Source: Lysobacterales bacterium (GTDB taxonomy: Bacteria; Pseudomonadota; Gammaproteobacteria; Xanthomonadales; Marinicellaceae). From it: a DNA stretch of 57,580 nucleotides. Each line of letters starts with the position of its first letter. The stretch's first letter is position 1. The stretch is from contig JAMOMK010000010.1 of assembly GCA_027067055.1 (NCBI GenBank), positions 1 through 57,580 on the forward strand, written 5' to 3'. The position numbers and the translations under genes are program-made. The notes under the pieces were generated by a model. The model did no database searches and was not told where the DNA came from. It saw only the letters and a program-made list of their open reading frames with translations. Positions 1 to 57,580 of this stretch are shown here, piece after piece.

Positions 1-51
1 AAAGAGCTAGGGGAATTCAAGATACTGAATATTTTAAGCTTAAAATTAGAC

Positions 52-72
52 AGTCATCTTTAAAAGATGACT
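52..72. terminator. AT-rich hairpin
   Basis: AGTCATC at 52-58 pairs with GATGACT at 66-72 around a TTTAAAA loop. It lies about 150 bases downstream of the leftward GNAT gene and could end its transcript. There is no strong T-run, so the role is uncertain. Confidence 0.3.
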
Positions 73-93
73 CGTCAATGTTCTATGCTCAGC

Positions 94-127
94 ATCCTTT
101 TTTACTCACCTAAGCGGTGAAGAGCCA
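94..127 (+). repeat. 34-bp dispersed repeat, copy 1
   Basis: This segment contains a small hairpin (TCACC-TAAGC-GGTGA) and ends in GAAGAGCCA. An inverted copy lies at 4204-4238 with about two mismatches and one indel. The two copies bracket the two GNAT genes and the BspA-like gene. Confidence 0.6.
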
Positions 128-128
128 A

Positions 129-225
129 AACTAAAGTCACCTCATTGGTGATGAAGCTTTTTCTGGATTTTCTAGGTGCATCAAGGATTTGTGCTATCAT
201 TGTATTTCACTATAGGGATTAGGGT
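129..225 (+). mobile_element. 5'-truncated copy of the 165-bp MITE-like element (subfamily I)
   Basis: The central palindrome (TCACC-TCATT-GGTGA) and the right half match the complete element at 13274-13438, but the left arm is missing. The right terminal repeat is degenerate (TATAGGGATTAGGGT). The TAA stop of the leftward GNAT gene overlaps the last base of the element. Confidence 0.6.
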
Positions 226-671
226 TATACTTTAAGGAAATAGGCAAATTCACTGTTCTTTGTATAGCCTAATGATTCATATAAAGCTTGAGCGCGCTTA
301 TTGTCAGCAGAAGTTTCCAGCCCAATGCCTTTAGTGTGAGTTTGGATAGCGTGTTCTTTGGCTTTATTCAATAACAATGTGCCGATACCAGATGAGCGCA
401 AATTGGGTGAAACAAATAAATCATTTAAAATCCAACTGCGTTGTACTGAGACAGAAGAAAAATTGGGAAATAACTGGGTAAAACCTAAATAATCACCTTG
501 TTCATTTATAGCATAAAAAATAACACTTTCTTTATTATCAAAACGTTCGGTAATAAACTCCAGTGCCAACTCATAATCATTGGCTTGCTTATAAAATACC
601 CGATAGGCATTAAAAAGATGGGCAATTTCTTGCAAATCTTTTTGCTCAGCTTGTTTAATTTCAATTGTCAT
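225..671 (-). CDS. GNAT family N-acetyltransferase
   Basis: This predicted cytoplasmic acetyl-CoA-dependent acetyltransferase has 148 residues from the ATG at 671. The substrate is unknown. The acetyl-CoA pyrophosphate-binding motif R-x-x-G-I-G is at about residues 92-97, followed by the family's typical N-K-R-A-Q-A-L-Y-E-x-L-G-Y segment near 124-136. The frame opens upstream to 695, but the ATG at 671 overlaps the stop of the upstream gene in an ATGA, which supports it as the start and suggests translational coupling. The stop codon lies at the edge of a partial MITE-like element. Family assignment is firm; function is open. Confidence 0.85.
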   Translation of the reverse strand: MTIEIKQAEQKDLQEIAHLFNAYRVFYKQANDYELALEFITERFDNKESVIFYAINEQGDYLGFTQLFPNFSSVSVQRSWILNDLFVSPNLRSSGIGTLLLNKAKEHAIQTHTKGIGLETSADNKRAQALYESLGYTKNSEFAYFLKV

Positions 672-1198
672 TCTTTCATCACTTTTACTTGCCACTCTTC
701 TTTTAAAATACCATAACGAATACTATCATAATATTTTCCTTGCCACAAACGACATTTCCGCATACAAGCTTCCTGTTGCATACCGAGTTTTTCAGCCAAC
801 TTCATCATGCCAATATTCGCCGACCAAGTAGTTAAACCTATCCTGACCAAGTCCATTGTGTTAAATAAGTGATTAATCCACAATACCAGCGCTTGCTTGC
901 CGTAGCCTTTGCCCCAATGTTCTGACTCATAGATACAAAGCCCAATCTCTAACCAATTCGACTCCTCATGTTCCCAATAATAACAGGCATCACCAATTAA
1001 ATCACCATCAAGAAAAATCCCTGTCCTATTGGATAAGTTATGCTTAACCACAAACTCATCAAGAGCCACCCGCTTTAACGGAAAATAAGGAGCGTTAAGC
1101 TTTTTCCACTCTGGATCTTCTTCGTCATAAATAAGATGCCAATGTTGTATTTTTTCAAACTTATTCAGGTCTTTAAGGCTAATCACTCCTTTCTTCAT
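668..1198 (-). CDS. GNAT family N-acetyltransferase, RimJ/RimL-like
   Basis: This 176-residue acetyltransferase resembles the group that acetylates ribosomal protein N-termini or small molecules. The acetyl-CoA loop H-W-G-K-G-Y-G-K-Q-A-L is at residues 94-104, and a S-A-N-x-x-M-x-x-x-E-K-L-G-M segment near 127-140 matches the RimJ/RimL fold. Its ATG directly abuts the TAA of the upstream BspA-like gene and its stop overlaps the next GNAT gene by 4 nt, so all three may be co-transcribed. A GGAG lies just inside the reading frame, so a slightly later start cannot be excluded. The real substrate is not deducible. Confidence 0.85.
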   Translation of the reverse strand: MKKGVISLKDLNKFEKIQHWHLIYDEEDPEWKKLNAPYFPLKRVALDEFVVKHNLSNRTGIFLDGDLIGDACYYWEHEESNWLEIGLCIYESEHWGKGYGKQALVLWINHLFNTMDLVRIGLTTWSANIGMMKLAEKLGMQQEACMRKCRLWQGKYYDSIRYGILKEEWQVKVMKE

Positions 1199-3880
1199 TT
1201 ATTCAAACCCATTTGAAAACATATTACAACTGTAACCTCCATCATTAATAGTCCAATTATAGTTGTTAACTAAAAGCCAACGTGCACCAACTGCTAATGG
1301 ATCACAATACTGAGTGGTTCCAACATTCAATGATAAGCCAGCATTAACATTTTGTCCTGCAAAATTAATGAGGATATCATCGTACAATGGTGTAGGTATC
1401 GATATACCATAAAAAGCACCATCTATATTAAGAAGACTACCAATATCCCATTTATCAATATCAATTGGAACATTTGTAGAGCGATCGTAAATATGAGACA
1501 TATTAGTGACAGAGGAGGTATCCCACTCACTTGTATCTATTGATAAATTTTGCGACCAATTTAACATATAGCTCATATTGGTCACTGATGAAGTATTCCA
1601 GTTACTAGTATTAATAGTTGTATTTTTACTACCTTCAAACATTGTAAACATACTCGTCACAGATGAGGTATTCCAACTACTAGTATCAATAGAAAAGTCT
1701 ACCACTCCTTTAAACATACCCGTCATGTCAGTAACTGATATTGTATCCCATTGGCTTGTATCTAAAGTTAAGTTAATACTTCGATCGAATATATGCTGCA
1801 TATCTGTGACTAGCGAAGTATTCCAACCATTAGTTGCAATAGATATGTTCTGGCTTCTTTCAAACATATGTTGCATAAATTTTAAAGAAGAAGTATCCCA
1901 GTTTGATGTATCAATTGTTGCACCAACAGTTTCTTCAAACATATATGCCATGTTCTCAACTAGTGAAGTATCCCAATCAGTTGTATTTAAGGATATACCA
2001 TCATAATTACCACTGAAAATTGAGTACATGGTAATGACAGATGAGGTATCCCAAACACTTGTGTCAATATTAATGTTTTTAGCATGCCTAAACATAAAAT
2101 TCATATCAGTTACAGATGAAGTATTCCAATCACTTGAATCAATTAATATATTATCACTGATGTAGAACATATCACTCATATTAGTAACAGATGAGGTATC
2201 CCAACCATTACTGGTTATTGATGTATTTATACTGTATTGAAATAAACTATTCATGTCTGTTACTAAAGATGTATCCCAGCCTGATGTATTAACAATTAAA
2301 TCTTTACAACCATAAAACATCTCACTCATATTTGTTAACGAAGAGGTATCCCAAAAGCTAACATCAAGACTAACATTCGACAATCCGCTAAAGATACGAC
2401 TCATATCTGTAACTGATGATGTATTCCACGAGCTAATTTTTAATTCTATATATTCCAAACCATTAAACATTCCATTCATGTCAGTTACTAAGGATGTATT
2501 CCAAGAATTAGCATTGAACCGTGTTATTCCAGAGCTTTCAAACATTTTACTCATATTTAATGCTGATGAAGTGTTCCAAGAGCTAATCTCAGGATTTGCA
2601 AAGCGTGCACTTTGAAACATATTCTGAAAACTAGTCACTTCAGAAAAATCAGGACTATCTGAAGCTGAAATAAGCATTTGATTAGCACCTCTAAATGCAT
2701 TTTTCATTGATTTCCACTGACTAGTCCCCCAGTTATTTAAGAGCAAAATTTTTACTCTATCTGAAGGACTTTCCCCAAAACTAATTGCAGGAAACCCCAT
2801 ACCAGTAGAATTATCATGCTTTATTGCAATGATATGAGTACCATTGGAATTATAGTTACATGTGTAATCTGATTGCACGGCTGATGCCTCTAACACACCA
2901 TCGTTGTCACAATCAATTGAATAGTTATATCCACTTATTGCAAAGTTTGTAGCAATAGTAAAAGAATCTCCCTGAATGGTTATAATTAAATCATCTGGAT
3001 TAGTATTTTTACAATACTTTCCTAAGTCACTAATGCTCCACCCTCTATTAATTAATATTGCTCTGGCATTTTCTGCTGTTGTACTGCAGTATTGAGAATA
3101 ACTAGCATTTAAAGTTACATTATTTATGAGGCTGTCTTGTGACAAGTTCAGCAAAAAAGAGTCATACTGAACTGTAGGTATTATCATTTTATCAAAAGCA
3201 CGATACATATTGCTTAATTGAGGCAAATGCCATTGACTAATATCAAAACTTACATTTTTAGACTCCGAAAAACTAAAACTCATGTCTTCTAAGGATTGTA
3301 GATTCCATATACTGGTATCAATTTCTATATTAATTGCTTTTCTAAATATATCTCTCATTGTAATTACAGATGAAACATCCCAATCACGTGAATTTATTGA
3401 TAAGTTTACTGCATAGGTAAACATTAAATTCATTGAATATACCTGAGAAAAATTTGGTGTGTCTAAAGCATTGAAAACAATGTTTCTTGCTTTAAAAAAC
3501 GCATAGTCCATATTTTTCCAATGGCTAGTACCCCACTGATCTAACGAAATAAATTTCCTAATATCTGTATTTGGTTTAAAATAAAGTGCAGGAAAGCCAT
3601 CACCCGTCACAGCATCGTGAATAATACGAATGGTGTATATACCTGCTTGCGCATAATCACAGGTATAAGCACCCGTTAAACCACTGGCCTCAACAATACC
3701 ATCATTATCACAATCTACTGCATAGTCATAAACCTCATCGGGATTAATGGGTAGAGTAAATTGATTAAGATTCGAGACACCATAGTTATCTGATTTTATG
3801 GTGATTATAAAATCATCGGGTGATGCATATGTGACTTGTGTGAAAGCAATTAATATTAATAGTGCCGACAGGTTTTTCAT
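1199..3880 (-). CDS. BspA-like (DUF285) repeat surface protein with C-terminal NGFE
   Basis: This is a predicted secreted or cell-surface protein of 893 residues. I start it at the ATG at 3880 because it begins a clear signal peptide (M-K-N-L-S-A-L-L-I-L-I-A-F...T-Y-A) and has GGATACC just upstream; the frame opens to 3934. The mature part has two modules. Each starts with an (S/N)-P-D-D-(F/L)-I-I-T-I segment and a D-C-D-N-D-G motif, and ends with a Y-C...W-(S/T)-I element. Between them lie about 20 repeats of the W-(D/N)-T-S-(S/L)-V-T-(D/N)-M-x-x-M-F type, the BspA/DUF285 leucine-rich-like repeat. BspA proteins bind host or matrix proteins in other bacteria; the ligand here is unknown. The last residues are M-F-S-N-G-F-E. 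It is a paralogue of the gene at 31198-33804. Confidence 0.85.
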   Translation of the reverse strand: MKNLSALLILIAFTQVTYASPDDFIITIKSDNYGVSNLNQFTLPINPDEVYDYAVDCDNDGIVEASGLTGAYTCDYAQAGIYTIRIIHDAVTGDGFPALYFKPNTDIRKFISLDQWGTSHWKNMDYAFFKARNIVFNALDTPNFSQVYSMNLMFTYAVNLSINSRDWDVSSVITMRDIFRKAINIEIDTSIWNLQSLEDMSFSFSESKNVSFDISQWHLPQLSNMYRAFDKMIIPTVQYDSFLLNLSQDSLINNVTLNASYSQYCSTTAENARAILINRGWSISDLGKYCKNTNPDDLIITIQGDSFTIATNFAISGYNYSIDCDNDGVLEASAVQSDYTCNYNSNGTHIIAIKHDNSTGMGFPAISFGESPSDRVKILLLNNWGTSQWKSMKNAFRGANQMLISASDSPDFSEVTSFQNMFQSARFANPEISSWNTSSALNMSKMFESSGITRFNANSWNTSLVTDMNGMFNGLEYIELKISSWNTSSVTDMSRIFSGLSNVSLDVSFWDTSSLTNMSEMFYGCKDLIVNTSGWDTSLVTDMNSLFQYSINTSITSNGWDTSSVTNMSDMFYISDNILIDSSDWNTSSVTDMNFMFRHAKNINIDTSVWDTSSVITMYSIFSGNYDGISLNTTDWDTSLVENMAYMFEETVGATIDTSNWDTSSLKFMQHMFERSQNISIATNGWNTSLVTDMQHIFDRSINLTLDTSQWDTISVTDMTGMFKGVVDFSIDTSSWNTSSVTSMFTMFEGSKNTTINTSNWNTSSVTNMSYMLNWSQNLSIDTSEWDTSSVTNMSHIYDRSTNVPIDIDKWDIGSLLNIDGAFYGISIPTPLYDDILINFAGQNVNAGLSLNVGTTQYCDPLAVGARWLLVNNYNWTINDGGYSCNMFSNGFE

Positions 3881-4446
3881 AAGGTATCCATATTCTAGTG
3901 ACGTGATTATAAAGGGTTTATTCTTATCTGACAAGATTTGAAGCGTAGTCTAAACCACGAATTCTCATAATTTTAATTTCATCTTTTACTGTTAAAATTA
4001 AATATTGTTTTCAATAGCGCAATAATCAACTACATGGCTATGTACTTAACTCCTGTTCCACCTTTTAATATGTGGTTAAGTATTTTAGGCTATTTAGGGT
4101 TGTTGGCTTTAGCCAACCTTTTCAAATATTGACTAAACTCAACAACCCATTTGAATTACTTAAAAGTAACACACTGATTTACAATAAATTTTATAACATT
4201 CTATGGCTCTTCACCGCTTATGTGAGTAAATAAAGGATACGAGTACAAACTTAATCTACTGTAATATAAGGTTTACCACAACTTTATAGCCAGAAGAGTA
4301 AATGAGTACAAGTATCCCCAAACATATTTTAGGTATAAACGCCCAAGTACTCATTGTTGATGTAAATCCATCTTATTAGATTGTTTTAATGATAACAGAT
4401 TTTCCTTAAATTCATCAGGTTTTTGTCTGAAAATTTCTGGTTTCAA
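3881..4446. other. Intergenic region without a supported gene
   Basis: This stretch separates two leftward genes. It contains a small inverted repeat (GTTGGC-TTTA-GCCAAC at 4102-4117, followed by CTTTTC on the plus strand) and the inverted 34-bp repeat at 4204-4238. A 32-codon ORF at 4034-4132 has no ribosome-binding site. I see no convincing gene. Confidence 0.5.
4204..4238 (-). repeat. 34-bp dispersed repeat, copy 2 (inverted)
   Basis: Read on the minus strand it runs ATCCTTTATTTACTCACATA followed by AGCGGTGAAGAGCCA, closely matching 94-127. The pair forms inverted repeats around the 4-kb BspA/GNAT block. Confidence 0.6.
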
Positions 4447-4974
4447 CTAACACCACAATTCCTCATCAGTTTCATCGGTAAACCGTGCGACCACAAACAA
4501 CCAATCGGATAAGCGGTTTAGAAACACAAGTAACAGAGGATTAAACTCATGAGTTTGGTTGACTGCTACCAAAGTACGCTCAGCTCGACGGCAGATACTG
4601 CGAGCCATGTGAATGCGTGCGGTAAGTTCACTGCCTGTTGGTAAGATAAAGTTTTTGAGCGGTTTCAGCTGCTTATTGTAGTTTTCGACTAGGCCTTCAA
4701 TTTCTTCTATGGCTTGCTGTGAAATTAATATTGAACCCTCTAGGCACAAGTCTCCACCGACATTAAATAAATTGTGTTGTAAGTTATTTAATTCTTTGTC
4801 TAAGTCTTTGTTATTGCACACCACTCTAGCCAGACCAATGGCACTATTAAATTCATCAATTGTACCAATCACTTCAATTATTTCATCTGCTTTGGAAACC
4901 CGTTTATTACCCATTAAACCTGTTGTTCCATCATCACCTGTTTTGGTGATAATTTTACTTAATCTATTACCCAT
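4447..4974 (-). CDS. PduO-type cob(I)alamin adenosyltransferase
   Basis: This enzyme transfers the 5'-deoxyadenosyl group of ATP to cob(I)alamin, making adenosylcobalamin in the cytoplasm. The protein has 175 residues, normal for the family. The N-terminal ATP-binding motif T-K-T-G-D-D-G-T-T-G-L is at residues 10-20, and the conserved R-R-A-E-R segment is at 129-133. It is transcribed divergently from gcvT across a 77-bp gap. No corrinoid synthesis genes are in the window, so it probably serves salvage of imported corrinoid (inference). The symbol varies between organisms (pduO, mmaB, yvqK), so I leave it blank. Confidence 0.93.
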   Translation of the reverse strand: MGNRLSKIITKTGDDGTTGLMGNKRVSKADEIIEVIGTIDEFNSAIGLARVVCNNKDLDKELNNLQHNLFNVGGDLCLEGSILISQQAIEEIEGLVENYNKQLKPLKNFILPTGSELTARIHMARSICRRAERTLVAVNQTHEFNPLLLVFLNRLSDWLFVVARFTDETDEELWC

Positions 4975-4991
4975 AAAATGTCCGATTTTAT

Positions 4992-5020
4992 TTGTTTATC
5001 GCATGAACTTTTAGTATAGT
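4992..5020 (+). promoter_or_regulatory. Predicted sigma-70 promoter of gcvT
   Basis: TTGTTT (4992-4997) and TATAGT (5015-5020) are separated by 17 bp, about 30 bases upstream of the gcvT GTG start. No glycine riboswitch fits in the short leader. Confidence 0.55.
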
Positions 5021-5051
5021 TCACGCAATTTAAAATTAGCAAGAGAGTACG

Positions 5052-6131
5052 GTGAAAAAAACTTATTTACACCAAGCGCATATTGATGCTGGCGCAAAAA
5101 TGGTTGATTTTGGCGGTTGGGATATGCCAATCAATTATGGTTCTCAAATTGAAGAACACCATGCTGTGCGACAGGACAAAGGCATGTTTGATGTTTCACA
5201 CATGACGATTGTTGATTTAAAAGGTCCTGAATCTGAATTATTCTTACTTAAAATTCTTGCCAATGATGCTCGAAAACTCACTGATGGCAAAGCACTTTAT
5301 AGCACCATGCTAAATGAAAAAGGCGGAATAATTGATGATTTAATCACTTACAAACGCGGTGATAACAATTACCGAATTGTGGTTAACGCTGGTACGCGAG
5401 AAAAAGATCTTGCTTGGTTTGAAAAACAAATCAAGACTTTTGATGCCAGCATTACAGAACGTCCAAAAGTTGCTATGCTTGCTGTGCAGGGTCCCAATGC
5501 TATAACCGCATGCCTTACCGTTTTACCTACAGATATTGCTACAACGTTATCAACTTTGAAAAAATTCTGTGCTATTGATGATGAAGGTTATTTTATTGGT
5601 CGTACTGGTTATACTGGTGAAGATGGTGTTGAAATTTTAGTACCCGAAGACAAAGTCATTGATCTTTGGAATAAGTTAATTGAAGCAGGTGTTAAACCTT
5701 GTGGTCTTGGTGCTCGCGACACTTTACGTTTAGAAGCGGGCATGCACCTTTATGGTCAAGACATGAATGAAGAAATAACGCCTTTAGAATGCGGTCTTGG
5801 ATGGACTGTTCGAAAAGAGGATTTTAATTTTATTGGAGCCGATGCTTTAACGGCTTTAAGAACCCAAGGTATTACAAAGAAAATGACTGGCGTTGTTTTA
5901 ACAGAACGTAGAATTTTACGTCACAATCAAGAGTTGGTTGATGAAAATGGTTTAACTGGTATAATCACCAGTGGTTCGTTTTCTCCTTCAGCCGAAGTTG
6001 CCATTGGCATGGCTATTGTTGATAAAAACATGGGCAAGAATGTTAAAGTTAAGATTAGAAAGAAAGAATTAGCTGTTAAATGTATAAAATTGCCATTCGT
6101 ACGTAATGGTAAAGTATTAATTGAAAAATAA
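5052..6131 (+). CDS. gcvT: Glycine cleavage system aminomethyltransferase (T protein)
   Basis: T protein releases ammonia from the aminomethyl group held on lipoylated H protein and passes the one-carbon unit to tetrahydrofolate. The 359 residues match the usual length. Family signatures include the N-terminal H-x-x-x-G-A-K-M-V-D-F-G-G-W-D-M-P, an E-E-H-x-A-V-R segment and G-R-T-G-Y-T-G-E-D-G near 192-201. The start is GTG, with AGAGAG a few bases upstream. It heads a gcvT-gcvH-gcvPA operon with gaps of 12 and 41 bp. Confidence 0.97.
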   Translation: MKKTYLHQAHIDAGAKMVDFGGWDMPINYGSQIEEHHAVRQDKGMFDVSHMTIVDLKGPESELFLLKILANDARKLTDGKALYSTMLNEKGGIIDDLITYKRGDNNYRIVVNAGTREKDLAWFEKQIKTFDASITERPKVAMLAVQGPNAITACLTVLPTDIATTLSTLKKFCAIDDEGYFIGRTGYTGEDGVEILVPEDKVIDLWNKLIEAGVKPCGLGARDTLRLEAGMHLYGQDMNEEITPLECGLGWTVRKEDFNFIGADALTALRTQGITKKMTGVVLTERRILRHNQELVDENGLTGIITSGSFSPSAEVAIGMAIVDKNMGKNVKVKIRKKELAVKCIKLPFVRNGKVLIEK

Positions 6132-6143
6132 AAGAGAACTATT

Positions 6144-6533
6144 ATGAGTTATGTACCTGATAATTTTAAATACGTAGAATCCCATGAGTGGATTGAAGTC
6201 CTAGACAACGGCAATGTCCGCATTGGTGTCACAGAACATGCACAAAGTTCATTAGGTGATATTGTTTTTGTTGAATTACCTGAAGAAGATTCTTACGCAA
6301 CAGGCGATGAATGCGGAGTGGTTGAGTCGGTTAAAACAGCTTCAGATATTTTTGCGCCGTTAACCGGAACTGTTGTTGCAGTTAATGATGCTTTAGAAGA
6401 TGCGCCTGAACTTATTAATGAAAACCCATACGATGATGGCTGGATTTTTGAAATGACAGTTGATAATGCTGATGAATTAAAAGATTTAATGACAGCAGAA
6501 GAGTACCGCAATTCGATAGAAGACGAAGAGTAA
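6144..6533 (+). CDS. gcvH: Glycine cleavage system H protein
   Basis: H protein is the lipoyl carrier that shuttles the aminomethyl intermediate between the P, T and L proteins. The 129-residue length is standard. The lipoylation site is Lys64 in V-V-E-S-V-K-T-A-S-D. It lies 12 bp after gcvT and 41 bp before gcvPA, clearly in the same operon. Confidence 0.97.
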   Translation: MSYVPDNFKYVESHEWIEVLDNGNVRIGVTEHAQSSLGDIVFVELPEEDSYATGDECGVVESVKTASDIFAPLTGTVVAVNDALEDAPELINENPYDDGWIFEMTVDNADELKDLMTAEEYRNSIEDEE

Positions 6534-6574
6534 ATTAATTACTTTGATTTAACTACAATATAAAGAGAAAATAC

Positions 6575-7933
6575 ATGCCATTTATACCACATACCAGTGA
6601 TGATATAAAAAACATGCTTGATGCCATTGGTGTCGAAAAAATTGCAAATCTATTTGATGAAATTCCAAAAGAGTTACTTATCGATGGCTTAACTCACGTG
6701 CCTTCACAAATGAATGAGATGCAGGTTTCACGTTTTATAAAAGACAAATCACGTGTTGACCATTCTTTAAAATGTTTTGCTGGTGGTGGTGCCTATGAAC
6801 ACCATATTCCTGCTGCTATTTGGCAATTAGCCACTCGTGGAGAGTTTTATACCGCTTACACGCCTTATCAAGCAGAAGTTTCGCAAGGTTCATTACAAGT
6901 CATTTACGAGTTTCAAACCATGATGGCAAAACTCACTGGCATGGAGGTCAGCAATGCATCTATGTATGATGGTGCATCGGCTTTGGCTGAAGCTGCTTTA
7001 ATGGCTGTAAGAGCCAACCGTAAATCAAAATCTAAAGTCATCTTAGTTCCACGGACTGTCAACCCAGTTTACCGCGAAGTGTTACACAATATCGTACACA
7101 ACCAAAACATTAAAATAGTGGATGTTGATTTTGATACTACAACGGGCAAGGTTAGTTTGGAAAACCTGTCTCAATACAGTGACGAAGACATCACCGCTTT
7201 AGTTATTCCACAACCGAATAATTTTGGCATATTTGAAGATGTCGATGCTTTAACCGATTGGGCACATGCCAAAAAGACGTTTACCATAGCTGTAGTCAAT
7301 CCTACTTCCCTTGCTTTACTTAAAGCACCGGGTCAATGGGGCACAGATGGTGTTGATATTTGTGTTGGTGAAGGACAACCTTTAGGCGTACCATTATCAT
7401 CAGGCGGTCCTTATTTTGGATTTATGACAACAAGACAAAAATATATTCGCAATATGCCCGGTCGAATCGTTGGAGAAACCACTGATTTAGATGATAAACG
7501 TGGTTACACCCTCGCCTTTCAAGCCCGTGAACAACATATTCGACGAGCAAAAGCCACGTCAAATATCTGTACCAACCAAGGATTAATGGTCACGGGTGCA
7601 ACTATATATATGGCATTATTGGGTGAAAAAGGCTTAAAAGAAGTAGCCACTGTTTGCATGCAAAACTCTACATACCTGAAACTGAAGCTTAAAGAAGCAG
7701 GCATCCATGTTTTATTCGACAGCCCAAATTTTCATGAACTGGTTATACAAACTAATAAAAATACACAAGAAATTATAGATGCTTTAGCTCAGCAAGAGAT
7801 TATAGCAGGTGTTAATTTGTCTAACTTTTATCCCGAGTTTGGTAACATAATGTCAATCTGTGTAACTGAAACAAAAACTCAGCAAGACATTGATAATTAT
7901 ATCAAATCTTTATGTGACTATTTAGCGTATTAA
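6575..7933 (+). CDS. gcvPA: Glycine dehydrogenase (decarboxylating) subunit 1 (P1 protein)
   Basis: This is the first subunit of the two-subunit glycine decarboxylase (P protein), with 452 residues. Recognisable segments are M-P-F-I-P-H-T at the start, S-M-Y-D-G-A-S-A near 129-136 and the C-V-G-E-G-Q-P-L-G-V-P region. P1 lacks the PLP-binding lysine, which resides in P2 (GcvPB). Normally gcvPB follows directly; here the next 295 bp hold only a hairpin and a degenerate MITE, then an unrelated gene on the other strand. P2 must be encoded elsewhere or the pathway is incomplete. Confidence 0.95.
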   Translation: MPFIPHTSDDIKNMLDAIGVEKIANLFDEIPKELLIDGLTHVPSQMNEMQVSRFIKDKSRVDHSLKCFAGGGAYEHHIPAAIWQLATRGEFYTAYTPYQAEVSQGSLQVIYEFQTMMAKLTGMEVSNASMYDGASALAEAALMAVRANRKSKSKVILVPRTVNPVYREVLHNIVHNQNIKIVDVDFDTTTGKVSLENLSQYSDEDITALVIPQPNNFGIFEDVDALTDWAHAKKTFTIAVVNPTSLALLKAPGQWGTDGVDICVGEGQPLGVPLSSGGPYFGFMTTRQKYIRNMPGRIVGETTDLDDKRGYTLAFQAREQHIRRAKATSNICTNQGLMVTGATIYMALLGEKGLKEVATVCMQNSTYLKLKLKEAGIHVLFDSPNFHELVIQTNKNTQEIIDALAQQEIIAGVNLSNFYPEFGNIMSICVTETKTQQDIDNYIKSLCDYLAY

Positions 7934-8024
7934 TGTTTAAATTCAAGGCTTTGATTATTAAACACTAACTCCGAAGCAATACTTGAAGATATATCTTATT
8001 TTTTACATGAGCTTATATTAACCC

Positions 8025-8041
8025 TGCAGTATATTACTGCA
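8025..8041 (+). terminator. Hairpin after gcvPA
   Basis: TGCAGTA pairs with TACTGCA around TAT, preceded by TTAACCC. A second hairpin, GTGGG...CCCAC at 8071-8087, is followed by a T-run within 10 bases. Either could end the gcv transcript. The first resembles the stronger AACCCTG hairpins at 21182 and 39168. Confidence 0.4.
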
Positions 8042-8109
8042 CTACAGAGGTATATGCATAACTAAAAACGGTGGGAATGTAGCCCACATTGGCTATTTTT
8101 CCTCTAAAA

Positions 8110-8204
8110 ACCAAACTATAGAATGGTGGTTAGTCATTTTTTGGATTTGCTAGGCGTGCTAAGGGCTTGTGTTCTAACCGTGTTTTCTATATCGGGATTT
8201 GGGT
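8110..8204 (+). mobile_element. Internally deleted MITE-like element (subfamily II)
   Basis: From about 8128 to 8204 the sequence is nearly identical to the right half of the complete element at 39656-39820, ending in the same terminal repeat (TATATCGGGATTTGGGT). The left end is reduced to a degenerate ACCAAACTATAGAA. It lies where gcvPB would be expected. Confidence 0.7.
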
Positions 8205-8228
8205 AGTTTATAAAGCCAGAAAATAAGT

Positions 8229-9173
8229 CTAACAAATAAAATCAATTCGCTTGGGTAAACATTTCAATGCCATAGGCGCAACACCAAGTAACTCACCATC
8301 CATATCAATGGTCACTTTTCTGTTATCTGTTGGTTCTACGGTAATTTCTTTAAATCGATGGTAGCTAATATTGGGATGTATCAGCTTTTGGCATTTTTTG
8401 AGGTTGCCAAGATTCTTTAAATAATCATATAAGCTAATATTACCAACAATTACTACGGTGAACATGCCATCATCAACTTCCGCATCGGGTGCAATACCTA
8501 ATGAATTACCAAAATATTTGGCATTGGCTACGATTAAATTGAGTGTCTTACCACTCCAAATAAAGTCTTCGGCAGTTGCTTTGAGCTGGCATTTTTTATA
8601 GGTAGCGATCGTTGCTGTAATGGCAAGAAAATAAGTTAGTTTACCACTGAGCCATTTGGGCATTTTGGATTTTTTTTGTACCACTTCTCCTCCCATACCA
8701 ACATCGGTGACATTGATGAAAAAACTCACATCTGTTTTATCTTCAAAAGTGTGGTAATTAATCCAACCAACATCAACCATTTTTGATGAATTATTGTCGA
8801 TATTATTGATTAAGGTCTCAACACTTTCCTCTTGATTGACTGATTTGATAAAATCATTACCACTACCCGCAGCATAAACACCGACTTTTATTCTGCCAAT
8901 AGCATCCCAATCATAATCATCAATCCCTTTGCCATTGCCTTGTTGGTAATAAGAAATAACCCCATTAACGCCCTCATTGAGCGAGCCATCACCGCCAACA
9001 AAGATAAAACAATCAAAACCTGCATCTAAAGCTTTATGGCACAAGCCCGTAAAATGCCCTGCATAGTTGGAAATAAATATTTGCGAGTCATAAGCAGAAA
9101 ATTTATTGCCTATAACATCTTTGATTTTTTGAAATTTTCGAATGGAGCCGTTGATTAAGATTGCAATTTTCAT
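8229..9173 (-). CDS. Diacylglycerol kinase family lipid kinase
   Basis: This is a 314-residue member of the DAGK catalytic-domain family (YegS/DgkB/sphingosine kinase-like). These proteins phosphorylate a lipid head-group hydroxyl using ATP. The nucleotide-binding G-G-D-G-S-L-N-E motif is at residues 60-67, and a conserved N-A-K-Y-F-G segment lies further on. No membrane segments are evident, so it is probably a soluble or peripheral enzyme. It is divergent from nth across 44 bp. Which lipid it phosphorylates cannot be told from sequence. Confidence 0.88.
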   Translation of the reverse strand: MKIAILINGSIRKFQKIKDVIGNKFSAYDSQIFISNYAGHFTGLCHKALDAGFDCFIFVGGDGSLNEGVNGVISYYQQGNGKGIDDYDWDAIGRIKVGVYAAGSGNDFIKSVNQEESVETLINNIDNNSSKMVDVGWINYHTFEDKTDVSFFINVTDVGMGGEVVQKKSKMPKWLSGKLTYFLAITATIATYKKCQLKATAEDFIWSGKTLNLIVANAKYFGNSLGIAPDAEVDDGMFTVVIVGNISLYDYLKNLGNLKKCQKLIHPNISYHRFKEITVEPTDNRKVTIDMDGELLGVAPMALKCLPKRIDFIC

Positions 9174-9217
9174 AGATAAAAGTTTAAATAATTTTAACGT
9201 ATTAGTCTAGCATTAAA

Positions 9218-9847
9218 ATGAATAAACAAAAACGCATCGAAATATTTGAACGTTTCAAACACATCAACCCACATCCAACCACAGAGTTGGAATATTCTTC
9301 TCCCTTTGAATTACTGATTGCGGTCATTTTATCTGCGCAAGCCACAGATGTAGGTGTTAATAAAGCCACTTCACGCTTGTATAAAATAGCTAACACACCC
9401 AAACAAATTTACGATTTAGGTCTAGAAACACTTAAAGATTACATCAAGACCATTGGCTTGTTTAACACCAAAGCTCAAAACGTAATGAAAACTTGTAAAA
9501 TTTTAATCGACAAACACAACTCCATTATTCCTGACAATCGTAAAGATTTAGAGGCCTTACCTGGCGTTGGTCGCAAAACAGCTAATGTTGTTTTGAACAC
9601 AGCATTTGGTCAACCCACTATGGCAGTTGACACTCATATTTTTCGCGTCTCAAGACGCACTAAAATTGCTCATGGTAAAGACGTTTTACAAGTGGAAAAA
9701 AGCCTGTTACGCTTAATCCCTGAAGAATACCTGATGGATGCTCATCACTGGCTAATTCTTCACGGACGTTATACCTGTAAAGCGCGCACACCAAACTGTC
9801 AAGAATGTATTATTGCTGATTTATGTGAGTTCAACCAAAAAACCTAA
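9218..9847 (+). CDS. nth: Endonuclease III (DNA glycosylase/AP lyase)
   Basis: This base-excision repair enzyme removes oxidised pyrimidines and cuts abasic sites. The 209-residue protein carries the helix-hairpin-helix L-P-G-V-G-R-K with catalytic Lys120 and the catalytic Asp138 in A-V-D-T-H. The C-terminal iron-sulfur loop is C-x6-C-x2-C-x5-C (C-K-A-R-T-P-N-C-Q-E-C...C). Positions match the Escherichia coli enzyme. No Shine-Dalgarno precedes the ATG. Confidence 0.97.
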   Translation: MNKQKRIEIFERFKHINPHPTTELEYSSPFELLIAVILSAQATDVGVNKATSRLYKIANTPKQIYDLGLETLKDYIKTIGLFNTKAQNVMKTCKILIDKHNSIIPDNRKDLEALPGVGRKTANVVLNTAFGQPTMAVDTHIFRVSRRTKIAHGKDVLQVEKSLLRLIPEEYLMDAHHWLILHGRYTCKARTPNCQECIIADLCEFNQKT

Positions 9848-9863
9848 ACTTTTTTAGTTGATT

Positions 9864-9885
9864 TTATAACCTAATAAGGTTATAA
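9864..9885. terminator. AT-rich hairpin between nth and the next gene
   Basis: TTATAACCT at 9864-9872 pairs with AGGTTATAA at 9877-9885 around AATA. There is no clear T-run after it, so it may be a weak terminator or an operator for the secreted-protein gene 32 bases downstream. Confidence 0.35.
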
Positions 9886-9917
9886 AGATAATTCAATTCA
9901 TGTAAAGAGAATTATCA

Positions 9918-12900
9918 ATGATTAGCGTACCTGTAAGAAACTTTGTGGCAATACTATTTTCCCTGTTAGCATCATCGGCTTGCGTAGCGAACCAACCATT
10001 AGAAACCGCCACAAATAGAGGTATTGTTCCAGTTTCGCACTTTGATATATCACCTCCACTAAAATTCATTGCACCCGCAACACCGCTGGCTAAAATGCAA
10101 AAAGGTGGCCTTATGATTGACCCCAATGGATTTGATAAAGGCAGTTATGGTGTTCAAGATGTTGATTCTATAGTTCAAGAGACAAAAAACATTAATACTA
10201 TTTCACCTGTTGCTAGTTTTGATGGCATTCCTAATGTTGCAGGGTTTTCACCACCAGATCCAGTGGGGGCTGTGGGTTTAAATCATTATGTCGTCATGAC
10301 CAATGTGCATTTTCAAATCTTCAACAAAGATGGTTCTACAGCCATGGCCGCAGCCGCAAACAACACCTTATGGACTGGATTTGGTGGAGCTTGTGAATCA
10401 CAAAATGCGGGTGACCCAATAGCATTGTATGATCAAATCAATGACCGTTGGTTACTTTCTCAATTTACTTCTAGTGCAGTAGGCGGTGAATTTTTCAACT
10501 GCGTTGCACTGTCTACATCTGGTGATCCAACAGGCACATACTACCGCTGGGCATTTACTACTGGCAGTAATTTTCCAGATTACCCTAAGTATGGTATTTG
10601 GTCAAATGCTTATTTAATCAGTACGCGTGAATTTGCAGGCAGCAGCTACGCAGGAGTTGGAGCTTATGCCATTCATAAAGATGACATGCTCAATGGTGTT
10701 GCTGCACCACGAATGATTTCATTTTTTGCAAATAGAACAAACCCTTTCACTGTTGGTGATGGTCTTTTACCTGCTGATATTGACGGCAACACCTTACCTC
10801 CTGCTGGCGCTCCTGCTTATTTTGTCGGAACTCAAGATAACGGTGGCCCATATAGTGCTCCTTCTGATGCTTTAAACTTATGGAAATTTGTTATTGATTT
10901 CGATACACCTGCCAACTCAAGTTTTACCTTAACTGATGTTTTAGCTATTACACCTTATGACACCATATTTACTTGTCCAGGCGGAGGTAGAAGTTGTTTA
11001 CCACAACCTGGCACCAGTAATTTGATTGATATTCAATCTTATAGACAACGCCCATTGCATCGTTTAGCTTATCGCAATTTTGGCACACATGAATCCTTAG
11101 TGACGAATCAATCTGTTGAGGCCGAAGTTGGTGTTGCTGGTATTCGTTGGTGGGAGATTCGCAACCCAAATACAACCCCAATAGTTTATCAAGAAGGCAC
11201 TTATGCCCCCGGTGTTACTGATGGAACCGACCGATGGATGGCCTCAGCTGCTATGGATGGTGAAGGTAACATCGCATTAGGTTATAGTGCAACAAGTACA
11301 ACAGTTTTTCCAAGCCTTTGGTATACAGGAAGGCTTGTTGGTGATCCTTTGGGACAAATGACTCAAGGTGAAGGATCGATTGTTGATGGCGGTGGTTCAC
11401 AAACAGGCAATCAACGTTGGGGCGATTATACATCTCTCAATATAGATCCAGTTGATGACTGTACCTTTTGGTATGTCAATGAATATTATATTACAACAAG
11501 TAGTTCTGGATGGCAAACTCGAATAGGGGCCTTCAAATTTGATGAATGTGGAACTCCTGGCTTTTATTTAACAACAACACCAAGCAGCCAGAGTATTTGT
11601 ACCGCTGATGATGCTGTATTTCAGGTAAATGCAGGTTCTATTGCTCTCTTCAATAGCCCTGTTACTTTAACTACCTCAGGACAACCTATTGGTTCTACAG
11701 TAAACTTTTCCTCTAACCCAGTAATGACATTACCCGGCTCAACCAACCTAACAATTAGTAATACCGCTGCTATAACTGCTGGAGTGTACCCTATTGACAT
11801 TAATGGAACAGCTACTGGAGCTGCTAATAAAACCAAAACTGTAACACTAACAGTATTTGATTCTCTTGCAGATCAAGCAATATTAACTCTGCCAGTAGAC
11901 AGTGCAGTTAACCAAATTTTCAGACCTGATTTTACCTGGACTGCTAATAATGCAGAGTCTTATTTATTTGAACTTGCTACAGATAATAGCTTCACGCAAA
12001 TTGTTGAATCTATTACAACAACAGCCAATGCCACCTCAATTTCAAATGATTTAAATTCCAATGCAACTTATTATTGGCGTGTTACTGCAACCAATGCCTG
12101 TGGAAGTGGTACGGTATCTGCTGTTTTCTCATTTTCAACACAAGCTGCACCAGGAGATTGTGCAAGCGGTTTTAATACAGTAAGTACATACGCAATTGAT
12201 TTTGAAAGCGGCAGTGCTGGCTGGAGCTCTCAAGGAACGGGTGATACATGGCAGCTATCAACAGTCAGACCTCACAATGGAAACAGCTCATTTCATGCAT
12301 TAGATCCTACTACAGTCAGTGATCAAGAGTTAATATCTCCAGAAATAACACTCCCTGCTGGTAACAGTAATTTAACTCTCCAATTTTGGAATTATCAATC
12401 AATGGAATCTCGCAATGCAACCCAATGTTGGGATGGCGGAACGTTAGAGATATCTACAGACAATGGTACTTCTTGGTCACATATTCCTAGTTCCAAAATG
12501 TTAACAGACCCTTATAAAGGAGCAGTTTCAGGATTAGGTGGTACTGATGGATGGTGTGGAGATCCGCAAGATTACATCAATTCTGTAGTCGATATTGACA
12601 ATTTTGCAGGTCAAATAGTAAGATTCAGGTTTAGGCTTGGCTCTGACACATCCCAAGGGCGCGAAGGTTGGTATATAGATGATATTAAGGTTCAAAGCTG
12701 TTCACAAGCAACACCTGAAATTACTGTTACAAAAACTGCAACCATTACAACTGACAATGGCTTCTCTGGAGAAGCTGACTTAAGTGATGTTATCACTTAT
12801 AGCGTTAGTGTGGAAAACACAGGTGGTGTCATATTAGACACCTTGGTGGTTACTGACTCAATGGTCGGCATCTTAACCTGCACACCAACAGCTTTAACCC

Positions 12901-13088
12901 CAGGTGAAATCGCAACATGCACAGATTACACCTATAGTGTTCAACAAACTGATATAGATGCAGGTGGCACACTTGATAATAGCGTCGATGCTATGATGAC
13001 TGATCCATCAAATACCTCAACCTATATGAGCAGTGCATCGACTCATACGATAATGAACTTTTCTTTGTTTAAGGATGGTTTTGAATAG
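9918..13088 (+). CDS. Large secreted multidomain protein with C-terminal DGFE
   Basis: This 1056-residue exported protein starts with a signal peptide ending near A-C-V-A (about residue 24). Residues about 85-540 hold a conserved region with D-P-V-G-A-V-G-L-N-H-Y and W-x-G-F-G-G-A-C-E, probably a beta-rich module. There follow a fibronectin-III-like segment (Y-L-F-E-L-A-T-D...Y-Y-W-R-V-T), a jelly-roll-like domain ending G-W-Y-I-D-D-I-K-V, and a DUF11-like repeat (T-V-T-K-T-A...V-T-D-S-M). It ends F-S-L-F-K-D-G-F-E. A paralogue with the same order of domains, lacking the DUF11-like repeat, lies at 27841-31065. No catalytic motif is visible; adhesion or matrix binding is a guess. Confidence 0.85.
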   Translation: MISVPVRNFVAILFSLLASSACVANQPLETATNRGIVPVSHFDISPPLKFIAPATPLAKMQKGGLMIDPNGFDKGSYGVQDVDSIVQETKNINTISPVASFDGIPNVAGFSPPDPVGAVGLNHYVVMTNVHFQIFNKDGSTAMAAAANNTLWTGFGGACESQNAGDPIALYDQINDRWLLSQFTSSAVGGEFFNCVALSTSGDPTGTYYRWAFTTGSNFPDYPKYGIWSNAYLISTREFAGSSYAGVGAYAIHKDDMLNGVAAPRMISFFANRTNPFTVGDGLLPADIDGNTLPPAGAPAYFVGTQDNGGPYSAPSDALNLWKFVIDFDTPANSSFTLTDVLAITPYDTIFTCPGGGRSCLPQPGTSNLIDIQSYRQRPLHRLAYRNFGTHESLVTNQSVEAEVGVAGIRWWEIRNPNTTPIVYQEGTYAPGVTDGTDRWMASAAMDGEGNIALGYSATSTTVFPSLWYTGRLVGDPLGQMTQGEGSIVDGGGSQTGNQRWGDYTSLNIDPVDDCTFWYVNEYYITTSSSGWQTRIGAFKFDECGTPGFYLTTTPSSQSICTADDAVFQVNAGSIALFNSPVTLTTSGQPIGSTVNFSSNPVMTLPGSTNLTISNTAAITAGVYPIDINGTATGAANKTKTVTLTVFDSLADQAILTLPVDSAVNQIFRPDFTWTANNAESYLFELATDNSFTQIVESITTTANATSISNDLNSNATYYWRVTATNACGSGTVSAVFSFSTQAAPGDCASGFNTVSTYAIDFESGSAGWSSQGTGDTWQLSTVRPHNGNSSFHALDPTTVSDQELISPEITLPAGNSNLTLQFWNYQSMESRNATQCWDGGTLEISTDNGTSWSHIPSSKMLTDPYKGAVSGLGGTDGWCGDPQDYINSVVDIDNFAGQIVRFRFRLGSDTSQGREGWYIDDIKVQSCSQATPEITVTKTATITTDNGFSGEADLSDVITYSVSVENTGGVILDTLVVTDSMVGILTCTPTALTPGEIATCTDYTYSVQQTDIDAGGTLDNSVDAMMTDPSNTSTYMSSASTHTIMNFSLFKDGFE

Positions 13089-13118
13089 TTTGTACTGACT
13101 TAAACTAACTCACCTAAA

Positions 13119-13143
13119 CGACAAGGCACAATTTGCCTTGTCG
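13119..13143 (+). terminator. Terminator hairpin after the 1056-residue secreted protein
   Basis: CGACAAGGCA pairs with TGCCTTGTCG around CAATT, a perfect 10-bp stem 31 bases after the stop codon. The T-run is short (ATTT). Confidence 0.65.
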
Positions 13144-13273
13144 ATTTAAAGGAGGAGATAGCAACTTTTAAATTCAGCACACAAAGTTGTACCTTAGGGT
13201 TGATATGAATAACTACAGATATATTAACCAACTAATTGCTAATTAATTTATGTCATTTCTCTTATAACTTTAT

Positions 13274-13438
13274 ACCCAAATCCCGATATAGAAATGCGCT
13301 TGATAGTGCAAGTAACTGATGTGCATAGGAAATCCAGAAAAACTAAAGTCACCTCATTGGTGATGAAGCTTTTTTTGGGTTTTCTAGGTGCATCAAGGAC
13401 TTGTGCTAGCATCGTATTTTCTATATCGGGATTTGGGT
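13274..13438 (+). mobile_element. Complete 165-bp MITE-like element (subfamily I)
   Basis: The ends are perfect inverted repeats (ACCCAAATCCCGATATAGAA and complement). The flanks carry a TAT/TAT duplication (13271-13273 and 13439-13441). The inner arms pair imperfectly around the central TCACC-TCATT-GGTGA palindrome, so the whole element can fold into one long hairpin. It encodes nothing. The same-length element at 39656-39820 and partial copies at 129, 8110 and 57453 define the family. Confidence 0.85.
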
Positions 13439-13582
13439 TATAAGCAAAAATCAAATTACTAGAATAATACTCGCTATTTCTATGGCTTTCCTAGACTTTT
13501 AACATACAACTCACTTATAGTGCGCGCCGCTCGTATTAACTCTATCTCAAACGCTTTTCGCTCAACTACTAGGAATAATCAA

Positions 13583-15178
13583 TTGATATCTACTGCTAAC
13601 ATCACCATGCAATTCGGCGCTGAGCCGCTTTTCGAAAACATTTCGGCAAAATTTGGACAAGGCAAGCGCTATGGTTTGATTGGTGCCAATGGTTGTGGTA
13701 AATCAACTTTTATGAAAATTTTAAGTAGAGAATTGGCACCGACTTCAGGCAATTTAACCATAACACCAGGCTTTACCGTCGGCACTTTGAGTCAGGATCA
13801 ATTCGCTTTTGAAGAGCATTCGGTGATTGACGCAGTGATAATGGGCGATGCAGAGCTATGGAAAATCAGCCAAGAACGCGATGCAATCTACGCAAACCCA
13901 GACATGAGCGAAGCCGATGGCATGCGCGTGGCGGATTTAGAGACACAGTTTGCTGAGATGGATGGTTATACCGCAGAAAGCCGAGCGGGTGAAATATTGC
14001 TAGAGGCAGGTATTGCAGAAAGTTATCATTTCGGTCTTATGTCACAAGTCGCACCGGGTTGGAAACTGAGGGTATTACTGGCACAAGCATTGTTTGCCAA
14101 TCCTGATATTTTGTTACTTGACGAACCAACCAACAACTTAGACATTCACACCATCAGTTGGTTAGAAGGTGTATTGAATCAGCGTAAATGCACCATGATT
14201 ATAATTTCTCATGACAGACATTTCCTTAACGCTGTTTGCACTGACATGGCCGATATTGATTATGGCGAGTTACGTATTTATCCCGGCAATTACGAATCTT
14301 TTATGGCTGCCTCTTCACTCATTCAAGAACAGTTACTCTCTGGCAATGCAAAAAAAGCTGCAGAGATGGAAGAGCTACAAGGATTTGTTAATCGTTTTTC
14401 TGCCAACGCATCAAAAGCAAAACAAGCTAGTTCTCGTGCTAAAAAGTTAGAAAAAATTAAACTAGACGAAGTTAAATCATCCAGTCGAAGAACACCAAAC
14501 CTTTCCTTCAAACAAGACAAGAAACTTCATCGCCAAGCATTGGTGCTAGAAGAACTGGCCGTGGGATATGACGGCGGCGACTTGTTTAAAGGCGGCAATC
14601 TAATTTTGGAAGCAGGAGCCAAGCTGGCAATAATTGGTGAAAATGGTGTCGGCAAAACCACCTTATTGCGTTGTCTTATTGATGAACTACCTGCCAACCA
14701 AGGCATTGTGAAATGGTCAGAAAACGCCTGTTTTGGCTACTGTCCGCAAGACAGCACAGTGGATTTTGATTGCGAACTATCGTTATTCGATTGGATGTCG
14801 CAATGGCGCACACCCAAACAAGATGATTTAAAGGTTCGTGCCATGTTGGGTCGACTTTTATTCAATGAAGATGATTTTAATAAAAAAGCCAAAGTGTGTT
14901 CTGGTGGAGAAAAAAACCGATTATTGTTTGGTAAACTGATGATGAGCGATATTAATGTGCTAATCATGGATGAACCAACCAACCACATGGATATGGAAGC
15001 GATTGAAGCATTGAACAATGCCCTAAAAGAATGGGATGGCACTCTACTTTTTGTCAGTCATGACAGAGAATTTGTTTCTTCATTAGCCACCAGAATTGTC
15101 GAAATCAAAGATCATCAAGTAATCGATTTCCATGGCACTTATGAAGAATACCTTGCCAATCAAGCTTTGTACTCTTAA
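13583..15178 (+). CDS. ybiT: ABC-F family ATPase YbiT
   Basis: This soluble ABC-F protein has two ATPase domains and no membrane domain. The family acts on ribosomes. The start is TTG at 13583, with AGGA eight bases upstream, giving 531 residues that begin [12 protein letters not shown], in line with E. coli YbiT (about 530). The frame opens upstream to 13520, but that part has no family similarity. Walker A motifs are G-A-N-G-C-G-K-S-T (34-42) and G-E-N-G-V-G-K-T-T in the second half. The first signature is replaced by V-A-P-G-W-K-L-R, as in YbiT, and both Walker B motifs end D-E-P-T-N. Confidence 0.93.
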
Positions 15179-15436
15179 AACAAAAAAAGTAAATATGTGC
15201 AGTCATATCTGTAACGGTATTATCTTATTAGGGGGTTATGAGTTTAGTGTATTAGGAGTTTCTTTGTCTATTGAGCTCTAAACTTTTTGGCTTGCGCCAC
15301 AGCTTTGCTGTTTAAGGAACACAGAGATTCACAGAGTAGGCACGGAGTTACACAGAGAAAAATGGATATTTAAAAGTTTTAACGCTGAAAGAAGCGGCGG
15401 TGAAACCATCCGCTTGCTTGTTTTGTTAAGTGTTGT
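15179..15436. other. Intergenic region with a short repeat cluster
   Basis: I see no gene here. The only structure noted is the ACAGAG cluster at 15316-15360. Confidence 0.5.
15316..15360 (+). repeat. Short ACAGAG/CGGAG repeat cluster
   Basis: Four copies of ACAGAG or CGGAG recur every 10-12 bases (AACACAGAG, TTCACAGAG, GCACGGAG, TTACACAGAG). Similar intergenic ACAGAG strings occur in many environmental bacteria, from memory. Function is unknown. Confidence 0.5.
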
Positions 15437-15797
15437 TTACGCACGCTCTTTAATTTCGTGATGCTTACCCATATACCAAATATGTAGATACTCGGGGTCA
15501 ATTCGAATTTTAATTGTTGGTTCACTGACAGTTGATATAACATCATACTCATAACCTAGCGAATCTGGCGGCTTAATTATTTGAGCCACCCCAGCATCGA
15601 AACGAATGTGATTACCTTGCTCGCATTGAAGGCACAGACACCAAATAGTTTTTCGTTGCGGCCACGAATAAAGGCTTGCTTCAATAGCATGCTGAACCTC
15701 AAAACCCTTGCTGCAATGGATACACTTAACAACTTATTATATGTGCATTATTGCCATATAACGTTGTATTTTTGTTATTAATTTCAATAACTTTCAT
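15437..15797 (-). pseudogene. Frame-disrupted small zinc-ribbon-like protein
   Basis: Reading leftward from 15733, 98 codons are open to the TAA at 15437 and encode K-C-I-H-C-S-K-G-F-E near the start, then C-L-C-L-Q-C, then a coherent tail ending H-H-E-I-K-E-R-A. Two C-x-x-C pairs suggest a zinc ribbon. No start codon lies before the first pair. The ATG at 15797 opens the adjacent frame for 23 codons and ends at 15726, so one indel near 15726-15736 would restore a protein of about 118 residues. It could be a pseudogene, a sequencing error or a frameshift site. I do not recognise the family. Confidence 0.55.
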
Positions 15798-15840
15798 GGA
15801 TTTAATCATATCACAGCCCTTTTCAACTTAAAAGATAAAA

Positions 15841-15864
15841 CCGTAAGTGGGCATACCCACCTTA
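15841..15864 (+). repeat. CCGTAAG/GTGGG palindromic repeat, copy 1
   Basis: CCGTAAGTGGGCATACCCAC carries a GTGGG-CATA-CCCAC hairpin. It matches the copy at 16606-16627. The pair lies either side of the 203-residue membrane protein gene. Confidence 0.6.
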
Positions 15865-15907
15865 TTTGATTCTGTAATCCACCCAAAAAAAGTAGTGTTT
15901 CAAAGCT

Positions 15908-16519
15908 TTACTCATTACATGCATTTATTTTTTTAACACTGTGGTATGATTCATTAAGAGAGCTAAAAAGTAAAGCACCAACAAATAAAAGTAAACTAGA
16001 AAATGTTAATCCTACAAATTTCAATTGGTTTTCAGTATATGTAAAAAATGCAATAACAATGACTAGCAAGGCAAATAGACTAACAAACCAACTGAGAATA
16101 GTTACACTCCATCTACCCAAATGATTTTTCCAATTTAAAATAATTTTGATTTTGGAACCATCAAGCTTATATAGAGAATATGCTATTTTTAAATCATACC
16201 AACTAATATCATTTTGATGCTTTTGATAAAATTTCAGTAAGGCTGAACGCATTTCTTTATTTGCATAAATCCCATAGTATTTTTTAAATGTATACTTTTC
16301 AATATACTCTTTGATTAATTCATTTGATTCTTTAGTTAGTTTTTCACTTTCAAGAAGATTAAGAGCTTGATCAATATCTTTACTTTTTCTTTCACTGAAA
16401 TGAGCAAATATTTTGAATGGCTCTTTTTTTAAAACATAGATTATTGCTAGCATAATAAAGCCTACCCAAATATTACCTAAATTTACACTTTCTATTAAAT
16501 GGTCTATCAGTTTATTCAT
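15908..16519 (-). CDS. Predicted membrane protein of unknown function
   Basis: This is a 203-residue protein I do not recognise. One hydrophobic segment is near the N-terminus (I-W-V-G-F-I-M-L-A-I-I-Y-V-L, about 17-30). Two more are near the C-terminus (about 134-160 and 165-188), with a charged cytoplasmic-type middle of about 100 residues. GAGGAGG seven bases before the ATG supports the start. The gene is AT-rich, lies between two palindromic repeats and next to a broken gene, and looks like accessory DNA. Confidence 0.7.
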   Translation of the reverse strand: MNKLIDHLIESVNLGNIWVGFIMLAIIYVLKKEPFKIFAHFSERKSKDIDQALNLLESEKLTKESNELIKEYIEKYTFKKYYGIYANKEMRSALLKFYQKHQNDISWYDLKIAYSLYKLDGSKIKIILNWKNHLGRWSVTILSWFVSLFALLVIVIAFFTYTENQLKFVGLTFSSLLLFVGALLFSSLNESYHSVKKINACNE

Positions 16520-16605
16520 TCACCATCCTCCTCTAACTCCTTGCTCACCAGTAATTTAAAGATGCACACTTTTGCTTTTATATAACAAAACAAGTACGCT
16601 TTAAA

Positions 16606-16627
16606 CCGTAAGGTGGGCTTGCCCACC
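16606..16627 (+). repeat. CCGTAAG/GGTGGGC palindromic repeat, copy 2
   Basis: CCGTAAGGTGGGCTTGCCCA continues to CC, giving a perfect 7-bp GGTGGGC/GCCCACC stem with a TT loop. Palindromes of this kind are widespread REP-like intergenic repeats in bacteria. Confidence 0.6.
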
Positions 16628-16750
16628 AATTTAATACTATTAATTTATCGGAATTTCTTAAACACTGATGGTGGTTAAGCCAAGCTTACTAAATTAAATC
16701 TTCATACGAATTAACTACGCAGAACATGGTAAAGTGAAAAAAGAAGCTAA

Positions 16751-17092
16751 TTATAATCTTTCGTTTAAGATTTTAGCTTTCTCGGTATCAAACTCAGATT
16801 TCGTTAGAACACCAGAGTCAAGTAGTTCTTTTATCTTTTCAAGATTATCAAATTTTGAGTTGTGACTATTACCATTTCCAAGTTTATCCTTTGTTTTTAT
16901 TGATTCACTTTTAATGATCGTTGTACCTTCACCTGATTTAAATGTTTTGTAAGCGACAAACCAAAATAAAGGCAAAGTAAAAATCCAAAAAGGCACTATT
17001 AACCCCAAAACAAAACAAACTACCGTTGATATTTTTATTGTGTCTTCATTACCAGATATTACAGGCTCTGAGTGATTCTCTTCAATTTTCAT
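16751..17092 (-). CDS. SHOCT domain protein with membrane segments
   Basis: This 113-residue protein has two hydrophobic segments (about residues 22-48, I-S-T-V-V-C-F-V-L-G-L-I-V and the F-W-I-F-T-L-P-L-F-W-F stretch). It ends in a SHOCT domain (L-E-K-I-K-E-L-L-D-S-G-V-L-T-K-S-E-F-D, about 83-101). SHOCT is a short oligomerisation or tethering module often found at the C-terminus of small membrane proteins. GGGAGGAG lies upstream of the ATG. No function can be assigned. Confidence 0.8.
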   Translation of the reverse strand: MKIEENHSEPVISGNEDTIKISTVVCFVLGLIVPFWIFTLPLFWFVAYKTFKSGEGTTIIKSESIKTKDKLGNGNSHNSKFDNLEKIKELLDSGVLTKSEFDTEKAKILNERL

Positions 17093-17219
17093 TATAGTAA
17101 CACTCCTCCCAAAAATAAATAAAACAACTTAACATATCTGTATTCACATGGTCAATGAGTTGAGCCAACAAAATCGATTCAGGTCTTTAGGTTACTTGTA
17201 AACTTTATTCAAAGCCCTG

Positions 17220-17228
17220 TGCTATAAT
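17220..17228 (+). promoter_or_regulatory. Extended -10 promoter of uvrB
   Basis: TGCTATAAT fits an extended -10 element 28 bases upstream of the uvrB start. No good -35 lies at 17 bp, and I see no LexA box (CTGT-N8-ACAG). Confidence 0.5.
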
Positions 17229-17255
17229 CTCGCTCTTTTATCAGGTTAAGATTCA

Positions 17256-19295
17256 TTGGAAGTTGTTCAATTAAAAGTTAATAAAAGCCAAAAAGATTTT
17301 AAAATCAACAGTCCTTTTGAGCCAGCAGGTGATCAACCTACTGCTATCAAGAAATTGACCGAAGGTTTTGAGGCTGGGTTAAAGTCGCAAACATTGCTTG
17401 GCGTGACTGGTTCTGGTAAGACTTTCACTATTGCTAATGTTATTCAAAATGTACAAAAGCCAACCATGGTGATGGTGCATAACAAGACTTTGGCTGGGCA
17501 GTTATTTAATGAGTTTAAAGAATTCTTCCCAGATAATGCGGTAGAATATTTCGTTTCTTATTACGACTATTACCAACCTGAAGCTTATGTGGCCGCATCA
17601 GATACTTACATTGAAAAAGATTCATCCATCAACGAATATATAGAGCAAATGCGCTTATCGGCAACCAAGTCTTTGATGCAACGCCGTGATGTGATTATTG
17701 TTGCCACTGTTTCGGCTATTTATGGTTTGGGCGATCCACAGTCGTATTTGCAAATGGTTATTCCATTAAAAGTTGGTCAAACAGTTGAGCAACGCGCTTT
17801 TTTGCATCAATTAACCGAACTGCAATTTACCCGCAATGACTATGAACTTGCCCGTGGGACTTTTCGTGTCCATGGCGAAGTTATTGATATTTTCCCTGCT
17901 GAGTCTGATAAATTGGCTATTCGGGTTGAATTATTTGATGATGAAATTGAAAAGTTAAGCTATTTTGACCCATTAACAGGCAAAAAATCTAGTAATGAAA
18001 AAGAACTGACCATTTTTCCAACTAAACATTTTGTCACTCCACGAGACAGAATGATTAATGCCACGATTACTATTCGCGAAGAATTGGTTGAGCGTTTGAA
18101 ACAATTAAATGACGACAATCAATTGGTTGAAGCACAACGCTTACAACAACGCACCAATTACGATTTAGAAATGATGATGGAGCTGGGGTATTGTTCTGGT
18201 ATCGAGAACTATTCACGTCACTTTACAGGATTGGAAGCTGGTGACCCACCACCGTGTTTATTTGATTACCTACCTGATGACGCTTTGCTTGTCATGGATG
18301 AATCGCATGTGAGCATTCCTCAAATTGGTGCCATGTATAAAGGCGATAGATCTCGTAAGGAAAATCTTGTTAATTATGGCTTTCGTTTACCTTCGGCATT
18401 AGATAATCGACCGCTTAAATTTGAAGAATGGGAAGAACGCACACCTCGAATGATTTTTGTGTCAGCCACGCCTGCCAAATACGAAGCGGATAATGCCTCG
18501 CAAATCATCGAGCAAGTGGTGAGACCCACTGGTTTACTTGATCCAGAAATTGAAGTGCGGCCAGTTGGCACTCAAATTGATGATTTACTATCCGAAATCA
18601 ATAAACGAATAAAAGTTCAAGAACGTGTTTTAGTCACAACCTTAACCAAACGTATGAGTGAAGATTTAACCGATTATATCTCTGAGCATGGCATTAAGTG
18701 CCGTTATTTGCACTCGGAAATTGATACCGTAGAACGCGCCGAGATTATTCGTGATTTACGTCAAGGTGTTTTTGATGTGCTTATTGGTATTAACTTATTG
18801 CGTGAGGGTTTGGATATGCCTGAGGTTTCATTGGTGGCAATTCTCGACGCAGATAAACCTGGATTCTTGCGTTCAGAGCGCTCTCTGGTACAAACAATCG
18901 GTCGAGCCAGTCGAAATGAAAAAGGCAAAGCTATTTTGTATGGGGATAAAATCACCCCTGCGATGGAATATGCCATTGGTGAGACCAAAAGGCGGCGTGA
19001 AAAGCAAATCGCATTCAACAAAAAACACGGCATCACACCAACCACGGTTATTCGTAAAATTCATGACCTCAAAGATGGTTTTGTTGAGTCCACCACAACC
19101 GATGACAAGCCACTGTTTAAAGTAGCTGAATCAGAAGGAAAATACAATGTTAATTCGCCTAAAGATTTGGCTAAATTAATTACTAAACTTGAGAAACAAA
19201 TGTTTGCTCATGCCAAGAATCTTGAGTTTGAAGAAGCCACTAAATTACGCGATGAGATTGAGCTCATCAAAAACACTCAGTTTATAGGAAGTTAA
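17256..19295 (+). CDS. uvrB: Excinuclease ABC subunit B
   Basis: UvrB is the damage-verifying helicase-like subunit of nucleotide excision repair, loaded by UvrA and cut-licensing UvrC. The 679 residues hold Walker A G-V-T-G-S-G-K-T at 49-56, the DNA-clamping beta-hairpin ([10 protein letters not shown]), D-E-S-H, the helicase motif Q-T-I-G-R-A-S-R, and the C-terminal UVR domain that contacts UvrC. The start is TTG, with AGGTTAAG about 8 bases upstream. Conserved similarity begins about 10 residues in. Confidence 0.97.
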
Positions 19296-19340
19296 CCAAA
19301 GCTAGCGATGCACACTAATTATCAGCTTTTAAACCTAAAC

Positions 19341-19404
19341 TAAGAACTTTATCAGAAAGTTATCAGAGTTTTCTCAGAATTCAAAAATTCATTTTTTGTA
19401 AAAT
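19341..19404 (+). promoter_or_regulatory. Four 11-bp direct repeats and -10 box upstream of the 574-residue secreted protein
   Basis: TAAG/TCAG-type repeats begin at 19341, 19352, 19363 and 19374, exactly 11 bp apart (for example ATCAGAAAGTT, ATCAGAGTTTT, CTCAGAATTCA). A TAAAAT -10 box begins at 19399, 25 bp after the last TCAG. There is no good -35, and the last repeat occupies that position. This is the layout of an activator-dependent promoter read by an OmpR/PhoB-type winged helix (inference). Confidence 0.6.
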
Positions 19405-19433
19405 AAAGTTTTACTTATTATGGAAAACAACTG

Positions 19434-21158
19434 ATGAAGATAATAAACTTTAAAAAACCCTTAATCATTATTGGGCTAATCATTAGCATAAACATTTATG
19501 CTAGCAATACAATTTGCGATGCAAGTGGTTGCGTTATTACCGTTGACTGGTCGATTGATGAAGAACCACAACATAACCTGCACACCTGTGACTATACACA
19601 AGGTGCTGCAACATTCTTTCCCGACACAACTGGACCTGGAGCTGGAAAATGTACATTTAGACGTGCTTTACGTGAAGCTGGAGCACGTTCTGATAATAAT
19701 GCCTGCCCAGGTTGTTCCCCTATCTTAATCCGTTTTACTGGACTTAATGGCACCGATGGCAATGCAGATGATGCCAACTACGATTCTGCAAGTGATCAAT
19801 GGGTATTGCCTATGAATAGCTCTGGAACGGCAAGTTTTTATGGTTTAGAGCCGCAAGCGTTAGACCTTGTTGGAAATATAACCATTCAAGGACCCGCTAT
19901 AGATGTCTTGAACGGTGAAATGCCAACCATAATAATTGATTCAGGAACAACTTTGGACATAGAACTTAAATTTGTTACCATAGAAAACTTGGGGTTTATG
20001 GGAGGACAAAGTATTCATTGGAAACAATCTGATGGTCTTTTTACCAATAACACTTGGGGATTAGCTCCTGATGGAGCATCTATTGAGTTTGATGACATGG
20101 TAGGAAATACTGATAATTTAGCAGGCAATCATGCTATCTTTACCACGCTTTTTGCCGATCGTATGACAGTAGATGGCAATGTCATGACAGGCGCAAGCAC
20201 TTTTGCGGTAGAAATTAATTCGGGCACCTCAGATGTAAAAATTATCAATAATTTAATCGGCACAAGAATCGATGGCAAAGTTCCATCAGTACCAACCAAC
20301 CTTAACTGTAGAACATTCACCAATATCAATCCAGTAAATCCACCAATTGACCCAGCAGAATGGTTTGGTGGAGCAGGAATTTCAGCCAGTGGGACAGGTT
20401 TACTGATAGAAAACAATGTTATTGCTGGATTACAAACTATTCACAGCACTTTTTCCACACCTCCAGAAGCACTAACCGTTTTTGGTCGGTTGCACACCGT
20501 GCAAAATAATATTATCGGTAAAGATTTAACAGGCAACGAAGTCGGCGTTTGCGGGCAAGGCATTAAACTATCAACTGCAACAGATTCACCAGAGGTGCAT
20601 AATGGACATATGATAATAGACAATGAAATTTACTTCCCAAAAAATGGCTTTGAGAATACCAAAGGAGCTATACTGTGGGGGGATACTCACGTCAATGGCT
20701 TTAAAGATGGGGGCAACACCATTCGCCGAAACCTTGTAAAGACAGGTTTAGAAAAATACATTGAATTTAGTGGCAACCTAATGAGTGTACAAAAAAGCTT
20801 TGAACCAGCGGTGATTTCATCAGTTAGTGGTGTGAATATAGCGGGTCATTCGCACCTAAGCAATATTTTTGGTGACCCAAGTCCGTGTCCAAACTGCATA
20901 ATAGATTTTTATCAAGATAATGGTAACACAGTAATGGATGCTTTAGAACATCTTGGCTCGACAGTTGCTGATGGCAATGGCGACTTTAACTTTACCTTAA
21001 GTGCGCCTTTAGCCAATGGTTTTGGCATTCGCACAACTAGCACCACAACAGCTGATAACATCATCCCAAGCACATGGTCTGGGACCACTTCAGAAATGTC
21101 ATCTGAAGTTTATGGCATTAGCATTTCAGAATTAATTTTTAACAATGGTTTTGAATAA
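19434..21158 (+). CDS. Secreted beta-helix-like protein (CSLREA-type N-terminus) with C-terminal NGFE
   Basis: This 574-residue protein has a signal peptide (hydrophobic I-I-I-G-L-I-I-S-I-N-I-Y-A, cleaved near residue 23). Early in the mature part G-K-C-T-F-R-R-A-L-R-E-A resembles the CSLREA motif seen at the head of secreted parallel beta-helix proteins. Recurrent short N-x-I/V rungs (N-N-V-I-A-G-L, N-N-I-I-G, N-N-L-I-G) fit a beta-helix. It ends I-S-E-L-I-F-N-N-G-F-E. The function is unknown; such proteins are often surface or matrix components. Expression is probably set by the direct-repeat array upstream. Confidence 0.8.
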   Translation: MKIINFKKPLIIIGLIISINIYASNTICDASGCVITVDWSIDEEPQHNLHTCDYTQGAATFFPDTTGPGAGKCTFRRALREAGARSDNNACPGCSPILIRFTGLNGTDGNADDANYDSASDQWVLPMNSSGTASFYGLEPQALDLVGNITIQGPAIDVLNGEMPTIIIDSGTTLDIELKFVTIENLGFMGGQSIHWKQSDGLFTNNTWGLAPDGASIEFDDMVGNTDNLAGNHAIFTTLFADRMTVDGNVMTGASTFAVEINSGTSDVKIINNLIGTRIDGKVPSVPTNLNCRTFTNINPVNPPIDPAEWFGGAGISASGTGLLIENNVIAGLQTIHSTFSTPPEALTVFGRLHTVQNNIIGKDLTGNEVGVCGQGIKLSTATDSPEVHNGHMIIDNEIYFPKNGFENTKGAILWGDTHVNGFKDGGNTIRRNLVKTGLEKYIEFSGNLMSVQKSFEPAVISSVSGVNIAGHSHLSNIFGDPSPCPNCIIDFYQDNGNTVMDALEHLGSTVADGNGDFNFTLSAPLANGFGIRTTSTTTADNIIPSTWSGTTSEMSSEVYGISISELIFNNGFE

Positions 21159-21181
21159 AAGCATTATCCAAAAATCAAAAT

Positions 21182-21213
21182 ATTAACCCTGAAAAACCAT
21201 TTTCAGGGTTAAT
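21182..21213 (+). terminator. Strong hairpin terminator (AACCCTG family)
   Basis: ATTAACCCTGAAAA pairs with TTTTCAGGGTTAAT around ACCA, a 14-bp stem 23 bases after the stop codon. It shares the ATTAACCCTG arm with the hairpins near 8020 and at 39168. Confidence 0.75.
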
Positions 21214-21316
21214 AAAATGTAAAGTTCACTCATCAACACAGCAACTATCAAAAACTAACAAAACCCAATGAAACCACGTGCTATTACACACTTTATAGGG
21301 TTTTAAAACCCTAAGC

Positions 21317-21379
21317 TCAGAACTTTTCAGGAAGTTATCAGAATTTCATCAGAATTCAACTCACCTATTTCTCTATAAT
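21317..21379 (+). promoter_or_regulatory. TCAG repeat array and -10 box upstream of the 85-residue secreted protein
   Basis: TCAG repeats begin at 21317, 21327, 21338 and 21349. The TATAAT -10 box begins at 21374, again 25 bp after the last repeat. The block aligns well with 19341-19404, including the adjoining GAACTTT and GAATTCA segments. Confidence 0.6.
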
Positions 21380-21412
21380 AAGTACTACATTTATTTAAAG
21401 GAAACTTAATTA

Positions 21413-21670
21413 ATGAAAAAATATACAGTTATTTTCATGCTGATGATTCTTAATACATCATCAGCCCAATTTGTTATGAAAAAACACACGATTAACAGCG
21501 GTGGTGGCAATACCATGTCAGGTGGCAACTTTACATTAAAGTCTAGCATTGGGCAAGTCGATGCCAGCAACACCATGACAGGCGGTACATTTGGATTAAC
21601 TGGAGGCTTTTGGCAACCATCAGCACCGACCAACACAACAGAATTAATTTTTAGCAACGGCTTCGAATAG
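21413..21670 (+). CDS. Small secreted protein with C-terminal NGFE
   Basis: This 85-residue protein starts with a signal peptide (M-K-K-Y-T-V-I-F-M-L-M-I-L...S-S-A). It has two glycine-rich repeats of the N-T-M-(S/T)-G-G-x-F type and ends T-E-L-I-F-S-N-G-F-E. An AAAGGAAA ribosome-binding site precedes the ATG. The next gene begins nine bases after the stop, so the two are co-transcribed. Nearly a fifth of this tiny protein is the linker and tail motif, which makes it a useful test case for what the tail does. Confidence 0.8.
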   Translation: MKKYTVIFMLMILNTSSAQFVMKKHTINSGGGNTMSGGNFTLKSSIGQVDASNTMTGGTFGLTGGFWQPSAPTNTTELIFSNGFE

Positions 21671-21679
21671 GGGAAAACC

Positions 21680-22729
21680 ATGAAAATCATACAAACTTTA
21701 TTATTTACACTCTTTTTTATCAGCACTAGTGCTTTTAGTATACCAGCTGGTAGTGGCTTTAGTTACCAAGGACAACTAACCGATGGAGGCTCTCCTGCCA
21801 ATGGCAATTATGACATTATCATCGATGCTTATAAGCTATCCTCTGGTGGGTCGGTGTTAGCAACACAGTCTTTTATAGCCGTCACTGTCAGCAATGGTTT
21901 AATAAGTATTCCGCAAGTTGATTTTGGCGATGCTCTTTATGATGGTGATGAAGTGTGGCTGGAGGTTTCAGTCAGAGTTACTGGTGGTGGTCCATTTACT
22001 CCTTTAATTCCGCGCCAACGCATGGCTGCAGTACCTTATGCAGTGCAAGCAGAGTTTTTAGCTAGTAATGATGCAAGTTTTGGCGATGTTCTTTTTCATA
22101 ATGGCATGAACTGGATAGCAGAGCCATTTAATACACTATCCAAATGGATTGTTTCAAGTGTCAATGATAACATGCGTACCAATGGCATGGTTGGAATCAA
22201 AACTAACCCATCAGATACCTTACATATAGTCGCACCAATAGGGGGTGAAAATCCATTTAGGGTGCAAGTTGGTTCTTCAACTAAATTAAGGGTCAATAAC
22301 GCCACAGGTGGTGTGTCAATCGGAGCCAACTCCACTCCTCCCATAAATGGTTTATATGTTTCTGGTGATTCCAAACTCAATGGTAATATCACACAACCGG
22401 CCTCTGCAAATGGTTTGGTTAAATACATGGTATCTGCTTTTTGCACAAACGGGTCTATTGGAGGAATCTTTACTGGCCCAGCTTTAATCAATCAATCTGT
22501 CAATAATGTTAACCAAGGAGTTATTACTATTTCCGATGGCTCTAGTGCTGCCGAATGCCTTATAAGTTTCCCCTCCGAGATTAGGTATTGGCAAACATCT
22601 GTAATAGGAACTGACCGTAATGCAGGAGTAAATTGCACCGAGTATAGCTCCACTAGTTTATACTGTTATGGCGTAAAACCAAGCAATGGTAATCGCAAGG
22701 TTGTCAATTTCATGCTAACAGTCTATTAA
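21680..22729 (+). CDS. Secreted protein with phage-tail-fibre-like repeats
   Basis: This 349-residue exported protein has a signal peptide (L-F-T-L-F-F-I-S-T-S-A-F-S). The N-terminal domain (about 25-130) contains F-S-Y-Q-G-Q-L-T-D-G-G and ends P-R-Q-R-M-A-A-V-P-Y-A-V-Q-A. The middle (V-G-I-K-T-N-P-S-D-T-L-H-I, G-G-V-S-I-G-A-N-S) looks like tail-fibre or collar repeats. The same N-terminal layout is detectable in the 27841-31065 protein. It lacks the F-E tail. A GGGGAAAA ribosome-binding site lies nine bases after the upstream stop. Its 3' end overlaps deoB by 15 bp, tail to tail. Confidence 0.8.
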   Translation: MKIIQTLLFTLFFISTSAFSIPAGSGFSYQGQLTDGGSPANGNYDIIIDAYKLSSGGSVLATQSFIAVTVSNGLISIPQVDFGDALYDGDEVWLEVSVRVTGGGPFTPLIPRQRMAAVPYAVQAEFLASNDASFGDVLFHNGMNWIAEPFNTLSKWIVSSVNDNMRTNGMVGIKTNPSDTLHIVAPIGGENPFRVQVGSSTKLRVNNATGGVSIGANSTPPINGLYVSGDSKLNGNITQPASANGLVKYMVSAFCTNGSIGGIFTGPALINQSVNNVNQGVITISDGSSAAECLISFPSEIRYWQTSVIGTDRNAGVNCTEYSSTSLYCYGVKPSNGNRKVVNFMLTVY

Positions 22730-23935
22730 CGCACCATGCGGCAAAGGTTCAATACCGAAATAATGCGCTAAAGTCTGTCCCATATCGGCAAACGAGTTTC
22801 GTTTGCCGATATTTTTTGGCTTGATATTTTGTCCAAAAAACACCACTGGTACATGTTCACGTGTGTGGTCTGTTCCTTGAAATGTTGGATCACAACCGTG
22901 GTCGGCTGTTATTAAAGCAATATCGTCTTTGCCCATTAATTCTTCTAGTTCCGGAATACGCTTATCAAATTCTTCAATAGCACTGGCATAACCTGCGACA
23001 TTGCGGCGGTGTCCAAAATGGCTATCAAAATCAACAAAGTTGGCAAAGATAAGTGTTTTGTCATTTGCCACTTTTAACTCATCCAACATGGCATCAAATA
23101 ATTCCATATTGTCTTTACCTTTGACGCATTTGCTAATTCCTCGACCTGAGAAAATATCATTGATTTTTCCAACAGAGACCACTTGACCACCTTGAGCGGA
23201 TAGTTTATCAAGCAACGTGGGTTCAATCGGAGGTGTAGTTAAGTCGCGGCGGTTGGCGGTTCTGACAAATTCTTCAGGTGCTTCACCCACAAATGGGCGT
23301 GCGATTACACGTGTTATGTTTAACTCTTCTGTTAAACCTTTAGCAATGGTACAGATTCGCATGAGTTCATCCAAACCAAAGTGTTTTTCATGTGCTGCAA
23401 TTTGAAATACCGAATCCGCCGAGGTGTAACATATTGGTTTGCCCGTTTTGATGTGTTCTGCTCCCAAGCGTTTTATGATTTCGGTTCCGCTGTCGTGGCA
23501 ATTTCCTAATATCCCTGGCACTCCAGATAATTTAATAAAGTCATCAATTAAAGGTTTAGGGAAACACGGCGTAGTTTCAGGGAATGTTCCCCATGCAAAA
23601 GGCACAGGCACTCCAGCCATTTCCCAATGACCACTGGGTGTGTCTTTGTCTTTTGAAACTTCCTCTGCATGACCATAAGCACCCTGCACTTTTATGTTTT
23701 CATCTACACCTGCCATTGGAGTACCACAACTACCAGCTAAAGCATGGGCCAATCCTAACCGTGTTAAATTTGGAATAAGTAAGGCTCCACTGCGTTGCTT
23801 GGTATCGCATTTGCCCTCAAAGCAGGCTTGAGCGATATGCCCTAAAGTATTCGTTCCTTCATCGCCGTAAAGATTTGCATCGGCACTGGCACCAATACCC
23901 AAAGAGTCCATCACTAAAATTATTGCGCGTTTCAT
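22715..23935 (-). CDS. deoB: Phosphopentomutase
   Basis: DeoB interconverts (deoxy)ribose 1-phosphate and 5-phosphate, feeding nucleoside-derived sugar into central metabolism. The 406 residues match the family. Alkaline-phosphatase-superfamily metal motifs are visible: V-M-D-S-L-G-I-G at the N-terminus, D-F-D-S-H-F-G-H and T-A-D-H-G-C-D-P-T near the C-terminus. deoA and punA, also leftward, lie 1-4 kb away, separated by yfdX on the other strand. Confidence 0.96.
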   Translation of the reverse strand: MKRAIILVMDSLGIGASADANLYGDEGTNTLGHIAQACFEGKCDTKQRSGALLIPNLTRLGLAHALAGSCGTPMAGVDENIKVQGAYGHAEEVSKDKDTPSGHWEMAGVPVPFAWGTFPETTPCFPKPLIDDFIKLSGVPGILGNCHDSGTEIIKRLGAEHIKTGKPICYTSADSVFQIAAHEKHFGLDELMRICTIAKGLTEELNITRVIARPFVGEAPEEFVRTANRRDLTTPPIEPTLLDKLSAQGGQVVSVGKINDIFSGRGISKCVKGKDNMELFDAMLDELKVANDKTLIFANFVDFDSHFGHRRNVAGYASAIEEFDKRIPELEELMGKDDIALITADHGCDPTFQGTDHTREHVPVVFFGQNIKPKNIGKRNSFADMGQTLAHYFGIEPLPHGALIDC

Positions 23936-24030
23936 AAATTTTCTTCAACCAAAATATCTGGATATTATAAGACCTTAACTTATTTAAACCAACCTATAAA
24001 AATATGAATTTATTTTTGAATTTTCAAGAC

Positions 24031-24059
24031 TTGTTTTTAAAAAAATAAATTCTTATATT
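24031..24059 (+). promoter_or_regulatory. Predicted promoter of yfdX
   Basis: TTGTTT (24031-24036) and TATATT (24054-24059) are separated by 17 bp, about 40 bases before the ATG, which is preceded by AGGAG. Confidence 0.5.
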
Positions 24060-24100
24060 GAGGTCGTTCAATTAACTAATAATTTATAGGAGAACTTAAT

Positions 24101-25003
24101 ATGAATACAAAGAAAACTTTAACCTCAATTGCTTTAAGCAGTTTGCTTTCAATGGGAACAATCTATGCAAAAGAAAGTCAAACCGCACAATCTGAAACAC
24201 AAAAAAGTGTGCAAAAAAGCATTGATCAAAAAACACAGGACATTGCCAAGGATAAACGAGATTCATTAGAAAATGACGCTGTTATCGCCTTATCAAAAAC
24301 AGCTGAAGCACTTAATGCTCTTGACAATAATGACTCAAAACAAGCACTGTCACTATTATCAGAAACTATTGGCAAATTAGAAGTTGTTGTTTCAGCCAAA
24401 CCTGAGCTAGCATTGGCTCCTGTTTTAGTAAATATATCAGCATACGACATTGTCATTGATTTACCCAGTATTTTAGAGGCCCAAAGGGTTGCCACACATT
24501 TACTGATTGACGGCGAATTTCAACAAGCCAGAAAAATCATTGAACCCATACGTAGTGAAATGGTTGTGACCACAACTTCTTTACCTTTAGCGACCTACCC
24601 TGATGCGATTAAAGCTGTCGTACCATTGATTAAGGACGGCAAAAATGAAGAAGCCAAACAAGCTTTACAGACAGTAATAAGTACTGTAGTTGTTGACGAA
24701 GAGGTTATCCCCTTACCAGTATTACGCGCACAAATGCTACTTGATATTGCAGAAACAAAAGCTAAAATCAAACGCAGCAAAATAGAACAAGGTGAATTAG
24801 ATGAGTTATATGGTGCTGCTATTTATCAATTAGCCTTGGCAGAAGCTATGGGTTATAGTGATGCACAAACGTATGCAACATTTGCAACTGAAATTAAAAA
24901 AATTCAAGCAGAGACTAGCAACAAGAAAGTTAGTACAGGCTTTTTTGATAAAATAAAAGAAATGTTGAATGGCTTTGGGTCTAGCAATTCATCCGATAGT
25001 TAA
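24101..25003 (+). CDS. YfdX family protein
   Basis: This 300-residue periplasmic protein has a signal peptide cleaved near residue 23 (M-G-T-I-Y-A/K-E-S). After a charged linker comes the helical YfdX region, with V-I-A-L-S-K-T-A-E-A-L near 65-75 and L-P-V-L-R-A-Q-M-L-L near 207-216. YfdX proteins are linked to acid or multidrug stress in enterobacteria, but their biochemical role is unclear. The gene stands alone between deoB and deoA, with its own promoter and terminator. Confidence 0.85.
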   Translation: MNTKKTLTSIALSSLLSMGTIYAKESQTAQSETQKSVQKSIDQKTQDIAKDKRDSLENDAVIALSKTAEALNALDNNDSKQALSLLSETIGKLEVVVSAKPELALAPVLVNISAYDIVIDLPSILEAQRVATHLLIDGEFQQARKIIEPIRSEMVVTTTSLPLATYPDAIKAVVPLIKDGKNEEAKQALQTVISTVVVDEEVIPLPVLRAQMLLDIAETKAKIKRSKIEQGELDELYGAAIYQLALAEAMGYSDAQTYATFATEIKKIQAETSNKKVSTGFFDKIKEMLNGFGSSNSSDS

Positions 25004-25049
25004 CTTAACGCAAAACATCATATTTAATATTTAATATTTAATATCTAAT

Positions 25050-25084
25050 AACAAAGGTGTCTAGAAATGGGAGGCACCTTTGTT
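25050..25084. terminator. Bidirectional hairpin between yfdX and deoA
   Basis: AACAAAGGTG pairs with CACCTTTGTT around a 15-base loop. It overlaps the deoA stop codon and lies 46 bases after the yfdX stop, so it can serve both converging genes. Confidence 0.6.
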
Positions 25085-26396
25085 AAGAAACAATTACTTT
25101 TATTACTTTAGGTGATAAGAGCGGCTGTTCAGAAACATTAATATACTTTAACAGATTTTTTTTTGTCTTATCTGCTTGCTCTTGAGTATTTGCATGAACA
25201 AATGCCAGTGGCTTATCCAACTCTACTTTATCACCAATATGGCAAAACTGACTAAAACCGACAGAATAATCAATAGCATCAGTTACCATTCTTCTACCAC
25301 CACCTAGTTCTACAACACCCATTCCTATCATTCGTGTATTCATTTCGGCAATATACCCAGTTTGTAGTGGATAAATGGGCTGAATAATATTGGCTTTGGC
25401 TAAATACTTGTCAGGATTTTCCATTAAATCATTAGGTCCACCTAAGGCAGATACCATTTTAGCAAAGACTTCTGCGGCTTTTCCATTAGCTAAAACAGCA
25501 TTGACTTTTGCTATCCCTGCATCAAAATCCTTAACAAACCGCCCTTGTACTAACATTTGCGCACATAAGGTTTCAACCAGTTCATGCAAAATTGGCTCTT
25601 GAGTTTTTCCTGTTAAATAGTCAATAGTTTCTGCTACTTCTAAGGCATTGCCTGCACTATAGCCAATTACTTGACTCATATCGGTTATAATCGCCGTCGT
25701 TTTAACACTAGAAACATCAACAATGGCTTGAGCCAATTCTTTGGCATCATCTAAATTTTCCATAAAAGCACCACTACCCGTCTTGACATCCATTACCAAT
25801 CCGTCAAGACCTTCTGCTAGTTTTTTAGAAAGAATTGAAGCAGTGATTAATGGAATGCAATCAACCGTAGCGGTGATATCACGTGTGGCATAAAAGCGTT
25901 TGTCAGCTGGTGCTAAGTTGTCCGTTTGTCCAATAATTGCACAACCGATATTTTTGACTGTTTGTCTAAACAATGTATTATCTGGCGTGGCATTATAACC
26001 AGGAATGGCATCAAACTTATCTAAAGTGCCGCCCGTATGTCCAAGACCTCGACCTGATATCATTGGTACATAACCACCACAAGCTGCCACAATGGGTGCA
26101 AGCATCAAGCTAATTTTATCACCCACTCCACCCGTTGAATGTTTGTCTAATATTGGTCCATTTAGATTCATATCAGACCAATCCATAACATCACCAGAAT
26201 TGACCATGCTTTGGGTAAAATCTATACGTTCTTGTGCATTCATGCCTTGAAAAAATACTGCCATTGCAAAAGCAGCAATTTGCCCTTCACTGACTGTATT
26301 GTTAGCAATACCTTGGATAAAAAAGTCAATTTCCGCTTGTGAAAGTACTTTGCCATCGCGTTTGTTTTTTATAATTTCTTGGTTTAAAAATGTCAC
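25083..26396 (-). CDS. deoA: Thymidine phosphorylase
   Basis: DeoA splits thymidine with phosphate into thymine and deoxyribose 1-phosphate. The 437 residues show the phosphate-binding K-H-S-T-G-G-V-G-D-K at 85-94 and S-G-R-G-L-G-H-T-G-G-T-L-D-K. The start is GTG at 26396 and overlaps the parE stop in a GTGA, so translation is coupled to the toxin gene upstream. It appears to be the last gene of a punA-phd-parE-deoA run. Confidence 0.96.
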   Translation of the reverse strand: MTFLNQEIIKNKRDGKVLSQAEIDFFIQGIANNTVSEGQIAAFAMAVFFQGMNAQERIDFTQSMVNSGDVMDWSDMNLNGPILDKHSTGGVGDKISLMLAPIVAACGGYVPMISGRGLGHTGGTLDKFDAIPGYNATPDNTLFRQTVKNIGCAIIGQTDNLAPADKRFYATRDITATVDCIPLITASILSKKLAEGLDGLVMDVKTGSGAFMENLDDAKELAQAIVDVSSVKTTAIITDMSQVIGYSAGNALEVAETIDYLTGKTQEPILHELVETLCAQMLVQGRFVKDFDAGIAKVNAVLANGKAAEVFAKMVSALGGPNDLMENPDKYLAKANIIQPIYPLQTGYIAEMNTRMIGMGVVELGGGRRMVTDAIDYSVGFSQFCHIGDKVELDKPLAFVHANTQEQADKTKKNLLKYINVSEQPLLSPKVIKVIVS

Positions 26397-26698
26397 AATA
26401 TGCGCCCTATTAGGTGTTTTTTTGGAAGCCTACTTTGATGTAAAACTCCTGCTATCACCACACAATCTCTATTGTATTGATAATAAATCATATGGCTTTT
26501 ATAAACAAAACCATAAGCCGTATCATGAACATCTGGTTTCTTGACACCCAGCAAAGGATTTTTCTTTATAAGTTGAATTGTTTTGCTCATGTCCATTAAA
26601 TATTTATTGGCTTGATTTACGCCCCATTTTTTTACTGTGAATGCCCTTATAAGTTTTAAATCTTGTTTAGCCAGGTCATGAAAAATCAGCTTCCTCAT
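26393..26698 (-). CDS. ParE/RelE-family toxin
   Basis: This 101-residue protein of the RelE/ParE superfamily has an N-terminal A-K-Q-D-L-K-L-I helix, a central G-V-N-Q-A-N-K-Y segment and a C-terminal Y-K-S-H-M-I-Y-Y-Q-Y...H-Q-S-R strand pattern typical of ParE. ParE-type members poison gyrase and RelE-type members cut mRNA; the pattern favours ParE. It overlaps the antitoxin gene by 4 nt (ATGA) and deoA by 4 nt (GTGA). Confidence 0.88.
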   Translation of the reverse strand: MRKLIFHDLAKQDLKLIRAFTVKKWGVNQANKYLMDMSKTIQLIKKNPLLGVKKPDVHDTAYGFVYKSHMIYYQYNRDCVVIAGVLHQSRLPKKHLIGRIL

Positions 26699-26961
26699 TC
26701 GTCAAATTTGCCTGCAATTAATTTCTCAAAAAATTCTTCCGCATCATCAACAAATAAACCATTTTTTATGTCATCATCAACTTGTTTAAATCTATTTTTT
26801 AACATTTGCAACTTAATTTCTTCCGAAGCTTCATAATCTTCAATAGAAACAACAACAGCCGTAGCTTTGCCATTTTTATTAATTTGTACGGGTTCTTTTT
26901 GAACTTTCATCAGTAATTCACCAAAATGTGTTTTGGCTTTGTTTGCGTTTAAAACTTCCAT
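26695..26961 (-). CDS. Phd/YefM-family antitoxin
   Basis: This antitoxin has 88 residues from the ATG at 26961, which has GGAG seven bases upstream; the frame opens four codons earlier at a TTG. The N-terminus (M-E-V-L-N-A-N-K-A-K-T-H-F-G-E) is the Phd/YefM DNA-binding fold, and the acidic C-terminal half should wrap the toxin. Antitoxins of this type usually repress their own promoter. It begins 50 bp after the punA stop. Confidence 0.9.
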   Translation of the reverse strand: MEVLNANKAKTHFGELLMKVQKEPVQINKNGKATAVVVSIEDYEASEEIKLQMLKNRFKQVDDDIKNGLFVDDAEEFFEKLIAGKFDE

Positions 26962-27011
26962 CAGTGACTCCAAATCGTTCGATTCGTTTATTTTAAACGA
27001 TATTTTAGAAT

Positions 27012-27806
27012 TTAGCTATAATTTTGAATAAACTCAGTGAGTATAGTTTTGAAATTACTGGCTGCTTTATTGGCGTATTTCATGGTTTGCTCGTGTGACA
27101 ATTCACCATCATCCATGCCTGCGGCGTAATTAGTTATGACTGACAATGCCAAGACTTTCATTTCTTGTTGTCTGGCAATAATAGTCTCGGGAACGGTTGA
27201 CATGCCCGCTGCATTGACACCCAACACACGCAAGGCATTGATTTCAGCAGGGGTTTCAAATTGTGGTCCACACATCCAAGCATAAACTCCCTTACTCAAG
27301 TGTATGTTATTGTCCTCTGCAATGGCATGAATTTTATGGCGTAAATCTTTGTCATAAGCATTAACCATATTGACGAATCGCTCATTACCAGTTTCTGAAA
27401 ACAAGGGTGAAACACCTGTAAAGTTGATATAATCATTTATAACCATGACACTACCAGGTCCTGCATTTGTATCAAGTGAGCCAGCAGCATTTGTCAATAT
27501 AATCATTTCACAACCCAATTCTTTAAAACAGTGAATTGGCACCTTCATGGCTTCGACTTGTGCATTTTCGTAGTAATGTACTCTGCCCTGCATTGCTATT
27601 ATTTGAACGCCACCTACTGTACCAAGAATCAATTTTCCTGCGTGACCTTCAACCGCAGAGATTGAGAAACCTTCGAGTTTATCGTAAGAAATTTCGGCAA
27701 TTTTTTCTATGGAATCTGCAAATTCACCCAAACCAGAACCAAGCACAAGAGCAATTTGGGGATTAAAATTTGATGTAATTGATTGTATGTATTGAGTACA
27801 GTTCAT
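27012..27806 (-). CDS. punA: Purine nucleoside phosphorylase
   Basis: This 264-residue enzyme of the trimeric PNP/MTAP family cleaves inosine, guanosine or xanthosine to base plus (deoxy)ribose 1-phosphate. Motifs seen are V-L-G-S-G-L-G near the N-terminus, M-Q-G-R-V-H-Y-Y-E, T-N-A-A-G-S-L, G-P-Q-F-E-T-P-A-E and the C-terminal V-I-T-N-Y-A-A-G. It precedes the phd-parE-deoA run. Its product feeds deoB. I chose punA over deoD because the length and motifs are of the PunA/XapA type. Confidence 0.92.
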   Translation of the reverse strand: MNCTQYIQSITSNFNPQIALVLGSGLGEFADSIEKIAEISYDKLEGFSISAVEGHAGKLILGTVGGVQIIAMQGRVHYYENAQVEAMKVPIHCFKELGCEMIILTNAAGSLDTNAGPGSVMVINDYINFTGVSPLFSETGNERFVNMVNAYDKDLRHKIHAIAEDNNIHLSKGVYAWMCGPQFETPAEINALRVLGVNAAGMSTVPETIIARQQEMKVLALSVITNYAAGMDDGELSHEQTMKYANKAASNFKTILTEFIQNYS

Positions 27807-27840
27807 ATTGAGTCTTTGTTATTATTAACCATCATTATAA

Positions 27841-30800
27841 CTAATTCTCAAAGTCATTGCTAAAAAGAATTCCTAAATCAATAGCACAGGATTGAATTTT
27901 TACTTCATCAATATCCCACCCATCAAAACCAACAGCTCCATCAGTTATCAATCGGAAGCGTAATTGAATGGTTTTTCCTGCATAATTGTCAAGATTAATT
28001 ATAGACTCCAAATATGTCTGCGGATTACCACACCACGCATATTGCCCAGGTAACAGGCTGTTAGACTGTAATGGACCATCGTATAAGTCAGTAAGTAAAC
28101 GATTATTTGGAACTGGAGCAAATGTCACTCCATCATCAATTGAAACCTCAACAAGCCCTCCGTCCCAACAAGCAGATTCACCATTAGCTTCTATATCTTG
28201 GGCATTATCAAGATGTAAAGTTAAAGTGTTGTGACCTGATGGCATTATGATTGCAGGTGAGGTTAACACCGTATCAGTCTGACGAGGAACATCGGTAATA
28301 TGCCAATGTTGTAGCCCTGTATTTGGGTTGCTTGTTGCTAACTGCCAAGTATTTGAGCCATCAATTGAAGTTGAACTCCAGCCTTGAGTACCATCTTCAA
28401 AATCATAAGCTTGTATTATTTGTGGAGTAATGCCTGTCTCACATTGCCCGGGCAAAGGTGCAGAGGTGAAACCTCGAACTGCTGAAACCACTCCACTTCC
28501 ACAAACATTTTGTGTCGTAACTCGCCAATAATATTGTGCTTCAGGCTGGAGTGACACTTTTGATAAATACGAGGAGGAACTTGTGGTATGTGACTCAACA
28601 ATATTAGCAAATGAAGCATCTGTTGCTAGTTCAAATAAATATGAAGAGCTATTGTTTGTCTCTTGCCATTGGAATGTTCTAGACAATGTTGAGACTAATG
28701 TTGCAACATTAATCGGCGATTGCAATTGTGCTGTTGAAGGAACACCATCAACAACATCCAGTTCTAATGCAGTAGCAAAAACCAAACTGGCATCAACACT
28801 ATCGGTAGCAATTAAGGTCATCAGATATTTTCCACCCGTGACACCGGCTGCCAAATTTGAGACAGTTAACTGACTGCTTTGTATAGGGTTTATTACAGGA
28901 TTAACCGAAAAATTACAATTAGCTCCGCTGGGGCAGCCTAAAATAGATAGATTGGTCGTGGCTGTAAAATTTCCTGTTAAACTCAAATCAAATGAGGTGC
29001 TGTCATCTACTGTGCAAACTGTTTGGGCGGGGTTGTTTGTTACTACCGAAACACAATCAGGAAAGTTAAATGAAGCAATACGCGTATTCCAACTATCATC
29101 ACCAGTAGTTTGAATGTATTCTGCCGACATCCAAAAACGACATTCATCAACAGGATCGACATTCATAGACGAATAATCTCCCCACCGAAAAGTCGAGGTT
29201 TGCACGCCCGTGCCTTCAATCAAGGATGCTTCATTACGCATTTGCCCTAAAGGTTCATTAGCACGACGAGAAGTAAACCGTGTACCTGGATTGATTCCAT
29301 TATCGGCATCAAGCACATTATAAATCATACCAATATCGCCTTGTCCGTTCATAGCTATGCTAGACATCCAACGGTGAGTATCATCTGGTGCATAGGTTCC
29401 TTGTTGATGCATATACCATTGCCCTGCTCCGCTTTTACGCATTTCAAACCATCGTGGTGCAGCGTGGTCACCTACAGCTAGAGCATCAACAGTCCATGAA
29501 CCTAACAAACTTTCGTAGCTACCAAAGTTACGGTAAACAAATCGTTGCATCGGCCACCAAGAACCACTATCGATTTTGACTTCTGTGCCTGCTTGCTCTA
29601 AGCACCCACGGGCAAACAAGCCACAAACTGTCCAGTTAAACTCTGCTATTTCTGGTGGTTGAAAACTTTTAATTAGATTAAATGTCGATTGTGAAGGAAA
29701 ATCCCAATCGACTTTAAACTCATATAAATCAATCGAATCATTGTCAGGAGCGGGGTCAGAAAAATAGTCATCACCACCATCAATCATGGTGTAAAACAAA
29801 CCACCACTACCTTGCCTTGGTGTTAAAGAGCCATCACTATCTGCCGGCAATAAAAAATTAGCATAGCCTTGAAAAAACTGTGCTTGTCTTGGAATATTTC
29901 CTGCTAATAAAGACTCTCTATCAATTGCATAAACATCATAACTATTGGGAGCACCAGAATTAGTTCCCATAAAATAGGCATTGTTTCTATCATCTGCCCA
30001 CACACCTAGCTTGTAATAATCGGGTGTTCTCTGCGTGGCTAATTCATAAAGATAATACGTCCCCAAAGGGTCTGAACTTGTAGAAACTGCAAAACACACA
30101 CTTTGTGCACCGCTTATTGCAAACTGACTTAAGACATATCGATCGGCTTGTTGGTCATATAAAACAATAGCATCACCATTGTTATTATCCTCGCACGCAC
30201 CACCAAAACCTTGCCATAATGAATTGGTATTGGATGGACCTGCCAACAAATTGCCTGTTTTATCGTAAACAGCAAAAGCCAAATTAACCATTTGAATATA
30301 ATGATTTTTACCAACAGTCCCTGCCACATCTGGAGGAGAGCTGTTACTCAATTTATTCAACCCTTCAAAACTAATGGTCGCATTCGGTGTTGCACCTGCT
30401 ATTGCCTCTGCTTGCTTAGATTTACTTGCTAAGACATCATCTTTATCATTAACATTGCTTGTCCCATACCTTCTTCCATCTTTTGCAAAAGCAATATTTT
30501 CATCTTCATCACTCTCATCAACAACTTGAGCCGCAGGTTTTACAATTGGCAAACTCACTAGTGGTTGGCTAATTACAGGTCCTTTTATTGGCAAGACAAA
30601 TGGAGATTTAGTGATTGTTGATTGATTATCTTGCTTACTTGCTGTTAATGTGACAGCTTGAAATGCCAACAAGTTTGAATAATAACTATCCATTTTTGAA
30701 GAACCACTAAAATAAAATGGATTAGCTTGCAATGACTTGACTGACTTTATTCTGATTAGAGGTGAATAAACCTGTTTATTAACACGAATTTCAAGAGAGA

Positions 30801-31065
30801 ACTCATCAAATTTTTTACTAATTTTTTGAATCTTTAAGTGGTTTATTTTGCCAATTTCTAGTTGGAATTTACCTTCTTTGAAAATAGTGTCTGTTATTAA
30901 TTCACTGTAAAGACTCTCATTATTCACACTCAACAAACGGATACCCACATCAAACTTTCCATTTAATGGTTGGTTTTGGCTGTCATTTAACGAGTTTGAA
31001 TAAATGATTTTTGCCGTGACAGTGTGAACAAACAAAAATGTAATGAGAGTAAATATAAACTTCAT
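27841..31065 (-). CDS. Large secreted multidomain protein with near-terminal NDFE
   Basis: This exported protein has 1074 residues from the ATG at 31065, which begins a good signal peptide (M-K-F-I-F-T-L-I-T-F-L-F-V-H-T-V-T-A); the frame opens ten codons earlier. The N-terminal domain (about 20-130) has the same layout as that of the 21680-22729 protein. Residues about 230-690 match the conserved region of the 9918-13088 protein (D-V-A-G-T-V-G-K-N-H-Y, W-Q-G-F-G-G-A-C-E-D). Then come a fibronectin-like segment and a jelly-roll-like domain ending G-W-D-I-D-E-V-K-I. It ends I-L-F-S-N-D-F-E-N, a variant tail with one extra residue. Function unknown. Confidence 0.83.
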   Translation of the reverse strand: MKFIFTLITFLFVHTVTAKIIYSNSLNDSQNQPLNGKFDVGIRLLSVNNESLYSELITDTIFKEGKFQLEIGKINHLKIQKISKKFDEFSLEIRVNKQVYSPLIRIKSVKSLQANPFYFSGSSKMDSYYSNLLAFQAVTLTASKQDNQSTITKSPFVLPIKGPVISQPLVSLPIVKPAAQVVDESDEDENIAFAKDGRRYGTSNVNDKDDVLASKSKQAEAIAGATPNATISFEGLNKLSNSSPPDVAGTVGKNHYIQMVNLAFAVYDKTGNLLAGPSNTNSLWQGFGGACEDNNNGDAIVLYDQQADRYVLSQFAISGAQSVCFAVSTSSDPLGTYYLYELATQRTPDYYKLGVWADDRNNAYFMGTNSGAPNSYDVYAIDRESLLAGNIPRQAQFFQGYANFLLPADSDGSLTPRQGSGGLFYTMIDGGDDYFSDPAPDNDSIDLYEFKVDWDFPSQSTFNLIKSFQPPEIAEFNWTVCGLFARGCLEQAGTEVKIDSGSWWPMQRFVYRNFGSYESLLGSWTVDALAVGDHAAPRWFEMRKSGAGQWYMHQQGTYAPDDTHRWMSSIAMNGQGDIGMIYNVLDADNGINPGTRFTSRRANEPLGQMRNEASLIEGTGVQTSTFRWGDYSSMNVDPVDECRFWMSAEYIQTTGDDSWNTRIASFNFPDCVSVVTNNPAQTVCTVDDSTSFDLSLTGNFTATTNLSILGCPSGANCNFSVNPVINPIQSSQLTVSNLAAGVTGGKYLMTLIATDSVDASLVFATALELDVVDGVPSTAQLQSPINVATLVSTLSRTFQWQETNNSSSYLFELATDASFANIVESHTTSSSSYLSKVSLQPEAQYYWRVTTQNVCGSGVVSAVRGFTSAPLPGQCETGITPQIIQAYDFEDGTQGWSSTSIDGSNTWQLATSNPNTGLQHWHITDVPRQTDTVLTSPAIIMPSGHNTLTLHLDNAQDIEANGESACWDGGLVEVSIDDGVTFAPVPNNRLLTDLYDGPLQSNSLLPGQYAWCGNPQTYLESIINLDNYAGKTIQLRFRLITDGAVGFDGWDIDEVKIQSCAIDLGILFSNDFEN

Positions 31066-31141
31066 TGAGAAAACAATAACCAAAATCAATTGCATTTATA
31101 CTAACAGAGCAATGCTCCCTAGGCAACTTTATATAAAAACA

Positions 31142-31169
31142 ACCTACACGAAAACAGTGTAGTGTAGGT
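31142..31169. terminator. Bidirectional hairpin terminator
   Basis: ACCTACAC pairs with GTGTAGGT around a 12-base loop. T-runs lie on both sides (GTTTTTATTTT on the plus strand, TGTTTTTATAT on the minus). It separates the 868-residue BspA-like gene from the next leftward gene. Confidence 0.7.
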
Positions 31170-31197
31170 GTTTTTATTTTCCCCAGTCAAAATACAT

Positions 31198-33804
31198 TTA
31201 CCAACTAACGAGTGTTGGCTGTTTACTATCAACTACTTGCCATTGCCCTTGAAACCATAGATTGTTTTGCATGCTTTCATCAATATAATCTTTCCTAATT
31301 TGCAATTGCCCTTGCATCTGCCGTAAATAAACTCGTATCACCACCTGGTAAGTAACATTTAACCCCTTAGCAATTAATTCTGGTTCTTGAGATAGTTGCA
31401 GTGAAGATACTTGTGAGAAATCATAGGTAAATTTTTTCTCTATAGCATTAAAAAAAATAAAGCTTTCAAACTCATCTTTAAAAATCAACTCCACGACGGG
31501 AGGAATAATATCAACATTGAAGAAACCTAAATCAACATCAGTTCCACCACCCACACCTGTATTTCCTCCATCATTAATCGTCAGAGTAATTAAATCAGCA
31601 TTGTCGCCCATATTACCTAATGCCCCAGTGTATTGAATATTGCCTGGCACACTTAAATAAGCATTAATATCATCTATACTGCCTTGTAATGTAACCGAAT
31701 TTGTTGGGCTGTTACTAATTGTTAATTGTGTAGAGGTTGCAGGAGTAAGAGTGGCTATATTGGCTGAGTGTGTTAATAGAGTTAGGGTCACATCACCCAA
31801 TCCTGCATCTAAATCCGTCAACGTAATCGTGGACAAATTCAAAGTGCTGGCTAAATCTTGAATTACTGTAACATCAGTTGGTAGTCCACTGATAGTTGGA
31901 TCTAGGTTTGTACATGTTGCATCAGCTCCGCCATCGGTAATACTCCAGTTATGGTCATGAACCAAGATATAACGAGCAAGTTTTGCAAAAGTGGAGCAGT
32001 ATTTGCTATTTCCTCCATGAAAAGAAACATTATCCTTAACACTTTGACCTGAAAAATTTAGCAGTATAGTCTCGTAATCAACTGTTGCTAAGGTAACACC
32101 TGAAAACATATTTATCATATTAGTTACTTGTGTAACATCCCAACTACTGGTATCAGGATTCGCCACTAAAGTATTACTAAACATTCCCCCCATATTTGTT
32201 ACCATTGAAGTATCCCAGTTACTAGTATCAGGATTGGCACTGTTTGTGCTTAAAAATAGAGCATCCATTCGAGCAACCTTTGATGTGTCCCATAAACTGA
32301 CATCGGGATTAGCAACATCTGTATCTCTGAACATCCACCGCATCGTTTCTACTTTAGAGGTATCCCATAAACGAGTATCAGGATTAGCTACTGTTGCTAA
32401 AAAAAACATGTTTGACATATCTGTAACATTTGAGGTGTCCCAGTATTTAGTTTCAGGATTTGCAAGTGAAGCTCTCTGAAACATTGACAACATTGAGCCA
32501 ACACCAGAAAAATCTGGTATATCTTTAGCATTGTAAACCATGTTGTTAGCTCGTATGAATGCATAGTTTGTTAATAACCAGTGTCCAGTACCCCATTGAT
32601 CCAATGAAATTATTTTTGCCTGATCATGATTAATAGTCGCTCCAGCAAATGGAAAAGCGGAAAATCCATTATGAAATCCTGGATGGTTTTTAATTCGAAT
32701 TGTATAAACTCCAGGTCCTCCAAGAGCACTATAATCACACACAAAACCAGCGCCAAGAACTGTCCCCTCAATCACACCATCATTATTACAGTCAACTAAA
32801 TAAGAGTATTGGTATGTCGGGTCAATTTTGATTAAATACTGCGTATCAGGAGAGACTCCAGCAATTGTTGTATCAACAGTAAAAACATAATCGTGTTCAA
32901 GAGCCGTATCCGCACAAAGCAAGCCATCATCTATTGTCCAACTGCCACTGGATAATAGATAAGCACGGGCATTTTGGGCAGCTTGAGAGCAATACTGACT
33001 ATTACCACCATGAAAGACCACATTAGCTTGTGTTGTTTTATGAGCAAATTCAACTAGTATTCTATCGTAATCAACAATAGGCAATGTCACGGCACTAAAC
33101 ATTCCAGTCATATCCATCACCTGAGCAATATCCCAACTACTCACATCTGGTCTAGCCAAATAAGCATGACGAAACATAAAACTCATGTCATCAACCAAGT
33201 GTGTATTCCAAAAGCTAGTATCGGGAGTAGCAACTTCTGCCTCGTTAAAAAGGCTTTTCATACTAATGACCATTGATGTGTTCCAAGATTTGGTATCAGG
33301 ATTAGCAAGTAAAGCTCTTCTGAACATACTTTCCATTGTTGTTACTTGAGAAAAATCAGGAATATCAGTGGCGGAAACAACCATATTTTCTGCGCCATAA
33401 AATGCCCTTTGCATATTGGTCCATTTACCCGTTCCCCATTGTAAAAGTTCAATTACTTTCAACCTATCAAAAGTATTGTTGAAATTAATACTAGGAAAAC
33501 CATCACCTGTTCCTGAATTGTCTTTTATGCGTATGGTATAGGTTCCTGCACCTGTATTTAATCCAGTGGCAGAATAATCACAATCAAAATTCCCCATCAC
33601 CCCAGTTGCTTCATCCACACCGTCATTATTACAATCAACATTATAATTATAAGTCAGCGCACCTTTGGTTGGTATGCGGAACATTTCAGCAATGGTGAAT
33701 CCTGCATTGTCTGTTTTGACTCGAATGACAAAATCATCTGATGATGCAGCATTGGTTTTAGAAATCACCATTAAGAACAACAAGCAATAAATTACATTTT
33801 TCAT
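31198..33804 (-). CDS. BspA-like (DUF285) repeat surface protein with internal DEFE motif
   Basis: This 868-residue exported protein has a signal peptide (M-K-N-V-I-Y-C-L-L-F-L-M-V...N-A). Like the 1199-3880 protein it has two modules, each opening with a D-C-N-N-D-G motif and closing with an S-(Q/K)-Y-C-S...W-(S/T)-I-(D/T)-D-G element around DUF285 repeats (W-D-T-S-x-V-x-x-M-x-x-M-F). A beta-rich domain (about 645-780) follows. The tail motif V-E-L-I-F-K-D-E-F-E occurs near residue 790 but is followed by about 75 more residues. It is divergent from the membrane-bound regulator gene, with a 243-bp gap. Confidence 0.83.
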   Translation of the reverse strand: MKNVIYCLLFLMVISKTNAASSDDFVIRVKTDNAGFTIAEMFRIPTKGALTYNYNVDCNNDGVDEATGVMGNFDCDYSATGLNTGAGTYTIRIKDNSGTGDGFPSINFNNTFDRLKVIELLQWGTGKWTNMQRAFYGAENMVVSATDIPDFSQVTTMESMFRRALLANPDTKSWNTSMVISMKSLFNEAEVATPDTSFWNTHLVDDMSFMFRHAYLARPDVSSWDIAQVMDMTGMFSAVTLPIVDYDRILVEFAHKTTQANVVFHGGNSQYCSQAAQNARAYLLSSGSWTIDDGLLCADTALEHDYVFTVDTTIAGVSPDTQYLIKIDPTYQYSYLVDCNNDGVIEGTVLGAGFVCDYSALGGPGVYTIRIKNHPGFHNGFSAFPFAGATINHDQAKIISLDQWGTGHWLLTNYAFIRANNMVYNAKDIPDFSGVGSMLSMFQRASLANPETKYWDTSNVTDMSNMFFLATVANPDTRLWDTSKVETMRWMFRDTDVANPDVSLWDTSKVARMDALFLSTNSANPDTSNWDTSMVTNMGGMFSNTLVANPDTSSWDVTQVTNMINMFSGVTLATVDYETILLNFSGQSVKDNVSFHGGNSKYCSTFAKLARYILVHDHNWSITDGGADATCTNLDPTISGLPTDVTVIQDLASTLNLSTITLTDLDAGLGDVTLTLLTHSANIATLTPATSTQLTISNSPTNSVTLQGSIDDINAYLSVPGNIQYTGALGNMGDNADLITLTINDGGNTGVGGGTDVDLGFFNVDIIPPVVELIFKDEFESFIFFNAIEKKFTYDFSQVSSLQLSQEPELIAKGLNVTYQVVIRVYLRQMQGQLQIRKDYIDESMQNNLWFQGQWQVVDSKQPTLVSW

Positions 33805-34047
33805 ATTCAGTTTTCAATTATATTTTAAAAACCAGATTATATAACTTACAACAAAATAACTTATGAGCAGGTTGTGATGATTTTATGAACAAATAATGAA
33901 TTTACTTCAGAGTCTTTGGTTTTAGTGATGTGTTTGGCATTTTTAAAGACGTCCATTAATTTTATGGAAATATTTGCATCCATCGGTTACTATTATCAAA
34001 TCAAAATAATCCAGTACTTTTTAAGGCTTAACACCAATTTATAACAC

Positions 34048-36309
34048 ATGATTTACCAAATAGATAATCAACAATACGACAACCAAACTGGATTTATTCA
34101 TAAAGACAAGCAAAAAATAAAACTTACCAATATTCAAAAAAAATTATTGGACTATTTCTTAAAAAATCCAAATAAAATCATTAATAAACAAACTTTAATT
34201 GATGAAGTGTGGAACACTATTGTTTCAACCAATTCAGTTAATCAAGTGGTTGTGAAATTACGCAGTTATTTGGAACAAGATAGCAGTAATCCCAAGATAA
34301 TTATTACACACTTTGGTCAAGGCTATAGTTTTGAGCTCAACCTTACCGAAGAAGAACCAAAAGACACCTCCAACAAAAACAAGCAAAGTCCAAAGTCAAT
34401 TAAGAAAATCCTTTGGGCTTTTCCTATTTTGCTTGTTTTAGGTTTAATATGGCTTACCTTATATTCGATAAATCATAAGCAGCCAGACAAACAAGTGCCA
34501 AAATATAAAAAGGACAAACAAATTATTGTGTTATCCACAAAGTTTGATGACCAAATAGATAAAGTCGAACAATCTGGTTTCAGGCAATTTATAAAATCGG
34601 CAATCACTATTTTTAATCATGATGAACAAACACTGTATGACGATACCAGTCTAACAACTAAACAAAGTCTTGAAAAGCATTTTAATATCGAAAAAGAATT
34701 GCTCATCGTAAAATCAAACATCAGCAAAAAAGACGATATTTATCAATCGGTTATTGAGATTACTGATGGCATCAAAACCATCAAAAAAACCACAATTCAA
34801 AGTAAAAATCTATCCGCTTTGATGAATGGACAAGTGGCATTTATTGCTCAACATAATAATACATCACAAAAAAACTTTATTAATTCAAACCAAAAACTAC
34901 TGAGTGCGCTTGGTTATAAAGACATAGGAGACTTTGCCAATGCACAAAATTTATTAGAAGAAATTCTCGATAAAAACAGCAAAAACATGCAAGCACGTCT
35001 AAGTTTAGTAGCGGTACTTAGTGAACAAAACAAACTAGAACAGGCACAATCTCACCTTAACACCTTACAAACAGCAACAAAGCAACAATCTATTGCGGCA
35101 GAAATTCAACTAGCACAGGCACAGATTAAATTTAAACAAAAAAAATACCATGAACTAATAACTGACTTAGTACTCTTTCAATCGCAAAATTTAGATTTGA
35201 ACAAAATCCAAAAAGCCAAAATCCAAATTCAAATGGGCAATGCCTATATCAAATTAGGAGACAACAGTAAAGCCTTAAAAGCTTTCAAAACAGCAACAAT
35301 AGCTATTGATGAACAACTTAATCCATTAATATATGCCATGAGCTATTTTGGGCAAGGCAGCGTAATGATAACTCAAAAGGTGGATGGTTCTGTTGCAGAG
35401 CTTTTCCAAAAGACCATAGGATACGCACAATCCGCACACAACCTAAGATACCAAATTCTCTCCTTGAGTAAGCTAACGCATATCTACTTTAATAGCTACC
35501 AGTGGGACAAAGCCATTACGACAATAGAAAAATCCGTTGATTTAGCCGAACTTGCCAACGATAAAGAAAGTCAAATTGATGGCTTGAGCAGTTTAGTGGA
35601 AGTTTACAATCAACGTGGATATTTCACCCAAGCATTTGCAATTAGCAAAAAAATCAAACAACTCGCACAAAAACACCAATCCGATAAAGCTCAATTAATT
35701 TACCTCTTCCATGATGCAGTTGCTGCCATGAACACCTTCGACTGGCAAAGAGCCAAACAGCGCATTGAAGAGCATTATCAACTCTCGCTAAAAACACATA
35801 ACTATGCCTATTTGCTCAACAATGCCTTTTTAACCTTAGAAATACGCTTACTCACTCATGATTTAGATGATTTCATCGATATTTGGAATCAACGTGTTAC
35901 CTTTATTAAGGAAAGTGGTTTTGAACGTATACAAGTTTATATGGATTTCTACCTCGCTCGTTATTACAAGCAGAAAAAACAGAGCGAAAAAGCACTCTCC
36001 TTATTAAAAGACATTATTTCTCAAGCCGATAAAAACAATGACATCAAAATAATAGTCGATGCCAAAAACCAACAAGCAGAAATATACCTAAAAACTGATG
36101 CCAAAAAATCATTAGAAATCCTCAATTCACTAGAAAAACACAATCCACACCCCAACCCTTACCTCGAGCTCAAAGCCAAAGCCTTATCAAAATTAGGCAA
36201 AAAAACACAAGCATTAACCTTATTAAATCAAGCCAAAATAGCCTATAACGAATCTTGGACTGCAGAAAATCAATTAATGATGGACGAGTTACAAAGTGAA
36301 GTGAAATAA
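34048..36309 (+). CDS. CadC/ToxR-like membrane-bound transcriptional regulator with TPR sensor domain
   Basis: This 753-residue protein has an N-terminal OmpR-type winged helix (about 1-98; L-I-D-E-V-W near 50-55 and H-F-G-Q-G-Y-S-F-E at 88-96). One transmembrane segment lies at 121-141, followed by a long periplasmic region of TPR-like helices (for example Y-K-D-I-G-D-F-A-N-A near 290). This is the one-component ToxR/CadC design: a periplasmic signal controls DNA binding at the membrane. It is divergent from a BspA-like gene and may control it (inference). A decayed copy of its 3' end lies at 39294-39640. No Shine-Dalgarno is visible. Confidence 0.87.
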   Translation: MIYQIDNQQYDNQTGFIHKDKQKIKLTNIQKKLLDYFLKNPNKIINKQTLIDEVWNTIVSTNSVNQVVVKLRSYLEQDSSNPKIIITHFGQGYSFELNLTEEEPKDTSNKNKQSPKSIKKILWAFPILLVLGLIWLTLYSINHKQPDKQVPKYKKDKQIIVLSTKFDDQIDKVEQSGFRQFIKSAITIFNHDEQTLYDDTSLTTKQSLEKHFNIEKELLIVKSNISKKDDIYQSVIEITDGIKTIKKTTIQSKNLSALMNGQVAFIAQHNNTSQKNFINSNQKLLSALGYKDIGDFANAQNLLEEILDKNSKNMQARLSLVAVLSEQNKLEQAQSHLNTLQTATKQQSIAAEIQLAQAQIKFKQKKYHELITDLVLFQSQNLDLNKIQKAKIQIQMGNAYIKLGDNSKALKAFKTATIAIDEQLNPLIYAMSYFGQGSVMITQKVDGSVAELFQKTIGYAQSAHNLRYQILSLSKLTHIYFNSYQWDKAITTIEKSVDLAELANDKESQIDGLSSLVEVYNQRGYFTQAFAISKKIKQLAQKHQSDKAQLIYLFHDAVAAMNTFDWQRAKQRIEEHYQLSLKTHNYAYLLNNAFLTLEIRLLTHDLDDFIDIWNQRVTFIKESGFERIQVYMDFYLARYYKQKKQSEKALSLLKDIISQADKNNDIKIIVDAKNQQAEIYLKTDAKKSLEILNSLEKHNPHPNPYLELKAKALSKLGKKTQALTLLNQAKIAYNESWTAENQLMMDELQSEVK

Positions 36310-36337
36310 AAAGATGGAAAACCACCTTAATTAGAGT

Positions 36338-36475
36338 GATATAAACCCAATCTTTGCCTTTAACTGGTGTATGGCATTTGTTTAATCACCTAGCCAACGT
36401 ACCCAACTCCATCCCACGCCATTACCCGCAACCTTTAAGGTGAATTCGACAAGAATAAATTTCTCAACTTCAAAG
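36338..36475 (-). pseudogene. Remnant of the cytochrome P460 gene 3' end
   Basis: Starting just after the regulator stop, TATAAACCCAATCTTTGCCT and the bases after it match the 3' end of the intact P460 gene near 39860 with one mismatch. The match continues with a deletion into a segment corresponding to about 39945-40045. No reading frame survives. It lies in the same position relative to the regulator as the intact gene does to the regulator remnant. Confidence 0.75.
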
Positions 36476-36531
36476 AAAACGATTGAATTACGATAAAAAG
36501 TTTATAAAAACTCTTTTATTTGTAATTTTTG

Positions 36532-36561
36532 TTGCAATTTTGCATTATTTGCAAATATAAT
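36532..36561 (+). promoter_or_regulatory. Promoter of the DUF6502 gene with TTGCAA repeats
   Basis: TTGCAA (36532-36537) and TATAAT (36556-36561) are 18 bp apart. The expected transcription start coincides with the ATG at 36569, so the mRNA may be leaderless. Copies of TTGCAA, TTGCAT or ATGCAA begin at 36532, 36540, 36549, 36561 and 36569, a possible operator. Confidence 0.45.
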
Positions 36562-36568
36562 TGCAAAC

Positions 36569-37417
36569 ATGCAAAATAAAGAAAACATACCTAATCGTTT
36601 AAAGTCAGCAATCGCTACAACTGCTGTAAAAATATTCAGTCCTCTGGTACGTATTTTATTGCGTAACGGTATTACTTATAAAACTGCAGCTCAATGGTTA
36701 CGTTGGACCTATGTTGATGTAGCTAATAAAGAGTTTAAACTATCAGAGCGAAAGCAAAGCAAATCAAGAATTGCGATACTAACAGGCTTGTCACGTACTG
36801 AAGTTGATCGTTTGATAAAGTCTGAACACCCGCATAAAACCACTGCTATTGATCAGTATCACCGTGCATCAAGAGTGTTAGAGGGTTGGATACATGACCC
36901 TCTATATAAGGATGAAAAAAACCAGCCTCTTAGTTTGCCTTTTGATGGACCTGCACCATCATTTAGTAGTTTGGTTGAAAGCTATTCTGGAGGTGTACCA
37001 CCTCGTTCTATTAAAGATGAGTTGCTGCGTGTTCAAAGCATAGAGGTATCTGCAAGTGGTACAATAAGCCTCAAAAGCACATACTTTGTAACCATTAATG
37101 ATAAAGACACGCTTTATCAGTTTGGAATGTTAGGGTTTGCCACTAATACATTGATAGATACCATTGATTATAATATGTATCAATGTCCAGACCCAAAGAA
37201 AACTCACCTGCAACTTATTGCCAGTAACGACAATATACCTATTGATATTTTAGATGATATAAAACAAAAACTTCAAGATTACGGCAGAAAATGCGTAGTA
37301 GATGCAGACAGTTATATGTATGAAAAAACAAGTGAGCAATTAAGTCCTGAACGAGTCAAACGAGCAGGCATTAGCGTTTATTATTTTGAAGATAATGAAT
37401 CCCGAGAAAACAATTAA
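36569..37417 (+). CDS. DUF6502 family protein (helix-turn-helix-like N-terminus)
   Basis: This 282-residue cytoplasmic protein resembles the DUF6502 family. The N-terminal L-V-R-I-L-L-R-N-G-I-T-Y-K-T-A-A-Q-W-L segment (about 26-44) and I-A-I-L-T-G-L-S-R-T-E-V-D-R-L (about 68-82) look like a helix-turn-helix. The C-terminal half is mixed alpha/beta. No function is established that I know of; a regulatory role is a guess. It lies with the next gene in a cassette between two duplicated segments. TTGCAA motifs overlap its promoter. Confidence 0.7.
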   Translation: MQNKENIPNRLKSAIATTAVKIFSPLVRILLRNGITYKTAAQWLRWTYVDVANKEFKLSERKQSKSRIAILTGLSRTEVDRLIKSEHPHKTTAIDQYHRASRVLEGWIHDPLYKDEKNQPLSLPFDGPAPSFSSLVESYSGGVPPRSIKDELLRVQSIEVSASGTISLKSTYFVTINDKDTLYQFGMLGFATNTLIDTIDYNMYQCPDPKKTHLQLIASNDNIPIDILDDIKQKLQDYGRKCVVDADSYMYEKTSEQLSPERVKRAGISVYYFEDNESRENN

Positions 37418-37517
37418 AAATTTAATGAATATTAAATGAACATAATTATAACTTAATTTAGTTCGAGTCAAATACACCCAATATATAACCAACAATTTAC
37501 AGTAGAAGAGAATTATT

Positions 37518-39152
37518 ATGAATACACAAATGAAACAAAAAGCAACTAAATACAAACAATCGATATTGGTATTATTGTTTGTATTGTTAGCCATGCCGTC
37601 ACAAGCCGTAGTTATTACCAAAAGTTTTACAGGATTATGGCAACAACCAGATCATGAAAGTCAAGGTTTTGACTTTCAAGTAATTGATCAAAATGGTCTA
37701 CCACAAGCACTAACTTATTGGTATACGTATGATACTGAAGGCAATCCAATGTGGTTGCTCGGTGTTGGTGATATTACGGAAGAGACAGTAAGCATGGATT
37801 TAATGACTGTTACTGGAGTTACTAATTTACAAAACCCTGACCCTGCAACACGCACCGAAGTTATTTTGGCAACAGCTTTCTTTACATTTGAAGATTGCAA
37901 TAATGGCTCTGTAGAAATAGTACCAACTGCGATAAATAATCCAGGAACCTCAAACTCCATCAGCGGTACTGGTGGAATTGTTCGCATTCAGCGTCTAACA
38001 TCGGTACAAGGAGAAACTTGTAGTGGTGGAATTTCAGATAACACCACAGCACAAGCCGTGGATGAAGAATATCAACAATTTATGGGCAATACAGGTGTTT
38101 ATCCAAATGGTAATGCACGCTTTGAATTTGAACAAGACAGAGAAAATACAGAATTTGAAGTTGAAGTTGAGAATGTCCCCGTTGGTAGTTATAACCTTAG
38201 TGTTGAAGGAATAATTAGAGGTCAAATTCAAGTTGTAAACACTAATAGTGGCACAGAGGGGAAAATTGAATTTGAGTCGCCAGTCGTCGCACATAAATTA
38301 CTGTTAATTTTTGATCCCCGTGATAAAGTTATAGAAGTGCTTGAAGGTAATACGGTTCTTTTTAGCAGTGATTTTATTCCAACATCAGGTGGAACAAACC
38401 CTCCCCAAAGCAGTGGAGCACCACCTTTTGCAAACAACCTTGAAACTAAAGTATTTTTCAATAACACGGGTGTTATTGCATCAGCTAGAGGCGAGGTGGA
38501 GCTTGAACAAGAATTAAATGAAGTGGAATTTGAAGTGGAAATTGAAAATGTACCTCTAGGTAGCTATAGCCTCTTCATTGACGGTGTAGAAAAAGGAATA
38601 ATCAGGGTAATCAATGATGATGGCGGTCAAGAAGGCGAGCTAGAGTTTCGTTTTCCAAGTGAAGTAGGTAAGCCACTACTAAACTTTGACCCAAGAGGGA
38701 AATTGATAGAAGTTCGTCAAAATGGCAACACTATTTTAGAAGTTGTGTTTTCTGTAGGTGCTGGAGGCGGAACTACGCCACCGCCGCCATCATCAGGGGG
38801 CAGTCCAGGAGCTGGTACTCCACCATTTGCTAATGATATAGAAACCAAAAGGTTCTTTAATAACACTGGAGTTATCGCATCGGCTAGAGGAGAAGTGGAG
38901 CTTGAGCAAGAGCCAAATGAAGTTGAGTTTGAAGTGGAGATTGAAAATGTACCGCTTGGTAACTACACACTTTTTGTTGGCGGCATTGAAAAAGGAATTA
39001 TTACAGTATACAATGACGATGATGGTACAGAAGGTGAGATCGAATTCAGTTTCCCACAAGAATTCAACCATCCACTACTTGATTTTGATCCAAGGGGGCA
39101 ACTAATAGAAGTTCGCCAAAATGGCAACACCATTTTAGAGGTGCTTTTCTAA
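37518..39152 (+). CDS. Secreted protein with triplicated beta-rich domain
   Basis: This 544-residue exported protein has a signal peptide ending near residue 31 (M-P-S-Q-A/V-V). The first domain (about 33-155) begins F-T-G-L-W-Q-Q-P and contains L-T-Y-W-Y-T-Y-D-T-E-G-N-P-M-W-L, the same type found in the 53988-57446 region. Three copies of a domain of about 100 residues follow (coding about 38074-38370, 38447-38755, 38846-39150), with core E-V-E-(V/I)-E-N-V-P-(V/L)-G-x-Y and F-D-P-R-(D/G)-K/Q. Copies 2 and 3 are most alike; P/G/S-rich linkers precede copies 2 and 3. It lacks the F-E tail. Confidence 0.82.
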   Translation: MNTQMKQKATKYKQSILVLLFVLLAMPSQAVVITKSFTGLWQQPDHESQGFDFQVIDQNGLPQALTYWYTYDTEGNPMWLLGVGDITEETVSMDLMTVTGVTNLQNPDPATRTEVILATAFFTFEDCNNGSVEIVPTAINNPGTSNSISGTGGIVRIQRLTSVQGETCSGGISDNTTAQAVDEEYQQFMGNTGVYPNGNARFEFEQDRENTEFEVEVENVPVGSYNLSVEGIIRGQIQVVNTNSGTEGKIEFESPVVAHKLLLIFDPRDKVIEVLEGNTVLFSSDFIPTSGGTNPPQSSGAPPFANNLETKVFFNNTGVIASARGEVELEQELNEVEFEVEIENVPLGSYSLFIDGVEKGIIRVINDDGGQEGELEFRFPSEVGKPLLNFDPRGKLIEVRQNGNTILEVVFSVGAGGGTTPPPPSSGGSPGAGTPPFANDIETKRFFNNTGVIASARGEVELEQEPNEVEFEVEIENVPLGNYTLFVGGIEKGIITVYNDDDGTEGEIEFSFPQEFNHPLLDFDPRGQLIEVRQNGNTILEVLF

Positions 39153-39167
39153 GTATTATTTATTATT

Positions 39168-39194
39168 AACCCTGCGGTATAGTACCGCAGGGTT
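39168..39194 (+). terminator. Strong hairpin terminator (AACCCTG family)
   Basis: AACCCTGCGGTA pairs with TACCGCAGGGTT around TAG, a perfect 12-bp stem 16 bases after the stop codon. It shares its AACCCTG arm with the hairpin at 21182-21213. Confidence 0.75.
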
Positions 39195-39293
39195 GATAGT
39201 CTTTATAATATCTTTGATACGAGTAAAGCGTTGCATTTCAACACTTCAAGCTTCTAAAAATTTGATTAGTCACACTGAGTATCCAATTTAACC

Positions 39294-39640
39294 GAAAAGC
39301 CAAAACCTTATCAAAATCAGGCAAATAAATACAAGCATTAACCTTAATACATCAAATCAAACCAAACTAGCCTATAACGAATCTTGGATAGCAGAAAATC
39401 AATTAATGATGGATGAGTTACACAGTTTACAGAGTGTGAAAGTATTCTGATGACGAGTAAAAATGGCATAAATTTCACTACTTTTCGTTGAAAAACTTGG
39501 AATTAGCCAGCTAGTCACGGCGTTTTCCGCCTCAATTAGTGATTTTTCTACTCATTTTTCTTTCGTCCCATAATACTTTCACACTCTGTTTAGTTTGCAC
39601 CCTCAAATGAAGTAAAATAAAAAGGTGTAAAACCACCATA
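39294..39640 (+). pseudogene. Remnant of the regulator gene 3' end
   Basis: From 39294 (AGCCAAAACCTTATCAAAAT) to about 39428, and again from about 39605 to 39640, the sequence matches the last 140 bases of the 34048-36309 regulator and the bases just after its stop. Indels break the frame. A 161-bp inverted-repeat element interrupts it at 39429-39589. Confidence 0.8.
39429..39589. mobile_element. 161-bp inverted-repeat element (second MITE family)
   Basis: ACAGAGTGTGAAAGTATT (39429-39446) and its exact complement (39572-39589) form 18-bp terminal inverted repeats, with partly matching sequence further in. The interior holds a smaller GGCG-TTTT-CCGCC hairpin and no ORF. It sits inside the regulator remnant. 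Confidence 0.75.
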
Positions 39641-39655
39641 TTATTTTGAACTACT

Positions 39656-39820
39656 ACCCAAATCCCGACATAGAAACACGAAATAGAGTGCAATCACTTG
39701 GTACGTATAGCGAATAAAAAAAATACGTTGCCACCTTATTGGTGATTAGTCATTTTTTGGATTTGCTAGGCGTGCTAAGGGCTTGTGTTCTAACCGTGTT
39801 TTCTATATCGGGATTTGGGT
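39656..39820 (+). mobile_element. Complete 165-bp MITE-like element (subfamily II)
   Basis: The length equals that of the copy at 13274-13438 and the ends are the same ACCCAAATCCCGA(C/T)ATAGAA repeats. The flanks carry an ACT/ACT duplication (39653-39655 and 39821-39823). The right half is nearly identical to 8128-8204 but differs from subfamily I. It separates the regulator remnant from the P460 gene. Confidence 0.85.
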
Positions 39821-39838
39821 ACTATAAAAAACCACATA

Positions 39839-40387
39839 CTAAGGCAGCTTAATTGAAGTAGTATAAACCCAATCTTTGCCTTTGACTGGTGTATGGCAAG
39901 CTATACACGATTGATTAATATCATTTTTATCACCATAAGGAACTTGCTTATCACCAAGCCAACGAGCCCAACCCCAACCCGTTCCATTACCAGCAAAGCG
40001 TTTAGAGTCTTTAAACATAAATTCGGCATGAATGAATTTCTCCTCATTAGGGGCAATAGCTGTAGGCCAATTGTCTTCTTGTTTTTGTTTATAAACCAGC
40101 TTGGCAATAATTGTACCATTAGGCCATGGATTTGTTTGACCGGAACGACTCGCCTCAATAGCAATATCATTACCTAGAATAATTCGCATACTGGTAAGAT
40201 CAAGGCGATGTGATGCTGACAATACACGCCAATCTTTGTAGTTCTCAGGTATCGCAATACCATTAAAATTGGCTTTAACTTTTGATGTTCTTTTCTCTAC
40301 TGATTTCTGTGTACAGGCAGCACTTAAAACTAATGTAGGAATTAGAATAGTTATCCTTAGGGTTTCTTTTATTGTATTATTTTTCAT
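39839..40387 (-). CDS. Cytochrome P460 family lipoprotein
   Basis: This 182-residue periplasmic heme protein has a lipobox (V-L-S-A-A-C, acylated Cys25). C-I-A-C-H at 161-165 is the c-type heme site near the C-terminus. The region N-W-P-T-A-I-A...F-I-H-A-E-F-M-F-K-D matches the P460/haem-binding fold. Classic P460 enzymes oxidise hydroxylamine, but many relatives have no known activity. The gene lies 10 bp after the anti-sigma gene and looks like part of that operon. A remnant copy of its 3' end lies at 36338-36475. Confidence 0.85.
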   Translation of the reverse strand: MKNNTIKETLRITILIPTLVLSAACTQKSVEKRTSKVKANFNGIAIPENYKDWRVLSASHRLDLTSMRIILGNDIAIEASRSGQTNPWPNGTIIAKLVYKQKQEDNWPTAIAPNEEKFIHAEFMFKDSKRFAGNGTGWGWARWLGDKQVPYGDKNDINQSCIACHTPVKGKDWVYTTSIKLP

Positions 40388-40397
40388 ATTAATTCTC

Positions 40398-41120
40398 TTA
40401 AAAATTTGCAGCTATCATGGGTTGAATAGCTCTGACATCCAGGCCTTCTTTCACGCCAGTGATAGCAAAGTTATACTTATGATTTCCCCAATAACTCACT
40501 TGAGCCAATTGAGTGTTATAAAAGTCAGGATTTTTTGGTGCATCTTGACTTGGGTTTTGGGTAATAATAACGGTATAACGCTCACCCTTATCATCGTGAT
40601 ACATCAACTGTACACTTTTGCCTTCCTGCAAAACCAAATGCCTTACACCAACCAACTCCAGTCCTGCTTGCTCTAAATCTGGAGGCGTAAAAGTGTTAGA
40701 AACATTTTGTTCTTTATCAAAAGCTAAGGTTTGTATTGAACCATCCAAACGTAGCTCTGGAGAATATTTGAAATGGGCTAAAGCCGCTTCTTGAGCAAAA
40801 GTTGATTGCCTATTAAATGAATTAAAATTCAATATTAAAAAGGAAACCAATAACCCCATTGCAAAAGCTGATGCCGTACGCCATCGGCTAGAGATAGACT
40901 TAGTCGGCTCCTTTACGATTTCTTTTCTCAAAAAAGCAGAAGTACCAAAATGTTTATCGAACTCTTTATCTAAACAGGTGTATTGGACGATTCTTTCTCT
41001 AATAGCAGGTTCAATAGCAATTCTATTTTCTAAATCTTCTTTACGCGAGCCTTTTAAGTACCCATCTAGATACATCTGAATTTCACTATCGGTTAGTTCA
41101 TCTACTTTATTTTTGCTCAT
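40398..41120 (-). CDS. Predicted anti-sigma factor (membrane-anchored)
   Basis: This 240-residue protein overlaps the sigma gene by 14 bp. The N-terminal 60 residues (L-T-D-S-E-I-Q-M-Y-L-D-G-Y-L) resemble the cytoplasmic sigma-binding part of anti-sigma factors, without a visible H-x3-C-x2-C zinc motif. A transmembrane segment lies at about 82-101, and the rest is periplasmic. The order sigma, anti-sigma, target gene supports the role, though similarity alone is weak. Confidence 0.75.
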   Translation of the reverse strand: MSKNKVDELTDSEIQMYLDGYLKGSRKEDLENRIAIEPAIRERIVQYTCLDKEFDKHFGTSAFLRKEIVKEPTKSISSRWRTASAFAMGLLVSFLILNFNSFNRQSTFAQEAALAHFKYSPELRLDGSIQTLAFDKEQNVSNTFTPPDLEQAGLELVGVRHLVLQEGKSVQLMYHDDKGERYTVIITQNPSQDAPKNPDFYNTQLAQVSYWGNHKYNFAITGVKEGLDVRAIQPMIAANF

Positions 41121-41697
41121 ATTTCATCTCCACAATATTTGTGTATTTGTATTTTTTTTTATTTACCTCAAAAACCTGACGTAATAGACTTCTAGCATGG
41201 TGCAATCTTGACATGACTGTTCCTGTTGGAATCGACATGGTTTTTGCTATTGTTTTATAATCATAACCCTCAATAGTTGCCAAAACCAAAACTGATTTGA
41301 GTTCTGGTTCAAGCATCGCAATTGCTTTATCTAAGTCCATTAAGTGATTGATTTCATATTCTTGATTTATATAAGACTCTAAATATTCTTGGTGATTATC
41401 TTCACCAAATTTTTTGCTACGTATTCCATCAATAAAACTGTTATACATGATTTTCAACAACCATGATTTTAAATTGACTGAGCGCGTAAAACGATTGAAT
41501 TTTACCCATGATTTTTCAAAAGTATTTTGCATCAAGTCTTGTGCATCATCTGGGTTTTTACATAAATAATTTGCATACCTTTTTAAATCTGGCATATAAG
41601 TCAATATATCTTCTCTTTTTACAAACCTGAATTCGTATAATAAGTGCAACTCCTCCTGGAGTAACAAAACAACGTCAACGTAGAGTGCGCTCACACC
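41107..41697 (-). CDS. ECF-type RNA polymerase sigma factor
   Basis: This is a small sigma-70-family factor. Region 2 is seen in Y-A-N-Y-L-C-K-N-P-D-D-A-Q-D-L-M-Q-N-T-F-E-K-S-W. Region 4 is seen in the L-E-P-E-L-K-S-V-L-V-L segment, G-Y-D-Y-K-T-I-A-K-T-M-S-I-P-T-G-T-V-M-S-R-L-H-H-A-R. The start is uncertain. I give the ATG at 41697 (196 residues), but it has no ribosome-binding site, and a TTG at 41649 lies two bases after a perfect AGGAGGAG. ECF factors are held by their anti-sigma until a signal arrives; the partner gene is next in line, followed by P460. Confidence 0.88.
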   Translation of the reverse strand, partial: GVSALYVDVVLLLQEELHLLYEFRFVKREDILTYMPDLKRYANYLCKNPDDAQDLMQNTFEKSWVKFNRFTRSVNLKSWLLKIMYNSFIDGIRSKKFGEDNHQEYLESYINQEYEINHLMDLDKAIAMLEPELKSVLVLATIEGYDYKTIAKTMSIPTGTVMSRLHHARSLLRQVFEVNKKKYKYTNIVEMKYEQK

Positions 41698-41820
41698 CAT
41701 CAACAGTCTATCAGAACCTCGACAATCAGAAGGTTTGAATAGTAGCGACAAGGCAATGCCATGTGCCTACAATTTCATCTCAAAACACCACTTTTGGCAC
41801 ATTTAATCACACTTTTATTT

Positions 41821-41829
41821 TGTTATAAT
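41821..41829 (+). promoter_or_regulatory. Extended -10 promoter
   Basis: TGTTATAAT is an extended -10 element 27 bases before the ATG of the 173-residue membrane protein, which has CGGAG upstream. Confidence 0.45.
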
Positions 41830-41856
41830 TATTGCTAAGAAAACACGGAGAATGAC

Positions 41857-42378
41857 ATGGCTAACGATTCAAACAGTTTAACTGATAGATTAGAAGTCGA
41901 TTTATTGCGGTCGATGATAGTTATTATGACTGTTGCTTTTTCGATGGCTTCTTTTTTGGCAGATGGTAATCCGTATTTGTCTGAGGAAATTGCTTTGTGG
42001 ATTTATTTTATTGCGATTTCTCCGCTGATTTATCTTTTTACTTTGAGTATTAAGGACTTTCCTAAATTTACTTTGGCTACTCTTTTCGTATTTCTGTTAC
42101 TGGCTGGGGTTATTTATAGTTTTTACAATCATTCTAAGTATGATAACTCCATTGGTTACAAGGCTTTCTTGCTTGTTGCCCACGCTTATACTGTGCTGTA
42201 TTTCTTCTATAAAGCAACCCAAATATTGAGCAAAGAGAATGTTGTTTTTGAATATAATTCAGCCAAAGATAGTCCGAACAAGTCAAACTCGCGTAAATTG
42301 GCAAGACGTCGTAATCGACGAGAGCATTCGCGGGCTAAGAATTCGACAAGGATTAAATCGGGACAGTATCGAGGGTAG
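41857..42378 (+). CDS. Predicted four-helix membrane protein with basic tail
   Basis: This 173-residue protein of unknown family has four hydrophobic segments (about 18-36, 46-64, 70-90, 102-122). The C-terminal 30 residues are strongly basic (R-K-L-A-R-R-R-N-R-R-E-H-S-R). The start has a CGGAG site and an extended -10 promoter. The neighbours give no clue: it lies between the divergent sigma operon and a beta-helix protein. Confidence 0.7.
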   Translation: MANDSNSLTDRLEVDLLRSMIVIMTVAFSMASFLADGNPYLSEEIALWIYFIAISPLIYLFTLSIKDFPKFTLATLFVFLLLAGVIYSFYNHSKYDNSIGYKAFLLVAHAYTVLYFFYKATQILSKENVVFEYNSAKDSPNKSNSRKLARRRNRREHSRAKNSTRIKSGQYRG

Positions 42379-42444
42379 GTTTAAATGGTGCTATTTAAAA
42401 ATCAACCTATTTAATATTGAAACAAATACTTCAAAAAATTCGTC

Positions 42445-42466
42445 ATTCCTGCGAAGGCAGGAATGA
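42445..42466 (+). repeat. GCGAAGGC-type palindromic intergenic repeat, copy 1
   Basis: CATTCCTGC-GAAG-GCAGGAATG is a perfect 9-bp stem, preceded by TCGT. This hairpin class is dispersed in many proteobacterial genomes. A second copy in the opposite orientation lies at 45555-45574. Confidence 0.7.
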
Positions 42467-42588
42467 CCGCAGTGGAATTGAAATGCACAAGGCAGTGCTT
42501 TGTGCCTACATTTATTTTGTTTGAGGTTACAAATAAAAAATGTTAACTGGCTAACGTTTTAAAACATTTTTGCTGTTAAACTATCAGC

Positions 42589-44100
42589 ATGAAATTTTTA
42601 TTGCTTTTGCTTTTTTGTTTGCCTTTATCTATTTTGGCTACTGATTATTATGTTGCCGTTGATGGTGATGATGCAGCCTCTGGTGTGGCTATTAGCTCAC
42701 CTTGGAGGACTATTAGTTTTGCTACTTCTCAAGTAATTGCCGGTGATACGGTATTTATTAAAGCTGGTGATTATGGTGGTGAAAATATTGTTTTAACAGT
42801 CAATGGTAGTGCTGGCAATCCGATTACCTTTGAAGGGTATCAAACCATCCCTGGAGATAATCCACAGAATAATTATGTGGTTGGAACACTACTTGACCCT
42901 TCGATTATGCCAACGCTTAATGGTGGTGATAGAACCACTGGTATTGCTATTGAGCTAACCGACAGAAGTTATATTGTGTTTAAAAATTTTCAAATTCATG
43001 ATTACAGTGCAGGTATTTACGCACATGCTGCCACACATTCTGTAGTTGATAACATTACCGCCATTACTTTGGGTGATGTCAACAATAATTACTCAGGTGT
43101 CGGCATTGTTTTTAGCTCTTCAACAGACAGCAATACCATAAAGAATTGCCTTGTCTACAATGCGGCAGCTGAAGGGATTTCTGTTGCTGGCAATAACAAT
43201 TTAATTGATAATTGCAAGGTTTATTGTGATGACAATCAAACCGTGCATAGTTCTACCGATTATTATATTGTGCTTGCTGGCAACAACAACCACGTCAAAA
43301 ACAGTTATGCGCAGCGTATTGGCAACCTTGAACATGGCGGGCATGGCATTGGCTTTAAGGACTTTGCACAAGATAGCTTAATTGAGGACAGCACCAGCGT
43401 CAATATGGCTGGTAGCTTTTATTTTCGCTACAGCCCTGTGTTTAATAATACCATTCGCAATTGCCACGCTAAAGACAGTGATGAAAGCTTGCTAATGCGT
43501 GATGGTGCACACCATAATACTTTTGAGAATTGCACGGTGGATAATGCCTATTATGCCATTGTGTTTTATGATTCCATGGGCGAAGATGATGGCGCGCCTA
43601 ATACAGCTGAGGCGAATGTAATTAAAAACAGCTTGATAACCAACACACGTCAAGCCGTTATTGCTTTTCACCAATACAATCGACCATCGGATGTGGTTAA
43701 TAACCGCATTGAAAACATTACTATTGATAATGCTTTGTATTTGTTTCATTCTGGCAGAGTTAATATCAACAATTCCATGACCAATAGTATCGTCACCAAT
43801 GTGGCTAATTATTCTATTGGCAGTGTCGCTTTGGATTTTAGTTTCGATTACAGTAATTTCTGGACAAATGGTTTTACAATACCTGTTGGAAGTGGCAATT
43901 TAGCGGTTGACCCATTATTTACTCAAGCTGGTAGTCACTACATTTCGGTAAACTCACCCATGAAGAATGCAGGCAATCCAAGTTACATTGCTGATGCCGA
44001 TGATGTGGATATAAACGGTGATAAGCGAATCATCAACAGCATTATTGATATGGGTGTTGATGAGTATAATGAGTTTATTATGTCGGATAGTTTTGAATAA
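42589..44100 (+). CDS. Secreted right-handed beta-helix protein with C-terminal DSFE
   Basis: This 503-residue protein has a short signal peptide (M-K-F-L-L-L-L-L-F-C-L-P-L-S-I-L-A). It opens with D-Y-Y-V-A-V-D-G-D-D...S-P-W-R-T-I, the usual start of secreted pectate-lyase-like or NosD-like beta-helix proteins. Repeating N-T-I-K-N-C, N-T-F-E-N-C and N-V-I-K-N-S rungs follow. No polysaccharide-lyase catalytic residues can be assigned with confidence. It ends N-E-F-I-M-S-D-S-F-E, a tail variant. It is not obviously linked to ccmA, which begins 71 bp later. Confidence 0.82.
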   Translation: MKFLLLLLFCLPLSILATDYYVAVDGDDAASGVAISSPWRTISFATSQVIAGDTVFIKAGDYGGENIVLTVNGSAGNPITFEGYQTIPGDNPQNNYVVGTLLDPSIMPTLNGGDRTTGIAIELTDRSYIVFKNFQIHDYSAGIYAHAATHSVVDNITAITLGDVNNNYSGVGIVFSSSTDSNTIKNCLVYNAAAEGISVAGNNNLIDNCKVYCDDNQTVHSSTDYYIVLAGNNNHVKNSYAQRIGNLEHGGHGIGFKDFAQDSLIEDSTSVNMAGSFYFRYSPVFNNTIRNCHAKDSDESLLMRDGAHHNTFENCTVDNAYYAIVFYDSMGEDDGAPNTAEANVIKNSLITNTRQAVIAFHQYNRPSDVVNNRIENITIDNALYLFHSGRVNINNSMTNSIVTNVANYSIGSVALDFSFDYSNFWTNGFTIPVGSGNLAVDPLFTQAGSHYISVNSPMKNAGNPSYIADADDVDINGDKRIINSIIDMGVDEYNEFIMSDSFE

Positions 44101-44170
44101 AGGCAATAATACTTGCTCAATGAGTGCTTATTTGAAAAAATAGCTCATCTTTAATCATACTTCCAATAAT

Positions 44171-44803
44171 ATGCCAATAATCACAGCTCAAGACATCAGT
44201 TGCCAACGGGGGAACTTCCTGTTGTTTAAGCCTGTGTCTTTTTCATTGGATTTTGGTCAGTCTTTACTCATCAGTGGTCCCAATGGCATTGGTAAAACAA
44301 CTGTTTTGGAATCTATTGCGGGTTTACGAGGATTGCAACAAGGAAGACTTAGCTTCAAAGACCAAGACTTATCGAAATTTAAAGATGATTGGTTTGAGAA
44401 TTCACTGTATATTGGTCACAAAACGGGCAATAAGAAAGAACTTAGTTGTTTGGAAAACCTTCGCTCATTTCTACAGATTCAAGGCATTGAAGTATCAGAG
44501 ACGCAAGCAGAAGACGCTTTGGAAAGTGTTGGCTTGGCAGGATATGAATACCAAATGGCTGGCAGCTTGTCCGCAGGACAGAAGAAACGCTTGGCTTTGG
44601 CGCGTTTATTGTTAGTGAAATTTTCCGTGTGGATATTGGATGAACCGTTTGTTAATTTAGATGTGTCGGGTTGTGATTGGTTGTTGGGCATTTTGGATAA
44701 TCACATCAAAAACAAAGGCATTTTGATTATTACTGCCCACGACAATAAAACCATCAAAGAAAAGGTCACTAGCGAACTAATTTTGGAGTCAGTGGGTTTA
44801 TGA
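44171..44803 (+). CDS. ccmA: Heme exporter ATPase CcmA
   Basis: CcmA is the ATPase of the CcmABCD complex, which moves heme chaperoning onto CcmE in cytochrome c maturation system I. The 210 residues have Walker A G-P-N-G-I-G-K-T (36-43), the signature L-S-A-G-Q-K-K-R-L-A-L and Walker B V-W-I-L-D-E-P. The stop overlaps the ccmB start in an ATGA. Confidence 0.95.
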   Translation: MPIITAQDISCQRGNFLLFKPVSFSLDFGQSLLISGPNGIGKTTVLESIAGLRGLQQGRLSFKDQDLSKFKDDWFENSLYIGHKTGNKKELSCLENLRSFLQIQGIEVSETQAEDALESVGLAGYEYQMAGSLSAGQKKRLALARLLLVKFSVWILDEPFVNLDVSGCDWLLGILDNHIKNKGILIITAHDNKTIKEKVTSELILESVGL

Positions 44804-45465
44804 AACCATTTTTAGCTTTAGTCAAACGTGATTTAACCTTAGGATTACGCCGAAAATCACAAATATACCAACCACTGGTGTTTCAATTATTGGTTGTTAC
44901 TATGTTTCCATTAGCCTTAGGCAGTGGCGCAAAAACATTGGCACTGATTGCACCGGCGGTGATATGGATTTTGGCTTTATTGGCAAGTTTATTAACATTA
45001 GATCAAATTTTTAAGAACGATTATGACGATGGCAGTGTCGAATCGTATGTATTGACTTCCTACCCTTTACCGATGTCGGTTATGGCAAAGGTGTTAGCTC
45101 ACTGGTTGTTGTCAGGTTTGCCTTTGGTGCTATTTTCACCAATTATTGGCGTGTTATTGCACTTACCTGCTTCATCTTATGGCATTTTGATGTTGTCTTT
45201 ACTGATAGGAACCCCTATGTTTAGCTTTATGGGTTCGATTGGTTCCGCTCTAACAATGTCTCTAAAACATGGAGGCTTGTTATTAACCATCTTGGTCATG
45301 CCTTTGTTAACACCGGTTTTGATATTTGGCGCTAGTGCGGTGGTTGAGAGCTCTTTGGGTAATTCCGCATCGCAGCCCTTGTTGTTGCTTAGTGGATTAT
45401 TGATATTAAGCATTACATTAATACCATTTGCTGCAGCGGCGGCAATAAAAATAAATTTAGAGTAA
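44800..45465 (+). CDS. ccmB: Heme exporter membrane subunit CcmB
   Basis: CcmB is the inner-membrane permease-like partner of CcmA. The 221 residues have the typical N-terminal R-D-L-T-L-G-L-R-R-K-S and six hydrophobic segments, including P-M-F-S-F-M-G-S-I-G-S-A-L. The gene overlaps ccmA by 4 nt. The next gene, ccmC, is displaced by about 140 bp of repeat-rich DNA. Confidence 0.95.
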   Translation: MKPFLALVKRDLTLGLRRKSQIYQPLVFQLLVVTMFPLALGSGAKTLALIAPAVIWILALLASLLTLDQIFKNDYDDGSVESYVLTSYPLPMSVMAKVLAHWLLSGLPLVLFSPIIGVLLHLPASSYGILMLSLLIGTPMFSFMGSIGSALTMSLKHGGLLLTILVMPLLTPVLIFGASAVVESSLGNSASQPLLLLSGLLILSITLIPFAAAAAIKINLE

Positions 45466-45468
45466 TTT

Positions 45469-45624
45469 TATGCACAAACAACTCGTTATTTCTGTAAGAA
45501 CAGGAATTACATGCAGTCACAAACAGTGTATGATGCGAGTTATAAATAAATTAGATTCCTGCCTTCGCAGGAATGACGAAAAGTTATAGAAGGAATGACG
45601 GTAAATTAAATATGCACAAACAAC
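45469..45624 (+). repeat. 14-bp direct repeat flanking a 128-bp insert between ccmB and ccmC
   Basis: TATGCACAAACAAC occurs at 45469-45482 and 45611-45624. The second copy contains the ccmC start codon and first codons; the first lies 3 bases after the ccmB stop, where ccmC would be expected to begin. Between them lie a GCGAAGGC-type palindrome and a related half-copy. The layout suggests an insertion that duplicated the start of ccmC. Confidence 0.65.
45555..45574 (-). repeat. GCGAAGGC-type palindromic intergenic repeat, copy 2
   Basis: ATTCCTGC-CTTC-GCAGGAAT followed by GACGA is the reverse-oriented copy of 42445-42466. It lies in the insert between ccmB and ccmC. Confidence 0.7.
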
Positions 45625-46382
45625 GAACAAATGCACTTCTAAGGTTTTACCATAAACTTGGTTCACCCCCTTCGTTTTATCGAATCAGTGGCTATTTTTT
45701 AAAGTGGCTATTATTAATTGCTATAGGACTAACAATCTGGGGTATGTATGACGGTTTAGTTTTAGCTCCTGCTGACTACCAACAAGGCGATAGTTTTCGT
45801 ATTATTTACGTTCATGTTCCTGCTGCTTGGATGTCCATGTTTATTTATGGCATTATGGGTGTTTGTGGTGCTATTGCCATTATCTGGCGCATGAAAATGG
45901 CTGAAGCCGTGATGCTTGCCTCTGCTCCCATTGGCGCGTGGTTTACTTTTATTGCTTTGGTTACAGGCTCTCTGTGGGGCAAACCTATGTGGGGAACTTG
46001 GTGGGAATGGGATGCACGCATGACTTCCGAGTTGATTTTATTATTTTTATATATTGGCATTATGGCAACCTACTCGGCTTTTAGCGAAGATAGCCGTAAA
46101 GCTGCTCGGATGGCGGCATTAATTGCGGTTGTTGGGGTTTTTAACGTGGTCATTATTCATTATTCGGTTCAATGGTGGTCTTCTATCCATCAAGGCAGTA
46201 CTGTATCATTGATGGGCAAGCAACACATCACTTGGGATATGTTACGCCCTCTTTTGGTTATGGCCTTTGCGACAAAGTTTTACTACGGCTATTCCATGCT
46301 TAAACGCGCTCGCATTTACTTACTTGAGACCGAAAGCCACAAACGTTGGGTACAGGATATTATTACGGAGAAAAAATCATGA
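45612..46382 (+). CDS. ccmC: Heme exporter subunit CcmC
   Basis: CcmC is the membrane protein that delivers heme to CcmE. It has 256 residues from the ATG at 45612; the frame opens to 45573 but those codons come from repeat DNA. The tryptophan-rich heme-handling motif W-G-T-W-W-E-W-D is at 127-134, with conserved histidines in the flanking loops (Y-V-H-V-P-A-A-W before, I-H-Y-S-V-Q-W-W after). The stop overlaps the ccmD start (ATGA). The upstream repeat insertion may have altered its original ribosome-binding site. Confidence 0.95.
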   Translation: MHKQRTNALLRFYHKLGSPPSFYRISGYFLKWLLLIAIGLTIWGMYDGLVLAPADYQQGDSFRIIYVHVPAAWMSMFIYGIMGVCGAIAIIWRMKMAEAVMLASAPIGAWFTFIALVTGSLWGKPMWGTWWEWDARMTSELILLFLYIGIMATYSAFSEDSRKAARMAALIAVVGVFNVVIIHYSVQWWSSIHQGSTVSLMGKQHITWDMLRPLLVMAFATKFYYGYSMLKRARIYLLETESHKRWVQDIITEKKS

Positions 46383-46543
46383 GTGAGTTTTTTAATATGG
46401 GCGGCTATGCCTTTTATGTTTGGACTTCGATTGGTTTATTTTTCCTTGCTATGCTTATTGACTTTATTAGCTTAAGCATGAAAGAAAAGTCAGTTAAGAG
46501 AAATATCCTTTCATTTTTAAGAAGAAAAAAGAACAATAAGTAA
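46379..46543 (+). CDS. ccmD: Heme exporter protein CcmD
   Basis: CcmD is the small single-helix subunit that helps release heme-loaded CcmE. The 54 residues begin M-S-E-F-F-N-M-G-G-Y-A-F-Y-V-W, the family pattern, then a helix (about 16-34) and a basic tail (F-L-R-R-K-K). The start is the ATG in the ATGA overlap with ccmC. ccmE and later genes do not follow; recQ does. Confidence 0.9.
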   Translation: MSEFFNMGGYAFYVWTSIGLFFLAMLIDFISLSMKEKSVKRNILSFLRRKKNNK

Positions 46544-46685
46544 GTATTTTCAATACAGATTTTTTGCATTAAGATTAGCTTGATCAGTGATAAGCAAATT
46601 TAAAACATTTAACAATCTAACAACACCCCTGTTAAATAAAATGGTATACTATTATTTTTAATTGAATAATATACAATCTATCACC

Positions 46686-48824
46686 ATGGAAAAAGCTCAA
46701 AAAATATTAAAAGAAGTTTTTGGTTATTCTGAGTTTCGACACCACCAAAAAAAAATAATACAGACCGTATTGGCAAGAAAGTCAGATGTACTTGTTTTAA
46801 TGCCCACAGGCGGTGGAAAATCGCTTTGTTACCAAATCCCTTCACTTATCATGAGAGGCACTGGCATTGTTGTTTCACCCCTAATTGCGCTCATGCAAGA
46901 CCAGGTTGAAGCTTTACAACAGTTAGGTATAAAAGCTGATTTTATCAACTCTAGCCAAACCGTCAAACAAACAAAAGAGGTCAAAGAAAGACTCTTTAAC
47001 GGCGAACTGGATATGCTCTATCTTTCACCTGAACGTTTGTTGAAAGACGAGACAATTGAATTATTGCAGTCTATTGATATTTCACTATTTGCCATTGATG
47101 AAGCACACTGCGTATCCGAATGGGGCCATGATTTTAGGCGAGTATATCAAGAACTCAAAATTCTCTCCAAGGAATTCCCTGATGTGCCAAAAATTGCCTT
47201 AACTGCAACAGCAGATGAAAAAATTAAAAAAGAAATTGTTAAGCAGCTGATTTTAAAAGATGCCAAAACTTTTGTTAATAGTTTTGATCGCTCAAACATT
47301 TATTATGAAATTACTGAACGTGACAGTGGCAACCAACAGTTGTATGATTTCATCAAGAAAAACCACCCTAACGAAGCAGGCATTGTTTATTGTCTATCTC
47401 GTAAAAAAGTAGAAGCAACTGCTGATTTCTTAAACAAAAAAGGACGCAAAGCACTGCCTTACCATGCGGGCATGAAAGCCTCTATCCGTGCTGAATACCA
47501 AAAGAAGTTTTTAGTTGAGGACGACGTTATTATTGTTGCAACTATTGCATTTGGGATGGGAATTGACAAACCCAATGTGCGTTTTGTAGCTCACTTTAGT
47601 TTGCCAAAAAATATCGAGTCTTATTACCAAGAAACAGGTAGGGCTGGTCGTGATGGACAACCATCCAATGCCTGGATGGCCTATGGTTATCAGGATGTAG
47701 TGTTATTACGACAATTCATCACTGGTTCGAATGCCGAGGATGCCCATAAACGGGTATTAAACAACAAACTGGATTCACTGATTGATTTATGCGAGCAAAG
47801 TTCATGCCGTAGACAAACAATTTTGGGCTATTTTGGTGAAGAGCTAAAAGAACCATGTGGTAATTGTGACAACTGCAAAAACCCTCCAGAAAAAATAGAT
47901 GTAACAGAAGCGGCGCAAAAATGCTTATCTGCCGTACACCGTACCGAACAACGCTTTGGTATGATGTATTTGATCGATGTTTTATCAGGTAAGGACGATG
48001 AAAAAATCAAAAAGAATGGACACGACAAAATTTCCGTTTTTGGTATTGGCAAATGTGAAACAAAAACCTGCTTAAGGACGATTTTTAGACAGCTCATCAC
48101 CCATCAATATTTGTATGTAGATGAAGATCAGTTCAATGCGTTAACACTGACTGATAAATGCCGAAATTTATTAAAGGGAAAAGAAAAATTCTTTATTAAA
48201 AAAGAAACCAAAAAACCAAACTCACCTATTTCAAAAGAAAATGCAAAACCAGCATACGAGCTTAAAAACTATGACTTGCCTTTATGGGATGCACTAAAAG
48301 AATTGCGCACTGAGCTGGCTACAGAACAAGGTGTTCCTCCTTATATTATTTTTAGTGATGCTTCCATGTTACAAATGGTCAAAACTCGTCCAGGAGATCA
48401 TGACCAGTTTAAATACATTACTGGAGTTGGTGAATTTAAATCTGAAAAGTACGGTGGGCGCTTTTGTGAAGTGATAAACAAATTTGCCAACCAACAAAAA
48501 GTCAATGCTCGGTTAAGTGGTAATAGTAAAGAAACGATTTACCTCTTCAATCAAGGCAAAACAGCAGATGAAATTGCACAAGAGCGTGACATAAACTTGA
48601 ACACAGTTTATTCGCATTTAGCTGATGCAGTTAAATTTGGCACTTTAAAAATTACAGATGCAGTGGGGTTACCACAAGATGAAATTGATGAAATTATCCA
48701 AGTAGCAGAAATATCAGGCTACCTAGAAGACAATAAACTCAAACCTGTCTATGAAATGCTTGATGGTGAATACGATTATGGCGTACTACGATGCGTATTA
48801 GCAGGCCTTTCATCGCATGATTAA
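46686..48824 (+). CDS. recQ: ATP-dependent DNA helicase RecQ
   Basis: RecQ is a 3'-5' DNA helicase in recombination and fork repair. The core shows P-T-G-G-G-K-S, D-E-A-H-C-V-S-E-W-G-H-D-F-R and Q-E-T-G-R-A-G-R-D-G. The RQC zinc site is the C...C-G-N-C-D-N-C segment, followed by an HRDC domain. About 100 more residues form a helix-turn-helix-like C-terminal domain (T-A-D-E-I-A-Q-E-R-D-I-N-L-N-T-V-Y-S-H-L), making it 712 residues, longer than E. coli RecQ. The start is the ATG at 46686 or an upstream TTG at 46662; neither has a ribosome-binding site. An extended -10 (TGGTATACT) lies at 46642-46650. Confidence 0.94.
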   Translation: MEKAQKILKEVFGYSEFRHHQKKIIQTVLARKSDVLVLMPTGGGKSLCYQIPSLIMRGTGIVVSPLIALMQDQVEALQQLGIKADFINSSQTVKQTKEVKERLFNGELDMLYLSPERLLKDETIELLQSIDISLFAIDEAHCVSEWGHDFRRVYQELKILSKEFPDVPKIALTATADEKIKKEIVKQLILKDAKTFVNSFDRSNIYYEITERDSGNQQLYDFIKKNHPNEAGIVYCLSRKKVEATADFLNKKGRKALPYHAGMKASIRAEYQKKFLVEDDVIIVATIAFGMGIDKPNVRFVAHFSLPKNIESYYQETGRAGRDGQPSNAWMAYGYQDVVLLRQFITGSNAEDAHKRVLNNKLDSLIDLCEQSSCRRQTILGYFGEELKEPCGNCDNCKNPPEKIDVTEAAQKCLSAVHRTEQRFGMMYLIDVLSGKDDEKIKKNGHDKISVFGIGKCETKTCLRTIFRQLITHQYLYVDEDQFNALTLTDKCRNLLKGKEKFFIKKETKKPNSPISKENAKPAYELKNYDLPLWDALKELRTELATEQGVPPYIIFSDASMLQMVKTRPGDHDQFKYITGVGEFKSEKYGGRFCEVINKFANQQKVNARLSGNSKETIYLFNQGKTADEIAQERDINLNTVYSHLADAVKFGTLKITDAVGLPQDEIDEIIQVAEISGYLEDNKLKPVYEMLDGEYDYGVLRCVLAGLSSHD

Positions 48825-49731
48825 AAAACTTATGCTCATTGCCAAAGGCGTGGCAATGGGAGCAGCAGATGTTGTCCCTGGAGTTTCTGGTGGCACAATC
48901 GCTTTATTGACAGGAATATACCCGCGTTTAATCAATGCCATTACTGGATTGAACATTCACTCATTAAAAGCCTTAGCAAAGGGGCAATTTGGTAAATTTT
49001 GGCAGGCAATAGATGGTTGCTTCATTTTACCATTGCTTATTGGAATAGCTTCGGCCTTTTTAGTGCTTGCTCATCCGATTAAATATGCCATCGCCGCCCA
49101 CCCTATTCCGACTTGGTCATTTTTCTTTGGTTTAATTATTGCCTCAGCTATTTTAATCATTAAACAAATGAAAGACAAAAAGCCCCTCAATTACTTATGG
49201 CTTATTCCTGGTGTGTTTGTTGGATTTTGGATTGGAATACAAACATCCATCCCATTTGGCAGTGATAATACTGCAGTGCTAATTGCTGGAATGCTGGCTA
49301 TTTGTGCTATGATTTTACCAGGTATATCTGGCAGTTTCATATTGGTTCTCTTAGGCATGTACGAAGTGTTGATTAGCGCTGTTACAAACAGAGAATACAG
49401 CACCCTATTTATTTTTATTTGTGGTGCTATTATTGGCTTAATTTTCTTCTCACGAGTCATCAAAGCGGTGTTATCAAAGTTTTACCAACAAACTTTATTC
49501 TTTTTAAGTGGTTTGATGCTAGGTTCACTCACCAAAGTTTGGCCATGGGAAATTACCGTACATAGCCATGAACAAGGCATGAATCATACCGAAACAATCA
49601 CTAATGTTTTACCAATGAGTTACCCTAACCCAATGACTATGACTGCCATTTCTATGGCTTTATTTGCCATTGTTTTGGTTTTTACTATTGAGTATTTAGG
49701 TAGAAAATTAAGCTACAATCAATCAGATTGA
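48817..49731 (+). CDS. DUF368 family membrane protein (predicted undecaprenyl-phosphate translocase)
   Basis: This 304-residue polytopic membrane protein begins with the family signature G-V-A-M-G-A-A-D-V-V-P-G-V-S-G-G-T and has a second inverted-repeat-like motif, M-I-L-P-G-I-S-G-S-F. About eight hydrophobic segments are visible. DUF368 proteins (PopT) have been shown to recycle undecaprenyl phosphate across the membrane for envelope synthesis; the assignment here is by family. It overlaps recQ by 8 bp and converges on the adenine deaminase gene with a 13-bp overlap. Confidence 0.88.
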   Translation: MIKKLMLIAKGVAMGAADVVPGVSGGTIALLTGIYPRLINAITGLNIHSLKALAKGQFGKFWQAIDGCFILPLLIGIASAFLVLAHPIKYAIAAHPIPTWSFFFGLIIASAILIIKQMKDKKPLNYLWLIPGVFVGFWIGIQTSIPFGSDNTAVLIAGMLAICAMILPGISGSFILVLLGMYEVLISAVTNREYSTLFIFICGAIIGLIFFSRVIKAVLSKFYQQTLFFLSGLMLGSLTKVWPWEITVHSHEQGMNHTETITNVLPMSYPNPMTMTAISMALFAIVLVFTIEYLGRKLSYNQSD

Positions 49732-50735
49732 CAACATATTTTATCAACTTGCAATAAATGTTCTTGAATTTGACTTTCTGTTAAAAAACTACCCGTAAAT
49801 GAATTTTTCACCAATTGCACAATATCATCTTCTGACAAATCTAAAGCATCAGCTATGGCAAAAAAATTATCATTAACATAACCTCCAAAATAAGCAGGAT
49901 CATCTGAATTAATCATTGCATTAAGACCTTTATCAAGCATAGTTTTGATTGGATGCTTTGTTAAATCATCGACCACTTGCAATTTAAGGTTAGACAATGG
50001 GCAAACCGTTAAGGTTAGGTTCTTTTGTTTAATATATTCAACTAGTTTATCATCTTCCAAACAACGATTTCCATGATCGATTCTATCGACCTTAATCACA
50101 TCAATAGCACTCCACACATACTCTGGCGGACCTTCTTCACCGGCATGAGCGACTTTCAGCAAACCTAATTCCTCTGCTCTTTTGTACAACCTACTAAACT
50201 TTTCCGGAGGGTGACCCATTTCTGAAGAATCCAAACCGATGGCCTTAATTTTATCAAGATGAGGAATCGCTTGTTCTAAAGTCTCAAGGCATTCATCTTC
50301 ACTCAGGTGACGCAATAAACTAAATATCAAAAAAGAAGAGATACCAAGCTTAGATTGACCATCACTTAGCGCTTGATGAATACCATTTATCGCCGTATCA
50401 ATGGAAATACCACGTTCTGTGTGTGATTGTGGGTCAAACATGATTTCGGTATGTACTACATTATCAGCTTGTGCTTTGAGCAAGTAAGCCCAAGTTAAAT
50501 CATAATAATCTTGCTGTTTTTGTAAGACATTAACACCTTGATAATAAATATCCAAAAACTCTTGCAAGTTGTTAAACTCATAAGTGGCACGTAATGATTC
50601 GACGCTATCATGCGGCAAGTCAATATTATTACGTTTGGCAATGGCAAACATCAATTCAGGCTCAAAACTACCTTCAATGTGTAAATGTAATTCAGTTTTT
50701 GGTAATTTTTGTATTAATTGTTGTATTTTGTTCAT
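49719..50735 (-). CDS. Adenine deaminase (adenosine deaminase family)
   Basis: This zinc enzyme of 338 residues probably converts adenine to hypoxanthine. Metal-binding H-L-H is at 17-19. Catalytic H-A-G-E-E-G-P-P-E-Y, I-D-H-G-N-R, C-P-L-S-N and N-S-D-D-P-A-Y-F-G-G-Y follow. The G-P-P-E-Y and F-G-G-Y variants match the adenine deaminase subgroup (PA0148-like) better than true adenosine deaminase. The 5' end overlaps the upstream acyltransferase gene by 44 bp. It complements the salvage genes at 22.7-27.8 kb. Confidence 0.88.
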   Translation of the reverse strand: MNKIQQLIQKLPKTELHLHIEGSFEPELMFAIAKRNNIDLPHDSVESLRATYEFNNLQEFLDIYYQGVNVLQKQQDYYDLTWAYLLKAQADNVVHTEIMFDPQSHTERGISIDTAINGIHQALSDGQSKLGISSFLIFSLLRHLSEDECLETLEQAIPHLDKIKAIGLDSSEMGHPPEKFSRLYKRAEELGLLKVAHAGEEGPPEYVWSAIDVIKVDRIDHGNRCLEDDKLVEYIKQKNLTLTVCPLSNLKLQVVDDLTKHPIKTMLDKGLNAMINSDDPAYFGGYVNDNFFAIADALDLSEDDIVQLVKNSFTGSFLTESQIQEHLLQVDKICCQSD

Positions 50736-51762
50736 GGTTTTTTTGTGATGGCTTAGAGGGTATAATAACGCGAAGTGCTTTTTTATACAATGGCAACTCT
50801 ATCCATTTGTAGATTAGAAGACTTATTATAACAATCATAATCGTATAAGCAACAAAACCCAGTCCAGCAACATGATGAGAGACCAATGCATCACGAAGTC
50901 CTGAGGTATACAACATATTAACGAAAATAATATGCACTAAATAGAGTGAATAAGAGGCATTACCTATTTTCTTTAAAGCCCCTTTAATGACCAATTTTTT
51001 ATTGACTTCTAATGACAATAATACCCACATCACACTGAATCCAAAAACACCAAATGTCACAATTCGCGTCCAATTGTTCTCTATCGTTATGGTGACACCA
51101 AAGTACAAAGAGACTATGGCAATAAGTATAAGAATAGGCACATACCTTAATTGTGAGTAGTACTTTGTTAAAGAAAACAAGAAAAACCCAGCGAAAAAAT
51201 CCAGTAGAAAATGCGAAAGCAAGAAATTCAGCCAAGTCACTTCTAATGATGAGGTTAAAAACATTTTGGCAACCACAGCAACTGACACAATAGCGAAAGT
51301 CATTAATACAGGAAGGCTAAATGCCAATAAAAGGGCAATAATGAGGTAAAAATACAATTCATAACTTAAGGTCCACGAAACACCAAGCAATAAATTTTGT
51401 GGTTCAATAGAGGTTAAAAAAAATGAATGGAGCAAGTCAATATTTTCAACAAAATCAGGGGTGTAGATTGAATAATAGATCAAGGCAAAGATAAATATAG
51501 GCAAATATCCCAGATAAATCCTTAAAAATCTTTTAGTGATAAATTGTTTACCAGATGAAAAATTTTGTGGTAAATTTTGAGTGGTCTTTGCCATCACAAA
51601 ACCACTGATAACAAAAAAAACATCAACACCAGCATAACCGTATTGAGCAATGGATTCAAAGACTACATTTGATAAGCCCATGACTCGAAAATGCGGCAAC
51701 AGGTGAAAGATAACGACCAAAAAAGCCGCTATTCCTCTTAATGCCTGAATATTATTGTACAT
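50692..51762 (-). CDS. Acyltransferase 3 family membrane protein (OafA/YrhL-like)
   Basis: This 356-residue integral membrane O-acyltransferase begins I-Q-A-L-R-G-I-A-A-F-L-V-V-I-F-H, with the conserved R and H of the family near residues 9 and 20. Then F-F-V-I-S-G-F-V-M and W-T-L-S-Y-E-L-Y-F-Y complete the active-site pattern. About ten hydrophobic segments are present. Such enzymes acylate O-antigen, peptidoglycan or other surface sugars; the target is unknown. It follows rlmKL by 10 bp and overlaps the adenine deaminase start by 44 bp. Confidence 0.9.
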   Translation of the reverse strand: MYNNIQALRGIAAFLVVIFHLLPHFRVMGLSNVVFESIAQYGYAGVDVFFVISGFVMAKTTQNLPQNFSSGKQFITKRFLRIYLGYLPIFIFALIYYSIYTPDFVENIDLLHSFFLTSIEPQNLLLGVSWTLSYELYFYLIIALLLAFSLPVLMTFAIVSVAVVAKMFLTSSLEVTWLNFLLSHFLLDFFAGFFLFSLTKYYSQLRYVPILILIAIVSLYFGVTITIENNWTRIVTFGVFGFSVMWVLLSLEVNKKLVIKGALKKIGNASYSLYLVHIIFVNMLYTSGLRDALVSHHVAGLGFVAYTIMIVIISLLIYKWIELPLYKKALRVIIPSKPSQKNHEQNTTINTKITKN

Positions 51763-51772
51763 TTTCGTGAAC

Positions 51773-53905
51773 TTATTTAAGCTTCAATTGATAACACACC
51801 CGTTTTATTTTGCTTTTAACAAAGTCTGGTGAAATGCTTTTTTGAGTTAAGTCTTCTATTTTAAAATACTCGTTCAATTCTTCATCTAAGATAAATTTTT
51901 TAAAATTATTGGAAAAGATTATCGTGCCATTTGGATTCAAGACCATTTTGCACGCGAGTAACAATTGCTTGTGGTCACGCTGCACATCCCAATCAGTATC
52001 ACGAGAATGAGAGTTTGAATAAGTCGGTGGGTCAACAAAAATCCTGTCAAATTTTTGTTTGCAATCGCCCAAATATTCCATCACATCACTGCGTATCAAC
52101 TTATGACTAAAAACATTCATGCGATTTATGCGAAAATTTTCTTGTGCCCAACTTAAGTAGGCTTTGGAGGTATCGACACTGACGGTTGAAATAGCTCCTC
52201 CTTTTGCTGCCGCAACCGTAACACTTCCTGTGTAACTAAATAAATTAAGAAAGGCTGTACCCTTTGCATTTTGCTGAATATACGATCGAATCCAACGGTG
52301 GTCAATAAACAAACCTGTATCGAGGTACTTTTCTAAATTAACAATATATTTTCTATCCTCTTCATGCACAATAATATCAGTGCTATCAACTTGTTTGTTT
52401 TCGTATTGGAAGTTACTGCTTTGTTTTTGGCGGGTTTTGATATGGACTTTATCGTTTTTGATATTCAGCGCCACTTGAGCACCCAAAATGGCATCCTCTA
52501 AGCGTTTTTTCGTTTTCTTTTCAGGAATAGTATTGGGTGCTTTGTACTCTTGAATATTAATGTGTTCATTATAAACATCAATGGCAACAGCGTATTCTGG
52601 AATATCTGCATCGTAAATTCGATAAGCATTTATGTCTTCATTCTTTATCCATTTTTTCAAGCGACTCATATTCTTCTTAATACGATTAGCGACCATTTGA
52701 GCTGTTTCGGGTAAGGCGTGCTTTTGTCCTTCGGGAGAGTTGAGTTTCTTTTTAGCTTCAATATCAAAAGTTATCAATGTAATAGCCAAATCACCATTCA
52801 TCAATTGCCATGATTTTTTCGCGCGAAACCCAAGCATAAAACCTTGGCTCTTGGCATATGTCATAATGGCTGCTGTGCTTCCCAAAGCTTTGTTTGCCAT
52901 CCATTGCCCGAGTTGGCGCCATGTGGCATCAACATTTTTCTTTAAACGCACTCCATAGGGAGGGTTGCAGACAATCAAGTTATTCTTTGCTGGAATATTA
53001 AAGTTATCAAAGGTCTTGTATTGGCATTGAATCTTGTCTTCTGCATTAAGTTGGTAAGCGTGTTCTTCTGTGATTTTGACCGAATCTTTGTGGTGATCAG
53101 CACCTATTATTTGCCCTTGGAAATTTTCAACTCCTGCAATCATACGAGTTTTGGCTTCAAATAAAAGCTCATTCCATTTATCTTGGTTAAACTCACTCCA
53201 AGTCTCCACAGAGTAATGCGGATTAGTCAAACCTGGGGCAATATCACACGCCATCAAATAGCCTTCGGTTAAAAATGTTCCAGAACCACACATGGGATCG
53301 ATAAGATTATAGTTTTCCTTAGAAAGCTCTGGCCAATTGGCACGAATCAAAACCGCTGCGGCTAAATTTTCTTTCAATGGTGCCTTGGTTAAACTTTGGC
53401 GATAACCACGCAAATGCAGAGAACGTCCTGAAATATCTTGGTAGACTAATATTTGATTATGCTTTAAAACCACACTAACGGATAAATCTGCATTGCTCTT
53501 GACAATATCAGGTCGCGAATCATTGACTTCACGCAACCGATCACATATCGCATCTTTAACGACTTGAGAGGAATATTGTGTGTTGCGTAGTTCTTTATTG
53601 GTGCCTTTAAAATTAATAGCCAGCGTCTGTGGTGTATTGCGTACTTGATTTTGCCAGTCTGTTTTATAAATGGCATTGTACAAATCTTCTGAATCGTTAA
53701 TTTTGATTTGATTAATCATTACCAATATTCGATTAGACAAACGTGACCATAACAAAGTTCTCATCAAGACATCAGGGCTTGCAAAAAACACCACTCCTGA
53801 TAATTTTTCAGCAACATCTTGAGCACCTAAAGAGATTAATTCATCTTTTAAAAGCAACTCTAAATGCTTTGGACAACTGGCATAAGCTTGGTGTAGGTTA
53901 GACAT
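51773..53905 (-). CDS. rlmKL: Bifunctional 23S rRNA methyltransferase RlmKL
   Basis: This fused enzyme makes m2G2445 (RlmL half) and m7G2069 (RlmK half) in 23S rRNA. The 710 residues match the usual fusion (about 700). An N-terminal THUMP region leads to the RlmL domain with D-P-M-C-G-S-G-T and the N-P-P-Y motif. The C-terminal RlmK domain has L-N-L-F-S-Y-T-G-S and F-V-D-P-P-T-Y. It is the first gene of a leftward run with the acyltransferase and adenine deaminase. Confidence 0.95.
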   Translation of the reverse strand: MSNLHQAYASCPKHLELLLKDELISLGAQDVAEKLSGVVFFASPDVLMRTLLWSRLSNRILVMINQIKINDSEDLYNAIYKTDWQNQVRNTPQTLAINFKGTNKELRNTQYSSQVVKDAICDRLREVNDSRPDIVKSNADLSVSVVLKHNQILVYQDISGRSLHLRGYRQSLTKAPLKENLAAAVLIRANWPELSKENYNLIDPMCGSGTFLTEGYLMACDIAPGLTNPHYSVETWSEFNQDKWNELLFEAKTRMIAGVENFQGQIIGADHHKDSVKITEEHAYQLNAEDKIQCQYKTFDNFNIPAKNNLIVCNPPYGVRLKKNVDATWRQLGQWMANKALGSTAAIMTYAKSQGFMLGFRAKKSWQLMNGDLAITLITFDIEAKKKLNSPEGQKHALPETAQMVANRIKKNMSRLKKWIKNEDINAYRIYDADIPEYAVAIDVYNEHINIQEYKAPNTIPEKKTKKRLEDAILGAQVALNIKNDKVHIKTRQKQSSNFQYENKQVDSTDIIVHEEDRKYIVNLEKYLDTGLFIDHRWIRSYIQQNAKGTAFLNLFSYTGSVTVAAAKGGAISTVSVDTSKAYLSWAQENFRINRMNVFSHKLIRSDVMEYLGDCKQKFDRIFVDPPTYSNSHSRDTDWDVQRDHKQLLLACKMVLNPNGTIIFSNNFKKFILDEELNEYFKIEDLTQKSISPDFVKSKIKRVCYQLKLK

Positions 53906-53987
53906 GGCATCGTAACTAAAGTAAGTAAAGACGAATTATAACACCATTATTTACTTCACAACATAAAACTGTTATTCACACAGGGCT

Positions 53988-54620
53988 TTATTGCATCTTA
54001 GGATCAAAAAATTCATCAGATATAGCCGTTAATTTTTGATTGTTAATAAGCCACTGACCAAACTGATTATTTGGATAAGTCACTTCAATGGTTACCGACA
54101 ATTCTTGTGGTGTAGAGAAATCATAATTTATAAAACCACTTTCTTGATTAGTTGTTTGTCTAAATTCGCAATTCGGACAAAACCCAGTATACGATAACAA
54201 TGTTATTTGCCCAGATGCATTGTTACTGGCATTGCCTAATGACCAACGAGGGTCACCGTTTTCATCGTAGTAATACATTATCATTACAATGGCATCGCCC
54301 TTAGTGTTGACACTGATGCCCCAGCCAGAATCTAATGGATTATAAAAAGAACCTGTAAATTGTTTTGTCGTGGTTTGATTGGAGATATTGAGGTAGGAAA
54401 ATGGTTCAGAACCTTCTCTGTCACTGATATTCCAAACAAACAAAGCATTTTTAGCATCTGTAAAATCTAAATTCACCTGCCCAACTATTTCAGATGATGC
54501 TATTCTTGTTGCTTCATCCCAACTAAAAGTCAATAAATTAGCTTGCCAATTTTCTTGATAAACACCTGAGGCTATATACCATGTTGGTGTTTCATCATCA
54601 TTATAAGTATACCAAATCAT
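53988..54620 (-). CDS. C-terminal part of the cytochrome/propeller protein, split off by an in-frame TGA
   Basis: The 210 codons from the ATG at 54620 share the frame of the gene ending at 54681. The codons between the TGA and this ATG continue a domain: F-N-P-Q-R-S-G-H-G-I-D-V-H-I-A-G-D-R-L-F, then M-I-W-Y-T-Y-N. A second domain copy follows (F-T-G-S-F-Y-N-P-L-D-S-G-W-G, then M-Y-Y-Y-D-E-N-G-D-P-R-W). The ATG has no ribosome-binding site and no signal peptide, so independent translation is doubtful. Either the gene is broken or the TGA is read through. The domain matches the first domain of the 37518-39152 protein. Confidence 0.6.
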   Translation of the reverse strand: MIWYTYNDDETPTWYIASGVYQENWQANLLTFSWDEATRIASSEIVGQVNLDFTDAKNALFVWNISDREGSEPFSYLNISNQTTTKQFTGSFYNPLDSGWGISVNTKGDAIVMIMYYYDENGDPRWSLGNASNNASGQITLLSYTGFCPNCEFRQTTNQESGFINYDFSTPQELSVTIEVTYPNNQFGQWLINNQKLTAISDEFFDPKMQ

Positions 54621-54680
54621 GAATAATCTATCGCCTGCAATATGTACATCTATTCCATGCCCACTTCTTTGCGGGTTAAA

Positions 54681-57446
54681 TCATAGCCCAGTTTTTGGTC
54701 TTATTTGAGTTGAATTTGCATCTGTTGGATTAGAGCCTTTGGCAATTTCATCACTATCACTGATGCCATCACCATCTCTATCGAAAGCTAGGCGTTGACC
54801 CAAACCTTTTGGTACTAGTGTGTATGTTAGGGTGTTTGTAAAAGTTGGTGTAGCCATTAAGCCAACTGAGCTAATACTTTGATTATCTTGACTAAAAAAT
54901 GTATCATCATTGGCACTGAACAGATAATTATTACCATTACTGGCATTAACAATTAAATCAACTTTACCACTTTGCGCAATCGTGACTAATTCATCGACCC
55001 GTGCATTGCTTTGAGTCGCTTGAGTCAAACTGACTTGTTGTCCAACACCTGCATGTGTGTCTTGTGATTGACCAGGCGTATTTCCCAATGGAATATGGCC
55101 ATTGTCTAATTCGGAACCAGAAAAAGCCATCATCAAAGCAACTAAATCAGCCACCTCTTGATCAGAGTCTACACCAAAAGCCGGCGCACTTAAGAAACGT
55201 GAAACCGAATCAATAGCACCATCGTGTAAAAAACCAAACCCAGATAAAGATTGCGTTCGTGACATTTCAAATCCTACTTTTTCATAGAGGTTCCTTAACT
55301 GTGGTGTTTTGATGGATTTTTGCGTTGAACCATCGACACTAACAATACCCAGATGGTTGGCATCAAAAGGACCAAGTGGCATGATTTCACCCCCAATACT
55401 GGCATTTATAACACCTAACTTTAACTCACCATTAACAGCCATTCCTGTTGGAATAGTATGGCAAGAACCACATTGAAAGACATTATCAAGCAAACCTAAA
55501 TTAAATAATTGTAAACCATTTTGAGGATTGCCAGAACCCAGTGGTTGACCAGCGTCCGAAAAACGCCCGGAAGTATAATGGTTACTTAAATTTATGTTCT
55601 CAGGCAATGTATTATCACTATTTCGGTAGGCATTGGGTGGAAAGGTAATAGTAGACAGCATGGATTTGAATTGAGCCATTTCTTGACTTGATAACAGAGT
55701 GTCGTCACCATTTATCGACATGAATGCGCCATTAAACTCCTCTATTCCATCTCTGTCACCACGCCAATGAAAAGGTTCATGTCCAATGATGTCTTGAAAA
55801 GTTTGCGTCATCATTGGTCCTTTCATTGGGTGAAAATTTTCACAATTAAAGATGGAAACAGCCGAAAAATCGGTTTGGCAATTTTGATTGAATTCTTTCA
55901 TCTCTCCTGAGGGATCACCCAAATCCCAGGACAATTTATCCATTCGAGCATCCACATGGCAGGAGGCACAGGAAGCTTGTCCTAATCCAGATGTCTCATG
56001 CGTGCTGTATAAAAATTTTCGCCCTTCCACAATTGCTTCAGGTAAAGGATTAAATAATTGCACTTTGTTTAATTCCAATTTGTTTTGTATATCAATTACC
56101 GATAAACTGGCTTCAAAATGATTCCACGCATACAGTCGATTATTACTCTCATCCAATGCCAATCCAGTCACACCTTGACCTGCTTCTATGCGTCCTTTGC
56201 GATTTCCAAGGGAATCAATAACGATAACATTATTCGAACCCATCCCCGAGACATAACCTGTATTGCCATCAGCACTCCAGACAATCCCGCGTGAATCGCC
56301 AATTGATTTGTTGCGTTCAGATTGAGCAATAGTTGAACTGCTGTAATTTAGATGAGAATTTAAATCCACCACCTGTGGCTGTGAAAGGTTATTGAGAGAT
56401 ACCACGCCCAGTTTAACTCGAACAAAAGTTCCATTGAGATTGGGCTCATACCTTATTTCATTGGTCGCATCTGTTCCAACCAATGTTATTTGGTTTTTAG
56501 CCGAATTAAAACCCATTGCCATACCAATATTCATCAATCCTGAGACGTAACTCACTGCATGAGTTTGTGTATTTATGACCGTAATATCATGATCCAACAA
56601 AGTCCAGCCTTCAACTCCTCCTGATAGAGCTGCTTGATTACCCGAAACCATAGCAGTCCAATCCTCACCGTTATCATCGAGCCAACGACCAGTAATGTCT
56701 TGTTTAATAATTAAAGATACTTTAGGAGCAATGGGTAAACTTGGATTCATTGCAGGAAAAAATCCCACCCCATTATTAGGTGGAGGATTTTGTCCTTGGT
56801 ACGGAGAAGGGTCGCGATTAACGGGATTGCCTGGAAATCCTAAGACACCATCAGCTTCATCTAACCCACCCGACATAATAGTGGTTTTGTTTCCTGATTC
56901 AAAACTAGCAACATAGACTTTACTGCCATCAGCACTAACAATCATGGCACGAGGGTCTTCTGCCATGACATCAATGACTTGTGCAGGACTTGTTAAATTT
57001 GTGGTATCAAATACCATGATTTGATTGACTTGTGAACAACTTACAAAAGCTTTGTTATTTGCAAAAACAACATCAAAGGGTTCATCATTGGTTTTTAATG
57101 TTTGTTTGATTTGACGGCTATCGAAATCAACGATGGTTATTGAATCAGAGATGTGATTAACCACCCACAATTCATTATTATTTTTAAATCGTACTGACAC
57201 TGGATCAACGCCCACTTTAACATGCCCAAGTCGAATAGGATAACCCAAAGAAACATCAAAAAGCTGAACACGGTTATCTGCCGTGTGTGAAATAGCAAGT
57301 CGCGTTTTATCTGGAGACAAATCAAGCACGTGAACAGGGTGATTTTCCCAGTTAACATAAGGTAAGCTATGGGCGCTTATTTGCCATAAAAAGAAACAAA
57401 AAAATGCAACGAACCGTATTAGAATATTAGTTTTATTAAAAAGCAT
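54681..57446 (-). CDS. Secreted YncE-like beta-propeller/di-heme cytochrome c protein
   Basis: This protein has 921 residues from the ATG at 57446, which begins a signal peptide (F-V-A-F-F-C-F-F-L-W-Q-I-S-A-H-S). Residues about 20-470 form a YncE-like propeller (V-L-D-L-S-P-D-K-T-R-L and V-I-V-I-D-S-L-G blades). Next comes a MauG/di-heme-peroxidase-like part with C-A-S-C-H (near 492) and C-G-S-C-H (near 657). A calcium-type D-R-D-G-D-G-I-S-D-S-D-E linker precedes the stop. The frame ends P-K-T-G-L-stop; a TGA stands where relatives have tryptophan (T-G-L-W). A MITE end lies seven bases upstream and supplies GGGGA as the likely ribosome-binding site. Confidence 0.83.
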   Translation of the reverse strand: MLFNKTNILIRFVAFFCFFLWQISAHSLPYVNWENHPVHVLDLSPDKTRLAISHTADNRVQLFDVSLGYPIRLGHVKVGVDPVSVRFKNNNELWVVNHISDSITIVDFDSRQIKQTLKTNDEPFDVVFANNKAFVSCSQVNQIMVFDTTNLTSPAQVIDVMAEDPRAMIVSADGSKVYVASFESGNKTTIMSGGLDEADGVLGFPGNPVNRDPSPYQGQNPPPNNGVGFFPAMNPSLPIAPKVSLIIKQDITGRWLDDNGEDWTAMVSGNQAALSGGVEGWTLLDHDITVINTQTHAVSYVSGLMNIGMAMGFNSAKNQITLVGTDATNEIRYEPNLNGTFVRVKLGVVSLNNLSQPQVVDLNSHLNYSSSTIAQSERNKSIGDSRGIVWSADGNTGYVSGMGSNNVIVIDSLGNRKGRIEAGQGVTGLALDESNNRLYAWNHFEASLSVIDIQNKLELNKVQLFNPLPEAIVEGRKFLYSTHETSGLGQASCASCHVDARMDKLSWDLGDPSGEMKEFNQNCQTDFSAVSIFNCENFHPMKGPMMTQTFQDIIGHEPFHWRGDRDGIEEFNGAFMSINGDDTLLSSQEMAQFKSMLSTITFPPNAYRNSDNTLPENINLSNHYTSGRFSDAGQPLGSGNPQNGLQLFNLGLLDNVFQCGSCHTIPTGMAVNGELKLGVINASIGGEIMPLGPFDANHLGIVSVDGSTQKSIKTPQLRNLYEKVGFEMSRTQSLSGFGFLHDGAIDSVSRFLSAPAFGVDSDQEVADLVALMMAFSGSELDNGHIPLGNTPGQSQDTHAGVGQQVSLTQATQSNARVDELVTIAQSGKVDLIVNASNGNNYLFSANDDTFFSQDNQSISSVGLMATPTFTNTLTYTLVPKGLGQRLAFDRDGDGISDSDEIAKGSNPTDANSTQIRPKTGL

Positions 57447-57452
57447 ATAAAT

Positions 57453-57580
57453 CCCCAAATCCCGATATAGAAAGTACGATGATAGCACAAGTCCTTAATG
57501 CACCTAGAAAACCCAGAAAAAGCTTCATCACCAATGAGGTGACTTTAGTTTTTCTTGATTTCCTATGCACATCAGTTACT
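57453..57580 (-). mobile_element. MITE-like element, subfamily I, cut by the window end
   Basis: It begins CCCCAAATCCCGATATAGAA and is the reverse complement of the 13274-13438 element with few differences. If complete, it should end near 57617. It lies immediately upstream of the cytochrome/propeller gene. Confidence 0.8.

Follow-up and report, generated by a model that had tools for sequence, protein, structure and literature searches.

Several bacterial systems place one C-terminal tag on many unrelated Sec-exported proteins of a genome, among them GlyGly-CTERM/rhombosortase, MYXO-CTERM and PEP-CTERM. These tags carry a transmembrane helix plus basic residues and undergo intramembrane cleavage; GlyGly-CTERM proteins can be T2SS cargo. 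The Type IX CTD, a folded domain some 80 residues long found in Bacteroidota, is likewise C-terminal on varied Sec-exported proteins and directs their passage through the outer membrane. T1SS relies on a short uncleaved C-terminal signal, and its cargo normally has no N-terminal signal peptide. According to PMC12369372, T2SS cargo enters by Sec or Tat and is folded, and the GspC PDZ domain is required for some substrates only; this paper and PMC7949064 both state that T2SS substrates have no known linear signal in common.

The window analyzed here is the whole 57,580-nucleotide stretch of contig JAMOMK010000010.1, from a marine bacterium. It had been proposed in a sequence-only reading that six exported proteins of unrelated architecture end in the same short motif, and that a seventh carries it internally. 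The following copies were located.

1199..1222, minus strand: tag MFSNGFE-stop, C-terminal end of a DUF285/PARCEL repeat protein (ORF 1199-3934)
13065..13088, plus strand: tag LFKDGFE-stop, 1056-aa exported protein with InhA-like MAM and DUF7507 domains (9918-13088)
21135..21158, plus strand: tag IFNNGFE-stop, 574-aa exported protein (19434-21158)
21647..21670, plus strand: tag IFSNGFE-stop, 85-aa exported protein (21413-21670)
27841..27867, minus strand: near-terminal tag LFSNDFEN-stop, 1084-aa exported protein with a MAM-like domain (27841-31095)
31465..31488, minus strand: internal copy LIFKDEFE, at residues 773-780 of the 868-residue DUF285 protein 31198-33804; another 88 residues lie beyond it
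44077..44100, plus strand: variant tag IMSDSFE-stop, beta-helix protein (42589-44100)

All six tails are thus in the sequence, as is the internal seventh copy, but the motif is near-terminal rather than strictly terminal, and in IMSDSFE Met replaces Phe at the start of the motif. A hydrophobic stretch resembling a signal sequence lies at the N-terminus of all seven proteins. The diversity of architecture held for the DUF285/PARCEL, MAM plus DUF7507 and beta-helix proteins and for the 85-aa protein, a small 'GGFW' protein with several paralogues in the genome stretches examined; it did not hold for 9918-13088 and 27841-31095, which have a MAM-like domain in common and fall into one BLAST cluster. 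The tag is not universal among exported-looking proteins of the window (for example, 21680-22729, 24101-25003, 37518-39152 and 54681-57488 are without it).

The observation was confirmed and reaches well past the window. In the whole source genome (G000), F-x-[ND]-x-F-E-stop occurs at 54 sites and its reversal at 7; for the form with Gly before F-E the figures are 31 and 0, so the frequency of the tag is not due to chance. The stop codon of the search pattern was written TRR, so that TGG passes as well; the 54 sites include one TGG, and so do the 31. Positions outside the search pattern are also constrained: among 39 source-genome tails, I, V, L or M precedes the first F in 38, D or E stands at -9 in 25, and G or S at -3 in 34. 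The consensus spans about nine residues, [DE]-phi-[IVLM]-F-x-[ND]-[GS]-F-E, and in some source-genome proteins up to 6 residues follow F-E. No published description of an F-x-[ND]-x-F-E tag was found in the open-licence papers searched.

The proteins carrying the tag are predominantly exported. By a crude rule, and after some rows were dropped, 36/38 exact-tag ORFs of the source genome scored as exported compared with 123/342 untagged ORFs, and a signal sequence is visible in the remaining two; the tail is therefore not spread equally over cytoplasmic proteins. In genome G380, 13 of 15 tagged ORFs with a closed 5' end scored as exported by a crude rule (a further 5 of its 20 ORFs were not judged). 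Confinement to one domain family was likewise contradicted: with the last 15 residues removed, 48 tagged or near-tagged proteins fell into 31 clusters without mutual BLAST similarity, so ordinary homology of the carriers was rejected. Bodies among the 48 include subtilase, reprolysin-like and CpaA-like peptidases and endonuclease I; tagged bodies with matches are of beta-helix, propeller, peptidase and similar types. DUF1501 proteins with a Tat signal are tagged in several lineages. In the predicted structure of one of them the body is folded and tail residues 416-423 have pLDDT below 50; this tail is probably disordered.

These features were compared with those of the known systems. The tag shares with GlyGly-CTERM, MYXO-CTERM and PEP-CTERM its C-terminal place on many unrelated exported proteins, but it consists of about nine soluble residues, terminal or nearly so. 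In agreement with the earlier reading, the last 15-25 residues of the tagged proteins listed contain no hydrophobic helix or basic tail, and these signals, together with LPXTG, were rejected on such features. NCBIfam models of CTERM and LPXTG signals gave no match (E<=1) to the seven window proteins, and none appeared among the 25 of 36 families listed for the 48 proteins. The Type IX CTD was rejected since the common part is about nine residues, with low confidence in one model; this is a short tail in Gammaproteobacteria instead of a folded domain. A T1SS substrate was rejected because the tagged proteins have Sec or Tat signals, and the C-terminal signal of outer-membrane beta-barrels because the tail ends in Glu instead of an aromatic residue and the bodies with matches are of beta-helix, propeller, peptidase and similar types.

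A gene set whose presence follows the tag was found within the order. It encodes a second T2SS of the canonical Gsp type (gspC with a PDZ domain, gspD, gspE and gspF), here called class A; the GspD tree has two deep clades. The order sample comprised 151 genomes, 83 with class A GspD and 68 without, and tag distribution across it is patchy. At least two Gly-form tags were present in 58/83 genomes with class A and in 4/68 without. In family f190 all 24 genomes have class A and the Gly form is mostly absent. A form with Arg, F-x-D-R-F-[EQ], was noticed in a 400-kb sample of one member of this family. The order scan detected F-x-D-R-F-E at 10-81 sites in 15 of the 24 f190 genomes and at no more than 4 in the other nine, and at no more than 5 in each of the 127 genomes outside f190. 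When genomes with at least six Arg-form tags are included, a form added after inspection of f190 and then confirmed by the order scan, the counts are 73/83 with class A and again 4/68 without. Class A GspD is accordingly present in 73/77 tagged genomes of the order, and when class A labels were shuffled within families, none of 20000 trials attained the observed value (Gly plus Arg forms).

The association is also seen within families. The only class A genome of 24 in family f2 is the sole f2 genome with more than one tag (21 tags). Family f3 has class A in 4/24 genomes, with 4, 2, 9 and 11 tags, and its other 20 genomes have no tag, except one with a single tag. G384, from the family of the source organism (100% complete, 2 contigs), has neither GspD nor a terminal Gly tag. 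Possession of a T2SS is not sufficient for tags, since 20/22 genomes with neither tags nor class A have some GspD above the cut-off in a 58-genome GspD search. Exceptions exist in both directions: 10/83 class A genomes are untagged by the Gly/Arg thresholds, and four genomes are tagged without class A (G487, 27 tags in a 96% complete draft; G423, 18 in 77%; G412, 6 in 90%; G461, 4 in 98%).

The link between tag and class A is correlational. The export bias, the 31 clusters and the tracking of a Gsp-type T2SS support the earlier proposal that exported proteins bear a recognition tag at the C-terminus. With a probability of about 0.5, the tail is a tag for protein sorting, read by class A, or together with it, in the periplasm, and we infer that class A transports the tagged proteins. 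Tagged cargo would cross the inner membrane via Sec or Tat, and folding in the periplasm would leave the last nine or so residues free; the class A T2SS would recognize the tag, or take part in its recognition, and would move the cargo across the outer membrane. The tagged proteins have the Sec or Tat signal peptide that is a hallmark of T2SS substrates. A T2SS fits this cargo because Tat-signal DUF1501 proteins carry the tag, and Tat entry does not fit T1SS or autotransport.

The same co-occurrence of tag and class A would be expected if the tag serves a step that follows or accompanies secretion, through a surface-anchoring, modifying or C-terminal processing factor co-inherited with class A, comparable to rhombosortase on GlyGly-CTERM T2SS cargo. 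We regard this as possible, if on balance doubtful: small tagged proteins and the beta-helix, Kelch and DUF285 bodies resemble surface proteins, and GlyGly-CTERM, which T2SS cargo is known to carry at the C-terminus, accompanies surface association in published abstracts, but the tail offers no transmembrane helix, Cys or basic stretch usable as an anchor, and an unsystematic look brought up no gene dedicated to such a role.

The Arg form bears on whether the tail could be an evolutionary remnant without present function, derived from the opening strand of a carbohydrate-binding jelly-roll or from a longer motif, FESGDxSxW, and spread by gene fusion. Acidobacteriota DUF1501 homologues end IFSDGFETGDLSRWT or IFESGFESGDMSDWSTATP, FESGDxSxW is seen there, and the tail appears to resemble the NG-FE starts of CBM-like domains. 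Such an origin is nevertheless very improbable, because conservation extends to positions outside the search pattern over the 31 clusters of bodies, and the concerted replacement of Gly by Arg in a single clade, with parallel absence from lineages lacking class A, suggests selection. The long form is also rare in the order (any site in 18/151 genomes), and as a parent form it fails to account for the short tag there.

Outside the order the association is looser. Genomes G518, G519, G520 and G524 (Thiolapillus, Chromatiaceae and two Sedimenticola) have 2, 2, 5 and 2 Gly tags and no class A GspD (best match 174-185 bits), and G016, of the same class but another order, has 2 tags without it. G137, G256 and G525 have a class A-type GspD with one tag only. 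Twenty genomes were reached through loci, 8 of them already in the order sample, as judged from identical coordinates and counts; among the 12 independent ones, two have class A and tags, one has class A and one tag, four have tags without class A, and five have neither, which places class A GspD in 2/6 further tagged genomes. The five tagged genomes outside the order, and G461, G487, G412 and G423 within it, would fit a general element of exported proteins that serves folding, stability or recognition by a chaperone or protease and depends on no secretion system, the link to class A reflecting a lifestyle with many exoproteins. This is improbable given that f2 and f3 genomes exceed one tag only where class A is present, and given the tagless genomes that have another GspD.

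If the tail is a sorting tag read with class A, the receptor may be the PDZ domain of GspC or, next to it, the N-domains of GspD, the most speculative part of the proposal and a tentative one. OutC/EpsC-type recognition likewise involves a Gsp-type T2SS with PDZ on GspC, but the known PDZ-dependent information lies in folded Fn3/Ig domains, whereas here it would lie in a linear tail. GspC homologues extend through the PDZ region in 32/33 class A loci examined (the G503 piece is too short). Five class A genomes that carry only 0-5 tags (G385, G429, G443, G446 and G453) have the region too; its loss was thus rejected as the cause of tag-poor class A genomes, and PDZ alone does not predict tag presence. 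PDZ ligands typically have a free C-terminus with a hydrophobic last residue; the tag ends in Glu, with 0-5 further residues behind it. Strict free-carboxylate binding is disfavored by such extra residues (0-5 after F-E in 25/30 loci of G455). The most detailed version, which we consider unlikely as a whole, is that the Gsp-type T2SS of Xanthomonadales-like bacteria reads a transplantable linear phi-F-x-[ND]-[G/S/R]-F-E on folded Sec or Tat cargo via the GspC PDZ, and that tag and receptor have evolved in step, with Arg in place of Gly and a shorter PDZ loop in one clade. The statement in PMC12369372 and PMC7949064 that T2SS substrates have no linear signal in common counts against the tag reading.

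The choice of cargo by T2SS is an open question, and according to the same two recent papers no universal or common linear signal for secretion is known. If the reading is true, a nine-residue tag carried by dozens of unrelated proteins would be tied, within the order, to one of two coexisting T2SSs, and cargo choice would become testable by grafting and deletion. It would also provide a sequence rule for secretome prediction, and a short export tag might become possible for engineering.

The C-terminal tag F-x-[ND]-x-F-E is real and occurs both genome-wide and order-wide. The sequence-only reading of the window had reported six such tails and one internal copy on exported proteins; all six were found in the sequence where it had placed them, and the seventh copy (window 31198-33804) is indeed internal. 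Across the 3.42-Mb genome that contains the window as contig C10 (G000), the DNA pattern for the motif followed by a stop matched 54 sites and its reversed counterpart 7; for the Gly form, with Gly before F-E, the counts were 31 versus 0. The last codon of the pattern was TRR, which also admits TGG (1 of the 54 sites). Reading of the stretches around all 54 sites gave 45 distinct ORFs of at least 40 residues that end in the motif; the remaining sites end no such ORF. Stricter gene calling retained 39 and lost six (L numbers are loci):

Window 21413 and L038: a signal peptide in each
L033: 76 residues, signal not visible
L052 and L072: apparently truncated by contig ends
L056: 26 residues counted from its first start

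Counted backwards from the C-terminal Glu, the 39 tails showed preferences at positions left free in the search pattern: D or E at -9 (25 tails), L/V/I/F at -8 (23), I/V/L/M at -7 (38), S, K or T at -5 (25), and at -3 either G (25) or S (9). N occupied position -4 in 24 tails and D in 15. Near-terminal variants with one to six residues after F-E (FEN, FEDS, FENL, FEQ, FEEGCPTL) were seen on other exported proteins of G000. The internal copy (31465-31488, within 31198-33804, minus strand) lies in a DUF285 protein and is followed by 88 in-frame residues of unknown kind; this may be a fusion, or an extension beyond an older end. This protein and that at 1199-3934 both belong to the DUF285/PARCEL-repeat type, a domain named after Mycoplasma proteins, and the host is apparently a marine gammaproteobacterium.

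Tagged proteins are exported and their bodies are diverse. A crude signal rule scored 36 of 38 exact-tag ORFs as exported (L058, which looks spurious, was left out), versus 123 of 342 untagged ORFs from the same stretches, a set that holds genuinely exported proteins as well as some spurious ORFs. Signal sequences were visible by eye in the two exact-tag ORFs that the rule missed, and DUF1501 proteins of Tat type were among the tagged set. With the last 15 residues removed, 48 proteins (the 38 exact-tag ORFs, window 21413, and nine near-tagged proteins chosen among signal-bearing ones) fell into 31 clusters (BLASTP, E 1e-3). Their Pfam matches included beta-helix, Kelch, FG-GAP, reprolysin-like peptidase, subtilase, endonuclease I, CotH, lamin tail and cupredoxin, among others; the commonest Pfam family covered at most 4 of the 48 and the commonest NCBIfam family at most 2. 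No model of the tail was among the Pfam and NCBIfam models listed for the window's seven proteins, and one MAM match extends a few residues into the tail of window 27841-31095. A family of exported 'GGFW' proteins of 83-111 residues was represented by seven members in the sequence read, which had been selected around tags. Each of them carries the tag, one with two residues beyond it, and the family weakly matches a CPR pilus protein model (PamT). Its members are:

Window 21413-21670
L034:501-770
L046:6939-7229
L051:1-252
L051:10836-11090
L062:9686-10021
L071:501-800

A scan of the class detected a Gly-form site in 31 of 369 genomes. Only G000 (31 sites) and G367 of the same order (4) exceeded two sites; G016 had two. 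Within the window's order the Gly form was present in 76 of 151 genomes. The spread was patchy, some families reaching 56 sites per genome and others having zero in nearly all members.

Within the order, the tag was linked to a second, Gsp-type T2SS, here called class A. Its locus in G000 (L155), for which no pseudopilins were located, codes for GspD, GspE, GspF and a GspC that has T2SSC and PDZ domains, and also for an alpha/beta hydrolase:

L155:11068-11988, minus strand: alpha/beta hydrolase gene, between gspC and gspD

In a search of 58 chosen genomes, 24 of the 29 tagged ones had two GspD proteins above the cut-off; two others had the second GspD fragmented, and G477, G487 and G461 showed one. 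G384, of the window's own family (4.7 Mb in 2 contigs), has neither GspD nor a terminal Gly tag and is a natural loss case. A midpoint-rooted tree of 40 GspD sequences separated two deep clades. One, class B, was represented in every tagged genome read and in most of the untagged ones; the other, class A, was represented in ten tagged genomes, two members of family f190 and G428, which is nearly tagless. G274x, a second system of Xanthomonas-like type, was a long-branched sister of class A; the placement of G439y, also on a long branch, is unsure. When matches of at least 290 bits were called positive, counting fragments and one shorter fragment in G482 (62% identity), 83 of the 151 genomes had class A GspD. 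At least two Gly-form tags were present in 58 of these 83 versus 4 of the 68 class A-negative genomes (Fisher 6e-17, a value overstated because the genomes are related). In family f2, more than one tag was found solely in G455, which is also its one class A-positive genome; family f3 had at least two tags in each of its four positive genomes and no more than one in any of the other twenty. Without the stop rule, the motif matched 68 versus 0 sites in G455. In 25 of 30 of its loci that were read, 0-5 residues separated F-E from the stop; the rest had 17, 34, 127 or 445 residues beyond F-E, and one was cut. The 445-residue case (L200) has the tag-like sequence PLFADGFEPG far from the C-terminus, possibly just past the signal peptide.

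A GspC homologue, matched through the PDZ region, lies next to class A gspD in all 13 loci of a first set and 19 of 20 of a second, the sole miss (G503) being a sequence piece that was too short. Pfam PDZ matches were found in all nine class A GspC proteins tested, in six over the gathering score. For class B, two ORFs that precede gspD were examined as possible GspC genes and had no Pfam match; only the one from G000 resembles GspC, outside the PDZ part (E 1e-5), and the other is a weak candidate (E 0.7). The PDZ domain also occurs in class A genomes with few or zero tags.

All 24 genomes of f190 were class A-positive, yet 21 of them had no more than one Gly tag. A 400-kb portion of one member, G422 (289 genes called, 124 flagged as exported, tails seen for flagged proteins only), contained five exported proteins with F-x-D-R-F-[EQ] or a close variant at or near the C-terminus. 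An order scan for this Arg form, F-x-D-R-F-E, gave 10-81 sites in 15 of the f190 genomes; the remaining 9 had no more than 4, and none of the 127 genomes outside f190 had more than 5. At least two Gly-form or six Arg-form sites were present in 73 of 83 class A-positive versus 4 of 68 negative genomes, a figure that is not blind because the Arg form was added after f190 was inspected. When class A labels were shuffled within families, none of 20000 trials reached 73 (mean 67.1, maximum 72). Among the 10 class A-positive genomes counted as untagged, G377 had 11 versus 1 sites for F-x-[ND]-G-F-E once no stop was required, and five sites of a longer form of the tag. G385 and G483 are, judging by coordinates and counts, apparently identical to G533 and G534, whose DUF1501 tails (IVSLNGFES, IVSRNGFE, VIAKNGFE) lack the first Phe. 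A shorter loop ahead of the second PDZ strand is common to f190 and G481/G446; as G481 carries 10 Gly tags, this is no more than a lead.

Two DUF1501 proteins searched against genome contigs recovered 115 relatives, of which 80 loci were kept. Nineteen were gammaproteobacterial by record title, and the C-terminus of 15 of them is the tag or a variant of it (ELFSNGFE, ELFGDGFE, IFASGFD, IFSDEFESL, IIFRDGAE, IVSRNGFE). The other four (L105, L118, L130, L141) end otherwise; the genomes of the last three nevertheless carry 7, 30 and 14 tags, respectively. Tails of L075, L076 and L077 (IVSLNGFES, IVSRNGFE, VIAKNGFE) lack the first Phe, so the DNA patterns overlook them. Most DUF1501 loci of other phyla (e.g., Chloroflexi, Cyanobacteria) had no tail. 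Three from Acidobacteriota (L079, L091, L112) end in the longer form, IFSDGFETGDLSRWT and similar, possibly a related tag in another phylum; a GspD search of their genomes detected no class A GspD. Within the window's order the long form is scarce, with sites in 18 of 151 genomes.

The strong link between tag and class A is restricted to the window's order. Outside it, G518, G519, G520 and G524 (2-5 tags) and G016 (2) have tags but no class A GspD, and G137 and G256 have a class A-type GspD with one tag each. Eight of 20 locus-derived genomes (G521-523, G528, G531-534) have the same coordinates and counts as members of the order sample (G428, G382, G373, G398, G472, G390, G385 and G483, respectively) and therefore add no independent evidence. 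Among the 12 independent genomes, two had class A with at least two tags (G526, G527), one had class A with one tag (G525), four had tags without class A, and five had neither. Class A-type systems therefore do not require the tag, and the tag is possible without class A. The main rival explanation is that a co-inherited anchoring or processing factor reads the tag.

We propose instead that the tail serves as a tag by which proteins are sorted to the class A system. In the predicted structure of a tagged DUF1501 protein (mean pLDDT 79.8), the tail (residues 416-423) scored below 50; low confidence also marked residues 1-40. Tat-exported cargo, folded bodies and a free tail together point to reading of the tag in the periplasm, once the protein has folded. 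T2SS handle cargo in the periplasm after folding (PMC12369372). Because of this mode of action and the suggested periplasmic reading, the tag would sort its cargo to class A; the receptor would most likely be the GspC PDZ domain or the GspD N-domains. Some T2SS cargo in Vibrio and Dickeya needs the GspC PDZ domain; the determinants described for it are folded Fn3 or Ig domains, and T2SS cargo has no known linear signal (PMC12369372, PMC7949064). No description of the tag was found in the literature searched. As a C-terminal tag the tail is new, and its link to one T2SS, within one order, is strong but correlational.
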